This document shows positions 1 to 64,000 of a stretch of 64,000 nucleotides of DNA, in pieces. The notes beneath the pieces were generated by a model. It searched no databases and was not told the origin of the DNA. It saw nothing but the letters and a program-made list of their open reading frames with translations. Source of the stretch: Paramacrobiotus metropolitanus (Eukaryota > Tardigrada > Eutardigrada > Parachela > Macrobiotidae); assembly GCF_019649055.1 (NCBI RefSeq), contig NW_026570256.1, positions 186,001-250,000 on the forward strand, written 5' to 3'. Both the position numbers and the translations under genes were made by a program. Positions within the stretch are counted from its first letter, which is position 1. The number at the start of each line of letters is the position of its first letter.

Positions 1-154
1 TTCTGTTCGTTGCTAGACCTTGCTGGTGTAATTAATTTAAGGAATGGAATCGCGTAATTCTAAATCTATTTGTATCGTGACTAATTGTAAAGGTTTTCGT
101 TATTAGCAGATTGATGTCGCAATAGCCAAAGCATTCAGCTACTGTAGCGGTACC

Positions 155-744
155 AGCCGGCATGTAGTAGTACGTATGTACGTGCGCGCAGCTTGCAGCC
201 GGCATCTGCACGATTGCCTGCACGTACGAGCATCTTCACTTTCGTCTTCCGGCCTACTTTTCCGAGAATTCGCTCCGAACGCTACCGGTGTGAGCCAGGT
301 AGACAGCAGCATCTCCTCACGCCGCCAAGTACAAGAGGCAAGCGTTAGATCTCAGTCAACACTATCGTCGGCTGCATTGTACGAACATCCAGTATTTGGC
401 GAGTGCACGATGTTGCTTTGTAGATTCTGTTGTAATTAATTGTTAATTTGCTCTAGTTGTTACAGTTGCATGTATGTCCAGCAACACAGTATCGTGCACT
501 CGCCAGCCGCCATTAATGGAGAAGCTGCAATCGTGTTCACTGGGATCTTGCTGAACGCTTTTCTCGTACGAGCGACGGTCCAGCGCAGACACGTACAGCA
601 ACCGTGTCTACCCAGCTCACGCCGGTATGAAAATCGCATTCTCGGAAAGCAGACGGGAAACGGAAAGTGAGAATGCACGCACGTGGGTTCACTGGCAGTT
701 GTCGTGTTTATACCTGTTGCAACTGCGTGTACTGAATGCCGGCT
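155..744. repeat. Long imperfect inverted repeat (foldback/MITE-like)
   Basis: The two halves (about 155-417 and 478-744) are imperfect reverse complements. The termini read AGCCGGCAT and ATGCCGGCT, the inner arms share GGCGAGTGCACGAT, and matching blocks such as TTTCCGAGAAT and GGTAGACA occur in the same order in between. Open frames here have no protein-like features and are by-products of the palindrome. I found no clean target duplication, so assignment to a transposon class is open. Confidence 0.55.
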
Positions 745-1301
745 TAGCGTTCTGTCTGCTTGTATACACTGCAAGTGGCTGATAGGTAAAATAAATAAAA
801 AAATAATTTGATTTCTGATTGATCTTTATCGCGACCGATCGCGCTTAATTTGCGCCATACCCATCGGAGAATATTCGGATTATTACTGCATAATATAATT
901 ATATCATGTATCCCGTGCATCTTCACTGGCCCGAAGTGAAGCACGCTGCATCAGCTACAAACCCGACTTCAACTCTTCGCGTCGCAGTGGCAATCTGGAA
1001 TCTTTGGTTCTTTGACTACCAGACCTACGGCGGTTTCCGTCAGGATTATGTTATGCTCGTAATAATGTACAAATCATAAAAGAAGGAGCGTTGTCTTGGT
1101 CCTTGAGGCCGGCGACTCTGATCAACAGCGCAACTGCAACCGCCTTGTTCGGCAGCAGCGGTTCTATCGTCATCGATCATTCGCTAACCAAAAGCTGCAA
1201 GTGCAGACAGAGTGTGGCTGATTATTATTTATCCGTAATCAGTGTAGTGTGGAGTGTACTGTAGTACGAATTTTCATTCATTCTGCTGAATAATTTTTGC
1301 G
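745..1301. other. MAD1 upstream region
   Basis: This is about 560 bases without a convincing ORF. It should contain the promoter and 5' UTR of the MAD1-like gene, but I see no clear TATA box. Short blocks near 1108-1150 and just before the ATG resemble the sequence upstream of the duplicated exon at 58.3 kb, which suggests that the duplication included some 5' flank. Confidence 0.4.
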
Positions 1302-4300
1302 ATGTCTTCCTCCGAAAATTCCCTATCTCATCGCCGTCCCCCTTCCAGCTTGATCACCGCATCCTATCCTCCCTTGTCCTCCCATCCTCCGCCGCGGCCC
1401 ACCCGCGAGTATTCTTTTCCCTCCGCTGCTGCCCCTGGCAGTCAGCACCCCGGGGCCGCTCGTCCCTCGTTAATCAGCGCCAGCACCCCGCTGCGCCCGG
1501 GGGAGAAACGGCGCGGGGTGCGTCCCCCGACTGTTAATCCCAATTTCAACCAGCCCCGCGGCCGTCTGACGTTCAACGCGGAGAGTGTGGAGAATGGGAA
1601 GGGCGAGCAGCGGAAAACGGCGCAGGAGACCCCCGCCAGTGAGGCAGGCGCGGGGAGCCTGCGCGAGACGCTGCGCAAGAAGTCCGCAGTTAAATCCCCC
1701 GAACGAGTGTTGGCCACGTTTCGCAGGCTGGATGGGGCGCCCATTGGCGAGGGGAAGAGTTGGGATGAGAATCTGCGAGGTGAAAATGGTGAGGAACTCT
1801 CAGAATCTGTTTGCAGCGTTCTTTGCGTGTTTTGATTTTTGATTGATTTTTATTCTCTGCGCAGAGTACAATTTCCGTCAGTTTTGAAACGCTTAATTTT
1901 TATTTTATAGTGCTGATTATTTTTTTGTGACAATTTTAATTTAAAGTGATATTTAATGCCTAGTTTATGGATTAAAATTCTGCAAGGCAGTCGCTCTTTG
2001 TAGTCGATTCTACAACGAAGAAACGACGACTGGATTCTAGTGGCGAATTGAGCCTGAATTCGTCGCTCTCGCCTGGAAAAACCACGGATTTGATTAAGCT
2101 GGAGAAGGAAATCACTCGTGTTACATTCGAGCGCGATTTATTGAAGGAAGAAGTCAGTTTGGAACGATTGCGGACGGAGGAGAAACTGCGCAAACACAAG
2201 CAAGACGAAGACGTGAGTTGCAGTATCGTGGTTTTGTATTAATTTTGTCATTTATCATTAATTGTTTTTGTTGTGTTTATTTAGCATTATTTTCCAACAA
2301 AATTTTAATCCGATATTTATTTCTCTTGCATTAACTCAAGAAAACGTTTTCATTTTTTTGATCATTTTTTTTAAAATGCCAGTTGTGCGATTAACAGACG
2401 ATTTTTCACGAATGAAGTACAGTATCTGGAACTGTGGCAAGAGGTTGTGAATGAATTTTGGCGATAAATTAGTTCTTTTTTTCTGCACATAAAATCTGTT
2501 TTACGATTTATGCAACAACACTGAAATGTGCGATATTTGTCAGAAAATTGAAAATACGTGTTTAGGAAAATAATTCCGAATTTAAATTATGTTTAAACGT
2601 AGGAATAATGTGAGCGAGTACTGCAGTTTTAATATGGCGATTTCTGTGCATAGAAGTATGTATTTAAATGAAACTCATTTTTTCTTGGCAGGCTGCCATG
2701 GCCAAAGCCGGGGAAATGTGGTCGCAGGCGGAGAAGATTCTGCAGGAGAACGACCGGCTGCGCGAGAAGATGGACAAGGCGGAAACGGAGGGAATCGCCA
2801 TGCGGAAGCAGTACGAAGAGCAGATTGCCCACATCAAAATGGAGCACATGACGCGCACGCAACAGCTCGACCGGGGTCTGCGCGAAGCGCGCAGCGAGAA
2901 TCTGCTGCTCAACGAGCGCTTCAAAACGTAAGTAGACTTACTCGTCTTGAGTGTGTCGAATGCTGCCAAATGTTCAGATAATTTATTGCTGAATTGACTT
3001 TTCTATGATTTTTTTATAATGCGAAATAAATGTTACGCTGGATAATTTTTTAATGAAATAACAAGAAAATATGAGCTAACAAAATTAATTCGCGTGCCGC
3101 AGATTTTCTGTGAAAGATTTTTTGTGTGAGAATATTTTTTTTTCGATTTTTTGAAAGCTCGTATTTATCCTCATGTTCTTGTCTGCTGTTTCTTTTTTTT
3201 TTATTTCTTGCTTTAAGGCGATGGACTAGTTTGTAAAATACCAATCTTTATAGCTACTTCGAAAATTGTTTGTGCACCTTGGTTTGAGCTGTTTTCGGAG
3301 TGTATGGGTTCATTAGAAAGCTCATAAATCGCGCTTTTTAATAGACATAGTTTCAAAATCAACACTAACAGCATAAACGCGATAGAAATTTTTCTGTTGT
3401 GTGAGCATTAAAAAAATCTAAGCCAAGCACCAGATGGAACATCTTCAGGTCTGATGTTTTCAAATGGATTTCAAAATTATTTCACACACTGGGTTTATTC
3501 AGAAAAAATCTTGAATAAAAAGCTAGGAAGATACAAGTTTTTGAACATGGAACTAATTCTTCTTACGGAGAAAATCACTGAGCGTTGGAGTTCGAATGAC
3601 TATATCGCAAAACCAAGAAAACCCAGTGTGTAGGTACCAAGGACGACCAATTCCATTGCGGCAGTGGAATGCAATACGCGTAAAACTCTCCGAACTTTAC
3701 TTCCAGTAAATCAAGAAATGGTCCGGCATCGCAGCAGGCTACCTGCAGACACGCACGCCCGCGGCGTGCGGTTGGGTATGCTTCGATTGAAACTGTGATG
3801 GCAGCTACGTGAATCGAACCGTGCTGCTGCACCCTCGTCGTTTGGACCCGCGGTACCTTTTGGTTTTAGACGGATTTGGGTTTCTGTTCTGTTCTTTGCT
3901 TCTCAAAAGACTTCTCATTTTAAAAAGCATTTTTTTCTGTTCTAGAAAATGTAGTTACTGTAACTTCTCTGGGGATGAAGCAAAACCAATCTATCGCCTT
4001 AATCCCTCATGTAACATGAGTCATGTTATTAAGCCGTACGGTTCTATCACTCTGACGACGTTTTACGGAATGATTAGTATTGATTAATTTTTGTCGTATA
4101 GTGCATCAAGAGAGCGCCATGTCGCTGTGGAGGAAAATCATCTCCTGAAAACCAAACTGGACAAATTGAATCCGTTAGTGAGCGAACTGCGAGAAGTGCG
4201 CAAGGAAAACCAGAATCTCACGGCACACCTGCAGGTAAAATTCCAGTTTTGAATTTTTGCGTTCAACTTATCTTCGTTAACCTTGTATTATGTTGGGATT

Positions 4301-7300
4301 AATGTTAAAACACGGCCGAGTGTCTGTATTTTTAATCCTTAGGAAATTCTAAATAATGGCGATATGTGTATTAGCGTTTCGTACTCTGAGAGCAATTTAT
4401 TTGCCGAAGATTGTTATTTAAATAAGTTTATTGTAGATTTGTTGTTCTCAGCAGAGAAACTATAATTTTCGAAGTTTTTTAAATAAGCTGGAAAAATTTT
4501 TAACGGCTTGTCTTATAAATGTTTTGAAGGTATTTTGTTCAATTACATTTGGTTGAAATTTATGGTGCTATTCTGAGGATTTGCTACTTCAGATTTCCTG
4601 TGTACTGTGGTATTGTAGCGTTGTGGCTGTCGATTCCGGAATATTTGGCGCCGTTTTCGTATTACACAGTTCAGCAGTTTGTTGTTTTTTAAATGATGTT
4701 TCAAAATGCGCAGCCATTATGAATATTTATTCCTTGGGATTTTTGCAGGCAAAAGATGGGCAAATCGCCGACCTGACGAATGCTAATGCGCTGCTGGCCA
4801 ACTTGCCGGAAGAGCTGAAACAGTACCGTGAACTGCAGATTAAAGTGCCGCTGCTGGAGAAGGAAAATCAGAAGTTGAGGTTGATACATATAGCACTTTT
4901 CTTAGCGGAATATTTGCGAATTTATTTGGTAGCGGAATATTTGCGAATTTCGCTGTTGCTTAATTTGTTCATCACTACTCGAGTAGTTATTTTTGTGTTG
5001 TAATTTCATTCAGTTTTTTATTGCGTTTTTATGTACCGTAGTATTTTGTGAATTGTTTATTGTATTTTAATATACTTACAGAGAACGAGCCGCACTTGCC
5101 CGTGCGAACGAGGATAAAATCCAGACCCTGGAAGAGTCCATTAAACGCTACGAAACACGGCAGTGCCGTTTCTACGATTTGGAGTTGGAAAACGAGCAGC
5201 TGAAGGCGCAGATTGAAGAGTTTGAATCCGCTGACTTGGCACAGTCTCCGTCCAAAAAGCCGCGGTACGTCGGTAGTAATTTGCTTCGTTTTTAATTATC
5301 TAATTCATGATATTATTTTATATTGTATTTTTTTCTATCGGTTGATACTTGATAATTATTCAGCTTTGATACGAGTATGAATATTATCGCAGCTTTATAG
5401 TGAGAAATGCTTTTAATTAAGTACTCACTGGTAGTATGCACTTTACTGCTTCGTTAATCGTTAACCACAGCCGTGCACAACCGTACAATACATAGCGACT
5501 TTAAAGCCGTTGATCTCTCACTTGGGAGCCGGTTTTGAGGTTCACTGGCGATTAGTGCCCTGCAACGGAGTACGAAACTGCGTCCAGTCCGATCCGAACT
5601 TAAAAAATTTTATCCGAACCCAGTCCGACTCCGAATTCTAAAAATCGTACTCCGACCAATCCGATCCGAAAATATTTTTGGCAAATCCGAACCCACTCCG
5701 ATCCGATCCGAAAAATTTTCGAAAAGAATACGTATTACTTGATTTTATTACACATCCCTACATTAAAAAATTTTTAATGCCATGTTTTCGGTAGCAAAAA
5801 GACTTCAGAATTCAGAAGTACAATTTTCTTGGGCATAATAAAGGGTACGCTGGAAGATTTACATATACAAGAATGTTTTAGATAAATTTAGTTTTTTAGC
5901 ACTACAGTGTCGAAGCATCTGGGGAGGTTAGTTCGCGTCCGATCACTTCGGCCGCGTTACATTTCGGCCGCAAATGTTCACTTCGGCCAACGTTCATTTC
6001 GGCCGAGGCTCACTTCGGCCAACACTCAATTCGGCCAACGCTCATTTTGGCAACGGGAAATTTCGGTCATCATAGGTGTCTTGGGTTTCTTACGTTTTCT
6101 AGGTTTTCTGGGATTTTTAGGTTTTTATGGTTTCTTTGGTTTCTTAGGTTTCGTAGGTTTCGTAGGTTTGTTCGGTTTCTTAGGTTTCTTAGATTTCTTA
6201 ACTTTCTTAGGTTTCTTTGGTTTTTAGATTTCTTTGGTTTCTTAGGTTTGTTGGTTTCTAAAGTACGAGTATCTTTCGTTTCTTGGGATTATTAGGTTTT
6301 CTTAGGTTTTTTCAGGTTTTTTTGATTTTCTTTTGTTTTCGTGGGTATTCTTAGGTTATTCTGAAGCGTTTTACGATATGAAGAATTCAACAAATTGTGC
6401 GTGCAAAATGATATGAACGCGGCCATTTGCTATCATTTTTTTGATTTAATGGTTTTCAGGAACCGATAAATTTATATCGCACGTAACGTTTTCTTGTGAA
6501 TCAAACTAAAATGAGCATCGGCCGAAATGTACTGTGGCCGAAGTGATCGTCGGCCGAACTGAATGACGGCCGAAGTGAATGACGGCCGAAGTGAATGGCA
6601 GCCGAAAAACTTTGGCCGAAATGAACGCGGCCGAAATGAAAACGGCCGAAGTGATCGGTAGCCAGGTTAGTTATCTATCCTCACTGTCGGGAATCTGTAT
6701 CAGATCTTTTTGTTGTATACGGTTCACCCCACGGATTACCCACATATTAGCCAGGGTTAAAAAAACGGGAGAGAAAATTAAAGGAAGGGATGTTTCTACA
6801 CGTCCGGAATTAAAATAATTGGTAGTTTCATGTATTCTTTAGGACCTTAGAGTAAGTTTATTAGTTATCTTAATCTCCAGGATTAATCCAATTACAAGTG
6901 CTGCAAATAAAAATGGGAAGCCGGTGCCTAGTGAAACTGACTGAGCTGCACAACACATGTGGTCTATTTAACGTGCTGTAGTAGTTATACTAAAATTATT
7001 TGATAAGACGATAACAAATAACGACATCATAACAATCGCAAAACACTCTAAATATTCAAAAGTGTCAGGAGATTTAATAAAAGGAAATGAAAGAGAATTA
7101 ACAACAGTCTACTAAACAAAAGCAGATACTTCGGTGCAAATTAATTAAGCGCAAATGGAAGCATCGCGCGAAGCGCGACGCTGACGAAAATTTTTGTTTT
7201 GAAGGCCGGTGAAATTCAATCAAATTAATTAATAATATTTATTTAATTACGGATTATTCGGAGTCTCGAATGCATCCGAACCCGATCCGATCAGGTGCAC

Positions 7301-9814
7301 AAAAACTCCGAAACCACTCCGACTCCGAATTTTCCAGATTGAAATCCGTCCAATCCGGTCCGAAAATCGGAGTGGGTTCGGAGTGGATCGGATTTCCCAG
7401 TCCGTTGCAGGGCTCTACTGGCGATAACTGGCTGAGAGCGAGCGAGAGAAGGGAACAATGGCAGTTGCGCAAGCGGCCATATCCATTGAGCTGCATAGAT
7501 GTACAGATAAAATCAGCTGTCAATCACGGCGTGTTGTGGTTTAAATTTTTAAGCAGAAGCTTTATCTCGTTGGTACACACTGGAGTTGAATGTCGATTGT
7601 TTTCATGTGTATAGCGGCATTCAGCACTTACTGGATCGGATTGGTGAGATGGAATTGCGTGAGAAGAAGCTGGGTGATGATGTCGCCAGCCGGAACCAAA
7701 AGTGAGTTATAAAATAGTTTATACCACATTACTGTATTATATACATCCTGTACATTTTCATGCCACATGCACTTGTAAGTTGTAGTTACTGAAAAAAGCG
7801 CCACATGCGATTAGAATCATTGGCTGTTGGCCTACATTTCTCGTTTAAATTAATTATATCAGCGGATTTTCCTGGTAGGATCGGTGAAATGGCCGACCGT
7901 TGTCGTGATCTCGAAGAGCGAATTGTGGAGGTCAAATCCCAGCTGGAATTGTCGGAGAAGTCGAAGCAGATGCAGGAAAGCCGGGCGCAGGATTTGTCAA
8001 ACAAGCTGGCTGCCGTTTCGACAGTAAGAAATTTGTGTAAAATAAATGAAAGAATTAACAAATGTATTGTACGGTACTTGCCGTTTTTAAGGTTTTTACG
8101 GTCATAATTTTTTAACCATAGAAGCGTTGCAGTTAATCAACTGCTGCTTTAAGCGGTGAATATTTCTGTTTGGATACTGATTTTTCTTTAATTTTTTCCT
8201 TTTAATTTGCTTTCTTTTTTTTAAATTTTACTATTAATATAACCGTACTTGAAACACAAATACGCATACGTACCAAATGCATCTTAAAACGGACAACTGA
8301 GTAGTATTTCATATTGGAGATAACGCTAACAACAAATTACAGGGAGAAAAAATTGTTAATGTAAAATTTATCAATGACTTTTCAGGAGCGCGATACTTTT
8401 AAATTGATCAAAGAAACCATGGACCAGTCATCGAGCCGCCGCGGTGATCCGTCCATCATGGCGAAACTGCGCGATCTGGAAGAGCGGGCCACACGCAGCC
8501 AGACCCTGGCCGATAATTTTGAGCAGATGTATAACCGGACATCTTCGTCGGAATCCCAATTAAAAACCAGCTTGGAGGATCTTCAGCGTCGCTACGAAGC
8601 GGAGACGGTGCGGGCGCACGAACAGCTGCAGAAGCTGACGGAGGAGAACGAGGAACTGCGGACGGTCAAGGAGGAGCTGGAGGAGCGGCTGGGCGAGTGG
8701 ACGCTGCGGATGCTGCGTGGGGAATACGATCCCACGCGGACGGACGTCGTGGTGGTCGGGGAGAGTCCGTTGGAAGCGGCGCAGAAGGAGTTCTTGGCGG
8801 AGGCGGGGAAGGTGTTGGAGGAGAATAAACTGCGGCAGGAGAAACTCAACCAGGTGAAGATGGGCGGCGGGTACAGTGGGGATGTAACGGTAAATGCCGA
8901 AGAGTTCCTGCGCGGTCCCGGCGAACAGCTGGAAGGTAAGTGTAACAACCGCCAAAAAGTCGTTTTTATGGTTGTTCTTTTAGCTCTTTTTGGGAGTCAT
9001 TAAACAGCTTTTCTCTTCAAAAATCCGCTGTTTTCTGATTAATATTCCTCGTTATAAAATGAAAGCAACGATAAATTTTTTCGCCATGTTAGGGTAGCTG
9101 CGTTGCTTTTTTCCCAACGATACGGCGAAGAATACGGAGTAGGGTTACCATGACCAATGAAGTTATCGTAGTGCAAGGGTTCCAAATGGCCGTTAGAGGC
9201 AGCAGGAGTTGGTGATCTAGATAAAGATTTACAAGTTACGAGATACAATTATAAATTTTACTAAAAATTTGTAATATATTTTAAATTATTCTTATATTTT
9301 AGAATATTGTTTGGTTTTTTATTACTTAATGTAGTCGATACGGACGGTGCAGTTATTAAGGTTGTCGTCGCCCCGTTTTTTATAATTGCTTGATGCGCTC
9401 AGTCCTTTTAGTACCGGGTCAAGTGTGCGTACTCAAATCCAGAATTTTTCAGAATTGAAGAAGCAGTTGGAGAAAGCGGAAAAGCAACGTAACCAGGACA
9501 CGACTTTCTTCAAGAAGTCCATCCAGAGTTTCCGGCACGTGTGCCGCGACCTGCTGGGTTGGAACATCCGCTACGACGGCAACAAGATCGTCTTCCGCGT
9601 GGCCGACGCACCGGCTAACGAGACGATCGTCTTCGAGCGGGAGGACGAGAACAAGCCGTGGGAACTGCGCAGCAACGACTACACCACGGCCAACCAGGTC
9701 TTCGTCAACGAGTTCCTCACCAGCCACCAGAGTCCCCCGGGATTCTTCGCCCGCATCATCCTCAAGATCCTCTCCGAGCGCACGCTGATTTGCATGGACT
9801 CCCCCACTCCGTAA
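1302..9814 (+). CDS. MAD1L1: Mitotic spindle assembly checkpoint protein MAD1-like, ten exons
   Basis: MAD1 tethers MAD2 at unattached kinetochores and the nuclear envelope and so templates the mitotic checkpoint complex. Exons: 1302-1788, 2004-2212, 2692-2927, 4102-4234, 4749-4879, 5082-5264, 7615-7701, 7879-8023, 8386-8935 and 9453-9814. All junctions are GT-AG and in phase, giving 840 codons (human MAD1 has 718). The N-terminus is Pro/Ser-rich and disordered, then a heptad-like coiled coil runs through exons 2-9. A MAD2-interaction motif lies in exon 9. Exon 10 encodes the globular C-terminal domain, recognised by the pattern IQSFRHVCRDLLGW and the closing LKILSERT. The donor of exon 5 (GTTGAT) is weak. 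A poly(A) signal AATAAA lies at 9967. Intron 6 (2.35 kb) is expanded by nested transposons. The family call is firm; exact splice sites are inferred. Confidence 0.88.
5934..6663. mobile_element. Foldback element nested in the hAT element
   Basis: Both ends consist of tandem, degenerate copies of a TTCGGCCGAAGTGA-type unit: about 5941-6060 on the left and 6515-6656 on the right, in opposite orientation, ending GATCACTTCGGCC and GGCCGAAGTGATC. Flanking AGGTTAGTT at 5925-5933 and 6664-6672 forms a 9-bp target duplication, which fits a Mutator-like or foldback class. The interior is a simple repeat and there is no coding capacity. Confidence 0.7.
6075..6350 (+). repeat. Degenerate (TTAGGTTTC)n simple repeat
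   Basis: A T-rich array of 9-10 base units, mostly TTAGGTTTC with variants such as TTTGGTTTC and GTAGGTTTC, fills the centre of the foldback element. Apparent Phe/Gly/Leu-rich frames here are repeat translations. A smaller related patch lies near 17420-17480. Confidence 0.75.
8707..8733 (+). other. MAD2-interaction motif in MAD1
   Basis: Codons 645-653 of the model read RMLRGEYDP. This aligns position by position with the human MAD1 MAD2-binding segment KVLHMSLNP (basic residue, hydrophobic, Leu, five residues, Pro), the safety-belt-captured motif. It lies upstream of the C-terminal domain, as expected. The match is by eye. Confidence 0.7.
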
Positions 9815-10411
9815 AGGCGTGGCTGATTTTTTGTCATTTTTAGATAAAGCCATTTCCGTAACATTTTGTTGTTTATTTTTAAGGATTTTGTATCGGCCTG
9901 TTATGCAGTATTTTGTCGGAGTGATGCGTTTTACATGGGAATGAATACCTGCGTTTGAAAAACTGAAATAAATGCTTTTACTGAAGTCATCACAACTAGC
10001 AGCGATTTTCTGTCGTAACCTTAAAAAATGGTTTATGTGCAGTACTGTGTATCTGCTTTTAATTGAACGTAATATGTATGTATTGTACTTACGCCGCCGT
10101 CTTACAGTACGTACAGTACCAGTCATGCGTGTTGCATTAAGTATCCAGATCAAACGTCAGAAAAACGAATTTTATGGACTTCCGGCGCGTGACGCAGGTG
10201 GCACCGCCCGGAGTGGCACCGTGATTTGGCTAACATTTTGAAAGTTTTCGAAATCTTCCATCCTTTTGATTTTCGATTTTTGGGCGAAAAAGTGGCTTTT
10301 TCTGCGCAACGTTGGTTGCAAAATGAAGAACAAATGACGGGAATCAATCTAAGTGTTAAATGTGCCTTTTTGAACCAGATTTGTGCATGTTTCCAGGATT
10401 CTGCCTGCGCG
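9815..10411. other. MAD1 3' UTR and intergenic DNA
   Basis: The first about 160 bases are the likely 3' UTR, ending near AATAAA at 9967. After that I see nothing gene-like before the TA tract. Confidence 0.5.
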
Positions 10412-10511
10412 ACATATATATATATAGTATATATATATATTGCACACCTTTGCCGAAAAACAAAGTACGTAGTGCAAATAATGTTCAGGCATGCGCAAAC
10501 ATGCACAGACG

Positions 10512-10578
<67 letters not shown>

Positions 10579-10613
10579 ATACATACACATAAACATATAT
10601 ATAATATATATAA

Positions 10614-10665
<52 letters not shown>

Positions 10666-10730
10666 CATATATATATATATATATATACATACATATATAT
10701 ACATATATAATATACATATATATTATATAT

Positions 10731-10810
<80 letters not shown>
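10412..10810. repeat. (TA)n microsatellite
   Basis: About 400 bases made mostly of alternating TA, interrupted by short non-TA islands (for example around 10440-10510 and 10573-10600). Tyr/Ile-rich frames on both strands are artefacts of the repeat. Confidence 0.95.
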
Positions 10811-10812
<2 letters not shown>

Positions 10813-12259
10813 CAATTAAATGCTACGAAATTAATGCTGCTTAATTAGCACAAAAACGGCAAGCTTTTACATGCTCAAGAGAATCGTTGGATAAAATCAT
10901 TGCATATTACGCGTATATTCCAGTGAGTAAATGTGTTCCACCTTTCAAGGCTTTCGAAATTTATTACAAAGGTTAATTATAGACTTTATAGTAGCAGCTT
11001 CAGAATGCCGAAATTTTAGGTGCACTTAACCCCCATACCAAGGTTTTTTTTACCTGTGACCCGCTGAAACGGTGAAACGTTCGGCTGGGACAGAGAAGTT
11101 GGCATCAGCTCCTGGTGACAAGTCTGAATTAGCCGGCAATGCTGTAACGTGCCATAATACAGTTAGGCCACCTATAAAAAGAACTACCGCTTTTCCGAAC
11201 TGCATTATTAAAAATAATTAATGACACTGTCCGGTTCTAAAGATTGCACACCGTTGCTAATTAGCCTGACCTATAACTGAACAGTTAGAAAATGTTTAAG
11301 CCGAATGCCTTTACTGCTTAATAAACTCGCGGTAATTAAGCTTGAGTGATATAGAGTAATGTAAACTAACGTATGATTAAGCACTTATATGTTGTGGCAT
11401 ATATATTAACACATTTGGGATTTTCCACCGGAAGTCGATCCTTGTCAGCTTACTAGTTTATACGGTATAAACCACAAGCGTGATCTGCGTTTCAGTAGCG
11501 GTTAGGGGCCTTATGGCTGGCGAAATTAAGGTAGGCGCTGACCATAATGATGTGAAGTGTGTGAACTGCACACATTATCGCTGCACTTGCAAACAAACAC
11601 CAAATTTAATTTTATTCTTTATGAAATTTATAATACGTACAGTACGAGTATATTCGTTAGCAACAAATTAGCCCATATCCGTGCATGCATGAAAGACTTG
11701 AATTGAAGAGATACAACGCATTCTTCATGTAATTTTTATTCATAAACTACTCAAAATTTACTTCCGGTCATGCATTGGGGGCGCCCGGCTGCTGCTTTGC
11801 GATCGGAACACGGACGCATATTTTGAATTAATTGACCGTGCGCACGATATGCCGGGATGCGTCTCACTCACCTAAGCTTCTGGGAAAATTACAACTCTCT
11901 ATGGCACGTGTGTTGCTCCGCAGAAGGAAAAAATACTGCTACAGGCGATTTTCTTCCTAATATTCCTATAAGTCGTGCAAATTGCATTTTACTTACTCGA
12001 AAGCAACACCACGATAGTAGCCAAGTTAATGGCAATAGCGGATGATTGTTGTTTTTGTATTTATTTTGTTTTTGTATTTTTATGCGATGGTTAATAAAGT
12101 CTTGCTAGGGTCACTTTGCTTATTTCGAAATGTGGGCCGGCAGTTTTAAAACGTTGGTGATGGGGTGTTTAAAACAGCAGAATGTTTGAAACAGCTATGA
12201 CATAATTATGTTTTTAGATACCATAATACTGTATCCATCGGTGTCCCGATCTTATTGCA

Positions 12260-12294
12260 AGGCCTGCCGAAGTGACGTCACTTCCGGCAGGCCT
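12260..12294. repeat. Near-perfect palindrome centred on TGACGTCA
   Basis: A 35-base inverted repeat with one extra base: arms AGGCCTGCCG and CGGCAGGCCT surround AAGTGACGTCACTT. The centre is the full CRE octamer TGACGTCA (CREB/ATF site). A second palindrome follows two bases later. It could be a cruciform-forming site or the core of a small inverted-repeat element. Confidence 0.7.
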
Positions 12295-12295
12295 T

Positions 12296-12327
12296 CCTCC
12301 CATAATACGGTACCGTATTATGGGAGG
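12296..12327. repeat. Perfect 32-base palindrome
   Basis: The arms CCTCCCATAATACGG and CCGTATTATGGGAGG meet at a central GGTACC. There are no mismatches and no spacer. It lies directly beside the CRE-centred palindrome. Confidence 0.8.
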
Positions 12328-14188
12328 GTGTATTGTAAGGGAAGGGGGGAGGAGATACGAGGGTATGTGGCACGCGCATTACGTCTTTCGGCAGCGATTG
12401 CTATGAACACCTTGACAAAGCGTGAAACAGCACGCTTATTTAGAACGAATTCAAACAGTGTGACATAATACACACACCGGGTGCACTACTACCAACCTGA
12501 CCGCAATAAGCAGAGAAGAAACTCTGGAGATTGGTGTTGCCTTGTTGCCTACTTCCGTAGACAACAGTGCACTACACGATCTTACCACACCACACTACAC
12601 CACAGGAATACCAACACAGTAACTTCCACCTAGCTATATATATATAGGTACACACTACTGCTTTCCCTAAACGAAGGCCACTCACAGCACAAACACCAAC
12701 AGGATCGCAATGTTAATGTTACGAGTACTGGTACTAATGTTACTCACTTTAATCTTATTGATGTTCGCTCGACACAAGTCACACACACACTGGCCGATGC
12801 TAGCCGACGACGAAGCGCAGCTTCTGATCGGAGGTGCCATCGGTGAAGAATGACGTATTGCGGAGCGGGGGTCACACTTTGCTAAAATTTAATACCGTAT
12901 AAGGAACCGTAAAATTAAAAAATAATAATTTTATGATTTATCATGATCGCAGCATGCAGTATGCAAACGAGATAAAACGTGAAGGATCGTGTTACTTGGC
13001 GGTTGGTATAGTTTTTAGCTGTCGGCTTCAGATGTGAGAAATATCGAAGTATGTACTAGGTTAGTGTTAAGATTTAAGTTTTAACCATACTTTATGGAAT
13101 TCGCTACGTCGTCCGTTCTAAGTTTTGTAACTCTGACTTCGTTCAATCTTCCGCAATCAAGTCTTCACTCCGCCGATGAACAACGTGAGCGTGCGTCTCG
13201 GTGACCCAGCGGAGATGTTGTGCGTGGGGCGCTTCCATATATGTACGCACTACCAGAGTTACTGTCCGATCGGTTCCTATGCCGCAAGAGACGCGTATGC
13301 TCTTTTGCACAAGGGCTTCCCCAACCGCCTTTCACAGTGGGAGTGGTTTCGTGGATATTTTCATTTTGCTTCTAACGACTTTTGTTCGTGCAACTCTGAA
13401 CTCGACAATGACAACTGCCCGAGATTTCAATTCCGCAACGATTCTGCAGATAATTTCAATACTCAGCTCCAGATCGCGCGATGTCACGATAAATAATAAA
13501 ATATGAAAGCGAATTGCTTTGTAACGGCAGTGCTATAATTCATAAGCGTACTGAATACTTTCCTAGTAATAATCCTTATTTGTAACAAATTGAAATATGA
13601 AAACTTTCCCATGCTCGCCTTACTCTGCCAATGGACTAAGGTTAGTATATTTTGTCATTGATTGTCTGAAAAATATGTGGAGAAGCTAGGAATTGCGTTC
13701 TTAGTTTAACCAAAACCAAAGAATGTTAAATACCATTCTCTGGTTTTTAGTGGTAATTATTAACAAACAGAGATGTTTGCCTTTTTTTAAAGAAATGGAA
13801 ATACATATCTCTCGTTTTTTTAACAGCGGAACTGTGATATAATACGAGTATCTGCCCTGGATTTGTGTAATCCACTTAAATTACTAGTACATATAAGCAG
13901 CAGCCGTAGTAACATTGGTATGCACTAATGTGTGCTACAGTAGCAAGGTAACAGTGGATGTCTTCCGGTGAAAGACCGTTACATCATTATTGCAATATTA
14001 TACTGTATCAGTACTACTGTATTATTCACGATCGTCGGTAATGATCAAGATTGTATCGCATAGCAATGCTTATGTGGGCCAGCCGAAAACATTCTTTTTA
14101 AGTATCTGTGCATGTGCATTTATCACAAATCACGTAAAGAAGAACTGTGTGCAACTTTCAGCAATAATCACTGAGCGGAGGGCTTACA

Positions 14189-14346
14189 ATGCATTGTGGG
14201 AAAACAAAATTTTTGTTTATATTTTGGACAGTGTGCTTAGCTTTCTGGCAAGTCACCGCAATGCCGACCACTTCAGAGACGTCAGCGGGAACGGATAATA
14301 ACTTTACGGCTTCCGAAGAAAACCCTTTTACTATGCATGATCGCAG
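14189..14346 (+). CDS. Candidate first exon of a small secreted protein
   Basis: ATG at 14189 opens a 52-codon frame that begins MHCGKTKFLFIFW. It has a basic n-region, a hydrophobic core and a small-residue cleavage zone (VTAMP), then a Thr/Ser/Asn-rich stretch with one NFT sequon. It ends at a good donor (GCAG followed by GTAAAC, phase 2). The next exon is uncertain: an acceptor after 15078 would add about 17 codons and a stop. The combination of signal peptide and donor is the only evidence; no family is recognised. Confidence 0.4.
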
Positions 14347-15163
14347 GTAAACAATTCGTTCGTGCATGAAAGCAAATCAAAATACTGTAGTACAAAGATA
14401 CCAAAATTAATTTTGACGTCAAAGCTCCAGATACAGCTACAAGTAGCCCTAATTAAGTAAGTTGTCAGAGACCGCACACTCGAGGCGGTAGACACCTCTT
14501 GTGGCTTTGCTCTGTCGCCCGCTTACAACAACCAGTGCACTGGAGTATAGTCTGCTGATACTCTTGCTCAAGCAGCAACGCGCTGCTTGGCATTAACAGC
14601 TCCAGCTGTGCGTTTCCGTTTCACTGTAGCCCATTAAACTTGGGATTGTATCATTACAGAATATATCGTAGGCAGTAAGGGTGAAGTTTTAATCAATACC
14701 GGTACGGGCACTGCTATTGAGTTATTGATCTGGAACGGCAGCAAGGCAGCAACAACTGACCAAATGATTCATGATGCGATGCATGATGCAGTGGTTCGTA
14801 CGGGTACGTACTAGTATCGATCTTGAGACTCTGCCATTTTAATATTAACCAACTTCCTGTATGAACGAAGCTTTAACGCATCCGGTAGCATCATAAAATT
14901 TGGCAAACGGTTTCATACAATCTTCTACAGCGCAGTTAGGAAGCACAAATAATCTTGTGCTTCAACTAACTATGGTCATCTAGCCTGGAAAATTTTTGTG
15001 GTAACTTCGGGAGTATATAACCAAGTGATCGTACAGGCACAGTGTGCATCTGACAATTCTCCCATGCTGTTATCAGGTGGCTACCAAAATTCACCGAGTC
15101 GCGTGCATCATTCGCTGGGGAGTTGTAGACGCATGATCAAGGTTTGTCTTCTACACGGACGGC
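14347..15163. other. Intergenic or intronic DNA
   Basis: No convincing coding sequence apart from the possible short terminal exon near 15079-15130 mentioned for the signal-peptide exon. Confidence 0.35.
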
Positions 15164-16015
15164 ATGATGGAAAATTTTTTGTCGACGCGGATAATCAGAG
15201 ATCCTCTTATCACCGGCGTCTATAATTGCTTTGTTGTCGATGTTCTGGATGAGGATGCCACCTATCGTGGGTATGTCTGCGCAGTCGACAGTGATCATTG
15301 TATGGTGCGAATTGGTTCCATGCAGCAAGTACGCCGCGTCCCGATGGAGAAACTGCGACTAGTGGAGTGGATGGAAACCATTCGTGTCCACCCTGACGAT
15401 GTGTCGGATGAGATTGACGTCCTTGTCAGTGTGGAAGACAATCAGCCGGAATCGTGGCAGCCCGCTCGTATCATTAGCGGCATGTCTTTTGATTCGTTCG
15501 CGTTAGTAGATGTGGAGGTCACCCTGCCGATGAAAGGGATCAAACGTTATTATGTCCTTGATTCATCTAATGCCGTTTTCAAACGGATTCGCAGCCGGGG
15601 TGTTCTTGGGAACCCCGTTACGGCACACTCGTTTTCCTATCAGGAGATTCCGGTTTCAGAATTCACCTCGTATTGTGACAACTTTGCTGGTAATCTGCAG
15701 AAAGTACGAGAAATTTCACGATTTCACAGTCGCTTAATGCAGGAAGCTGGTTATGGTCTGCTTATGTTCCTCAGCGCGACCGATGATCACATTGCACTAT
15801 TGGTCGCGAGCGATTACAATCAGATCGTCATGGATCCGAAAACCAAAATGAAAGTTATGGAACGCATAGCGTTCTCTGTGGATGGGTTTATGCAAAAGTT
15901 GAACCTGGCAACAGAAAAAATTGCTGGCACCGTTCTGAACGAACTTGTCACACAGGTCGCTGCTGATCTAGGTAAAGTTGGCAATAAAGTAAAACTGAAC
16001 CTGGAAGTTAAATGA
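15164..16015 (+). CDS. FMRP/FXR N-terminal-like protein (tandem Tudor/Agenet plus KH0-like), no KH1/KH2
   Basis: This is an uninterrupted 283-codon frame. By eye it follows the layout of the FMRP/FXR N-terminal domain. A first Tudor-like segment (residues about 22-66) contains CFVVDVLDEDATYRGYV and ends in EKLRLVEW where FMRP has HDVRFPP. A second (about 75-135) carries DEIDVLV and SWQPARI, compared with FMRP DEVEVYS and WWLAKV. The last 100 residues align with the helical KH0 region. Family members bind methylated partners and RNA-granule proteins through this region. The frame stops where KH1 would begin, so RNA-binding KH and RGG parts are missing. It has no introns, unlike its neighbours, so a retrocopy or lineage-specific paralogue is possible. 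In-frame stop TGA at 15134 limits upstream extension. Confidence 0.55.
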   Translation: MMENFLSTRIIRDPLITGVYNCFVVDVLDEDATYRGYVCAVDSDHCMVRIGSMQQVRRVPMEKLRLVEWMETIRVHPDDVSDEIDVLVSVEDNQPESWQPARIISGMSFDSFALVDVEVTLPMKGIKRYYVLDSSNAVFKRIRSRGVLGNPVTAHSFSYQEIPVSEFTSYCDNFAGNLQKVREISRFHSRLMQEAGYGLLMFLSATDDHIALLVASDYNQIVMDPKTKMKVMERIAFSVDGFMQKLNLATEKIAGTVLNELVTQVAADLGKVGNKVKLNLEVK

Positions 16016-16287
16016 AGCACAATTACGTGATCGACCTGCAAAAGACCGAAGCCTGTGCCTAACAGCTGAACAATAAGGGGATGCCGCCACTTATTATCGC
16101 AACATTTTTATTTGATAGCGAGGAATTTTGTAGTCTATTCTTTATACGCATGTATTGTATGTGTGTACTCTGTACATCTGGCATAATGCTACTGAGGACA
16201 CAAAATTAATGATGTTTCGCTGAAATGCGCATACGTCTGAAGGCACCACGTACTGACCGGAGTTTGTAATTTTGTGCAGAGTACTGT

Positions 16288-19200
16288 ATGATGATCGTAA
16301 GTCCAGGCTATGGGCTGTGTTTTAATGTTACAGATTTGAGCGACTCTCGAGAATTCGTTTTTGAACATCTACTTGTGGAGCTGAGTATGGAAGTATTTTC
16401 TTTTCTGGATATTTATGATCAACATCAACTCCGCAGGTGAGAACCGTAAGATTACCATGTACGTATATACAACCATGAGAAATTACTTAATGACATAAAA
16501 TTACATAATTACGCCATCTTTTGTCGGCCGGCTTCCGGGGCCGACTCCCGAATGGGTATTGCATTAAGGCATGGCTGCGACTATAAGCAGCATATATGAA
16601 ATAGGCGAGACATTGTTGCTGGACGTTTTCAGTGTGCCAGAGTGTGACTGAATATCTCAACAAATGGATCATCACGTGATGCAGATATTGCTGCGTATTC
16701 CGTGATTTTGAACTGAGTTGGAAGTACCAGTATTACACTTGAATGAAAAAGACTTTCAAATAGCCACGTATTATACAGCGCATTAAAACGGTAAAACAAA
16801 TAATGCAGTCCAAGCGTTTATTAGTGCTTAGTAGCGATGCCGAGCGATCGAGTGCCCATTTGGCACGGTGTAAAAGTTGGTAGTGGCACCTACCTTTACC
16901 CGTCTGGCAAGCAATAAAAGGTGGAAGCTGCCAGAAACCGTACAACGCACTTTTGTTCCTGCAGAAACATCACATTTCTCAAAAACTGGAGGTGGCTAAT
17001 CTTCGGTAGGATCGCTTGAAGAATACAAAACTTGCATGCGCTTTGCTAATACAAACATTCTGATAGAAACGTAAGAAGCCTTAGACCTCAGGCATCTAAG
17101 AATAACCAAAAAAATCATAATAAACTGAGAAAACTGAAATGCAAAGAAACTAAAAATGTTTCGGAGGACTTAGAAAAGATTATTCTAGTTACGATTAATA
17201 GCTCTGGTCGTAGAAGAGGCAGTGGCGCTAGTATATAGTGGTACTGGTAACCTTTGCTGCGCTGATGCAGCTGGTTGTCGTACAAAGGTTGGCAGTGACT
17301 GCGGTGCCGCTGTTATGCAGTTTGTTTTGTTTTAATGTTCAGTCCGTCCTGTTTGTTTTAGGTTTGGAGAATTCTTTTCGATTTTTTTGGTTTAAATTTG
17401 ATCTGATTGGCTTAATTTGTCAGATTTCTTAGGTTTCTTTTGCTTGCTTAGGTTTTCTTTGGTTTCTTATATCTCTAGCTTTTCAGGTGTGTAAGCTATG
17501 TTTCTTGGTTCACATTTTGTTTATATAAATAACTTTAATAAAAAGAAACAAAATTCGTTTACCATGCACACCGCATATATGTAAGTGTTGTAGGCTCCAG
17601 AGGCTAAAATATCTAAATTCTATCACTACACACTGCCCCTGGGGGTGCCCCCGGAGGGAGTGACTGAAACAAATTTTGCCAAAAGAAATTAAATTTTTGT
17701 ATTCTTTTTCTAAAGAAGGGCAAGAGCTGGCGACGCATGAATCGGCATAATACGAATTAAGTGTCGAAAGTGGAAGTGAATGCCCATTTCCGGCGCGAAG
17801 CGCGAAACCTGAGACCATTATTTCTGCGGAAATTGCAGGAGTTTTGATTAAAAATAGTGAATTAGTATGCTGGTGACCAAATTATTTGAAGCTAACGAAA
17901 GTTTAAGGACGAATTACAATGATAAGATCGAAGTAGAAGTGACAGATGAGGTAGGTTTCGCGCGAAGCGCGAAGCGCGAAGCCGACGCACGTTTTTTTGT
18001 GAGATTTGCTAGAAATTCTATAAAAAAATAGTGCAAAAAACATTTTTTTATTTTCAAGACACCTCCCTCTAATTTTTTAACGGTTTTGAACTTTTTTAAT
18101 CTTGCACACTTGGGCAACTAAAACTACACACTACACTTTTATCACTACACGAAATGTGTATCACTACACACTATTTTAGCCTATGGTTGTAGCAGTTCCT
18201 AACACTAACGACTTTAACTGTGACGGGAAGGTTAGGAAGGAACAAAACAATAAAATTTTACCGCTTCCTTGGCTTTTAATGTTCATAGAAGTGGCTCTTG
18301 CATTATCGCTGCACTAAAATTTGTGTTTCGAGATTGTGCTGTTTGGCCAAATAAGATACGACCATACTTCCTTTTGCTAACCATACTTCCTTTTGCTACT
18401 GTAATATAATATAAGGTTCTACTTTTCCAGAACGTGCAAATCTTTCCATCGGCGATTGTCGCGCAAAACACTTCGACAATGCGTAATACTGCCAAATCAA
18501 AATAAGCATGTTATCGAAAGTCTGAAGATAGACCTTTGCAAAAATACTGTTCGGAACCTGGCTTATATTATCGGGAATACTATCAGCCAAGATGCCAAAA
18601 TTTTGTATTTCTTCGGAAATTGGGATGAATGTCTGTTTACCCTAGCCCATGTGTTGATGATCATGGACGTAAAACTCGACTGGTTGGTCATCGCCAACAA
18701 CTCCACGCTTTTGCTAAACGAATTTTTGCCATTTCCCAAATGGTCTCCCATGCTGTGTACAGACGATTTCACTAATTTTTACGGAAATTACTCCCATCCA
18801 GAAAAGGCAGACACGATATGTGCTCTCATTTGCCGACATATTGCTCTGAAGAATTGCTGCTTCGACAGTAGACTGTCGTTTTGCTTCAAGGAGATTCTGT
18901 CGCGCGAGAAGGAGTGGTCAGAGTGGGTCATAGGTCCTGGGCGACGGAGTTTGCGATGTTGTTCTGATCCATTTTCCATAGTCATTCCGCGCTGGCGATA
19001 CTGTTTTACGGAGACAGCGACAGCAACTTTTGAAGCGTCCTTCCGATCTGCATTAGAAGATCATTGTCCAGCACTCAAAAAACGTATGATTGAGAACCTT
19101 GCCCGTTGGCTGAATTCCCTGACAAGCGAGGCTTGCGAACCAAGGCGCTGCATTTGGCCGTTTATTGCACTCTCTTACGAAATGTAAGCATGAAGCAGCA

Positions 19201-19424
19201 AACATTGCAGCAATTGCCTGGTTAAGTCGATTTTTTCTTTAATTTGCAGGTGGAAGGAAAGCCCACCCAAGTGTCTGGATGACGTTAAAGCCGATATATC
19301 TCGTAAGTTTTTCCCGAAGAGTTGTATTATGCAGACGCTGGCCTTGCTACTGCCGTGCATTAGCGGCGGATTTTGTTGTGTTGCTTACGCAGCCGGAGCC
19401 GAAGCACTGCCAAGTCCAGAGTAA
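16288..19424 (+). CDS. F-box protein, three exons
   Basis: Exons 16288-16436, 18431-19183 and 19250-19424 join in phase (GTGAG...TTCCAG and GTAAGC...TTGCAG), giving 358 residues. The F-box spans the first junction: VFEHLLVELSMEVFSFLDIY, then DQHQLRRT and CKSFHRRLS. This is the LPxEhhxxhhSaLDxxDxxxLRRV pattern that binds SKP1 in SCF ubiquitin ligases. The remaining 270 residues should recognise substrate, but I see no WD40 or LRR repeats. Exon 3 contains a strong internal donor (GTAAGT near 19301), so the true C-terminus may be spliced differently. Intron 1 (2 kb) carries small inverted repeats. Confidence 0.68.
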
Positions 19425-22400
19425 AAGGCTAAAATGCGCTACTGCAGGTCCTGCAGGACAATTGTACCGATGCCGACAAAACGCTCAGCTGCTTTTAATT
19501 CGCAGCTACGTACGTGATTTATTTTAATGAAAGTATACTTGTTCAAAACTCGAAGGCCGTAAAGAAATGGCCGTAAAGACCCATCTGGCTAGAAACCACT
19601 AAACTATTTCCGATGAAAATTTTCTGTTTTGATTACTGCCGTAAAGGTCATAGCCTCGTCGCATGACGACATTTAACTTTAACTCCTTCAAACCGAAGAC
19701 TGCTGATTGCTATTTTACCTTTATTTTACTCACAACCAGCTTACTGAAAATGCAGCTTATACCATCCAAAAGTCTGATTCAACCTTTGTCACTCGGAAAA
19801 GTACGCCATCGCCCTGTTTTCACATTATACTTCGTATTCGCCAACCGAGCTTGTGGAAAAATCATGGATATAAAAAGTCAATAAATCATGGAACTAAATG
19901 GAGAAAAACTTATACTGGCTTCCAGATTTTTATTGGCGAATGAATAAGCTTATCAATCATGGCGAATGAATGCGCATATCAACTGGACAAGCATATCAAT
20001 CCTTTTTGTCTGCATTTGTGGACAGAACTTTTTTACCGCTGGCTGGCGTAATGAAAGTGGGTGTAGTCGATTCCGCGAAGTTACTCCAATATATCATGAA
20101 GAACGTTACTGTGACACATGAGGTGTGAGTGCAGTCCCGGGTGGAATCAGCAGGAAAATCCTTACTCTCGTAGAGACCTTCAAGTGGCCACCAATGTTAA
20201 GTCAAAGAGCGACATATCAAGTGGCCAGGCTTAGATTATTTTGCTCCAGTACCGATTTTCTTTCGGTTTTTTTATTTTAGCATGTTAAACACAACCTACT
20301 CTTTACAGACTATCTGAAAATTTTAAAAACGGTTGAACCGTTTGTAATTATTTACGTTAGAAAAAAACCAGTGACGAAACGCTTAAGCCACGTCACGCGA
20401 GCCACTACCGTACACAGACCAGACTTACGGCAGTGACAACCGCGCGCGTGCGGTTGCAACGAAAAAGTATGCCTTTACTTGTTCTTCGTGCAGTTCTAAG
20501 TGCAATTAAAGCACCCACATTTGGACAAAAATAGGCTGCGACAAAAATAAATTTGTGAATTCAATGCAACCGCACATGCGCGGTAGCATAAATTGCCCGT
20601 GGCGCACATTGACAGTTTAGTATCGAAGCAGCAGCTTTTTTTTATACTTCTATTGATAAGAGGCACGAAGGAAACTTTAATAGCTGTAGTATTAGGCACT
20701 TAATGCAATTTTCACTCGGATTAAAGTCAGCGCAAAAGCAGCAATGACGATATCAACTGTATGTCCATAGAATCAACATATGTAGAGAGCAAGTCCAGCA
20801 AGATGAAAGGCGTCATGATGACCTTTCTGTTTCCGTGGTACTATGGTGTAAAGTTATGAAGGTCATGATCAGCATATTTCGTCGGTAAGGAATAAGGAGC
20901 AATTGCTGTCGTATTCCTGCCCAAGCCGGGCAAGAAACTGAGCACACAAATGCAGCGGATCTTACAGATTCACGGGCTATTCCAAATCCATCCCACGGCG
21001 CGTCACGCCACACTATTTACCTAAGCAAGTAAAATGCACTCGATATAGCTAGTCATGCCAAGCATTATTTTGCCAGATGGTCATTGCCAGTCATTGCCAA
21101 ATATTATTCGGTTGACGACTAGGCAGAAAGTATGTAGACTTAAACTGTGGCACTGTGCAGAAGCAGGTTGCAAACATTGATAACGCTTATGGGCTCATGT
21201 TTTAAGAAATGCCGGCGAAATTTAGGCTAGTGACATAATTCTACCCATACTCGACTGCAAGTTCTCAACTTTCCTTCGAAACGCGCTCGGCCCACTGCCA
21301 TCCGTACTCGTATTATTGGTGCTGTCTTATCCAACAGTGTTTAATTACCGCAACAAACGTTCCTACAAAAAACGGTTAGAAAGCGATTGTTGATTTCTCT
21401 CGCGTAAAATCATTTTGGGCTGTCAACAAAAAATTACCAAAAGACCACTAGACAGCATTGGGGATTTGAATATGTTCATATACCTAATACCTACTGTGCT
21501 TCCTGGTTCGGAAGTCCGGACACCCAAAAACTGTCCCTGCAACCTGCTCGGGCACAGTGTCAGATTGTTTTTGTGGCATCTACCGCAGTTATTGCGTGTC
21601 AAATGCCAAAGTCAAATGCCATACCATTGGCATGGACACTGGCAGGCGTGAGTGCTCTGCCTGATTATCATGATGGGCTCACCGCTAAGCACATCACCTA
21701 GAGCCCCGCGATTAGCTTCACTTGCCTCTTGGATACATGCTTTCATAAACCTTTTATAAATTCCCACAAAACTGCTGACAATCACCGAATCCAGAAATTT
21801 CCGGTAAAGTAGTCTTTCAAAATAAAGCGATACTCACGAATATTCGAAACCGAGAAACATAACGCCTTAAGCCTTATTCATATACAATCCAGGTAATTGT
21901 AGCACTTATATGCCATTCCCTTTACTGTGTCAAGTTGTCAACCATATCTGCATAACGTAAGCAAACATCGGTAGGAATTGTCACATGGCGAAATGTCTTC
22001 GGTATGACCGGAGGCCCGTGATGTTCCCGGAGAAGAGTACGCTTGAAACTGGCAAGATCCCATCGAGAATATGATAAAGCTGCCCAATAACTTGCATGGA
22101 AATTTGTGTATGCATTAGGCAAAAGCGACGAATTACGATTTACGATTACGCCTTCGACGAATTACGATTACGCCTTCGATGGATGACATGCGCCGCTTGC
22201 CATGGTTAGATCGATTTTCGGCCATACTGATAAGGACTGATCCCATAGTTAAAGCCATTGCCAGGAAATGTTCGATGTCCGCTGTCATCAAGTAAACGAA
22301 GTTTTTCCGTTGATAATATAAGTATCTGCAGTTGATACATGGAACCGATTCTCAAGTACATGGCAGCATGCACTTTCAATCGGCAATGTCAGAAAGGTTC

Positions 22401-23006
22401 CCACGGTACGTTTGACTGGCATCCAGGATATCCGCAGGAAAGCAATTATAAACACCAGTGATAAGGGCGTGTCGATAGACTGTCCGCCGTGGCTTTATAC
22501 TTGCTTAACTACGTATTTCAATCATGAGAAACATACTGTACGTGCAATTTTAATTCATTAAGCCACTGTAAATTAATATCCGTGCTTCACATTTAACTGA
22601 GTGGATTGAATAAGCTCGGTGATATTAGCCCCTGGTCTCGATTGATATAACTAGTATTCGTATCACTATTATTATTTCTATTACGGCACAAGAGCAGACA
22701 ACCCCGAGGGGACTTCAAGTCTCGTCGAACCGGAAGCATACTCTTGATCAGCCTTACATAAGCAATACCAGAACACCTACTGTATCTGCAGTTCTAATAA
22801 GTTATTCGTTGTATATTGCGACCAGTAATTTGTTCTAACCGCTCTTGAACATAAAAAGAACCTTTGTATACGCTTATCGAGAATCGAATGGCTCAATCAC
22901 TAGTCACTACCCGAAGCTAAGTTATGATTACGCGGTACACCCCACATCTGAGTATTATTTCATTGCTTATACCAAAAGGTGCACAGAAAATCAAACTGCC
23001 ACAGAA
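19425..23006. other. Gene-poor stretch
   Basis: I found no supported gene. A minus-strand frame at 21922-22122 has a protein-like composition but no splice partners or known motif. Around 22126-22180 a 25-base unit containing CGACGAATTACGATTACG is repeated in tandem. Confidence 0.35.
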
Positions 23007-24244
23007 TTACTTATATTCCGTTCGACGATAGCCAATTCTCCCGAATGCATTGGCGTTTGCAGGTCCGCGCGAGGCACGTGGCGATAACGTTCCTTCGACC
23101 CCAAGAGAGCGCACTTCCTCCTTCGGTCTTGGAGCTTCCGGAGCATTCTACAAATTAAAATAAGCAGTCCAATTGCAAGCTCATTGCTGGCTGTATCAAA
23201 GACGTTGCCACCATCAAAATTAGTTATACTTGGACAACAGATCACAGAGGCAAACCGAAATTTGCAACACACCAGCGCAGGCAGTTCTTATAAAATTCAT
23301 ACCTACAACATGTACAAACTAGACTAGGCTGATCAGTATCCACAGAAATCGCGATACACGGACTGAAAGACATGTTGTCATCAGTGCTAGTACACAAGTT
23401 TCAATTTACAGTGGACTTCAAATAGTGAGAAAAAAAGGTAAATGTAGTGGTATGGTTCTCGTGCAGATAACGTATATGTGCCTTTTTTTACTATACAAGA
23501 GTATTGTATATTATACAAGATTTCCGTTTTGTGTACGCCGCCAACCGAGTTCCCAACGTGCGTCGTATTGTAAACATATTTGTATGTTCTCCTCGTAACT
23601 CGTAGAAATGTTCGTATCACAAACCGGTCCATACAGTAGCTATTACTAGCTAATATTTTTACTGTTTTGAAATTGTTTTTAACCTCATTAAAGTAAAAGG
23701 CTAAAGGTACTTGCAAATATAATGATTGTAATCACTTGTATTACAAAATACCAATTTATAGCTCACGATTTTTTTAAAGAAACTCTGTAACCACAGTATA
23801 ATGGTTACAAAATCCAGCGCACAATGTATCTTTACGATCTGGTTCACTTCATGTAAAAAGAAAGAAAAAAGCTATTTGACTTCTTTCTACGCAGATCTGT
23901 AATGCGGGAACCGTGCTCGAACAGCCTGCTACCTCAGGGTAAATTGCCGCGTCGAAATAGCTAACGAAGAATATGTGTTGATTTGACTTGTATGTCGAAG
24001 GTTTAAGGAGCGTTGCAAGCATACCTCTCTGATCCACACAGCCGGACCTGTTGGCCCTACTGGCTGCTGATCCATCACGCCGCACATGTACGCAGCCGCC
24101 TTAATCTGCGTCTCTGTGTAGGGTTGAAAAGGTACTTTCTTTTTCGCTTTTGCATCCCACAGCTGGTAATCTTTTTCCGTGCATCCTCGGATGCGCAACA
24201 ATTCGTCATAGCGGTGCTCGTTGGTTCCCGCTTTTTTATTCAAA
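23007..24244 (-). CDS. Unassigned minus-strand exon pair
   Basis: Exon 24025-24244 (acceptor TTGCAG, donor GTATGC) encodes 73 residues rich in Lys, Tyr and Gln, including CTEKDYQLWDAKAKKKVPF. It is followed in phase 0 by a possible last exon 23007-23147 (acceptor TTTGTAG) coding 46 mostly Pro/Ala/Arg residues to a TAA. Upstream exons are not found; a MITE lies just upstream in the presumed intron. I do not recognise the family. Confidence 0.3.
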
Positions 24245-24330
24245 CTGCAAGCAAACACAATCATTTTTCAAGGCATAAAGCAACAGACTCAAGACTGTAC
24301 TCTCAGTACGTTCGGAACGCATAAAAATTA

Positions 24331-24469
24331 TTGTAGCCGCGAGGCACTTTTCGATCCGGCAGCTGCTTGCCCTTGCCGGGCATCGCATACGTTACGTAAG
24401 ACTTCAAGCAAAGTGTGCCTCGTTTTCCATACATCAGACTATGTGGTGCCACTTCCTGCAGCGCTACAG
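24331..24469. mobile_element. MITE, family copy 1 (139 bp)
   Basis: Termini TTGTAGCCGC and GCGCTACAG are flanked by TA-like dinucleotides. The interior resembles the copies at 27.9 and 59.0 kb (GATCCGGC..GCTTGCC and CATCAGACTATGTGGTG). This is the most diverged of the three. Confidence 0.6.
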
Positions 24470-25380
24470 TTACTGCGCAACAAAGTAATAGCATGGAACT
24501 ATGTGCTGCCGTAGTCGTAAAACGCATAATTTTGGCTAGCCGGAAGCTTGGTGCAGCTCCTTTGGGCCTGAAATCGCCACTAATAACGCCCTTATCACAT
24601 CGCGAATTGTCCGTTATGACACGGCGAAAAGGACAAAGCGTAATGCCAAACCGTTTTGCCACCGGTAAAACGGCTGGTACACGATCAAGCTAATGTATTT
24701 CTCGGGCGGCTTGTTTGATAATCAACCACCAGCCCGTTTACGTTTCCGTCAATATTATCAGGCAAAAATACTAATAACGCAATACTAATACTAATAAATA
24801 CTAATAAGGCAACTTCACCACGAAAGATTATCGTTAAACTGGTAGGTCGAAACGCCCGAAGCATTTGAATGAATTGGTGCAAAAATGAGATACACAAGAG
24901 CATCAAAACAGTTTAGCTACTGGTACATTCATTAAGTGCGTACTTCTACCGATATCCTTTGGATATACATCCCAATCTACCGTACACGATTAAAGATGAT
25001 GGCCTTTGCATATTATACTGCACCGCTAACCTGCAGCGATGTGCCATACTTTCTGCCGAACGGGTTCCTGTCGTAAACTTATGTTGACAGAATTTTTGTT
25101 CCTTTTCGAAGCACTTAGAAAAATTGTCTGCTTGGTAGTGGAATTGGCAGCTACTCGAAGTGACCTTTACGAATCAATGGGGTTCAAAATGTCTCGGTAG
25201 AATTCTCGTCACCACAGTGTAGCCCGAGTATGTTAAACAAGTAGACGATAAAAACCTAAAACCTTCTACAGAAACCGCAGCGAACACCAAACGCAACCGA
25301 AGACACTGTTATTAAAGGCAACCTTTGTATGAACAAATAATTATAATAAATGTCCGTGTGCCTTTTATTGCTGTAATTAC

Positions 25381-25954
25381 TTACTGCGCTGCCAGTTTCG
25401 CTTCAAACTCTTTGAGGTTCTTCTCGTTTTTATGAGCAATAAGCAAGAAATGTTGCTTATGTGCCGAATTCTCCATGGCGAAGGGGCGATGTTCGGCCTT
25501 CATCCCATGTTCTTGGAGAAGATTCGTCAGTTCGTCGTCTCGTTTAACTAAGCATAACAAAAGAAGCCTTCAAGTTGGATAGGACAAAAACTAGTTCTTT
25601 ACACAAGGTAATTCGCTCAGCCAGACGTTAAAATGTAATTGTGTCAATTATTCAACATCTACAACCATAATTGTATTTCTGACACGAATTAATAGCAAGT
25701 TCATTAGCTTCGGCAATAGAGTAATGTATCTGTACTTTAGTTTATTATTGAATAAACAATTTTAGTCTGCACTAACCACGAGATTTTTAGTATTCCCAAT
25801 TAGGTACAGTACTTTAGACAAAAAAAATTTATGCTTTTACTTCATAATATTTGTACTTATACTTACATCCATGGATTTCACTCTGGTCCTTTACTACCGC
25901 CATAGAGAAGAAGTAGCCTCCAACAGCTCGGTATACGACGTTTGTGGATGACAT
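25381..25954 (-). CDS. Small two-exon gene of unknown function, 84 aa
   Basis: The ATG at 25954 starts exon 1 (25954-25867, donor GTAAGT). Exon 2 (25547-25381, acceptor CTTAG) joins in phase and ends in TAA at 25381. A poly(A) signal AATAAA lies 12 bases after the stop (25369-25364). The product starts MSSTNVVYRAVGGYFFSMAV and has a basic, charged C-terminal half (LLIAHKNEKNLKEFEAKL). There is no signal peptide and no known domain. ATG, strong donor, acceptor, matching phase and poly(A) signal together make a real gene likely. Confidence 0.6.
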
Positions 25955-26961
25955 GTTCTACAAAAGATAGGAATCATTGCAGACAAACCGACGTTTTACA
26001 ATACCGAGTCATTTGATGCCAGCGTGGACACTTTTTCGGACGGTACTCTGGTCGGTCAAATTTGTTTATATCACTTTTGTCAGTTTTGTGTAGCGCAAAA
26101 CTTCTACAGAGTACTATGTACAGCAAGTATAGATATCTGGTTTTCTGAACCTGTGAACAGTAATTCATGATTTAATATTATCTAGATTATTATCTAGGCC
26201 CATTTATGATGGTTTGCACTTGACGAGAAGCAACGTATCCCACTGGCTGTTCCCGTTATGACACAATAGCTTTGCGCATTTATCATGCTGCATGTTGTTT
26301 CACATTCCGCTCTGTACAAAATAATACAGCATGTGATTCTAAAGTGCAATGTACATGGACATAGTAATATAAAACCTTCGATTTTCAAAGCACAAAAAAA
26401 GAATTACTTAAAACAAAAAGTACCACATAAAAAACTACAACAAAAACACTTCTTCAATGCTCTCTTGGTCTGGCAGAATTCCATGACGCACTATAAGTAG
26501 CGTATCGTCGTCGAATTTCGATAGAAAGCCGCTGTGGAAGAAACTCTCCAAAGCGCAGCGCGATATCGGAACGCGTTACTGGCTATCAGGTTACTGAGGC
26601 ATGCTACAGGCAACGTGTGGATCCAACACTTGTTCGGGGACCCTGCTTTCAGACGGGCAGCTTCCTCCTGCGCAATGCGTGCAGCTGCTAATTTCAAATC
26701 AGAATACGTACTGAAAATACATCATATCTATATAACGCCCATTTCGCAAACAAAAATTATTAACCGCCGATGCTTCGAATGTGCCGCTTGTTGTCCACAA
26801 CGATGCCCTCGTGGATTTCCTTGGGCTTCCCTTTTGATCCACTGGACGCTGTTGGGAGCCGATCATCAATCCCCGAGTGCCCATATTTTCTTCGGGGCCG
26901 AGAGTACCGTCCAGCCTGACGATTGTGGCTCACGAATATCACATCACGATCGTATCTGCTC
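25955..26961. other. Upstream region of the 84-aa gene; no gene supported
   Basis: Both strands contain open frames between 26490 and 26960, but they shadow each other. The minus-strand frame at 26497-26697 has an Ala/Glu-rich start (KLAAARIAQEEAARLKAG) that could be an exon, without further support. Confidence 0.3.
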
Positions 26962-28728
26962 ATACTTGTATTATTTCGGTTTGGAGCAGGGTAGTCATAA
27001 TCGGGCTATTCGGGAAGTCAGTTTTAGCAGAAGTGCCGGTTACATGGAACTGCCTGGAAAAATGTTACCAGCCAACGCCAACATCAGTCTTTCCTTTGCC
27101 ACTGACCACGGCGATGGGCTCCCCATTGCATCAGTGAGCAAAAATTATAAACGCGACAAAATAATAATTACTGGACTGCGTCCATTCAGGGAGGACAGAT
27201 TGTATTGACCGTTAGCACTGGTTCAGCGGCAAAGCTAAAGAGGATCATGGACAACAGCTTCCCCGATGAGCGGTGTTGCATACCGTGTCCGTACGTAAAC
27301 GCAAAAAGAAAATTGAGATTAGTGTATACGATCAGTGATCCAGGAGAAAATGAGGCAGACTCAGAGTATCGATATTTTCTCCGATACCAATTACGTCGGA
27401 GAAGTTCCGTCGGCTGTGGATCAGTCGAGTACCGCGACGAAGGCGCGCTCCTTTGTCGGCTATGTCACCGGGCTGATTATCAGCGGAGAATTGATTGGGT
27501 TTGAGCAATTGCAAGCATCTGACCGTGAACTGCAAGCGACTGGACGGTGTGAATTTGAAGAAATGGTGGCGTCGACTGCCGAGTCCTTGCTGACTGAACC
27601 ACTTTCCTCAACTACGGCTTTATCCTGTGATGAAGAAACTGTGCTCGGTCGCCGAAACTAATTAAGACACCGTAGACTGGAATACCGTCAGCTTCGAGGC
27701 AACAAAAAACAACCAAATGCAGATGTTTCTGCAGCGAAAGGACGTAACGTTTACCAGTTCTTCCCGGAATTTTGATCCAAATGGGATTATCCTGTACGCC
27801 GACAATCCAGCGAGAAAGGAAACATTACTGTTAGCTCGTCGCGGTGGCCGAATGGTTTTGGCTGTCAACGAAGAGTGCTACTTTCAGGTAATGACAATAT
27901 ACTGTAGCCGCTAGATGGAATGGCACCACTTTTAGATCCGGCCGCTGCCTGCCCCCGGCCGGACAGCGCACAAGTTAACAGCAGCGCGTGTGCTGTTTTC
28001 CGTACACCAGACTCTGTGGTGACATTTCATCTAGCGGTTACAGTAGTGATTGTTGTTGTAGTGATCTCTGCTTTCCGCCTTGTTATCTATTTCGATGTTG
28101 GAAGTGTTGGATGCTGGAAGCGATCGGTCAAGGGGATTCATCAGACGGTCAGCGACAAACTTTTGTGTGGAGCGAACATCTCGTCGTATTGACGGAATAT
28201 AGCAGTACAGTACGTAAAGTGACGGCTTTACTCGTACTTTCTATTATTCGCTGTACTTCTCTTTTGTGTTCGGATTTACTTTTGGTTGTTTCTACACGGA
28301 TGCGCCGTGTCTATATAAATCAGTGAGTGGCAGTATTTTACGGGGGGTCAGTTTTCACATTATGGGTTTTGGCAGTTTCGGAGTTTCTAATTAAATTATC
28401 GTCGGAGATGCAGTTCTCGCTTCGCGTAGATTCGTAGGCTTGGCTATGCCACATTGAGATTATTAGCTCATACTCTGTCGTTGAGTAGGTCGGTAGGATA
28501 GATTATTTACGGTAATTATTCCTATCGTACTGATCTCTCCGTCATGGCGCCCACCGTATTGTCCTCCGCGTGGATGATGGTCGTTCAGACTTTGTGAAGT
28601 TGTCTTCAGTCGTCAGTGTGCCGTTCTACACCGGAAGTCTAGATGAGAAGGTGATCACCAGCACAACTATGGATCGCAGAGTATTCCAGGGCTGTCTGGG
28701 GAATGGGCGGCGTGAAAAATTGTAGCCG
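26962..28728 (+). pseudogene. Laminin-G-like modules, apparently decayed
   Basis: Three segments match laminin-G patterns. Near 27017-27133: REVSFSRSAGYMELPGK and ISLSFATDHGDGLPIAS. A 56-bp GT-AG intron (27134-27189) leads to GGQIVLTVSTGS, then HTVSVRKRKKKIEISVYD, YVGEVPS and SFVGYVTGLIISGE (to about 27560). A second module starts near 27684 (FDPNGIILYAD, GGRMVLAVN) with a donor at 27888, and its second half is near 28546-28728 (IVLRVDDGRSDFVKL, VFQGCLGN). Frame changes near 27270, 27336 and 28540 and a stop at 27659 break the reading. Laminin-G modules bind matrix and receptors in laminins, agrins and perlecans. A MITE has inserted in the intron. Either a pseudogene or a gene with sequencing errors. 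Confidence 0.5.
27902..28043. mobile_element. MITE, family copy 2 (142 bp)
   Basis: The termini CTGTAGCCGCTAGATGGAATG and CATTTCATCTAGCGGTTACAG form an imperfect inverted repeat, flanked on both sides by TA. It lies just after an exon-like donor in the laminin-G-like locus. Confidence 0.7.
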
Positions 28729-30567
28729 GCACTGGCGGTACACATACTCGTTCTCTTCTTCAGGTTTGTACACCTGCCCGGATTGTTCATTATCGGGCCG
28801 TCCAGTGAACGATCCGTGCACGCTTCTGATTGCCGGCGATTTCCCATTATCCGGAAGATAAATCTGGAAGCACATCACCGCTTGCTCTGTAAATGATGAC
28901 GGCGAATCTACAGATGAAATCTGATCCCAGTCACTATCACCGGAAGCTGCCGTTTAGGTGCCGGGAACGGATGAACTGTTCGGTTCCACCAGAACATCAC
29001 CGAATGACCCGTCATCCAGTTCAATCTTCCCGCTTGATCTGGCTGCGGAGAACTCGCCCTTACTTTTAACGCGAGAGTCCATTCCACTGGTACCGGGCAC
29101 CATTCCACTGTGCGTCCATATCTCTCCCCGCCGATCCAGACCACATGCGCATTGTGCGTCTGCCGAAGTCCGTTAGGCGCGGGCACAGGAGCGTTTCCTC
29201 CTGACACGACGAGGGTTGTGACGAAAATGCCAACGTGATCACACACATCCTGAGTTGAGCTGACTGATGGCTATATTATGGTGCCGAAGAGAATTTCCTT
29301 CGAAGAGAATGTACAACGGTTCGGAGGTCAGACCGTTGAGCAGCCGACAAAGTCATAAAGCTGCAACGCGATGATTCCTGCAAGTTTTACAAGCATATTA
29401 GCAATTCCAAATTACTGTACTAGTACTGTATATCTTGTTTCACTAGTTGTATGCAAATTTTTCCAGGCTACAGTTATCAGTTTGATTTAAAATACACAAC
29501 AAAAAAAGCGAAAGTACAAAATAAAAAAGATCTGAAGTCAATAAAACTAATAATGTTAAAGATTGAAGATCCATCAAAAATAAATCTGGCGTGAATTTCA
29601 CTGTTGGCACACTCACCGATTGTTTTCGCGGGTCTTGCAGCTTCATCGCATCGCTCCTCAGTGAAATCCAAATCATCTACAGGGACGACGCAGCGGTGTC
29701 ACCATGCGCATGTCCCCACTGTCGTCCCGAATCGATGGCGCCGTCACTGCCGTCACTCCGATCTTCTCTTGCGTGACGACATCTTCGCCTCAGCGTCATC
29801 GTCCTCCAACTTCCGACTCATGGCTAATTCGCGACAGAGTTCCAGCACTTCTTGCACCTACTCAGCCAATGAAGACAACCCTTGAATGGCCAGAACGTTT
29901 CCAGCATCAGCGGCGTACCACCCAGGAACCCTGCGACGCGAGAGAAGTGCTCCCGATATCAAACTGGGTGTTCTGCGAGAACGTGACGACTCCCAGCGAA
30001 TGCGTAATCGGCATCTGCCACGTTGTGTGCTTGGACGGCGACGTCAGCGATGGCGTCAATGCTCAGGCTACATGCTCAGATGGCCCTGACGGGCGGACGA
30101 CAAAACCGCAGAAATACCGTGATACCTGTGCCCGATGCCTCGATCGTATCCCAAAAACTACATACGGTTTATTACAGTTAGCCCCATTTGCAACCACTCT
30201 TGGGCTATGCAGATTAGGTGTTAATGCTGTTGAGCAGTTTACCTGTTAGTTTTAAACCGAGGAAAGGCTGGTTTTATTATCAAATTTTTTGGAAAAAGTA
30301 AGCAATTTCTGCATTTGCGTTGCTGCTACTCAGGTTGCTACTGCCTAATGAAAAACTACAATTACAGTCCATAGCCAATAAGTTTCGACAGTTGTCAACT
30401 TACCACCGCTTACCTATAGTATGTATATGCGAAGAACGGGATGGGGAAACAAAAAACCCGAGGAGCAGTATGTGGAAGACAACAAAGGATTCACTCAATA
30501 CTGTATTCAACAGGTTGGTACAATGTACGTGTACATACGCTATTGTACGTGTACAATACAAACACAG
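28729..30567. other. Ambiguous coding/intergenic stretch
   Basis: Several frames on both strands look protein-like (for example minus 28639-28878 and plus 29704-30249). None has a named domain, and opposing frames overlap. These could be further fragments of the matrix-protein locus. The last four bases, ACAG, are the left target duplication of the giant retrotransposon. Confidence 0.25.
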
Positions 30568-30913
30568 TGTGAGACGAGGCCTCACTAGCGTTCACGCCCG
30601 TGGCGCTAGGCGCTACGCCTTTGGATTACGTGTCTGTGTTGTGTCTCGCTTCTGATTGGCTTGAGTTGTGTTAGTGGGCGCGGCATAGCACGTGCCGCAC
30701 ACAGTCGAATTGGCTCTACGATTTACGATCGAGCTGCGCCGATCAGTATTGATTTTCTGTTGTCGGAACTTTCAATATTATTAAAAGTTAGCAATTAGCG
30801 GTGCGACGTCTTGTGTTTCCGCATAGCTCGCAATACATATCGCATTGCTCGCTCCATGGGATCTATTCCGTTTAGGTCGCCGTATCTGGATCACAGTTGG
30901 ATCTAGCATTAGA
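30568..30913 (+). repeat. 5' LTR of the giant element
   Basis: 346 bases, starting TGTGAGACGAGGCCTCAC (a small hairpin) and ending GCATTAGA. I count two differences from the 3' LTR (C/A near position 19 and T/C near 290), about 99.4% identity, which suggests a recent insertion. The ends do not follow TG...CA at the 3' side. The LTR itself contains no AAAGGTCA. Confidence 0.9.
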
Positions 30914-30925
30914 TGGTAGCAGAGC
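30914..30925 (+). promoter_or_regulatory. Primer binding site, initiator tRNA-Met
   Basis: TGGTAGCAGAGC starts directly after the LTR. Its first 11 bases are complementary to the 3' end of eukaryotic initiator methionine tRNA (...CTCTGCTA plus CCA). This would prime minus-strand DNA synthesis. Confidence 0.8.
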
Positions 30926-31095
30926 CGACAGCGGTTCTCTGAATTGATCTGATTTGATTTGAAGTGTGTCAGGCAAAGTTGGCCTGTTATTTGTTCACCA
31001 GTAAGGCACAGGTGCGTGGAACAGCAAAGCGCAACACCACAAGCGGTGCAACTCCCAATCGGACGCGGATCTCCAGCTTTGGTTTTCGGTACAGT

Positions 31096-31232
31096 GTCTT
31101 CAGCGAAGACCTGTGCTGTTTCCTCAGCTGAGCAAGAGTTCAAGAGTTCAGTCGTCAGTGTTCCTCGGTGTAGAGTCTTCAGCGAAGACCTACACTGGTG
31201 TCACTGATACTCAGCAAGGCTTCAGCGAAGCC
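31096..31232 (+). promoter_or_regulatory. Cluster of three related stem-loops in the leader
   Basis: GTCTTCAGCGAAGAC occurs at 31096-31110 and 31175-31189, and GGCTTCAGCGAAGCC at 31218-31232. Each has a 6-bp stem with an AGC loop. The first two are extended by an outer helix after a one-base bulge (ACAG/CTGT and GTGTAG/CTACAC). Repeated identical loops in a retroelement leader suggest a packaging or dimerisation signal; this is inference. Confidence 0.6.
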
Positions 31233-31799
31233 TAAGCCGTGGGGCACCAGCGCCGAAGCGTTGAAAGGGGCGCACGGAGAAAGTAGATCAGACTCCACCA
31301 AACTGGTTGTAGAGCACCACTACTGTTGCTACGGCAGTCAGCCGGCACGGTAGCAGACTAAAAGCGTGCGGCACAACCGCTACGGAAAAGCGGCTACGCG
31401 GGAGCGGATAGTGGAGAAGAAATTGGATTATCTGGATCATTTCCCCGCGGAAAGGACGCTCAACAGGTAGGAAACCGTTATTAATTACGGGATTGGCTAG
31501 TTGGTAAAATTCTCAATTCTTATTGGTCGATACTGAGCTGAGCATAGACATAGGCGGGGTTTTTGCACACAGTCACAGTGCGCATGTCTGGCCGTTGACC
31601 GTGACGTCAGGCTGATATAAAATTTAAGTGGATTAACGCTATTGGTCAATTATCTGAGCTGTGATTGGCTGAAATTTGAACTGAATAATTTGAGCTAGCG
31701 GACCAATAGGAACGATGTAAACAACGTAAATGGGGATTTTCCTTTGAACTTGAACTGTAATGGGAAATTTGAATTGAGATGTGAAATTTGAAAAGGAGA

Positions 31800-32293
31800 G
31801 TGACCTTTTGAGTTAAGACAAAGGAAAAGTGACCTTTGATCGAATTGAGCTGGAAAGTGACCTTTGACTTGAAATTGAGCTGGAAAGTGACCTTTAACTC
31901 GAGTTAAGTTGGAAAGTGACCTTTTGAGTTCAAACGAGTGGAAAAGTGACCTTTGACTTCAGAAAGTGACCTTTATCAAAAGTTAGAATTGATCAGTTTG
32001 ACCGTTTTAAGTGACTTTTAAGATCTGAAAGTGACCAACAGTGACCTTTAACAAAGTTGAAATTAAGTTGATTAGTAGTACAGCGATATCAGCAGCTGTA
32101 GAATTTCATTCGTAAACGGGTTCTAAACTGTAAAAACGGTTTCGAAGTTTTGTCTGAAGAGTGACCTTTAGGGCAAAACTCTCGAACTTTTTATCGAAAA
32201 AGTGACCTTGAAACGGAAAGTCGAATTTTTTCAATCGAAAAGTGACCTTTAACACGGACTTAGAAGAAATACGTAGAACGAAAGTGACCTTTA
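31800..32293 (+). repeat. Leader cluster of TGACCTTT octamers
   Basis: Eleven exact TGACCTTT (reverse complement AAAGGTCA) occur in about 490 bases, usually as AAGTGACCTTT at irregular spacings of 15-40 bases, plus near matches at 32008, 32030 and 32203. All have the same orientation. No ORF is present. This is the densest part of the element-wide motif series. Confidence 0.9.
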
Positions 32294-32367
32294 AGACAAT
32301 CGAATAAACCATACAATAACGTGTGTGTGAGAACAATTGGCAGGAGCGTCCAAGTTATCCGATCAAC

Positions 32368-34098
32368 ATGGATAAAGACAAGGAACAACCAACGTCTACC
32401 GGCAGTCAGGGAAGCATAAGCTCCCGAAGTTCACAGCAAGGTGCACCAAATCCGTACAAAAAAGATTTGCACACGTACTCGCGTCCAGTTGAACACGAGC
32501 GGAACACTCGAGCGCCCAAGGCATTCGAGAAGAAGGACTCGCGAGGCTCTGATAGCACCTACCAGAAGGCGCTTGAGGCGGTCGCCAATCAGGAAAGTTC
32601 CAGTGACGACCAGAAACACACTCCCGCGTCTGCGGCGGGAAGCGAACCGATGAACCAGATAAAGGTCACTGGGGAGGAAAAATCCACAGAAAAAAGAGCG
32701 GAAGCAGTGGGAGCATCACAGCTGGATGCTACCATTAGCGGAACGAATGAGCAGGATAAAAATGTGAACCTGGCTCAAGCGGAAGAGAGAAACACAAAGG
32801 TCACCGAAGAGGAACTGGCTGAACTGGGACTGGATGACCTTTCACTGAACGATAAAACCGCAGGCGATGACCTTTGGGCAACTCCAATGGTCTCAGATGA
32901 ATCGAACGAGTCTTACTTCACGGATGATGAAACGACGATGAATATGTCCTTCCAAACCGCGATGAAGGAAGCTGACCGTGCTGAAGGGATAACACCTTTC
33001 AAAGATATACCGGAGCACCTAATTGAACGGACAAGAACAGGAAAGGTCATCAATGTTAGACCGCCATCACCAAACAGTCCCACAACGACTCTGAGGACTC
33101 GTGTGAGAGAGTTGGAAGACGAACTCGAGGCCAAGGAAAATTAAGCAACGAAACGAACAAAAGAAAATCGGGAAAAACTGTCGTCGCTGGAAACCCGAAT
33201 ATACGTATTGGAACAACAACAAGTTGACTTAGAGAGCGCGGCAGATGAATGGAAAATCAAATATGAACGTCAAAGAGAACTCGCGGAAGAATACTTGAAG
33301 ATGGTAGATGACAGAGAAATGGAAGGTCATCTTGCAGTCAGTGACCTTAACGAGAGTATGTCGGAAGAATCAGCGGAAAGGTCACGACACTTAGCCAAAC
33401 TGAAGGACGAATGCGACTCACTGAAACAAAAGGTCACCGAGGCGGAAGCTAAACGAGACGATTATGCGACCAAACTCGCCGAGGCAACCCAGCGACTGTT
33501 GACGAACACTACTGAAGTGTTTAAGCTCAGGAATGACCTCACAGCCACCGAAGGCGCACGGCTGAGCAACGAGATAAAGCGGGTGACGGAGGAGAATAAG
33601 GCGTTGAAAGAAGACATCGAAAAGGTCACCGAAGAAAACACCGAGCTGAAAGGGACCGCCAAGACACTTGCCGAACAAGGCTTGAGGTGGGAGCACGAGG
33701 CACATCTCCTAGACACAAAGGTCACCGCGCTCGAATTGAAAGACAAAGAATGGCAACAAACCGTCCATCAGAAGACACAAGAGATCATCAAACTCAACAC
33801 GGAGTTGATCGATATGATCCAAACGGTAATGACAGGGAAGGATGAGCTCACCCAGACGAAGAATCAGCTGAAGGCAGCAGCTGAAGAATACACGAAATTG
33901 GAAAGAGATGTGACCCAGATGGTGGAACACATTAGAAAGGTAGAGAATGAAAAGGAAAAGGTCATTCAGGAGAGAACTTTCCAACTCCACCAGCACATGC
34001 TGAAGGTCAAGGAGGAGAATCATAATCTGAAAACAGAGAAGGAAGAATTTCAGTTGAAAGTCAGACGCCTCGAAGATGAGAATAAGGCCCTCAAATAA
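32368..34098 (+). CDS. Retrotransposon ORF start: disordered and coiled-coil Gag-like region
   Basis: ATG at 32368 (MDKDKEQ) follows the leader. One reading frame runs to 34098 with a single TAA at 33142 inside it. The first 258 codons are Ser/Glu/Thr-rich and disordered. The part after the stop is an almost continuous heptad coiled coil (about 310 residues, with runs such as EENKALKEDIEKVTEEN). The coiled coil begins before the stop (RVRELEDELEAKEN) and continues after it, so the stop interrupts one protein. The role may be multimerisation of the capsid precursor. At 34096 the frame ends and the next segment is read one base later. Confidence 0.7.
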
Positions 34099-36071
34099 GC
34101 ACAAAGATGAACAGCTCCTGCAATATGGAGTTAGAACGGCAACAGTGGAATCACCCCCGCCCAGTTACAGTAAGGCACAAGAAACGGGCACGGGAAAAAG
34201 CTTTCACTTTGAAATGCCACCACGAACTGGTACCGGCAGAGGAAGTGTCAAAAATGAAAAAAATGGCGAAAAGGTCAAAGATGACAAAGAGCCACCATCA
34301 GGAGGCTATCCGCATACGAGTCACAGCGATCCCTCCCAATTTCCCCCGCATATTGAAACGTACGTGTACATCGACGAAGGGCTCAGAGACAGACCATCTA
34401 GTCGGCAAGAACGCCCACGGAAGTCTCGTTATGCAAAGCCGAAGCGGAATCAAAGTGACGATGAAAGTGGCGAAGAGGAAGATGACCAGAAAGCGCAATC
34501 GGGATTTGCATTAGCAAAGGCGCTCAACTCCATGGCTCGGAAAACGCCACTGGTGACCTTTGATGGCAGTCGTGACACTGTGAATGGTTGGACAAGACTG
34601 GTGAAAGATACGCAGAGAACTTACCAGCTCACCGACGATCAAATCATGATCGAGATAGCCAGCGCGGTGAAAGGCCCTGCTAAAACCTGGTTTGAAAGTG
34701 AAAAAGATATTGCATCAGAAGACGGAATCGAATATTCGGTAACAGAATGGTTGGATAAACTTAAAGACGAGTATGGTGACCGAGATGAAGCTTCAAGTCC
34801 TAGGCTTACGCGAGGCCTACGCAAGGAAATTCGAACTTGGAAAGAAATCGCTTGACCAGTACTATCAAGCGATGATGCGATTCAAAGCTAAGAGGATCAT
34901 TACGGAAAAACAAGCAGTGGGCTTCTTGATCGAAGGATGTAGAGTAGACAATGAACTCTACAAGGCATTGCCTACACAGAAGTGTAGAACGCCAACCCAT
35001 GTAAAGGATTTCTTCAGACACTGGGCAACGGGAGAAGAAAAGTATAAGGCGCCAAAAGGTCAACGTAATCAAGAATACGCGACCATCCGCCAAGGCCAAG
35101 TTGAAAATGTACCGCAACAAAGGATGGCAGCTGCACCAGTCCAACAGCCGGTGGAATACCGGAGGGAGGCTCCAGTGCAAGAGGTCACCAAAGAAGTGAC
35201 CTTTATCGACAGCCAGACGGGACAGCCACTTACGTATGCAATGGTAGCTGCGATACAGGCGGCGGCTCAAGTGAGACCGGCACCTCAGAATGTGGCTCCA
35301 CCGGCACCACAGAATTTGGCCCCTATGAATGTAGGGTTACCACAACAAGGAGTGGGCAACGGAAATTTCGGTGGAAACGGCTATGGAAATGGAAATTGGA
35401 ATGGAGGTCAAGGAAACTTCCAGAATCAAGGTCAAGGTCAAGGCAACTTTCAGCCAAACAGAGGAAACCAGAATAACTTCCAGCAGAATCAGGGGTCACG
35501 AACGGAATTCAAGTTTCAAATGATTGATGGATGGGTTGCAAATGGCGTACAGATGTGCCAATACTGTATGTACGGTAACCACCAGACGCAGGGATGCAAG
35601 TTCGCGAACACGCCGCCGGATCAGAACCCGAACTTGTTCGCCTTCAGAGAGTGGCAACGGCTGCGCAATTCGGGCGGCTGGCGACAAGCTGTGGCAAATG
35701 GATATGACCTGATCGCTCAATGGTATCAGGCGAAAGCGAACTTTCAGCAAGGAAACGGTAGTTACGGAAACGGAAATGGCGGCCAAGGCGGTGGCAATCG
35801 TGGCGGCTACCGCGGCGGCTTCAGAGGAAGGAACAGAGGCTTCGGTCGTGGAAACTACGGTGGCGGCAACCGAGGCGGTGGCAATGGAGGTGGCCAAGGA
35901 AACTACCAACAGTGTGGTGGCCAATACAATAATGGCGGTGGCGGACAGAATCCTAACCCGGCAAATGATATCGGACAACAACAAGGAAATGTACAAGGAA
36001 ATGTACAAGGAAATGTGCAAGGCGCGCAACAAGGTGGAGCGCCGGTTCAGGGAAACGGGCAAGATCAGTAG
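34076..36071 (+). CDS. Gag capsid and nucleocapsid region (frameshifted)
   Basis: Two overlapping frames (34076-34855 and 34773-36071) together resemble a Ty3-type capsid domain: LVTFDGSRDTVNGWTRLVKD and VKGPAKTWFESE in the first, then LGKKSLDQYYQAMMRFKAK in the second. The change of frame falls near 34790 inside the domain. Downstream are a Gln/Asn/Gly-rich segment, one CCHC zinc knuckle (35556-35597) and an RGG-rich tail (GGYRGGFRGRNRGFGRG) suited to RNA binding. It ends in TAG at 36069. The region packages genomic RNA. Confidence 0.7.
35556..35597 (+). other. CCHC zinc knuckle
   Basis: CQYCMYGNHQTQGC fits C-x2-C-x4-H-x4-C exactly. This is the nucleocapsid signature of retroelements. It sits between a Gln/Asn-rich linker and the RGG-rich tail. 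Confidence 0.85.
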
Positions 36072-38292
36072 GCGCCGGTGAGCCTACTGATCGACCCGAC
36101 CCTAAACCGCCGGATAAAAAGGGAACAGAAAGGTCATCACTGCAGAATGGTACTGCAGTGAACGTGACCACTGCGGCGGCTATATGGATGCCGTCAGCGC
36201 AAAAAGAAAAGGGAGCGGCTGTATGGATGCCGTCAGCGCAAAAGACAAGGGAAGCGGCTATATGGATGCCGTCACAGCAGCAAAACGAACTGGTTACCGG
36301 GAAACTAGTGCAAGTAGACAAAAGGTAACCGCAGAATGGTACTGCGAGTGGAAACGCGCAGCGGGACCAAAGGTCACCGCAGAATGGTACTGCGAGTGGA
36401 AATCGTCATGACGGTAGCGCGACACTGCAAAAAGTGCAGCCAAGTGAAAGGTCACCGTATTGCAGCGAGGAAGTGTTAGCGCAACGACGCGCACAACGAA
36501 ACGCGAAGATTCAACAGGCGCTGTTGAACCAGAAGAAGCTGCAGATTGATACTGCACAAGACGAAAATGAGCAACATGCGAAATTCCGAAAATACTTGGC
36601 AGAAAACGACAAAGTGAATGAGTCACGTTGCGACTGTTACGAAGGGATAAAGTCAAAGTTCTGGAATTGTTCAGAGGACGAAGATGAGAAGTTGATAAGG
36701 CAAAAATGGATGGAGCAGAATATCACTGCTAATAGTAAAGATGAAAGGTCACCTTCCGTAGGAAAAGTTCAAGTGAAAGGTCGAGGAGCAAGTGCGAACG
36801 CTAAAGGTTACGGCGAAAGCGCCGTGTTAAAAGTTCAAGGAACAGACTTGACACTGCGAACAGCGCAGCAGAAGAATAGCGAACCGGCACAGCAGAATTT
36901 CAATGACTCACTTGTGGATGCAGTAACGCAGCAACGGAAGGAAATATGGCAAAAAGTAGCCTACAGACCGAACGGGAATCACAGAATGTGGATACCCGTA
37001 ACGCCAAAAGCGAAACAGAAAACGGGAATGTCACAAGAGGATTACTGGGACATGCAAGTTTTGCGAACACAACATGAGAGGAAAAGGCTAAAAGAGCTGG
37101 TTACCGGGAAACCAGCGCAAGGGTCACCGAACCCAGTCCCAGTATTCAACGCAGAGGAATATACGAAGACATTCGCCGACGCGAATTACTCGCGGAACGC
37201 ACCACCGAAAGATAAACCGTTAAATTATGGAGAAAAAGTTCCCATACAAAAGTTGGCTGACGGCGGATTTGTCATGAAGCGCAACGAAAGGTCACAGGAC
37301 TTAGCGCAAAATGAACAGAAAGGAGGGTCAAATGAGATGGCGCAAATGCAACAGAGTAGTGCAGTTGAAAGGTCACGGGACTTATCACAAGCACTGCGGC
37401 AGGATACCAATGACAAGTCTCCGGCCCGGACAGACGGGATGTCTTCGTAAATCGACCCAACGAAAACGAACAATGAAGTATCTGCAAAAGCGATTGAATG
37501 GATGACCGAAAAGGGATACGATATGGTTACGTACAAAAGGTCACCAAATGAGGTGAGGGATAGCGAAGAAGACGAATTGAAGCAAGCTGACCAAATAACA
37601 AGTGAAGTCATTGAGAAGCTGCGAGATAAACGAAATGAAAACCGCAAGGAGGAACTGATCCACGAGACGATAAATGAAGTGACTAAAGGTCACGTGGACA
37701 GCACAAAAGCAAATCCGCACGTGCAGAATAATGAAAAGGTCACCAGCGGTAAAATGGCTGCAGAAAAGCAAACAAATATGAAAAAGCCGCGTAAATTTTA
37801 CGATGTCCGAACTGACTTGCCACACAGGATTGATAAGTTGAGTGAGATACTGAAAGGTCATAGCACTCCTGCGAAAGGGTAAGTGCTCCCCGATATGGAT
37901 CCGGGACCAGTATCGCTGATTCCTGTGAAATGTAAGATTCATACACTGAAGATTCAAAATGGAAAATTACCTACGAGAATCGAAGCGTATACACATGAAG
38001 TGAAAGTGGGAGACATAAAGGTCAACGCAATGCTTGACACTGGCGCAGAGACGTCGCTGATCAGTAAACCTTGTTGCGAGAAGAATGGACTTCATATGCT
38101 TCCATTGCCACCTGACAGATTGGTGAAAATAAACGGAATCAGTGGAACGTCAGGATTCCTGGTGACGCATTATTGTGTAGCACCAGTGACTTTAAGGAAG
38201 AAGACTAGCGAGCATTCATTCTACGTCCGACCGAAGTGTGACGACGTACAGGTGCTACTGGGATTCGACTTCTTAAAAGGAAATTTGTACTG
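36072..38292 (+). CDS. Linker region and retropepsin-like protease
   Basis: Read in one frame with TAA codons at 36326, 37448 and 37880. The linker begins with three copies of an AAxWMPSAQK-like peptide (36175-36270), followed by charged low-complexity sequence. The protease domain occupies about 37883-38292 and carries the active-site sequence MLDTGAETSLIS (Asp codon at 38036), with VLLGFDFLKG as the second conserved element. One active-site Asp per chain implies a dimer. The stop TGA at 38290 overlaps the next ATG (TGATG), so re-initiation is possible. The stop at 36326 turns a motif-encoded TCA into TAA. Confidence 0.72.
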
Positions 38293-39224
38293 ATGGATAA
38301 CGAGGGTGAAGAAGAAAAAAAAGATGACCCGAAACCAGTTGCCAAAGTACAAGTCGGAAAGGTCACCGAACTTGAAAAACAGACGGGAAATGCTCAAACG
38401 GCTAATAAAACGCTAATCCCAGTACCAGAGGCACCGGGAAAGGAAAAGAAAAAGATGGTGCAAAAGGAATTGTCAACATTTGAGCAGTTGAAAATGATTC
38501 AGCAGGAGATTGAGAACACATTAAATCGGACACTGCTGACACAAAAGGGAAGAGAAAAGGTCATCCCAGTACCAGAGGCACCGAGAGTGACAAAAGCGCA
38601 GCAGGAAGAAATTATCCAGCACCAGAGGCACTGGAAACGAAAAGCGAAAACGGAAATGTCGAAAAAGTTATCTCAGTACCAGAGGTACTGGGAACGAAAG
38701 ATGAAAGGTCACCAGCTGAGAACTTGGCGCCAGAGCCGGATCCGAAAAACGTCAGCAAGACCTTTTTCGAACCACGATCTGCTACCAAAAATGACGAAAG
38801 GTCACCAATGTTCGAAGAGATAGCTGCCACACAGAAAGAAGCGACAGCTGTAACGAAACAATCGCTCATGCCTGGCATGGAGTGGGCAAAGCCTATCCCA
38901 GTACCAGAGGCACTGGGAATAAAGACGGCCAAAGTAGGGAAAGATAAAAAGAGTGAAAGATTACGGATATTGAAACGAATAGCTGAAGAAGAGCAGATGT
39001 TCGCGAGCGAAATCCGCAACAAAGCGATTGAACAATTGAAAGGTCACCAACTAAACAAAGAAACAGAGATTCTTGAAATATCCCCCGACGAAGCGAGCGT
39101 AACCCAAATCGAATGTGAGCAAAAAGCCACAACACAGGAGGATGAGGTTGCCAACCCGCACACGAGTCGAAGGATATTAACTCCAGAAGAACGAATTGGG
39201 AGCTGCGGACACGGTTACTACTAG
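38293..39224 (+). CDS. Repeat-rich region between protease and RT
   Basis: Starts at the overlapping ATG 38293. It carries at least five copies of a 24-27 base unit reading IPVPEAPG, AlaPro or SerVal variants included, at about 38418, 38568, 38617, 38677 and 38898. From about 38612 the repeats are in a different frame, explained by one missing C in the CCC of the repeat unit. Near 38763 the peptide TFFEPRSAT occurs; related FFEPR peptides return behind the integrase. It ends in TAG at 39222, but the same frame continues beyond. Function unknown. Confidence 0.5.
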
Positions 39225-42200
39225 GATCAGTGTAGAGTGCTACCACAATGGGAATGTACTGAATGTCGCCAAAACGCCTCCCAAGATGACCTTTCAGAAT
39301 GGCCGAGATGTAGCGCTGCATTAGCAGATCTTAAAGGTCAAGTCCAAAGGAAACCGAAAAGTATCATGCGGACCAACGAAATATGGAAACCACACATCGA
39401 ACGATATCATTGGAATAGATATCGGACTTGGTTATCATGCGTGAAAAACTTCATAACGGGGAGGGGAAAATGGCTGAACCATTGGCAGCAACGTGCGGAT
39501 AACGGAATCCAAGATCCTCTTGACCCGGTATCAACTGAGCGGAAACTTGAAAGAGAGATAGACGAAATGAATGAAGAAGTACAGCTATGGGAAGAAGCGA
39601 GAATAGAACTGTTTTGGGACTTCCGCGTCAATCACATGTACAAAGGTCAAGGTAAAATAATTATATTCCCAGTTGGACTTGGCACACCGGTATACGAGTC
39701 GGTGGTGGTGTTCTGCAAAGCACTAAAAGAAAATGACTGGGGCATATTCGAAAAATACTGGACAAAATTCGAAGCGGAGATTCCTACATTTGATGTAAAG
39801 GAAATTCGAGAACTACAAATAACCCGGAAAAGAAAGTTACCGGGGTTGTTGGAAAAGAAAAAGGTGACCTTTGCACCAGACCCAGATGGAGTGGAATACG
39901 CAGAACGAGGCGGTGACACATGGTGCATGTACGAAACGATTCCGAGTGACGACTGGGTCACCGAAGAGCTGATGGCGAATTGCGTCTTTGTTGGTCCCAA
40001 ACGACCTAAAGGTTATGAAGCGGTCCAACAGAACGAAGCCGATAAAGAAACTGTAACAGAAGCAGAGAAGGAGGAAACAGCTAAAGAGATAGCTGAAGGA
40101 GGATCGAACGAAACAGAAGAAACTTCAAAATCAGCTTTCGACATTGCACAGATGTTAACGGACAAAGGAGAAATGTGGAGAAAATTTAAAGAGGAGGTGG
40201 AAAGGATATCGAATGAACAGCAGAACCCAGTAACTGAGGCAAAAAACGGGGAAAGGTCACTCGACAACGGTGAGGAATGTCCGCTGGTCGAGTTGACCGA
40301 AAAACCGTTAATGAGCCTTGAAGAAATCAATGAACTGGAAAAGTCAAACCAAGAGGAACAATGGTCAAACTCTGATCAGTCAGAAAGGTCATCAACAAGA
40401 ATACGGGTAGCAAGGAGCCACCCGAGAATCGCTACACGAAATGGGCGAAAGGCAAAGGAAGGGGACAAACCTCTGCTCAAAAATTCGAAAGCGAAAAAAC
40501 TTAGCGATTCGCGAGAAAACGAAAGTGACCTTTCATCAGAAGACGAAGGAGTTGATGAGCGTCCACTCGAAAAGGCTGACAAAGGTCAAGCCACTGCACA
40601 AGAATACGAGAGCAGCGATTCGGACTCAAAATGGACGAGTTCAAGTGATAATTTAACGACTTCAGAAGATTCGGGAGTAAGTGACCTTTCAGAACAAGAA
40701 GACTTAATGGACTTGGATGAAGACGACGAAGTGAATGAAGAAAAAGAAAAAGAGAAAAAAGTCAGAAGACTGAAAATAGAAAAAGCAAGACTGTCGAAAG
40801 ATGTGAATAAAGTTTACAGTGACCAACGAATCAAATTGAAACCGTCAAACTGCACACGGGTAAAGGTCAAGATGGGAAAATATGCACCGGCTCAGAACAA
40901 GTTGATGTTCACACCGGTCCCTCAAGTTGAAACTGATGTGCAACCGTTGGCAGGAGTGACGGACCATAGAGGTAAATATTTCGAAATCGTCATCGCGAAT
41001 CATAGTAGTAAATACCAAATCTTGAAGAAAAATCAGCTTCTCGGCTATGTGGAACCTTATGAACATATGGAAAATGTAAAGGTCAATGCTGGGACAGTAA
41101 AGAACGTACTCGAAGACCCAGAGATGGATGATACAACGAAAGCTGAATTGGCAAAGATAATTGGAAATTTGAAACTAGGACCTGACCTAACTGAGGAACA
41201 AAAGAACGACGTGCATAACGCGTTCTGGGAATTCTGGAAGGTCTTACCGACATCAAAGAAACCGTATGGAGATGTGAAAGGGGTCACTCACGTAATTGAT
41301 ACGGGAGATGCGAAACCGGTTAAATGTAACCCGGCCAAAACGAGTTGGACAGGCCGCGAGTTCATAACGAAGCATATAGAAGAGATGTTGGCACAAGATG
41401 TGATTGAACCTCAGACGCCGAGTGGAGCTTTCCAGTCGTGTTGGCAGTTAAGAAAAACGGCGACGGAACAATGGGAACCAGATTCTGCGTCAACTACATC
41501 ATGCTGAATAAGTTAACGAGAAAGAACAACTATCCGCTACCGAATCCGGACGAGTTGCTTGATGCGTGTGCAGGCAACAAATATTACGGGAAAATGGACT
41601 TACAAAGCGGATTCTGGCAGATCCCAACGGATCCAGCGTCAATCAACAAGACGACCTTCGTAACGCAAGATGGAATGTACCGGTTTAAAAGAATGCCATT
41701 CGGGGTTTGCAACGGACCAGCAACATTTCAGTTATGTATGGACAAGGTACTGTCGAAAGCGAAAAGAAAGGGTTGCGTTTTCGGGTACATTGATGACGTT
41801 ATCTTCGCCGGAAAAACTTGGGCGATTTTCATGCAGAACCTGAGAAATGTCCCAATGAGCCTAGTCGAAGCAGGATTCACGATTAAACCGACGAAATGTG
41901 AATTTGGAATGAGACAAATGGGATTTCTGGGTCATATACTCAGTGAAGATGGAATTCGAATGGATCCTGAAAAGTCACCGCAGTCTCAGAATTTAAACGA
42001 CCTCAAACAGAAAGGCAGTTAAGGTCATTCCTTGGACTGGCGAATTATTATCGCAAGTTCATTATGGGATATGCTCAGAAAACGTGTCATTTGTATGAGC
42101 TGTTGAGACAGGATAAACAAGTAAAGAAAGACTGGACAAAGGTACACGAGGATGAATTCAATAGTCTGAAACAACTGCTATGCGAAGGCCCAGTATTAGC

Positions 42201-42777
42201 GAAGTTTTATCCGGCAAAGCCGACTGTCATTGAATGTAACGCGAGTAAAGAAGGAATCGGAGCTGTCCTATCACAAGAAGGTCACCCGATCGCATACGCC
42301 AGCCGCGTCTTACACGGAGCAGAAAGAAATTACGGTGTAACGGAATGGGAATGTCTGGCGGTGGTCTTTGCCGTCAGAAAATTCAAGCCATTTATCGACT
42401 ATGCGGAATTCACCGTAAGAACGGATCATCAGGCGCTGACCAACTTACTAAGGTCAGAGACGAATAAAGTGGTAATGAACCCGCGTCTGACAAGATGGGC
42501 GATGGCACTGCAGGGTCACCAGTTTAAAATTGAATATAAACCAGGAAAGTACTGTGACAATGCGGACGCGTTATCAAGAGCGCCGATCGAAGGGCCAACG
42601 TGTCACGAAGAAGAATTTGATGAAATTTCAAACTTCGAGGATTACAAGAAGGAATTTGACACAAAAGAACCAGCAATTGAAATTGGCCAGTTGTTCTTAC
42701 AGATGGTGGAACAACGAGAGAAACGATTAAAGGTCACTTCAGCTACGGCGAATGAGTCGGCTGAAACAGAAGCCTAA
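39225..42777 (+). CDS. Spacer, reverse transcriptase and RNase H
   Basis: A long acidic spacer (39225 to about 41100) precedes the polymerase. RT runs from about 41280 to 41990: HVIDTGDAKPVKCNP, then after a frame change near 41425 (a CCC reduced to CC) VKKNGDG, GKMDLQSGFWQI, MPFGVCNGPATFQ and the catalytic FGYIDDVIF (YIDD, Asp codons near 41789). Another frame change near 41967 (GG reduced to G within AAAGGTCA) leads to LGLANYY, the thumb and RNase H (about 42220-42590). The first RNase H catalytic Asp is Asn (IECNAS, codon 42238); the Glu (WECLAVV) and the Asp of RTDHQAL are kept. The segment ends in TAA at 42775. The host element needs this enzyme to copy RNA into DNA. Confidence 0.88.
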
Positions 42778-45051
42778 GTAAACCGGGTAAAAAGTTGGTT
42801 GCCCACGGTTAGTGACTTAAAGGTCACCGGACTTAACACGGACAAAAGGCAGAATGGAAAGGTCACGGGACTTGATGAAACATCTCAGAATCGAGATGAC
42901 CTTTGGAAAACGGACAAAGTTACACAAGCGCTGAACGAGTGTCCGATTAAGTTGCTGAGATTCCCAAAACAGACGCGAAAGAGGTATAAACCGCTACCGC
43001 GATGTAAAGTCATCAAAGACTGGAATGAACTCAGCACAGCGACAGTCCGCATTGTCAACCTGCAAGGCGATGAGGAAGAGGAAGACGACTCGAACTTGCA
43101 GTTGCGCAATAAACAGTTGAAAGAACCCCATCTGGCAATGATAATAGATGAATTGGAACATCTACCAGATGTTGAAACAAGATCGAAATTCGAAGTACAT
43201 TACCAGTTATGGAACGGTATACTGTACCGACTAAAGGATAAAAATGGCAAACTTGAAAGGTCATACGTCGTACCGTTGTCAATGCGAAGAGCGATAATCC
43301 ACGCATTGCACGATGAGAAAGCAGCGGGACATTTGGGATTCGAAAAGACCTTGACAGCAATCCGACTTCGATATTACTGGGACAGAATGAGTACAGACGT
43401 GAAGAACTACATACTCGCCTGTCAAGGATGTCAATTTCGTAAGACACCAAGGAAATGCCCACCCGGTAAATTGCAAGAGATAAAAGTCGGACATCCATTC
43501 TTCCGAGTCTACGCGGACTTGAAGGGATCATTGCTACCGACGAAGAAACGTGGATATAAGTACATAGCGGTGTTCATCGATCAGCTGACGAAATACGTGA
43601 TTGCAGTACCAATGAAGACGGCTACAGCCAAAGAATTTGCCAAAGTGTTCGTCAAACATGTGATATTGGTTCATGGAGCACCGCACATTTTACACACGGA
43701 TCGCGGACGGCATTTCACAGCTGAAGTGTTGGCAAAGGTCACTAATGTGTTTAAGATTAGACACACATTTGGAACAGCATACCATCCAGAAGGCCAAGGC
43801 CAAGTTGAAAGACAGATGCGGACGATTGCGGATGGCTTGGCGCAATACCTGAAAGCGGGAAACGAAAGAAAGTTCAACAAGTACCTCCCATACGTTATAT
43901 CGGCGATGAACAGGGTTGTACACGCCACGACCGGATATTCGGCATACTATATGCTACACGGCAGAGAAATGACAATGCCGGAAGACGTCGTGACAAAAAC
44001 GAATATACCAGACGATTACGGGACTCCAGATGACTGGGTCGAAACTATGAAAAAGAATCTGACCTTTGCCGAAGAGGTGGCGAAATGCAATATTAAAGAT
44101 GCTTACGAAAAGAATGCAGAGATATATAATAAGAGGAAGTCAGAACCGAATTTCAAGGTGGGTGACCTTGTGTTGATACGACTTCCAAAGGATACGAAAC
44201 AAGGAAAGAAAGAGAACCAGTCAGACTTTAAATCGAAATATGACAAAGTGTGGAAAATCCTTAGCTTTCCGCGAGTAAACAAAGCGGAGGTCATTGAGCA
44301 GAACCCAAAGAAAGAAGCGGACTTGAAAGTGGTCTCGATCGATCGCTTGAAGTTATGGCACCCGCCATTGCCGGATGAAGGCGCAGAGCATAAGCCCCAA
44401 AAAGAGACCTTTTTCGAACCACTTCTGCTAACTGAGATGGAAAAAGTAAATGAAAACGAAGCGGAAGAAGCCGAGCATGCTCCGAAAAATGGTACCACTC
44501 AATTTTTCGAACCACGCTCTCTGCTACCTGACACAAGCGGAGATAAATCGAAAAAGAAGAAAGGAAGACCGAGAAAGGAGGACAAAGATTTCGAAACTGC
44601 AGTTACAAAAAAGTTGAACGCAGAAGCAGGGGATTTGACAGAAAGGTCACCAGTGACAGGAACTGATAATGAAGTAGCAGAACGCGCTTCGCAAAAAGAT
44701 TTTGAACCGAACCAAAAACCTTTTCTCGAACCACGCACTGCTAAGGATGACCTTTCGAAACAGCGAATTGACGCCGAGATATCAGAGCGCGATCCGAATT
44801 TTCTCGAACAACGCACTGCTACCGGCAACGGGGATGAGCTTATAAGAAAGAGAAAGGAGGAAATAGAGGCGGTCAAATCAAAAGCTGAACAGTTGGGCCG
44901 TGACATAGCGAAAGCAATCGACGAGAGAAAGGTCAAACAGAAGAAAAAAAAACTGACTCCTACAGAATTGTTGACCCAGAAAGGTGAAGTTGAAGATGCG
45001 GCCGACAAAGAACTCCTTGATCGGATAACTAAAGGACGCAAAGACAAATAA
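42778..45051 (+). CDS. Integrase with long C-terminal extension
   Basis: Same frame as the RNase H segment, after a TAA. Numbering from 42799, the HHCC zinc domain uses H171, H178, C208 and C211 (HDEKAAGHLG, ACQGCQ). The catalytic core has D240 (YADLKG), D301 (LHTDRGRHF) and E337 (GQGQVERQ), a correct D,D(35)E spacing. A GPY/F-like region follows (FKVGDLVLIRLP to VVSIDRLKLWHPP). The last about 230 residues are unusual: charged, with FFEPLLL, FFEPRSLL, FLEPRTA and FLEQRTA repeats and Lys-rich runs. All catalytic residues are intact. The frame ends in TAA at 45049. Confidence 0.92.
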   Translation, partial: VNRVKSWLPTVSDLKVTGLNTDKRQNGKVTGLDETSQNRDDLWKTDKVTQALNECPIKLLRFPKQTRKRYKPLPRCKVIKDWNELSTATVRIVNLQGDEEEEDDSNLQLRNKQLKEPHLAMIIDELEHLPDVETRSKFEVHYQLWNGILYRLKDKNGKLERSYVVPLSMRRAIIHALHDEKAAGHLGFEKTLTAIRLRYYWDRMSTDVKNYILACQGCQFRKTPRKCPPGKLQEIKVGHPFFRVYADLKGSLLPTKKRGYKYIAVFIDQLTKYVIAVPMKTATAKEFAKVFVKHVILVHGAPHILHTDRGRHFTAEVLAKVTNVFKIRHTFGTAYHPEGQGQVERQMRTIADGLAQYLKAGNERKFNKYLPYVISAMNRVVHATTGYSAYYMLHGREMTMPEDVVTKTNIPDDYGTPDDWVETMKKNLTFAEEVAKCNIKDAYEKNAEIYNKRKSEPNFKVGDLVLIRLPKDTKQGKKENQSDFKSKYDKVWKILSFPRVNKAEVIEQNPKKEADLKVVSIDRLKLWHPPLPDEGAEHKPQKETFFEPLLLTEMEKVNENEAEEAEHAPKNGTTQFFEPRSLLPDTSGDKSKKKKGRPRKEDKDFETAVTKKLNAEAGDLTERSPVTGTDNEVAERASQKDFEPNQKPFLEPRTAKDDLSKQRIDAEISERDPNFLEQRTATGNGDELIRKRKEEIEAVKSKAEQLGRDIAKAIDERKVKQKKKKLTPTELLTQKGEVEDAADKELLDRITKGRKDK

Positions 45052-45177
45052 CCCGTATAAATACGAATCAGGGGTTTACTTCACTAAAAATAGGAGTTGG
45101 GAAGGTGTAAAAAAGGTCATCACTGTTGTAAAAGCTAATCAACATCGTTTCATTGTTACAGAAGGTAAGCACAGTTA

Positions 45178-48100
45178 ATGGACAGATTGGAACGCCAAAA
45201 TTCAGATAATTCTGATTCGGAAAGTATTGGAAACCCGTTAAAGACATCGACCCCCAAAAGAATGGAAGGTGAATACGGGTATGACACCTCATATGTTGAA
45301 GGGTCGACGTCGTCAACAGGAACGGCACAAAACGAACCAGGCCAAGGAGGTTACTATGGTGGCCCGGGGTATTATGTGTATCACGATCCAGGACAGCCGA
45401 CGAACTACCAAGATACGGTTAACTGGGTGCACCACGGCTCACCTGCCGGAACCCAGTATTCGGGACAAGTAACGAGTGCCCCTTACCAATCGTATCCGGG
45501 ATCGTATACCCCACCGATGGGACCACCGCAAGTGATGATGGGACCGGCAAGAATGTTGATGCCGCCACCGCAACAGACTACACCGAGCCGATTTATGGGA
45601 CACGGAGGATTTAGCGGAATGATAGCCCCAGTACAGTCACTAAAGGTCATCTCCGATATTGCCACCCTTTCCAGAAACAGGAGGCTTGTCATTGTCGGAT
45701 ATCGGAGCACCGCGTGTGAGAACACCGCAGCAACTGGGGGCGCAACGACCCCATCGGAACTCGCTACAAAAAGGGGGGAGGCGAGGAGGAAATCGGTTTG
45801 ACTCACCACGTCCGCGAGGCATATTGCCGTCGCTGGGCCCAAACTTGGAGCAGGTGGGACCAGATGGTCTATGGGCAACGCCCCCGGGTGAACTAACCGT
45901 ACACGATTATTCACCGAAACTTCCGCTGGACATGAGAGAGGATGACGCGCGATTGAACGTGATTGCGGGCAACGGAGAAAGATTGACAGCGGCTGATACA
46001 GAGGCCATCCAGGATTTCAACCGAATGTGTCGGGATCTTTATAGAATCCACATGCGAGTTGAGGATGAGCACGCATTCTATGGAAGATTAATCAGTCTGG
46101 ACGCGATCATTGAAGCAGTCCATATCGCGATGAAGGAAAAAACCAAAATCATCGAAGTAAAACGTAAAGAGTTAGCGATCAGAATCGCCTCGATGAAACA
46201 GTACCATCCGGCTTTAACCAACAGAAAATGGCCGCCGATGATTGAGAAGATACAGATATTCCTTAAGACGATTCCTAAAGAAAGGAGACCTTCGACAAGC
46301 AGCGTGGCGGGGCCGTCACGGGCGTTAGTCGAAGCACCAGTAGATGAGATGTCGGACAGTGACCTTTTGGCAACAAAGAGAAAGATTGAAACAGAATTAA
46401 CTGAACGAGCAGGAAGATCACGGGCCAGCTCAACCAAAGGATCAGCACGCGGACGTACCAGTTCGATTACAGAGCCGTCTAGCGGGACCGTAAAGAGTGG
46501 AAAAAAGGTAAGGTCACCGACGACAAGTCCAAAAGAAAGTGACAAGAAAGGACAGCGGACGAAAAAGGTCACGACGAGTAAAGCAGCGCTTCCAGTGGGT
46601 AGAAAAAGTGCGCCACCCACACCGTCGGACAGGGGAGATGCCCCACTTCGATTTCCGAAGTGCAGGACTTTCACAGTCAAATATACTGGAACGGACCATA
46701 ACGAACGAAAGGTCACGGCTCGGATAGTCGATAAAGGAACGAATAAAGAGATCGACTCGTACAACCCTCTGGCGGATAGGTCAGTCAAAACTGAGATTGG
46801 GGAAAGGTCAAAGGCAGAAGTCAACGAGGCGTTACAGTTTGTTCCCCCGGAAGAACGTCATAACCCGAGAGTTCTCATCCAGATGATGAAGCACGTGGTG
46901 TCCAAGGTTGTGGCTGAAGAAGATGCATGGATCCGCATCAAAGTAGGCACAAATGACGATCACCTGGCGTACACATACACAGTGGAAGGAAAGTTGTTGA
47001 CAAAAGAAAGAATTCGCTCAAGGCCGACGGCAGACCCAGATTCGGCTAAAAGAACGTTAGATGGCTATGAGTCGACTTTGAAATACACTGATGCAACAAG
47101 CAGGAAGGTGACGCTAAAACTCCATTGTGGCCAGCAAGCGACGGAAACTATAACTGCAGTAATTGTCGACCCAATAACAGGAGATCCGATTCCATATGCG
47201 CCATGGGACGTATCAGAAGAGAGCGCCGAACATGCTAATCGGACAGCCCTGGATCAACTATGGGACTTGATACCCGAAAGTGAACGCCAAGATCCGGTAG
47301 TCCAAACGAACACACTGATTAGTGTGATGCGTCATCGAGCGGAGATAGACGAAGCCCATTTCCGACTCACAAGACGAATGGAAGACGGATCGTATAAAAC
47401 GGTGTTTTATGACGCAAAGAACAACCCTCTGTGGGAGATCGTCACACACGGGCAGACGGTCGAAACACCGCACTTGGAAATTCATGGCCAACACCCGGCA
47501 CAAGAAAGTAGAGCCGGAGAGATGGCAGAGGCCTCCGTAGCCGAAGTGGCAGGAACGGAGAGTACCAGGCGACCATCAAAACAGGACGATTCGGAAAAGG
47601 AGGAAGCTAACGACGATTCGGCAGAGGAACTGGCCGATGAAGATGACGAGATGGCCGAGGAAGATAATCAGCCTCCAAAAGTGGTCGTTAAAACGAGGAA
47701 AACGGCTAAACTGGATGAAGCCATGAATCGGGAAAAGGCTAAGAAAGGTGACTTCCTAAAGAAACAAAAGAAAGAAGAGGATAAGAAGAAAAAGAGCGGT
47801 CAAGAAAGCGAGAGCACAAGCACCAGGAGAAAAAGGGGGAGAGAAAAAAGGAAGACGAACTGTCGTCTCATGATGTCGAAATATTAAATGAATCAATTGG
47901 TGATGTGGAAGAAAGGTCATCGACACCTATAATCCCAAAGAAATTTGTTATCGAATCGGCTACATCAAAGTTAAAGGTCACCGAGACTGAGTCGTTAACA
48001 CCCAAGGGAAAGGTCATAGCTGTGAAACAGATTGTTCCAGTCGTCATCTCGGCATCCACTACGAAGAGCGCAGGGAAAGGAACGCGCGAGAAAGCGAAAC

Positions 48101-50079
48101 GGGAGACATCTCGCGAATCAGAAGCATCGGAAGTGAGCCTACCAAGTACTTCGACGGTTAGCACAAGGTCACACACGGACCCGAAAACGACTAGAGCAAG
48201 AACCACCGAGCCAAGAAGCCTTGCGGAAGCTTTGGAAAAAGGGAAAAAAGCAAAGTGCGAACCTGTTAAGACTAAAGGAAAGGGCAAGGCAATTATGAAA
48301 ATCGATGCATTGGCGATGGCTAATTACATCGAACCGGATGGAGAGAGTGAACTTGATTACTCAGGAGATGAAGCAGAATTCGTAGATCCAGACAGCGATA
48401 ATATGACTACGATTGATGAAATCATCGATGCGTTTGACGGAGCGGAGAAGAATTTTACACGGATACGCACGACATCAGTAACATCGAAATTCAGAACGGG
48501 CTTAAAGAAATATTTGAGAAAAGAAATGCACCGTAGCTTCACCAAGCAGAAGTTCGATGTGGTATTAGAATACGCTCGGAACGCGGGAAAACTTCTCCAG
48601 AAACATCCGAATTTCGCGTATAAGGCTAAATTATTTAGACCGTCAAGTTCGGATAAGGCGCTAACGACTCCAAACGAAGATACCTCAATGCGAGTAGAAA
48701 GGGCAATCGCGGGAATGACAAGCCCGTTGGGGTCAACGAGTCACCGGATCAGCCAATACATCAATGCTGTTTGGAATGATGGGAAAGGAATGATAAAGGA
48801 AATCGATACAGCCACCGAACGCGTGTTGCCGAGGATGATAAAACAGAACATCCTTGCTACAACAAACGCACATAAAGGATATCCGATCCGATACACGAGA
48901 GTAGGCCTGATACCGCCGGAAAAACAAGTCCATTGTAACATGTCCGACAGTCAGGAGATGGAAAAGGTGCCATCGAGCGGAGACCCGACAACTCCCATAT
49001 TGAATCGGATCGCGCAGCTAACAGCTGAAGAAGAAGCCACTCGGGCTACAGCACAAGCACCGAAAGCGACGAAAAAGAAAGGGCCGATGGACGTGGAATC
49101 GGAAGAGAGCGACGATGACACCTCTGTCCCAACGCCTTTGGAACCGGCGACAGAAAAGTCTAAAGGTCAAGAGACATCCGGAACTGCGACGGAAGAAAGT
49201 CAACCGAAAGGTCATGGGACTTTAGAAAAACGGGAGAAAGAAAAGGTCATGCTCTTAATGGACAAGGCAGCGGCAGAAGCGGCCTCTGCGCGACAGGTGT
49301 ACCAGAAATCTTTGTTCGCACCATTGAAGGAGGTTTTTGAGAAAGAGCGATCGAAGTCGGCAGGTGAAGCGGGAGGTCACGAGACTTTGCCACAGAAAGA
49401 GAAAACCGACGTACCGAAATCTGCTCAGTCATCATCTGGCTCGTTGGCAAAACTGAGGATTGATGAAACGGAGACAACTGACCCAACGCACTCGGCATTA
49501 TCCCCCCAGAAAACGGAATCTAGCGGTACGAAGACAAAGGAGGCGACGGACTATACGCTAGGAGCACCGTTGGATGTGACCAACCGGACATGGAGCGAAG
49601 TCCAAGCGGCACTTCAGAGCACTAGCAAGGGTGAAATGCTGGGCCCAGACCTGAAAAGACAAGTCGCCGAAAATTCAAACGGAAGATCGTCACTTAGCAT
49701 GACCGAGCGAGTCTTAAAAAGGGCATATAAGGAAGGAAGACTGGGATGTAAATATGACAAAGACAACAAGATTATTTATTACCTTCCGAAACAGGACCAG
49801 GACCGCACGCCCAGACTGAAAATGGAATTGGAGGCCTGGAAAATAGCCATTACAGATGTGGCTTTAGACGCCATTGGCGGTACCAATGGAGCGTCATGGG
49901 GCGACCTTTCGAACTTCATGGCTGTCCATTACGAACTGGGAGAATTGAATATCGAGAAAGACAAAGAATGGATCAAGAATGCCGTCGAAGCCTTGATTGC
50001 AGACGAAACGCTTCATATTAACAAAGATAGCCGAGTTGATTTTAAGCCGCTACGTCCGCCGGCGAAGGAGTCTGAGTGA
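45178..50079 (+). CDS. Accessory ORF region A, function unknown, winged-helix-like end
   Basis: Open segments 45178-45801, 45659-47887 and 47905-50079 overlap or adjoin in different frames and look like one ancestral ORF of about 1,600 codons with one-base frame changes near 45650 and 47850. The N-terminus is Gly/Tyr/Pro-rich. The middle (about 46650-47450) holds two related blocks of about 140 residues (QFVPPEERHNPRV compared with DLIPESERQDPVV). The C-terminal 75 residues (from 49846) resemble the linker-histone H15 winged helix: ASWGDLSNFMAVHYELGE, IKNAVEALIADETL. Similar but weaker patterns lie near 48690-48900 and 49580-49790. It is not envelope-like. A DNA- or chromatin-binding role is only an inference. 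Confidence 0.6.
49846..50058 (+). other. Linker-histone (H15)-like winged helix
   Basis: The segment follows the H15 order: a helix (AITDVALDAI), Gly/Ser turn, a second helix ending HYELG where histone H1 has HYKVG, a spacer, then a third helix IKNAVEALIADETL that aligns with the H1 IKRLVxxGxL region, and a final basic strand. It is recognised by eye only. Confidence 0.45.
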
Positions 50080-50436
50080 ACATGACAGATGTAATATGCA
50101 GCGAGTAATGAACCCTGCATATTACAGAATAGCATAAAATAGTTCAAAATGAAAGAGAAAAGTGTTACAGAAACGAGAGAGCGAAAAGGTCAACCTGAAT
50201 TAGACTAATAGAAAAGGTCACAGTAGTCAGAAAACGCTAATAACGTGAGAAAGGTCACCACGTTACAGTGATAGAAAGGCAGCAGGAGCTAGGAAAGTCT
50301 CAGCTCAGTAACGGAATAGCCTAAAATAGGCGTAAAATGATAGAAAAGTCGCGTTAATGGATAAGAAAGGAAAAGATTATTGTGGAGAAATAACTATGAT
50401 GGAATTGTTTTTATATTACAGAATTAACACGGAAAG
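50080..50436 (+). other. Spacer between accessory regions
   Basis: An 11-bp stem GTAATATGCAG/CTGCATATTAC (50091-50101 and 50115-50125, 13-base loop) lies 12 bases after the stop of region A. The rest contains three AAAGGTCA octamers and short ATAAAATAG-like repeats, with no coding sequence. Confidence 0.55.
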
Positions 50437-53178
50437 ATGGCACAGAAAGGTCAAGCCACTCAACGAAGTCAGGGAACACTTCCAATGGACGTCGATCAGT
50501 CTACGGGCTATAATCCAAGGTGTCCGGACTGCTTACGCAACAACAGAAAAGTCAATAAGAAGTTCCCGTGCTACACATGCGTTCATAAGTTGGGGGACCC
50601 ACACATTGTTTCACTCGTGGGAATCATGGAAGCTAAACGGGGGAATATGGATGTTTTTCGGAACCTCATTAGCGCGAGGAATTATGGCAGCATCCCGGTA
50701 GAAGAGCGAATGCTACTCGAGGATCGTTATCGGGAAGCGATCCAGAATAACGAGAGTGGCTGGGATGATACTCTAGAACCATTGAAATGTTCACAAACGG
50801 ACGCATACCGTAAGAAGTTCGAGGAGGAACAGGAGCGGATGCAGCGCCAGAAGTTGGAGGATGAACTCCGTGCGAAGATTAACGCGCAAAATCAAAGGGC
50901 AAGCGAACAGGCCGCCAGGGAGCCACTGCCCAGCACGTCGAGCTCAGCTGTACCTACAGCCAGCCTCAACGAAGATGAAGCGCAGCTTACACGACAGTCT
51001 CTCAATCTGCAGATCGATACGCTGACGAGTGACCCGGCTGCCATGCAGCAGGATTTATTTGACGCGCTGTTACGAGAGAAAATGAGATTACAAAAAGGTT
51101 TTGCTCCAGCGCCGTACATAAAGAAGGAAATTGAAAAACGTATGGAGGATCTGCGTAAATCCCGTCAAAATGAAAGTAATGTTCTGCAGGCGCTCAGAGG
51201 ATTTAAACGGGACGAAGGTTTCATACGCCCTCGATCGCCTCCGCATAGAGAAAGGTCACGCGGACATTTACGGGAACATGAACGAACCTCTGAAAGACGA
51301 AGCGAAAGGTCACGTGAATACTCTCGTGAAAGGACACGGGATTACCGCAGTGAAAAGTCACGCGAACGTTCTCACGACCGAGATTACCGTGGCGGAAGAG
51401 GATGGGTGCGCCATGGCAATGAGATAACGGAAACGACCATTCAACGGAAAATCGATACGGCAAAGATTTTGGCAGCGACGAGAGGACGTGAAGAACAACG
51501 GCGTGCGGAGACTTACCGTACAGAGCCTGAAAAGAAAGGTCATCAGGTGCCGTTGGGAGTTGGATTCTGTAATCGCAATGTCAGAATGTCAACACCCGAA
51601 AGGTCATGGGACAAAAGGCGCGAGCAGACGCGAAATCGAACACCGGACCCAAATGATAAGAGATGGCAAGAGAGAGCTGCATATTATGCGGGCTTTGAAT
51701 CCGGTGCAAGCAAAAGGTCATCGAGTGCGGAACGGGAAGATTCACCCCCAAAGTATCAAAGGATGGAATCAACAGTCCACGTGGTGAACCCAATCGTTAG
51801 TGCCGTTCAAGAAGATGACCCGATGGAAGGGGCCAGCTCAGTTGTGGATTTGACGTCCCAGGACAATGTGACCCACCGACGGAACGTAATTTTGGACAAT
51901 GACCTTCAACCGGCTATATCGGCGAGTAACGAACCGTCGCAGCCCGAGTCAGAAGGACGGCGTGAACAAGAAGGTCAACGTGAACCGGATGATCGTCGTG
52001 AAGCTGACCGACGAACGACTTCCAGATTTAACAACCGACACCCCGACATAATCGACATGGAATGTGATATGTCAGACACCGACGAACAAATGGCGGGAAT
52101 TTGTCGATACATAGGGATTGAAGGTGATTCAGCGGAAGCGAATAAGATTCACACAATTCTGAATCAGCTGCGCCAATTTTTATTCGATTCGGGCTATGCA
52201 AAAGAGATTAAGAAGGGAGTGGAAGAAGGAAATTTCCATCGATTATACATTCCCCGCGATTCAGTAAGAGATTGTTATCTCCCTATTCGACGGAACGGGT
52301 TACATAGCCTACTGGATTTGAGTTTACTGGATGTACCACTGGATACGACTGACCCAGTCGGGATGACACAATTTTATTATAGGGACTATCCCTAACGACA
52401 AGAATATGTGGCTCAGTTCGTTTTACGTCATGTGAATCCAGCCTTCAAGTTGCTTGCAGCAAGGGCATCGATAGGACTACAAGTGGATCCTAAAGACTAT
52501 GCCGCAAGAAGGATGGGGCAGAAGGTCTTCGCTGCGAGACTGGCACACTATAAAACACAGGTTTAGCTGGTGTCTAATACTATGAAGGACGATATCCCAC
52601 TACTCTTCCGACCTCATGTGGCGAAATTGGAAGAACCCATGGAACATGTCGGAATAGCCCACACGGCTCGCAAGGCGTTGAAAAAGTGCAAGATACGAAT
52701 GGAAAAGGGCAACCTTACACAGCGCCATGCCTCCCAGGTGGAAGAGAGGATCAATCGAATCAAAGACACCACGAGAAGCGACTACGTCGAACCAATGGAC
52801 GGAGTTGAAACGTATATTGATGAATTCCTAGTGAAGAAAAGTGACCGGCGCCCAGAACGCGCTCCTAACCAGATAGGACGACGTGGCTTACGAAACCAGC
52901 AGCTTCGAGACAATCTCGCCGATGTACAACGTCGATTGGCAGATGACCCTGATAACCGAAGACTGCGGTTAGAAGAAAATGACGCACGCCATCGAGTTGA
53001 GGCGGTTAAGCGAAGTCGCCAAGGGAAAGGTCGCGGTCAGCGAGAGGTTGATTCGGAAAAGGTCATGGGAGTTGATTCAACGGAACCAGTTGACCGAACG
53101 TCAGACCAAAATCAACCGAAAAGCGCTAAAAAACGTCCGCCGAGAGACGGCGAGGACGATTCAAATGAGATGGAATAG
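50437..53178 (+). CDS. Accessory ORF region B with CxxC pair and RS/RE-rich domain
   Basis: One frame from ATG 50437 to TAG 53176, with TAA at 52393 and TAG at 52564 inside it (913 codons). The N-terminus has a zinc-ribbon-like CPDC...CYTC pair (residues about 29-47) and QKGQ, then a Gln/Glu/Arg helical segment. An Arg/Ser/Glu-rich tract follows (about 51235-51400; SRGHLREHERTSERRSERSR), like SR splicing factors. It ends in a compact acidic segment and, beyond the stops, a Lys/Arg-rich tail. Much of the ERSR pattern comes from the AAAGGTCAC motif in this frame. No homologue is recognised; RNA binding or splicing control of the element is a guess. Confidence 0.55.
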
Positions 53179-53851
53179 TGTTGACCGTTAGGATCACACT
53201 ATTAGAATGGCGTCTACGGCATCTGTCGGTACGTCACAGAAATGAAAAAAGGTGTTGTATAAGGGCGACGTGACATGTTAACACTAACTGTATTCGTGTA
53301 TTTGTTGTTTGCAGCGTTTATAGCACAGAATCACAAAGGATAAAGAAATCATGTGGAGCATCTATTGGGGTTGAAATTGATTCGGTCTCTAAAGCCGGCC
53401 CCAAGGGAGTGGCTACGGCAGTTAGCCGGCCCTCCTCTTAAGCGATTCAGTGTTATAAATTCACAAGAAAAACTACGGTAATCAAGCCGGATCTCTTGAA
53501 TACGAAAGTGGGCCACAAGCGGCGAAAAAGAGAAAGACAACAGGTGGAATGTTAATGGGGTAAACATAATGCGGCAGTCAGCCGGCCTCATTAGAGTTGC
53601 TAAGGTAAATTATGCCGGCCATCTCTCTAACCGATTCAGTGTCAGAACTTAACGAGAGAAACTACGGAAATTAAGCCGGATCTCTCGAGACGAAGACGGG
53701 CCACAAGCGGCGAACAAGAGTAAAAGATTGAATGTGGAAGCGTCATGGGGTAAATTCAATGCGGTAATTAGCCGGCCCCATCAGAGATGTTACGGTAAAC
53801 TTTGCCGGCACTCTGGCCGCTCGAGGCATATTAAAGTTGGATGTGCGACGG

Positions 53852-55274
53852 TATCAGGGCGGGCTTATGATTCAGCCCTTCTCTCATTGGTTGGTTTTGG
53901 GTTTTTTCCTGTCTGGGCATTTGCATGCGCTTTGATGGCTCTATAAGGCAGCTGCGCTGCCTACAGAGACCAGTTGGTTTTTGGCTTGCGCGCAAGCGCG
54001 GTGTGTGTTCAGATTTCGGCATTAAAGCCTACATCCGGGTTCGTTTTGCTCCTCCGTCGATGGACGATGCGCGCTTAACCAGCGCCATCTGATATGGTAG
54101 CAGATCGTGGTTCCGATCGTGTGCTACACAGCGGGCTTGCCCCGCTCACGGGCCACCTCTGAGTTGTGGACCAGATCGCGTGATCGCGTCCTGTGCCACC
54201 CCCGGGTACGGAGCTCATCCCGCTCCCCCGGATTCCCCGTCAGTCGCCGGAGCTGTGCCGTCACTCCCGCAGAACGCGGAGGAAACTGCCTCTCCCAGAA
54301 GGGGATGGAGATATCGCCAAGCCAGAAGTGCAGCGATGGACGGACAAACCCACAGCCACACCGTACCGATGACGGATGCCGACGGTGGACGCAACCCGGA
54401 CCAGCAGGAAACCTGCGGACCCTTCACCACCACCAACAGCCACGCCAACCCCGATCCCCACGGCCGGATCGACCACCATTACCACGCCGAGAAATTCACC
54501 CCACCAAAACCCTGCCCGCCTTACCTGGGACAGCGACCTTTCCCCGGCGGAGCAGTGGAATTGCCCCACCGGAGCAGCGTAATTTTGTGTTTGCAGGGTC
54601 ATGGCCGTACCTGTGCCCCAAACCCTGCGCGATTTTCCCCAGACGGTGACCTTTCTCCAGACGGATAAAATGCGGAATCTACCGATTTCCGCATCCGACC
54701 CTGAATTCTGTCGCGACAGTGCGTTGACCTAGGCACTGGACCGCGTGAAGCCGAACCAGACCGACCGAACGAGCCAAACCGACCGAGAACCACTCCTAAA
54801 CCGAACCTGATCCGAGCCGACCAAACCTGGACCGAGCCGGACCAAACCTGACTGAACCAGATCCCATACCGGACCACGTGAGCCGACCGAACTGGAACCG
54901 AGCCACCCGGTAGTACAGTCTATTAGACATAGTACAGGGACCGTACCGGTCCCTGTATCCACTGTTCTTTTACGGCGCATCACGCCATTTACCTGCACTT
55001 CGCAGGAGCTCAGTGTTAGACCGTACAGGGATATCAGGGCGGGCTTATGATTCAGCCCTTCTCTCATTGGTTGGTTTTGGGTTTTTTCCTGTCTGGGCAT
55101 TTGCATGCGCTTTGATGGCTCTATAAGGCAGCTGCGCTGCCTACAGAGACCAGTTGGTTTTTGGCTTGCGCGCAAGCGCGGTGTGTGTTCAGATTTCGGC
55201 ATTAAAGCCTACATCCGGGTTCGTTTTGCTCCTCCGTCGATGGACGATGCGCGCTTAACCAGCGCCATCTGATA
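53852..55274 (+). mobile_element. TRIM-like non-autonomous LTR element, 1.42 kb
   Basis: Two apparently identical 243-bp LTRs (53852-54094 and 55032-55274) start TATCAG and end CTGATA. The 4-bp target duplication is ACGG (53848-53851 and 55275-55278), confirmed by the empty site in copy B. A primer site TGGTAGCAGA follows the left LTR directly. The 937-bp interior has overlapping open frames (for example 54180-54668) without Gag, RT or integrase motifs, and a CCGAACC/GACCGA-rich section near 54740-54860. It needs enzymes in trans. Confidence 0.88.
54095..54118 (+). promoter_or_regulatory. Primer binding site of the TRIM-like element
   Basis: TGGTAGCAGA matches the 3' end of initiator tRNA-Met, as in the giant element. 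The following bases (GTGGTTCCGATC) also resemble the complement of the T-arm (ATGGTTTCGATC), so an extended or tRNA-derived match is possible. Confidence 0.7.
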
Positions 55275-56295
55275 ACGGAAAGGTCAAAATTGGAAGGAGG
55301 CAAGCAACGAAATGCTTGACGGCCGCAGAAAAAAGGCTAAGTTCCTCCATGACCTTTGATGGAAGTTTGAAGAGAAGTCGAATGACCTTTGGGATCATTA
55401 TCGCCCAAGAGAGTCACCGTATTAGAATTCAAGTCGCATGACCTTTTGGGACCATTAACCCATATGAGTCGCACATCTCAACGGATCATCTGAACAAAGG
55501 ATGACCTTTACTAGGGAGGAAGCGAACTATGCTTGTCTACATGACGTCCCTCCATGACCTTTATTGGATCTCATTTTAAGTCGTACAATTGATACGCACC
55601 ATATCCCAAAGATTGAAGCAGTATTACCTAAGTCGTACTTGATACGCACCCGATTCTCAAGCGGATTGTGATGAAAGTCGCACTATGGATGCGCAGAATT
55701 GCTCAAGCGAGCGGAATGGGCCAAGGTGTGGAAAACGGTGGACAGGACCTGTGACCTTTACGAGTCAGAAATGGAGGATCCTAGTCTACATTGATTAATT
55801 GCTTCTGTTGATCTGTTTAACTGTTGATCTGTTTTTGTATTAGAATTGATATGGAATAGTATTTTGATACAGATCTCTTTATTTCACATTGTGCATTTGG
55901 AATTGATGTGATAAAATGGAATAAGAGAATTTGATGTTTTTGAGCACGCACAGACACCGGCGACCGCCGGCGACAACAATAAAAATTCGTGGGGGCGGCC
56001 ATAACTGATGCGGCCATGGATATTATCGTCGGAACAAACGCAGTGACGTTGAATGACCTTTTGAACTGCATGGCTGTCTGACTTTGAAATGTTCAAACTG
56101 AATATCGGAAAGGATGGGAAGTAAATCAGAAACTCTGTTGAATGTTTGATTAACGACGGAGCACTTGAACTGGCGTAAACGACAAAACGTGAAAGGTCAC
56201 CGCGTTAGAATGAAGCAATTGACCTTAATGATTTAACGAAAAAGGTCACGAAAGGTCATCAGAAGCGAATATCATGGTTAAGTGTAAAGGTCACG

Positions 56296-57570
56296 TAACA
56301 TGTTAACTTAAACTGCATTCGTGTAATTGTTGTTTTCAGCGTTTATAGCACAGAATCGCAAAGGATAAAGAAATCATGTGGAGCAGCGATTGGGGTTGAA
56401 ATCAATTCGGTCTATTATGCCGGCCCCAAAGGAGTTGCTACGGCAGTCAGCCGGCTCTCCTCCTTAAGCGACTCAGTGTTACAAATTGGCAGGAGAAACT
56501 ACGGTAATCAAGCCGGATCTCTTGAACACGAAAGGGGGCCACAAGCGGCGAAAAAGAGAAAGACAACAGGTGGAAATATTAATGGGGTTGAATTTGATTC
56601 GGTCCATTAGCCGGCCCCATCAGAGACGCTACGGTGTACTATGCCGGCCACTCTCTCCAAGCGATTCAGTGTCAAAACTTAACGAGAGAAATAACAGTAA
56701 TCAAGCCGGATCTCTCGTACCGAAGATGGGCCACAAGCGGCGAACAAGAGTAAAAGATTTAATGTGGAAGCGTCATGGGGTAAATTTAATGCGGTAGTTA
56801 GCCGGCCCCATCAGAGATGCTACGGTAAACTCTGCCGGCACTCTGGCCGCTCGAGGCATGTTGAAGTTGGATGTGCGACGGAAAGGTCAAATCGAAATCT
56901 TTATCAGGAGGCAAGCAAAGAAGTGCTTGAAGGCCGCAGAAAATTGGCTAAGTTCCTCCATGACCTTTAATCGAAGTTTGAAGCGAAGTTGGATGACCTT
57001 TGGGATCATTACCGCCCAAGAGAGTCACCGTATTGGAATTTAAGTCGCATGACCTTTTGGGACCATTAACCCAAAACGAGTCGCACATCTCAACGGATCA
57101 TCCCAACAAAGGATAACCTTTACCAGGGAGGAAGCGAACTACGCTTGTCTATATGACGTCCCTCCATGACCTTTATGGATCTCATTTTAAGTCGTACAAT
57201 TGATACGCACTAATTCCAAAGATTGAAGCAGTATTCCTAAGTCGTACTTGATACGCACCTGATTCTCAAGCGGATTGTGATGAAAAGTCGCGATAAGGAT
57301 GCGCGAAGTTGCTCAACAGAGCGGAATAGGGAAAAGTGCGGAAAACGGTGGACAGGACCTGTGACCTTTATGAGTCAGAAATGGAGGATCCTAGTCTACA
57401 TTTGATTAAAAACTTCTGTTGATCTGTTTAATTGTTGATCTGTTTTTGTATTAGAATTTATATGGAATAGTATTTTGATACAGATCTCTTTATTTCACAT
57501 TGTGCATTTGGAATTGATGTGATAAAATGGAATAAGAGAATTTGATGTTTTGAGCACGCACAGACACTGG
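56296..57570 (+). repeat. Tail duplication copy B
   Basis: Direct repeat of copy A at roughly 90% by eye. It includes the AAAGGTCA/TGACCTTT sites, which are mostly conserved; one site is altered (GATAACCTTT near 57113). Confidence 0.85.
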
Positions 57571-57640
57571 CGACCGTCGTCTTTTCGTGGATTTGGGAGT
57601 GTGTCCAGCCTCAACGGAGCTCGGCATCCCCCCAGAGGCA

Positions 57641-57986
57641 TGTGAGACGAGGCCTCAATAGCGTTCACGCCCGTGGCGCTAGGCGCTACGCCTTTGGATT
57701 ACGTGTCTGTGTTGTGTCTCGCTTCTGATTGGCTTGAGTTGTGTTAGTGGGCGCGGCATAGCACGTGCCGCACACAGTCGAATTGGCTCTACGATTTACG
57801 ATCGAGCTGCGCCGATCAGTATTGATTTTCTGTTGTCGGAACTTTCAATATTATTAAAAGTTAGCAATTAGCGGTGCGACGTCTTGTGTTTCCGCATAGC
57901 TCGCAATACATATCGCATTGCTCGCTCCACGGGATCTATTCCGTTTAGGTCGCCGTATCTGGATCACAGTTGGATCTAGCATTAGA
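57641..57986 (+). repeat. 3' LTR of the giant element
   Basis: 346 bases matching 30568-30913 with two substitutions. It is preceded by CCCCCCAGAGGCA, a poor polypurine tract, and followed by the target duplication ACAG. Confidence 0.9.
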
Positions 57987-58304
57987 ACAGTATGTCGCAA
58001 TACTGCATGCAGACCGGCCGGCATAATTATTATAAACACGGCAAACCACGCCTCTATCTGCGCAGTGCGCATTCATCGAATGGCATTCCGTACATTTTAT
58101 TAGACCGGCCGTTTTAAATCACAGCGCTATTGCAGCCACCCAGGCCGGCGTTTGCACAGTTTATTTTTTGTGTTTAAATTAGAAGTTGCTACCGCTCTTG
58201 CCGTGATTGATCGCCAAATGGCCCAAATCACTGAAATCAGCAGTTTAACGAGTGTTTGAACAGTTAACGAATGCTGAATATATATTGCCAGAGCACCCAC
58301 AACG

Positions 58305-58908
58305 ATGTCTTCGTCCGAGAATTTCCAACCTCTTCGCCGTCCCCCTTCCACCCTTACTTCCGCATCCTATCCTCCCGTATTCTCCCATCCTCCACCGCCA
58401 CCCGCCCGCGAGTATTCTTTACCCTCCGCTGCTGCCCCTGGCACTCGCCCCTCGATGATCAGCGCCGCCAGCACCCCGCTGCGACCGGGCGAGAATCGGC
58501 GCGGAGTGCGTTCCCCAACAGTCAACCGCAATTACAACCAGCCCCGCGGCCGTCTGACGTTCAACGCGGAGAGTGTGGAGAATGGGACGGACGAGCAGCG
58601 GAAAACGGCACAGGAGACCCCCGCCAGTGAGGCAGGGGCGGGGAGACTGCGCGAGACGCTGCGCAGAAATCAGAAATGGAAAGCCCGAGCGAGTGTTGGC
58701 CACGTTTCGCAGGCTGGATGGGGCGCCCGTTGGCGAGGCGAAGAGCGGCGACGAGAATCTGCGAGGGGGAAATGGTGAGGAGCTCTCAGACACTGTTTGC
58801 AGCGTTCTTTGCCTGTTTTGATTTTTGATTGCGTTTTGTCATTTTATTCTCTACGCAATGCAATTTCCGTCCCTTTTGAAGCTCTTAATTTTATTTTATA
58901 GTGCTAAC
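58305..58908 (+). pseudogene. Partial duplicate of MAD1 exon 1 and intron 1
   Basis: Begins MSSSEN and follows exon 1 of the MAD1-like gene closely (shared PRGRLTFNAESVENG and QETPASEAGAG). A frame change at about 58673 (AGAAATCAGAAATGG in place of an AGTCCGCAGTTAAAT-like stretch) moves VLATFRRLDGAP to another frame. Similarity continues through the donor and intron 1 to TTTTATTTTATAGTGCT (58908) and then stops. No further MAD1 exons follow. Probably a truncated duplicate. Confidence 0.85.
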
Positions 58909-58955
58909 TAGTATAAGGTCGTAACCGCCCTTAGGGCCAGCGGGCGGCGGTGTTA

Positions 58956-59342
58956 CTGTAGCCGCTAGATGAAGTGAGACCAGTGTTAGATCCGGGCGCT
59001 GCCTTCCACTCGTCGGGCAATGAGCACGAGCCTTCCTCCCACCGGGCGGCGCACACTTTGCATTTGCATTTAGTACTGTACTGCCCCTGTCAGGGGCACC
59101 CCAAAAACCACAACAAATCAGTTTTATAACTAGAAAACTATCAGAGCTCTGACATTGTACTCTTAAAAAAATATCTTTCGTTGGAAAGCTTAAAAAATTC
59201 GCAAAGAACAGTAAAACATGTAAAATATTGGTAGTAGCAGAGTGAAATCAAAAACATTATTGCATGGAGCAAAGTATGTATATTGGGCTTGCATTTTTCC
59301 GTACACCAGACTCTGTGGTCTCGCTTCATCTAGCGGCTACAG
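58956..59342. mobile_element. MITE, family copy 3 (387 bp)
   Basis: The termini CTGTAGCCGCTAGATGAAGT and its imperfect reverse complement (ending CATCTAGCGGCTACAG) are flanked by TA. It shares GATCCGG..GCTGCC and CCGTACACCAGACTCTGTGGT with copy 2 but has about 240 extra internal bases, including a CCCCTGTCAGGGGC hairpin. Confidence 0.75.
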
Positions 59343-60393
59343 TAAGTTTTGGATGTGTGAAATAGAGAAATTGAAATCATTGGTCTATTCTGTTGATGCT
59401 GTTTTTTAATTTAGACCGCTTAAGGGAAGTGACCTGACGGGGCGGCTGAACAAAATATCACCCGCTTTTTCGGTTGATTTTTCATGAATCACTTATCGCA
59501 TTGCGAATAATCCAGACTCCTTCGATAGGCAATTTTAGTGACGATTTAAAGCAATAAGACGTGGTTCAGGAAAACAAACTGTAATTGATAAAAATCATGC
59601 CAAATGAAACTGTATAAATAATTATTATGTTCCAGCTCGCTGAAGTCTCTTGGCAGTTCTTTCCCGTACGTCAATATTCGAATATTTTTAACTGGTTCAG
59701 CAAGAAAATGGTCTCTTTTTCCAACAGAAAATGTTAGTCGGCACGGTGCTTGCGCCGGTAGAGCTATATAGTCAGCAAATTTGGAGACTTGATTAAAAGA
59801 AAACTTCCACCAAAAGGTCGTACCAAAAGTAGGTTTACCTATTTTGACTGTCTGCCATCTGAAGTAATACACAACTGATATATTTTTCGTTACATAAGCA
59901 ATTATGTATATTACCCAGGAAAATTAGAATCAAATGTGTTGATTAGAAACTGGAGAAAGGAGAAACAGTATAGTTTGTACCACTTTTTCAGCTTTTACAC
60001 TGACTTTTCAAAATTCCATGATTCTTGTCTAACTCGCCCCCCCCCTCGTGCAGTTTTCGGTCATAAAATCAAAGTGTTAACTGCAAATAGTGTGCGTAAT
60101 ATTTCTGTGGTGGCAGATCTTTTTGGGAAATTCAGCTGTTTCAGTAAAAATTTCATTCCTCAGTTTTTTTTTTGTTAAGCCTGCTAGCATCTATGAATTC
60201 AAGATTCTTTGCTCCGTGAAAAAACATTTTATGCGAAGCTATGCGCGCCTAAGGCACAAGTGGACTTTCCGTTATATCGACAGCAATATTTTTTCTTCAT
60301 GAAATTTCGATTTTTTCACCGTCTGAAAGTTAGGCTGTTCTTTGGTTTTTGCACGCAGTCATTGATAGTTTCTATTTTCCCAGAAAACAGTAC
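59343..60393. other. Intergenic DNA
   Basis: No supported gene. A 109-codon minus-strand frame at 59546-59872 shares a short block with the plus strand near 61630 (TTGGCAGTTC), so it is probably a diverged repeat. Confidence 0.35.
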
Positions 60394-61444
60394 TTAACGC
60401 GAAGTGGCTAGCGAATTTTCAAAATAATTCCCAAAAATTATCATAGCTCATCTTGGAGAGCGTGTTTTTTACTACATAATGCAGTCATTGTAATGATCAT
60501 ATCCTTTTTCGTTAGCAAGTAAAAAAACGAAGTTGTACACCTGTTAAAGGGGGGGGGGGCACGTAAGGTGAGCAGAAAAATAATTGCTCGCGCCGCACTT
60601 ATTGTGAGTGATGGCATATTTCTTCAATCACTACCGACATCAATGGTTTGCCTTGAAGTAATCGCAGTCAGATGCGATCAGAATCTACCAGTGCCTCATT
60701 CAGTTTTGTTGAGCTTGTTGACAAGGAACAGAAACAAAAGACGCCATAAGCGCAGATCTGATGTCTGATTGCAGTCTTTTGTTTTAGCGTCTGTGGCTGC
60801 AAGTGCAATTCTATGGCTGGCTGACTGTACTGCGTTGCTCCACATGTGCAAGTGCTTTTGTGTGCGGCAGCCAACACCTCTCGGTACCGGCACCGAAGCC
60901 AAGAAAGACGTGTACTTTTGCAAGCTAACAGTGAACAAAACGTAAAAAAACTTTGAATAGGCGCTGTAAATACATTCAGTTACCAAAAATTACAAATAAA
61001 ATTGCAATAAATAGAGTACCGCAGTCTAAGCTTGTTATACGGACAGAATTTCTAATTAGGCCTTCGTTCGACAGATACTGCCAGAAATATCCAGGGGCAG
61101 AGTGCCCCAAGCACTTCCTTGGCACCCCTGATTTTTTATCTTTTTCTCTTGTTTATCAATCAAAATTCTGTCCGTATAATAAGCTTCTAATACTTTAATC
61201 TATAAAATGGCCGTTTCAGAATATTTTTTTTCGAATCGGTACTCTGTCAAAATCGACTACAAATTTTTCACTCTAAAAGCTATTTTTTCAGCAACAACAC
61301 ATGCGTTACTACGATTCATCTCATTTTAAAGTACAAAAATCACTTCTTTATGTGGCATATGCTACGATATTGTCTAAAAGGGTAACGCGCCGGCGGTATG
61401 CCCGTTTTCGCCAAAGGACCGAGTTGCTAGCCACTTCGCGTTAA
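60394..61444. mobile_element. TTAA-flanked inverted-repeat element, about 1.05 kb
   Basis: TTAA followed by CGCGAAGTGGCTAGC at 60394-60412 is mirrored by GCTAGCCACTTCGCG plus TTAA at 61426-61444. A TTAA duplication is typical of piggyBac-type insertion, although the terminal bases are not the usual CCY. No transposase frame is seen. A smaller element is nested inside. Confidence 0.6.
61028..61186. mobile_element. Small nested inverted-repeat element (159 bp)
   Basis: AAGCTTGTTATACGGACAG at the left is repeated in reverse complement at 61163-61186 with one mismatch. The centre holds a GGGGCAGAGTGCCCC hairpin. No coding capacity. Confidence 0.6.
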
Positions 61445-63599
61445 TGTACAGTACAACCTCTGAAGTGCAGTTTTTGAGGTATGAGTAATTTATTTTGTCT
61501 ATTAATTGAGATCAGAGTAGAGAAGTGTACTTTATTTGGAAACGCTTTTATTGTCACAAAAAGTTTACAGGATGTTGGAAAACTGTCCTTGCATAATCCG
61601 TGGCAAAGTGCAAAAAACTGGTCGATGAATATTTTGGCAGTTCCTCCCCGTTTGATTGTTCTTAGACAAAGTTATATTTTATTTCTTTTCCTTAGTAAAC
61701 GGTATTTATATCTGGATGGGCAATCAAAACTAAGGCATTGCGCTGGGAGAGGCAAAATAGGCAAACTTACTTTTGGTACGTCCTTTGCAGCTCGTTTTTC
61801 GCTATTTATATGAATATTTTTTGCTGCGCGACAGGCGTAAAACACAAAATGCCGGCTTAACTGAAAAATGTTGCCAATATACTGTCCTTACAGAAACCAG
61901 TTTGATTCAAATCAATTCCTAATGCACTGAAGGTAATTTATTTCTAAACGATCTGTTTGTGGATTTCATGAGAATTTGATGGGAGCGTTTCAATCTTCTC
62001 CTGTCCTGGATAAACATGGCCACTGGAAGCTGCCTTTTTGAACATGAAAAAACAGGGAACAACCCATTTGTCTAAAATAGGACTCAGACTTAGGGAAAGT
62101 CAGAATTAGGACTTTAGCGAGTTCGTCTAACCAGGGCACATGGGGGTCTTCCCCCTTCCAAAAAATCTCTTTTTTTGCAGAAAGGTAGCAGCCCTATGTA
62201 GGGAATTTAAAAAACATTTTCAGCGGTAGTGACCAAAGTAGGCGTGGTCAAGCGTAATTTAAAACCTTTAAATTAGCCAGTACTGCACTTATGCTAGTAC
62301 ATAGGTTTCTTCGCCATAGCCAAGTCACCAGCTCCCGCCTTCATTTCTGCAAGAAGACATAGGATCCTTCGGTATAAAAATATTCCATCAGCCAAGCATG
62401 AGTGATGATATCTCAGCTTTAACGAGCGTGACAGCGAGGCTTCGTGAGAGCGAAGCCTCACTCTCAGGACAAAATACGATGATTTAAGGTGCGCTTTACG
62501 CCGCGGGGCGATATTTAGGATGAGGGTTTTGCGTTTTTATTTCGTACGCACGGGAGGAGGATCCGTAGAGGTCACTACAGTGATTATTTAGGTTGAATCC
62601 CGTCTTGGAGGGATTCAAAAACCTTAATGTCATTTGGGGTCGCAGCAGCGGCATATAGATTCGCAGCGTAAATTACTCACGTCTTTAGGGTGTCAAGAAC
62701 ACAAAAGGTTACTAATGGCTAGATATGGCTCATTTCATACCACTGCAGAAAACCTAAAATCTTTTTTTGTTACTGTACTTCACGTAACAATAAGTATTTT
62801 GGTCGTATTCTTACTGTATTTTTACAGTGTTTTTTTACCATTCCTATCGTATTTAAAATTTTTTCATTATTTTAACTTTCATGTACTGCTGCGGTTTTGT
62901 TTAGTCTATTTAGGTATTTTTACTTATTCTGCAGCCTGCAGGCATTTTGACTTAGTTCAAGGCGTTTTTCTAATGTTATAATTATGAAAACCAAGAACAC
63001 ATTGGGAATGCAGGCGGAACACGGTGAACACGGGGACGCATCAAAGGAAACAACAGTCGTGTCTTAAACCTAGATAGTTGAAAACACCTCGCGAATACAG
63101 TAGGAATAAAGGCAGAATGCGGATGAAATACGTGGGAATGCAGCTGAAGGCCAAAGGTACTTATCATCGAGGCGTGATTAATATGCCTGCGTAGTGTACC
63201 TGTACTTTCCCGCTTACTACCTGTAATCTGCCTTTATTCCCAAAATATTCCCTAACTCGCTTTTCTAGCCTCCATGACTACTGTCGTGTAACAGCATCTT
63301 AGAGCATTCTCGCGTATCGGTCTGTGTTTAACACGTATTCCCTGCTGCTCCAGCTAAAACTCTAAAAATACGTTGTTAACACGGACAGTATGTAGGTAGA
63401 ATACGTGGGAATACGGCAATCCAGCAAAGGAAAAAGTAGTCAGATGCAACTGCAAAAAAAGTGCAACGCGAATACAGACAGAATGCTTATGGGATGCATA
63501 GGAGTGCGTGCGGAGTACTTATGGGATACAGTGAACGAAAAAGCGGGCCGATGTTATAGAGCGGTACGAAATGGGCCTTAAGTGCTAAAGATCACCACT
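61445..63599. other. Repeat-derived intergenic DNA
   Basis: No supported gene. A degenerate relative of the 81-bp array unit lies near 62673-62710 (ACTCACGTCTTTAGGGTGTC). A hairpin with GGCTTCGTGAGAGCGAAGCC lies near 62437. Between 63000 and 63520 blocks such as GGAATAAAGGCAGAATGC recur in direct and inverted form. Confidence 0.4.
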
Positions 63600-63915
63600 G
63601 TGACCTTTCTGGTTCGCCGCGTGAGGAACTCACGTCTTTGAGGGTGTCAAGAACCTTGAAGGTCACTAAAGGTCACCATTGTGACCTTTTGGGTTCGCCG
63701 CGTAAGGAACTCACGTCTTTGGGGGTGTCAAGAACCCAAAAGGTCACTAAAGGTCAACACTGTGACCTTTTGGGTTCGCCGCGTGAGGAACTCACGTCTT
63801 TGGGGGTGTCAAGAACCCAAAAGGTCACTAAAGGTCACCACTGTGACCTTTTAGGTTCGCCGCGTGAGGAACTCACGTCTTTTGAGGTGTCGAGTACCAT
63901 AAAGGTCACATTAAC
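63600..63915. repeat. 81-bp tandem array rich in AAAGGTCA
   Basis: Units start at 63600, 63681, 63762 and 63843 (GTGACCTTT), an exact 81-base period. Each unit contains GTGACCTTTTGGGTTC and its reverse complement GAACCCAAAAGGTCAC as an outer stem, with CGTGAGGAACTCACG as an inner hairpin, and a third octamer in the spacer (CTAAAGGTCAC). About ten exact octamers lie in 320 bases. The array may continue an element that extends past the window. Confidence 0.9.
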
Positions 63916-64000
63916 GTTGGCTCTCCCCGTGAGGAACTTTGCACTTTGCATCACCTTAAAAGAAACGCGGGCTCGCTTCGCTTGCCCGCTTGATTATTTT

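What the first reader, a model, noticed from the sequence alone, without database searches (positions are those of the whole stretch)
30568..57986. Retrotransposon saturated with the NR4A/DHR38 site AAAGGTCA
By eye I count about 100 exact AAAGGTCA or TGACCTTT octamers within 27.4 kb; random sequence would give about one. They run through leader, Gag, Pol, accessory ORFs and tail, with a gap only in the LTRs. AAAGGTCA is the published NBRE (monomer site of NGFI-B/NR4A and DHR38) and contains the AGGTCA half-site of many nuclear receptors. An element that distributes a host receptor site along its whole length could use it for transcription, for chromatin or nuclear positioning, or for packaging via a dedicated binding protein. 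I know of no described retroelement of this design.
Basis: partly seen in the sequence, partly recalled or inferred. Interest (0 to 1): 0.92.

Follow-up and report, generated by a model that had tools for sequence, protein, structure and literature searches.

The report
Giant tardigrade retrotransposon studded with AAAGGTCA
A very large jumping element in the genome of a tardigrade carries about a hundred copies of one eight-letter DNA word, kept by selection even inside its protein-coding parts, which suggests that it depends on a host DNA-binding protein recognising that word along its length.

Summary
The window lies in Paramacrobiotus metropolitanus (Tardigrada). The element is a young 27.4-kb Ty3-type LTR retrotransposon (LTRs differ at 2 of 346 bases, 4-bp target duplication) with 103 exact AAAGGTCA/TGACCTTT; an order-2 background gives 2, and codon-preserving shuffles of 12 ORF pieces give 4.7 against 59 seen. 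In 13 other copies third codon positions inside the word are 96% identical, against 69% for the same codons outside; in five copies at 77-82% identity 42 of 48 words are intact, where 13-21% is expected. A collinear sister element (10 kb, long open frames) has none. Both orientations are enriched, as for a double-stranded DNA site. In 180 kb of unselected DNA from one contig AAAGGTCA is the most over-represented 8-mer that is not a simple repeat (40 against 7). Clusters also lie in introns of a kinase and a cyclase gene, in DNA-polymerase-B elements and before a secreted-protein-like gene. Best reading: an exact NBRE-type site for a host factor, accumulated along the gene body to keep the element open or expressed. 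The factor and its effect are untested.

The parts
30568..30913 (+). 5' LTR, 346 bp, no AAAGGTCA
   Evidence: differs from the 3' LTR at 2 of 346 positions
57641..57986 (+). 3' LTR, 346 bp, no AAAGGTCA
30564..30567 (.). target-site duplication ACAG (5' side)
57987..57990 (.). target-site duplication ACAG (3' side)
30914..30926 (+). candidate tRNA primer binding site starting TGG directly after the 5' LTR
   Evidence: tRNA not identified, inferred
31801..32292 (-). leader cluster: 11 TGACCTTT (word on the minus strand), partly in degenerate ~30-bp tandem units; GT and AG dinucleotides flank it, so it may be an intron
   Evidence: intron status by eye only
32320..36071 (+). 5' ORFs including a coiled-coil-like ORF and a Gag-like ORF with a C-x2-C-x4-H-x4-C knuckle
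   Evidence: knuckle and coiled coil by eye, no Pfam hit over a cut-off
36329..41507 (+). ORFs of unknown function up to the RT, dense in AAAGGTCA
41408..42022 (+). reverse transcriptase (PF00078)
   Evidence: E 3.2e-25
41971..42777 (+). RNase H (PF17917/PF17919); other frame than the RT ORF in this copy
42778..45051 (+). integrase (PF17921, PF00665); separated from the RNase H ORF by an in-frame stop in this copy
45169..53178 (+). accessory ORFs, no Pfam hit over a cut-off, charged and low-complexity by eye; the 11 relatives found for the 47785-50079 ORF are all from P. metropolitanus (capped candidate list)
53257..57551 (+). tail of duplicated blocks; 13 of its 19 words are TGACCTTT
31801..57369 (.). 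103 AAAGGTCA/TGACCTTT sites (67 +, 36 -); base 9 is C 54, T 33, A 15, G 1

Best explanation
AAAGGTCA is a functional, orientation-independent double-stranded DNA site of the host, in sequence an exact monomeric nuclear-receptor (NBRE) site. One group of giant Ty3 elements carries about one site per 270 bp along its transcribed body, gained by point substitutions inside coding sequence and by short tandem repeats in leader and tail, and selection keeps the sites. SHOWN: the array, its conservation at synonymous positions, its absence from a collinear sister element, and the same word as the top non-simple 8-mer of sampled host DNA, with examples in host introns. INFERRED: a host DNA-binding protein (NR4A-like or another receptor of that specificity) occupies the sites. 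INFERRED, weaker: dense occupancy over the gene body keeps the element transcribed or shielded from silencing in the germ line, as intronic PATC DNA does in C. elegans; having mostly exons, the element places the sites there.
For: Count and controls. Across 9 pol copies, words fully conserved in 82% on average against 35% for phase-matched 8-mers, 0 of 20,000 draws as high. Third codon positions in words against outside: 252/264 vs 7615/10453 (9 pol copies), 51/51 vs 1131/1540 (3 copies of the 5' part), 6/6 vs 314/546 (L051), 8/9 vs 196/376 (L045); codon-matched over 13 copies 309/321 (96.3%) vs 68.9% expected. Shared words at 77-82% identity 42 of 48; at 86-89% identity 78 of 93. All three reading phases are used, so it is not a protein motif. 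Both orientations are enriched, 11-fold and 32-fold over codon shuffles. Sister L019: 0 words in 10 kb although pol (60% aa) and accessory ORFs (32-45% aa) are collinear with long open frames. A more distant family (L037, 31-46% aa in the 5' ORFs) has 16 words in 3 kb and the same layout. Host side: 42,562 words genome-wide vs 15,522 for the reversed word; 40 vs 7.3 expected in 180 kb; words between two Pkinase exons in L041 and beside a Guanylate_cyc exon in L050; 5 of 5 words shared by paralogous loci L003/L004 at 84% identity.
Against: No binding, expression or chromatin data. No host NR4A gene was identified. The host-gene examples come from places where two words lie close together, so they show that it happens, not how often. 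In the DNA-polymerase-B elements the words are no better kept than chance at 90% identity (4 of 7, 3 of 7). In unselected DNA base 9 is not biased (A9 C13 G8 T10), unlike in the element (G 1 of 103), so host and element sites may not be read identically. Other Ty3-like loci in the sample (L019, L025, L027) have no words. L045, a relative at 72.5% identity, keeps 1 of 3 words, and the window's word at 44928 is shared by 1 of 8 copies. L019 third positions at word sites are unconstrained (3/6 vs 302/561), as expected of a word-free line but a small count.
Confidence: 0.48

Rival explanations
1. Plain enhancer array: a host nuclear receptor (NR4A, ERR or relative) activates transcription of the element through many sites in a tissue where the receptor is active; gene-body position is incidental and there is no anti-silencing role.
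For: Exact NBRE octamer; the host has 63 zf-C4 exon hits, among those read FTZ-F1 (L052) and ERR (L054); words upstream of and inside a secreted-protein-like gene in L003/L004.
Against: An enhancer needs few sites near the promoter, yet 69 sites lie about 2-22 kb downstream of the 5' LTR, most of them in ORFs and at strongly constrained synonymous positions where copies could be compared; the LTRs have none.
Confidence: 0.22
2. The element or its relatives encode their own protein that binds the sites on DNA or cDNA for nuclear positioning, integration or partitioning; or the very many sites act as a sponge that titrates a host repressor.
For: Several accessory ORFs with no known domain; 271 first-look candidates for the integrase segment, 40 scored and matched at 87-100% identity.
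Against: The same exact word is in host introns, DNA-polymerase-B elements and a satellite, which points to a host factor; the sister L019 keeps the accessory ORFs but has no words.
Confidence: 0.15
3. RNA-level signal: AAAGGUCA or UGACCUUU in the transcript binds a protein for export, packaging or splicing.
For: Words lie in introns of host genes; leader words are all one orientation (11 of 11) and body words mostly the other (61 of 73).
Against: Both orientations are enriched in coding sequence, and the forward bias there is smaller than codon constraint alone predicts (48:11 seen, 4.35:0.34 in shuffles); in the three host introns looked at both orientations occur (L041 and L047 against L050); the leader array is partly tandem, so its uniform orientation is not 11 independent events.
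Confidence: 0.1
4. Neutral: the words come from a mutational or tandem-duplication process, or the copies are simply too young to have lost them.
For: Leader and tail words partly lie in repeats; the LTRs are nearly identical; in the DNA-polymerase-B elements words are not kept above chance.
Against: Synonymous positions in words are conserved far above the same codons outside in the same copies; at several matching sites the sister has near-words such as AAAGGTCG and AAAAGTCA, so substitution, not insertion, separates them; 1-mismatch relics are rare.
Confidence: 0.04

Closest known systems
Burro giant Ty3/gypsy elements of planarians (PMC6431247, passages seen)
   Same: LTR element of the Ty3 kind with an internal region above 20 kb, extra coding sequence of unknown role, tandem repeats; here the internal region is 26.7 kb with 346-bp LTRs
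   Different: Burro is described there with a giant polyprotein carrying MATH, BIR, ankyrin and env-like parts; no such Pfam hit in the 17 ORFs scanned here; the term 'binding site' does not occur in that paper's main text
NBRE, the site of NGFI-B/NR4A receptors (PMC6912296, passages seen)
   Same: identical octamer AAAGGTCA, strict at all eight positions
   Different: known as one to a few sites in promoters, not about 100 along coding sequence (recalled); here base 9 avoids G
PATCs, periodic An/Tn clusters of C. elegans (PMC7725773, start of abstract, passages)
   Same: short sequence feature distributed in introns along genes that counters germline silencing; a mechanistic analogue
   Different: an A/T periodicity, not a protein-site octamer; no anti-silencing effect has been tested here
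Drosophila gypsy with its Su(Hw) insulator array, and ONSEN with heat-shock-factor sites (both recalled, no call)
   Same: LTR elements that carry repeated sites for a host DNA-binding protein
   Different: about a dozen sites or fewer in the leader or LTR, not spread over coding regions (recalled)

Membership tests
Ty3/gypsy LTR retrotransposon | paired LTRs with short target-site duplication | tested here: met
   346-bp LTRs, 2 differences, ACAG on both sides
Ty3/gypsy LTR retrotransposon | pol order RT, RNase H, integrase | tested here: met
   PF00078, PF17917/PF17919, PF17921+PF00665 in that order
Ty3/gypsy LTR retrotransposon | Gag with zinc knuckle | tested here: inconclusive
   C-x2-C-x4-H-x4-C seen by eye in 34743-36071; no Pfam Gag or knuckle hit
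Ty3/gypsy LTR retrotransposon | aspartic protease | tested here: inconclusive
   no Pfam protease hit in the 17 ORFs scanned
Ty3/gypsy LTR retrotransposon | tRNA primer binding site after the 5' LTR | tested here: inconclusive
   starts TGG directly after the LTR; no tRNA matched to it
Burro | internal region above 20 kb | tested here: met
   26,727 bases between the LTRs (coordinates)
Burro | MATH, BIR, ankyrin accessory domains | tested here: not met
   no such Pfam hit in 17 ORFs scanned
NR4A (NBRE) target array | exact AAAGGTCA with strict A at the first position | tested here: met
   103 against 5 each for C, G, T in first position
NR4A (NBRE) target array | host encodes an NR4A receptor | tested here: inconclusive
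   63 zf-C4 exon hits; of 10 read, none is NR4A by eye; FTZ-F1 and ERR supported by PDB matches; 53 not read
NR4A (NBRE) target array | receptor binds the sites in the cell | not testable with these tools
   needs EMSA or CUT&RUN
PATC-like anti-silencing DNA | distributed along gene bodies and introns | tested here: met
   element body; intron of a kinase and of a cyclase gene, exons by Pfam, borders by eye
PATC-like anti-silencing DNA | about 10-bp A/T periodicity | not tested
   the signal here is an octamer; no periodicity test was run
PATC-like anti-silencing DNA | protects against germline silencing | not testable with these tools
   needs transgene or chromatin data

The most novel reading that the evidence does not exclude
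P. metropolitanus uses AAAGGTCA as a genome-wide, orientation-independent gene-body code, written in introns and near starts of its own genes and read by a nuclear-receptor-like protein that marks DNA as licensed for expression; giant retrotransposons have copied the code, at synonymous positions, into some 20 kb of exons and so pass as host genes.
Probability: 0.22. Interest if true: 0.95.

Novelty: new variant of a known kind. Interest (0 to 1): 0.8.

Why it matters
Mobile elements are known to carry a few host regulatory sites in LTRs or leaders (recalled). Here selection holds about 100 copies of one exact octamer across coding sequence, with a word-free sister element in the same genome as a natural control. 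That makes testable how a transposon can escape silencing or recruit a host factor through its gene body, and it points to an undescribed DNA signal in a tardigrade genome. In the held library no paper has the octamer with 'tardigrade' or TGACCTTT with 'transposable elements' and 'nuclear receptor'; the two papers with AAAGGTCA and 'retrotransposon' are, by their listing, about flipons and zinc fingers and about rice mapping.

Tried and rejected
Protein motif (K-G-H/Q, K-R-S, K-V): rejected, all three phases are used and synonymous positions are constrained. RNA-strand signal: disfavoured. A feature of this one copy: rejected. All Ty3 elements share it: rejected (L019, L025, L027 without words). 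Another word playing the role in L019, L025 or L027: among the 8 loci scanned no non-simple 8-mer reaches the z of 34-42 that the word has in two stretches of the element; the best are 10-14. Preferred spacing: in the body (33.0-53.2 kb) no gap under 28 bp in 68 where about 4.5 are expected, weak and not pursued. DNA-binding domain in accessory ORFs: no Pfam hit at E up to 5 for P0092, one worthless hit for its C-terminal piece; a winged-helix look is by eye only. Sorting single host words into promoter, intron or exon: given up, no gene models. Genome-wide test of intron preference by splice-donor patterns: not completed. Paper search on coding-sequence motif arrays: 0 papers. One search was badly put (22,714 papers, the 10 listed do not mention the species). 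One search listed two papers naming Paramacrobiotus with genome assembly and transposable element; neither was read.
Full report
What it is. The window is G000:C36:186001-250000 of a 169.8-Mb assembly in 533 contigs. The integrase ORF matches a Paramacrobiotus metropolitanus protein best (87% over 100%), and contig lengths given for P. metropolitanus proteins (1,249,434; 974,462; 666,635) equal C36, C55 and C79, so the host is this tardigrade (taxonomy). The finding's coordinates are exactly an LTR retrotransposon: two 346-bp LTRs differing at 2 positions, ACAG on both sides, RT, RNase H and integrase in Ty3 order. The internal region is 26.7 kb. Pol of this copy looks broken (RT and RNase H in different frames, a stop before integrase), while some siblings have longer open runs there. 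The integrase segment has 271 first-look candidates in the genome, of which 40 were scored and matched at 87-100%.

The count. 103 exact words, 67 on + and 36 on -: leader 0 and 11, body 61 and 12, tail 6 and 13. Each of the 24 one-mismatch words occurs 0 to 6 times. Order-2 Markov simulations give 2.05, max 8; an order-4 model gives 40.8, max 57, because it has the word's 5-mers built in. Codon-preserving shuffles of 12 ORF pieces (17.3 kb) give 4.35 forward and 0.34 reverse against 48 and 11. Words occur in all three phases. Base 9 is almost never G (1 of 103); other flanking bases carry at most 0.13 bits. The longest word-free stretch is over RT and RNase H (41078-42729), as expected if protein constraint limits where words can go.

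Conservation. In 9 copies of 41280-45110, the ten words of the reference are intact in 82% on average; phase-matched 8-mers in 35%; none of 20,000 draws reached it. Against: the word at 44928 is shared by 1 of 8 copies. Pairwise pieces: five copies at 77-82% identity share 3/3, 10/11, 15/18, 10/11 and 4/5 (42 of 48; 13-21% expected); nine copies at 86-89% share 78 of 93 (30-39% expected); L045 at 72.5% shares 1 of 3; L019 shares 0 of 3; L025 had none to compare; L037 gave no piece over the threshold. Copies also have words the window lacks: 25 over 13 copies, 19 of them one mismatch away. Third codon positions are the cleanest test: inside words 252/264 (9 pol copies), 51/51 (L006-L008), 6/6 (L051), 8/9 (L045); outside 7615/10453, 1131/1540, 314/546, 196/376; in the sister L019 3/6 against 302/561. 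Matched by codon over 13 copies, 309/321 (96.3%) against 68.9%; 20 of 25 word sites have no third-position change in any copy. These cells are not independent, since copies share history. The ORFs themselves are under protein constraint (first and second positions more conserved than third, also in the 5' and accessory parts).

Natural controls. L019, met in an unselected 10-kb sample, is a collinear sister: pol 60% and accessory ORFs 32-45% identical in protein, open frames up to 666 aa, 0 words in 10 kb. At some matching sites it has near-words such as AAAGGTCG and AAAAGTCA, at others nothing alike or a gap. L037 is a more distant family (31-46% in the 5' ORFs) with 16 words in 3 kb and the same plan: a leader cluster of TGACCTTT, then AAAGGTCA in the ORF. 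Between L037 and L002, at 83% identity, 6 words are shared of 7 in L002 and of 9 in L037. Whether the array was gained twice or lost in the L019 line cannot be told, since the sampled parts of L019 and L037 do not correspond.

The host side. Genome-wide there are 42,562 words against 15,522 for the reversed word, a rough control. In 20 unselected 10-kb stretches, all from contig C1, the word occurs 56 times against 8.4 expected; without L019 and L037 it is 40 against 7.3, the most enriched 8-mer after TA and TATC-type simple repeats. Thirteen places with two close words, chosen from the list, were read. Between two exons of a protein kinase (Pfam positions 72-154 and 156-263) lie two words in L041; four words precede a guanylate cyclase exon in L050; words precede an SH3 exon in L047 (below the curated cut-off) (intron borders by eye). 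L039, L040 and L043 are copies of a DNA-polymerase-B element whose intron-like insert is built of TGACCTTT units; there the words are not kept above chance (4 of 7 and 3 of 7 shared at 90% identity). L044, L046 and L049 are a short repeat family; L045 and L051 resemble the element; L042 and L048 hold degenerate arrays. The paralogous loci L003/L004, which read like a secreted-protein gene, share 5 of 5 words, in L003 three before and two after the likely start codon, at 84% identity outside them.

Mechanism. Exactness, use of both orientations and independence from reading phase point to a double-stranded DNA site. The octamer is the NBRE. Receptors FTZ-F1 (L052) and ERR (L054) are present, but their recalled preference is CAAGGTCA, which is rare here (5); NR4A was not seen among the 10 of 63 receptor exon hits that could be read. 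That the same word is enriched in host DNA argues for a host factor. That it is kept over the body, in exons, argues against a simple promoter enhancer and for something acting along the gene, for which C. [quoted passage not shown] passages). This last step is inference.

Novelty. Giant Ty3 elements are known (Burro; PMC6431247, passages). An LTR element with about 100 copies of one host-type site, conserved at synonymous positions, through leader, ORFs and tail was not found in the held library by the searches, seen as listings only; the library lacks most subscription papers. I file it as a new variant of a known kind, with a possibly new kind of genome signal behind it.

Noticed in passing
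63585-63909: Satellite of four 81-bp units holding 10 words, including inverted pairs (AAAGGTCAC-CACT-GTGACCTTT), outside the element.
   Followed up: partly
L039, L040, L043: DNA-polymerase-B (PF03175) elements with an intron-like insert made almost only of degenerate TGACCTTT units.
   Followed up: partly
L003 and L004: Paralogous secreted-protein-like genes; in L003 three words lie just before the likely start codon and two after it, all five shared with L004.
   Followed up: partly
L044, L046, L049: Short repeat family with two words 21 bp apart in each of the three copies seen.
   Followed up: no
L042 and L048: Degenerate minisatellite-like arrays mixing the word with ACCTTT units.
   Followed up: no
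53257-57551: Tail of the element contains blocks duplicated at about 1.2, 1.6 and 3.0 kb spacing.
   Followed up: no
5943-6654: Degenerate array of a 9-base TAGGTTTCT-type unit between two 16-base arrays that look like reverse complements of each other.
   Followed up: no
47785-50079: C-terminal end of this accessory ORF looks like a winged-helix (linker-histone-like) fold by eye; no useful Pfam hit, structure job not accepted.
   Followed up: partly
L025, L027: Loci with Ty3-like protein matches and long open frames, without any word.
   Followed up: no
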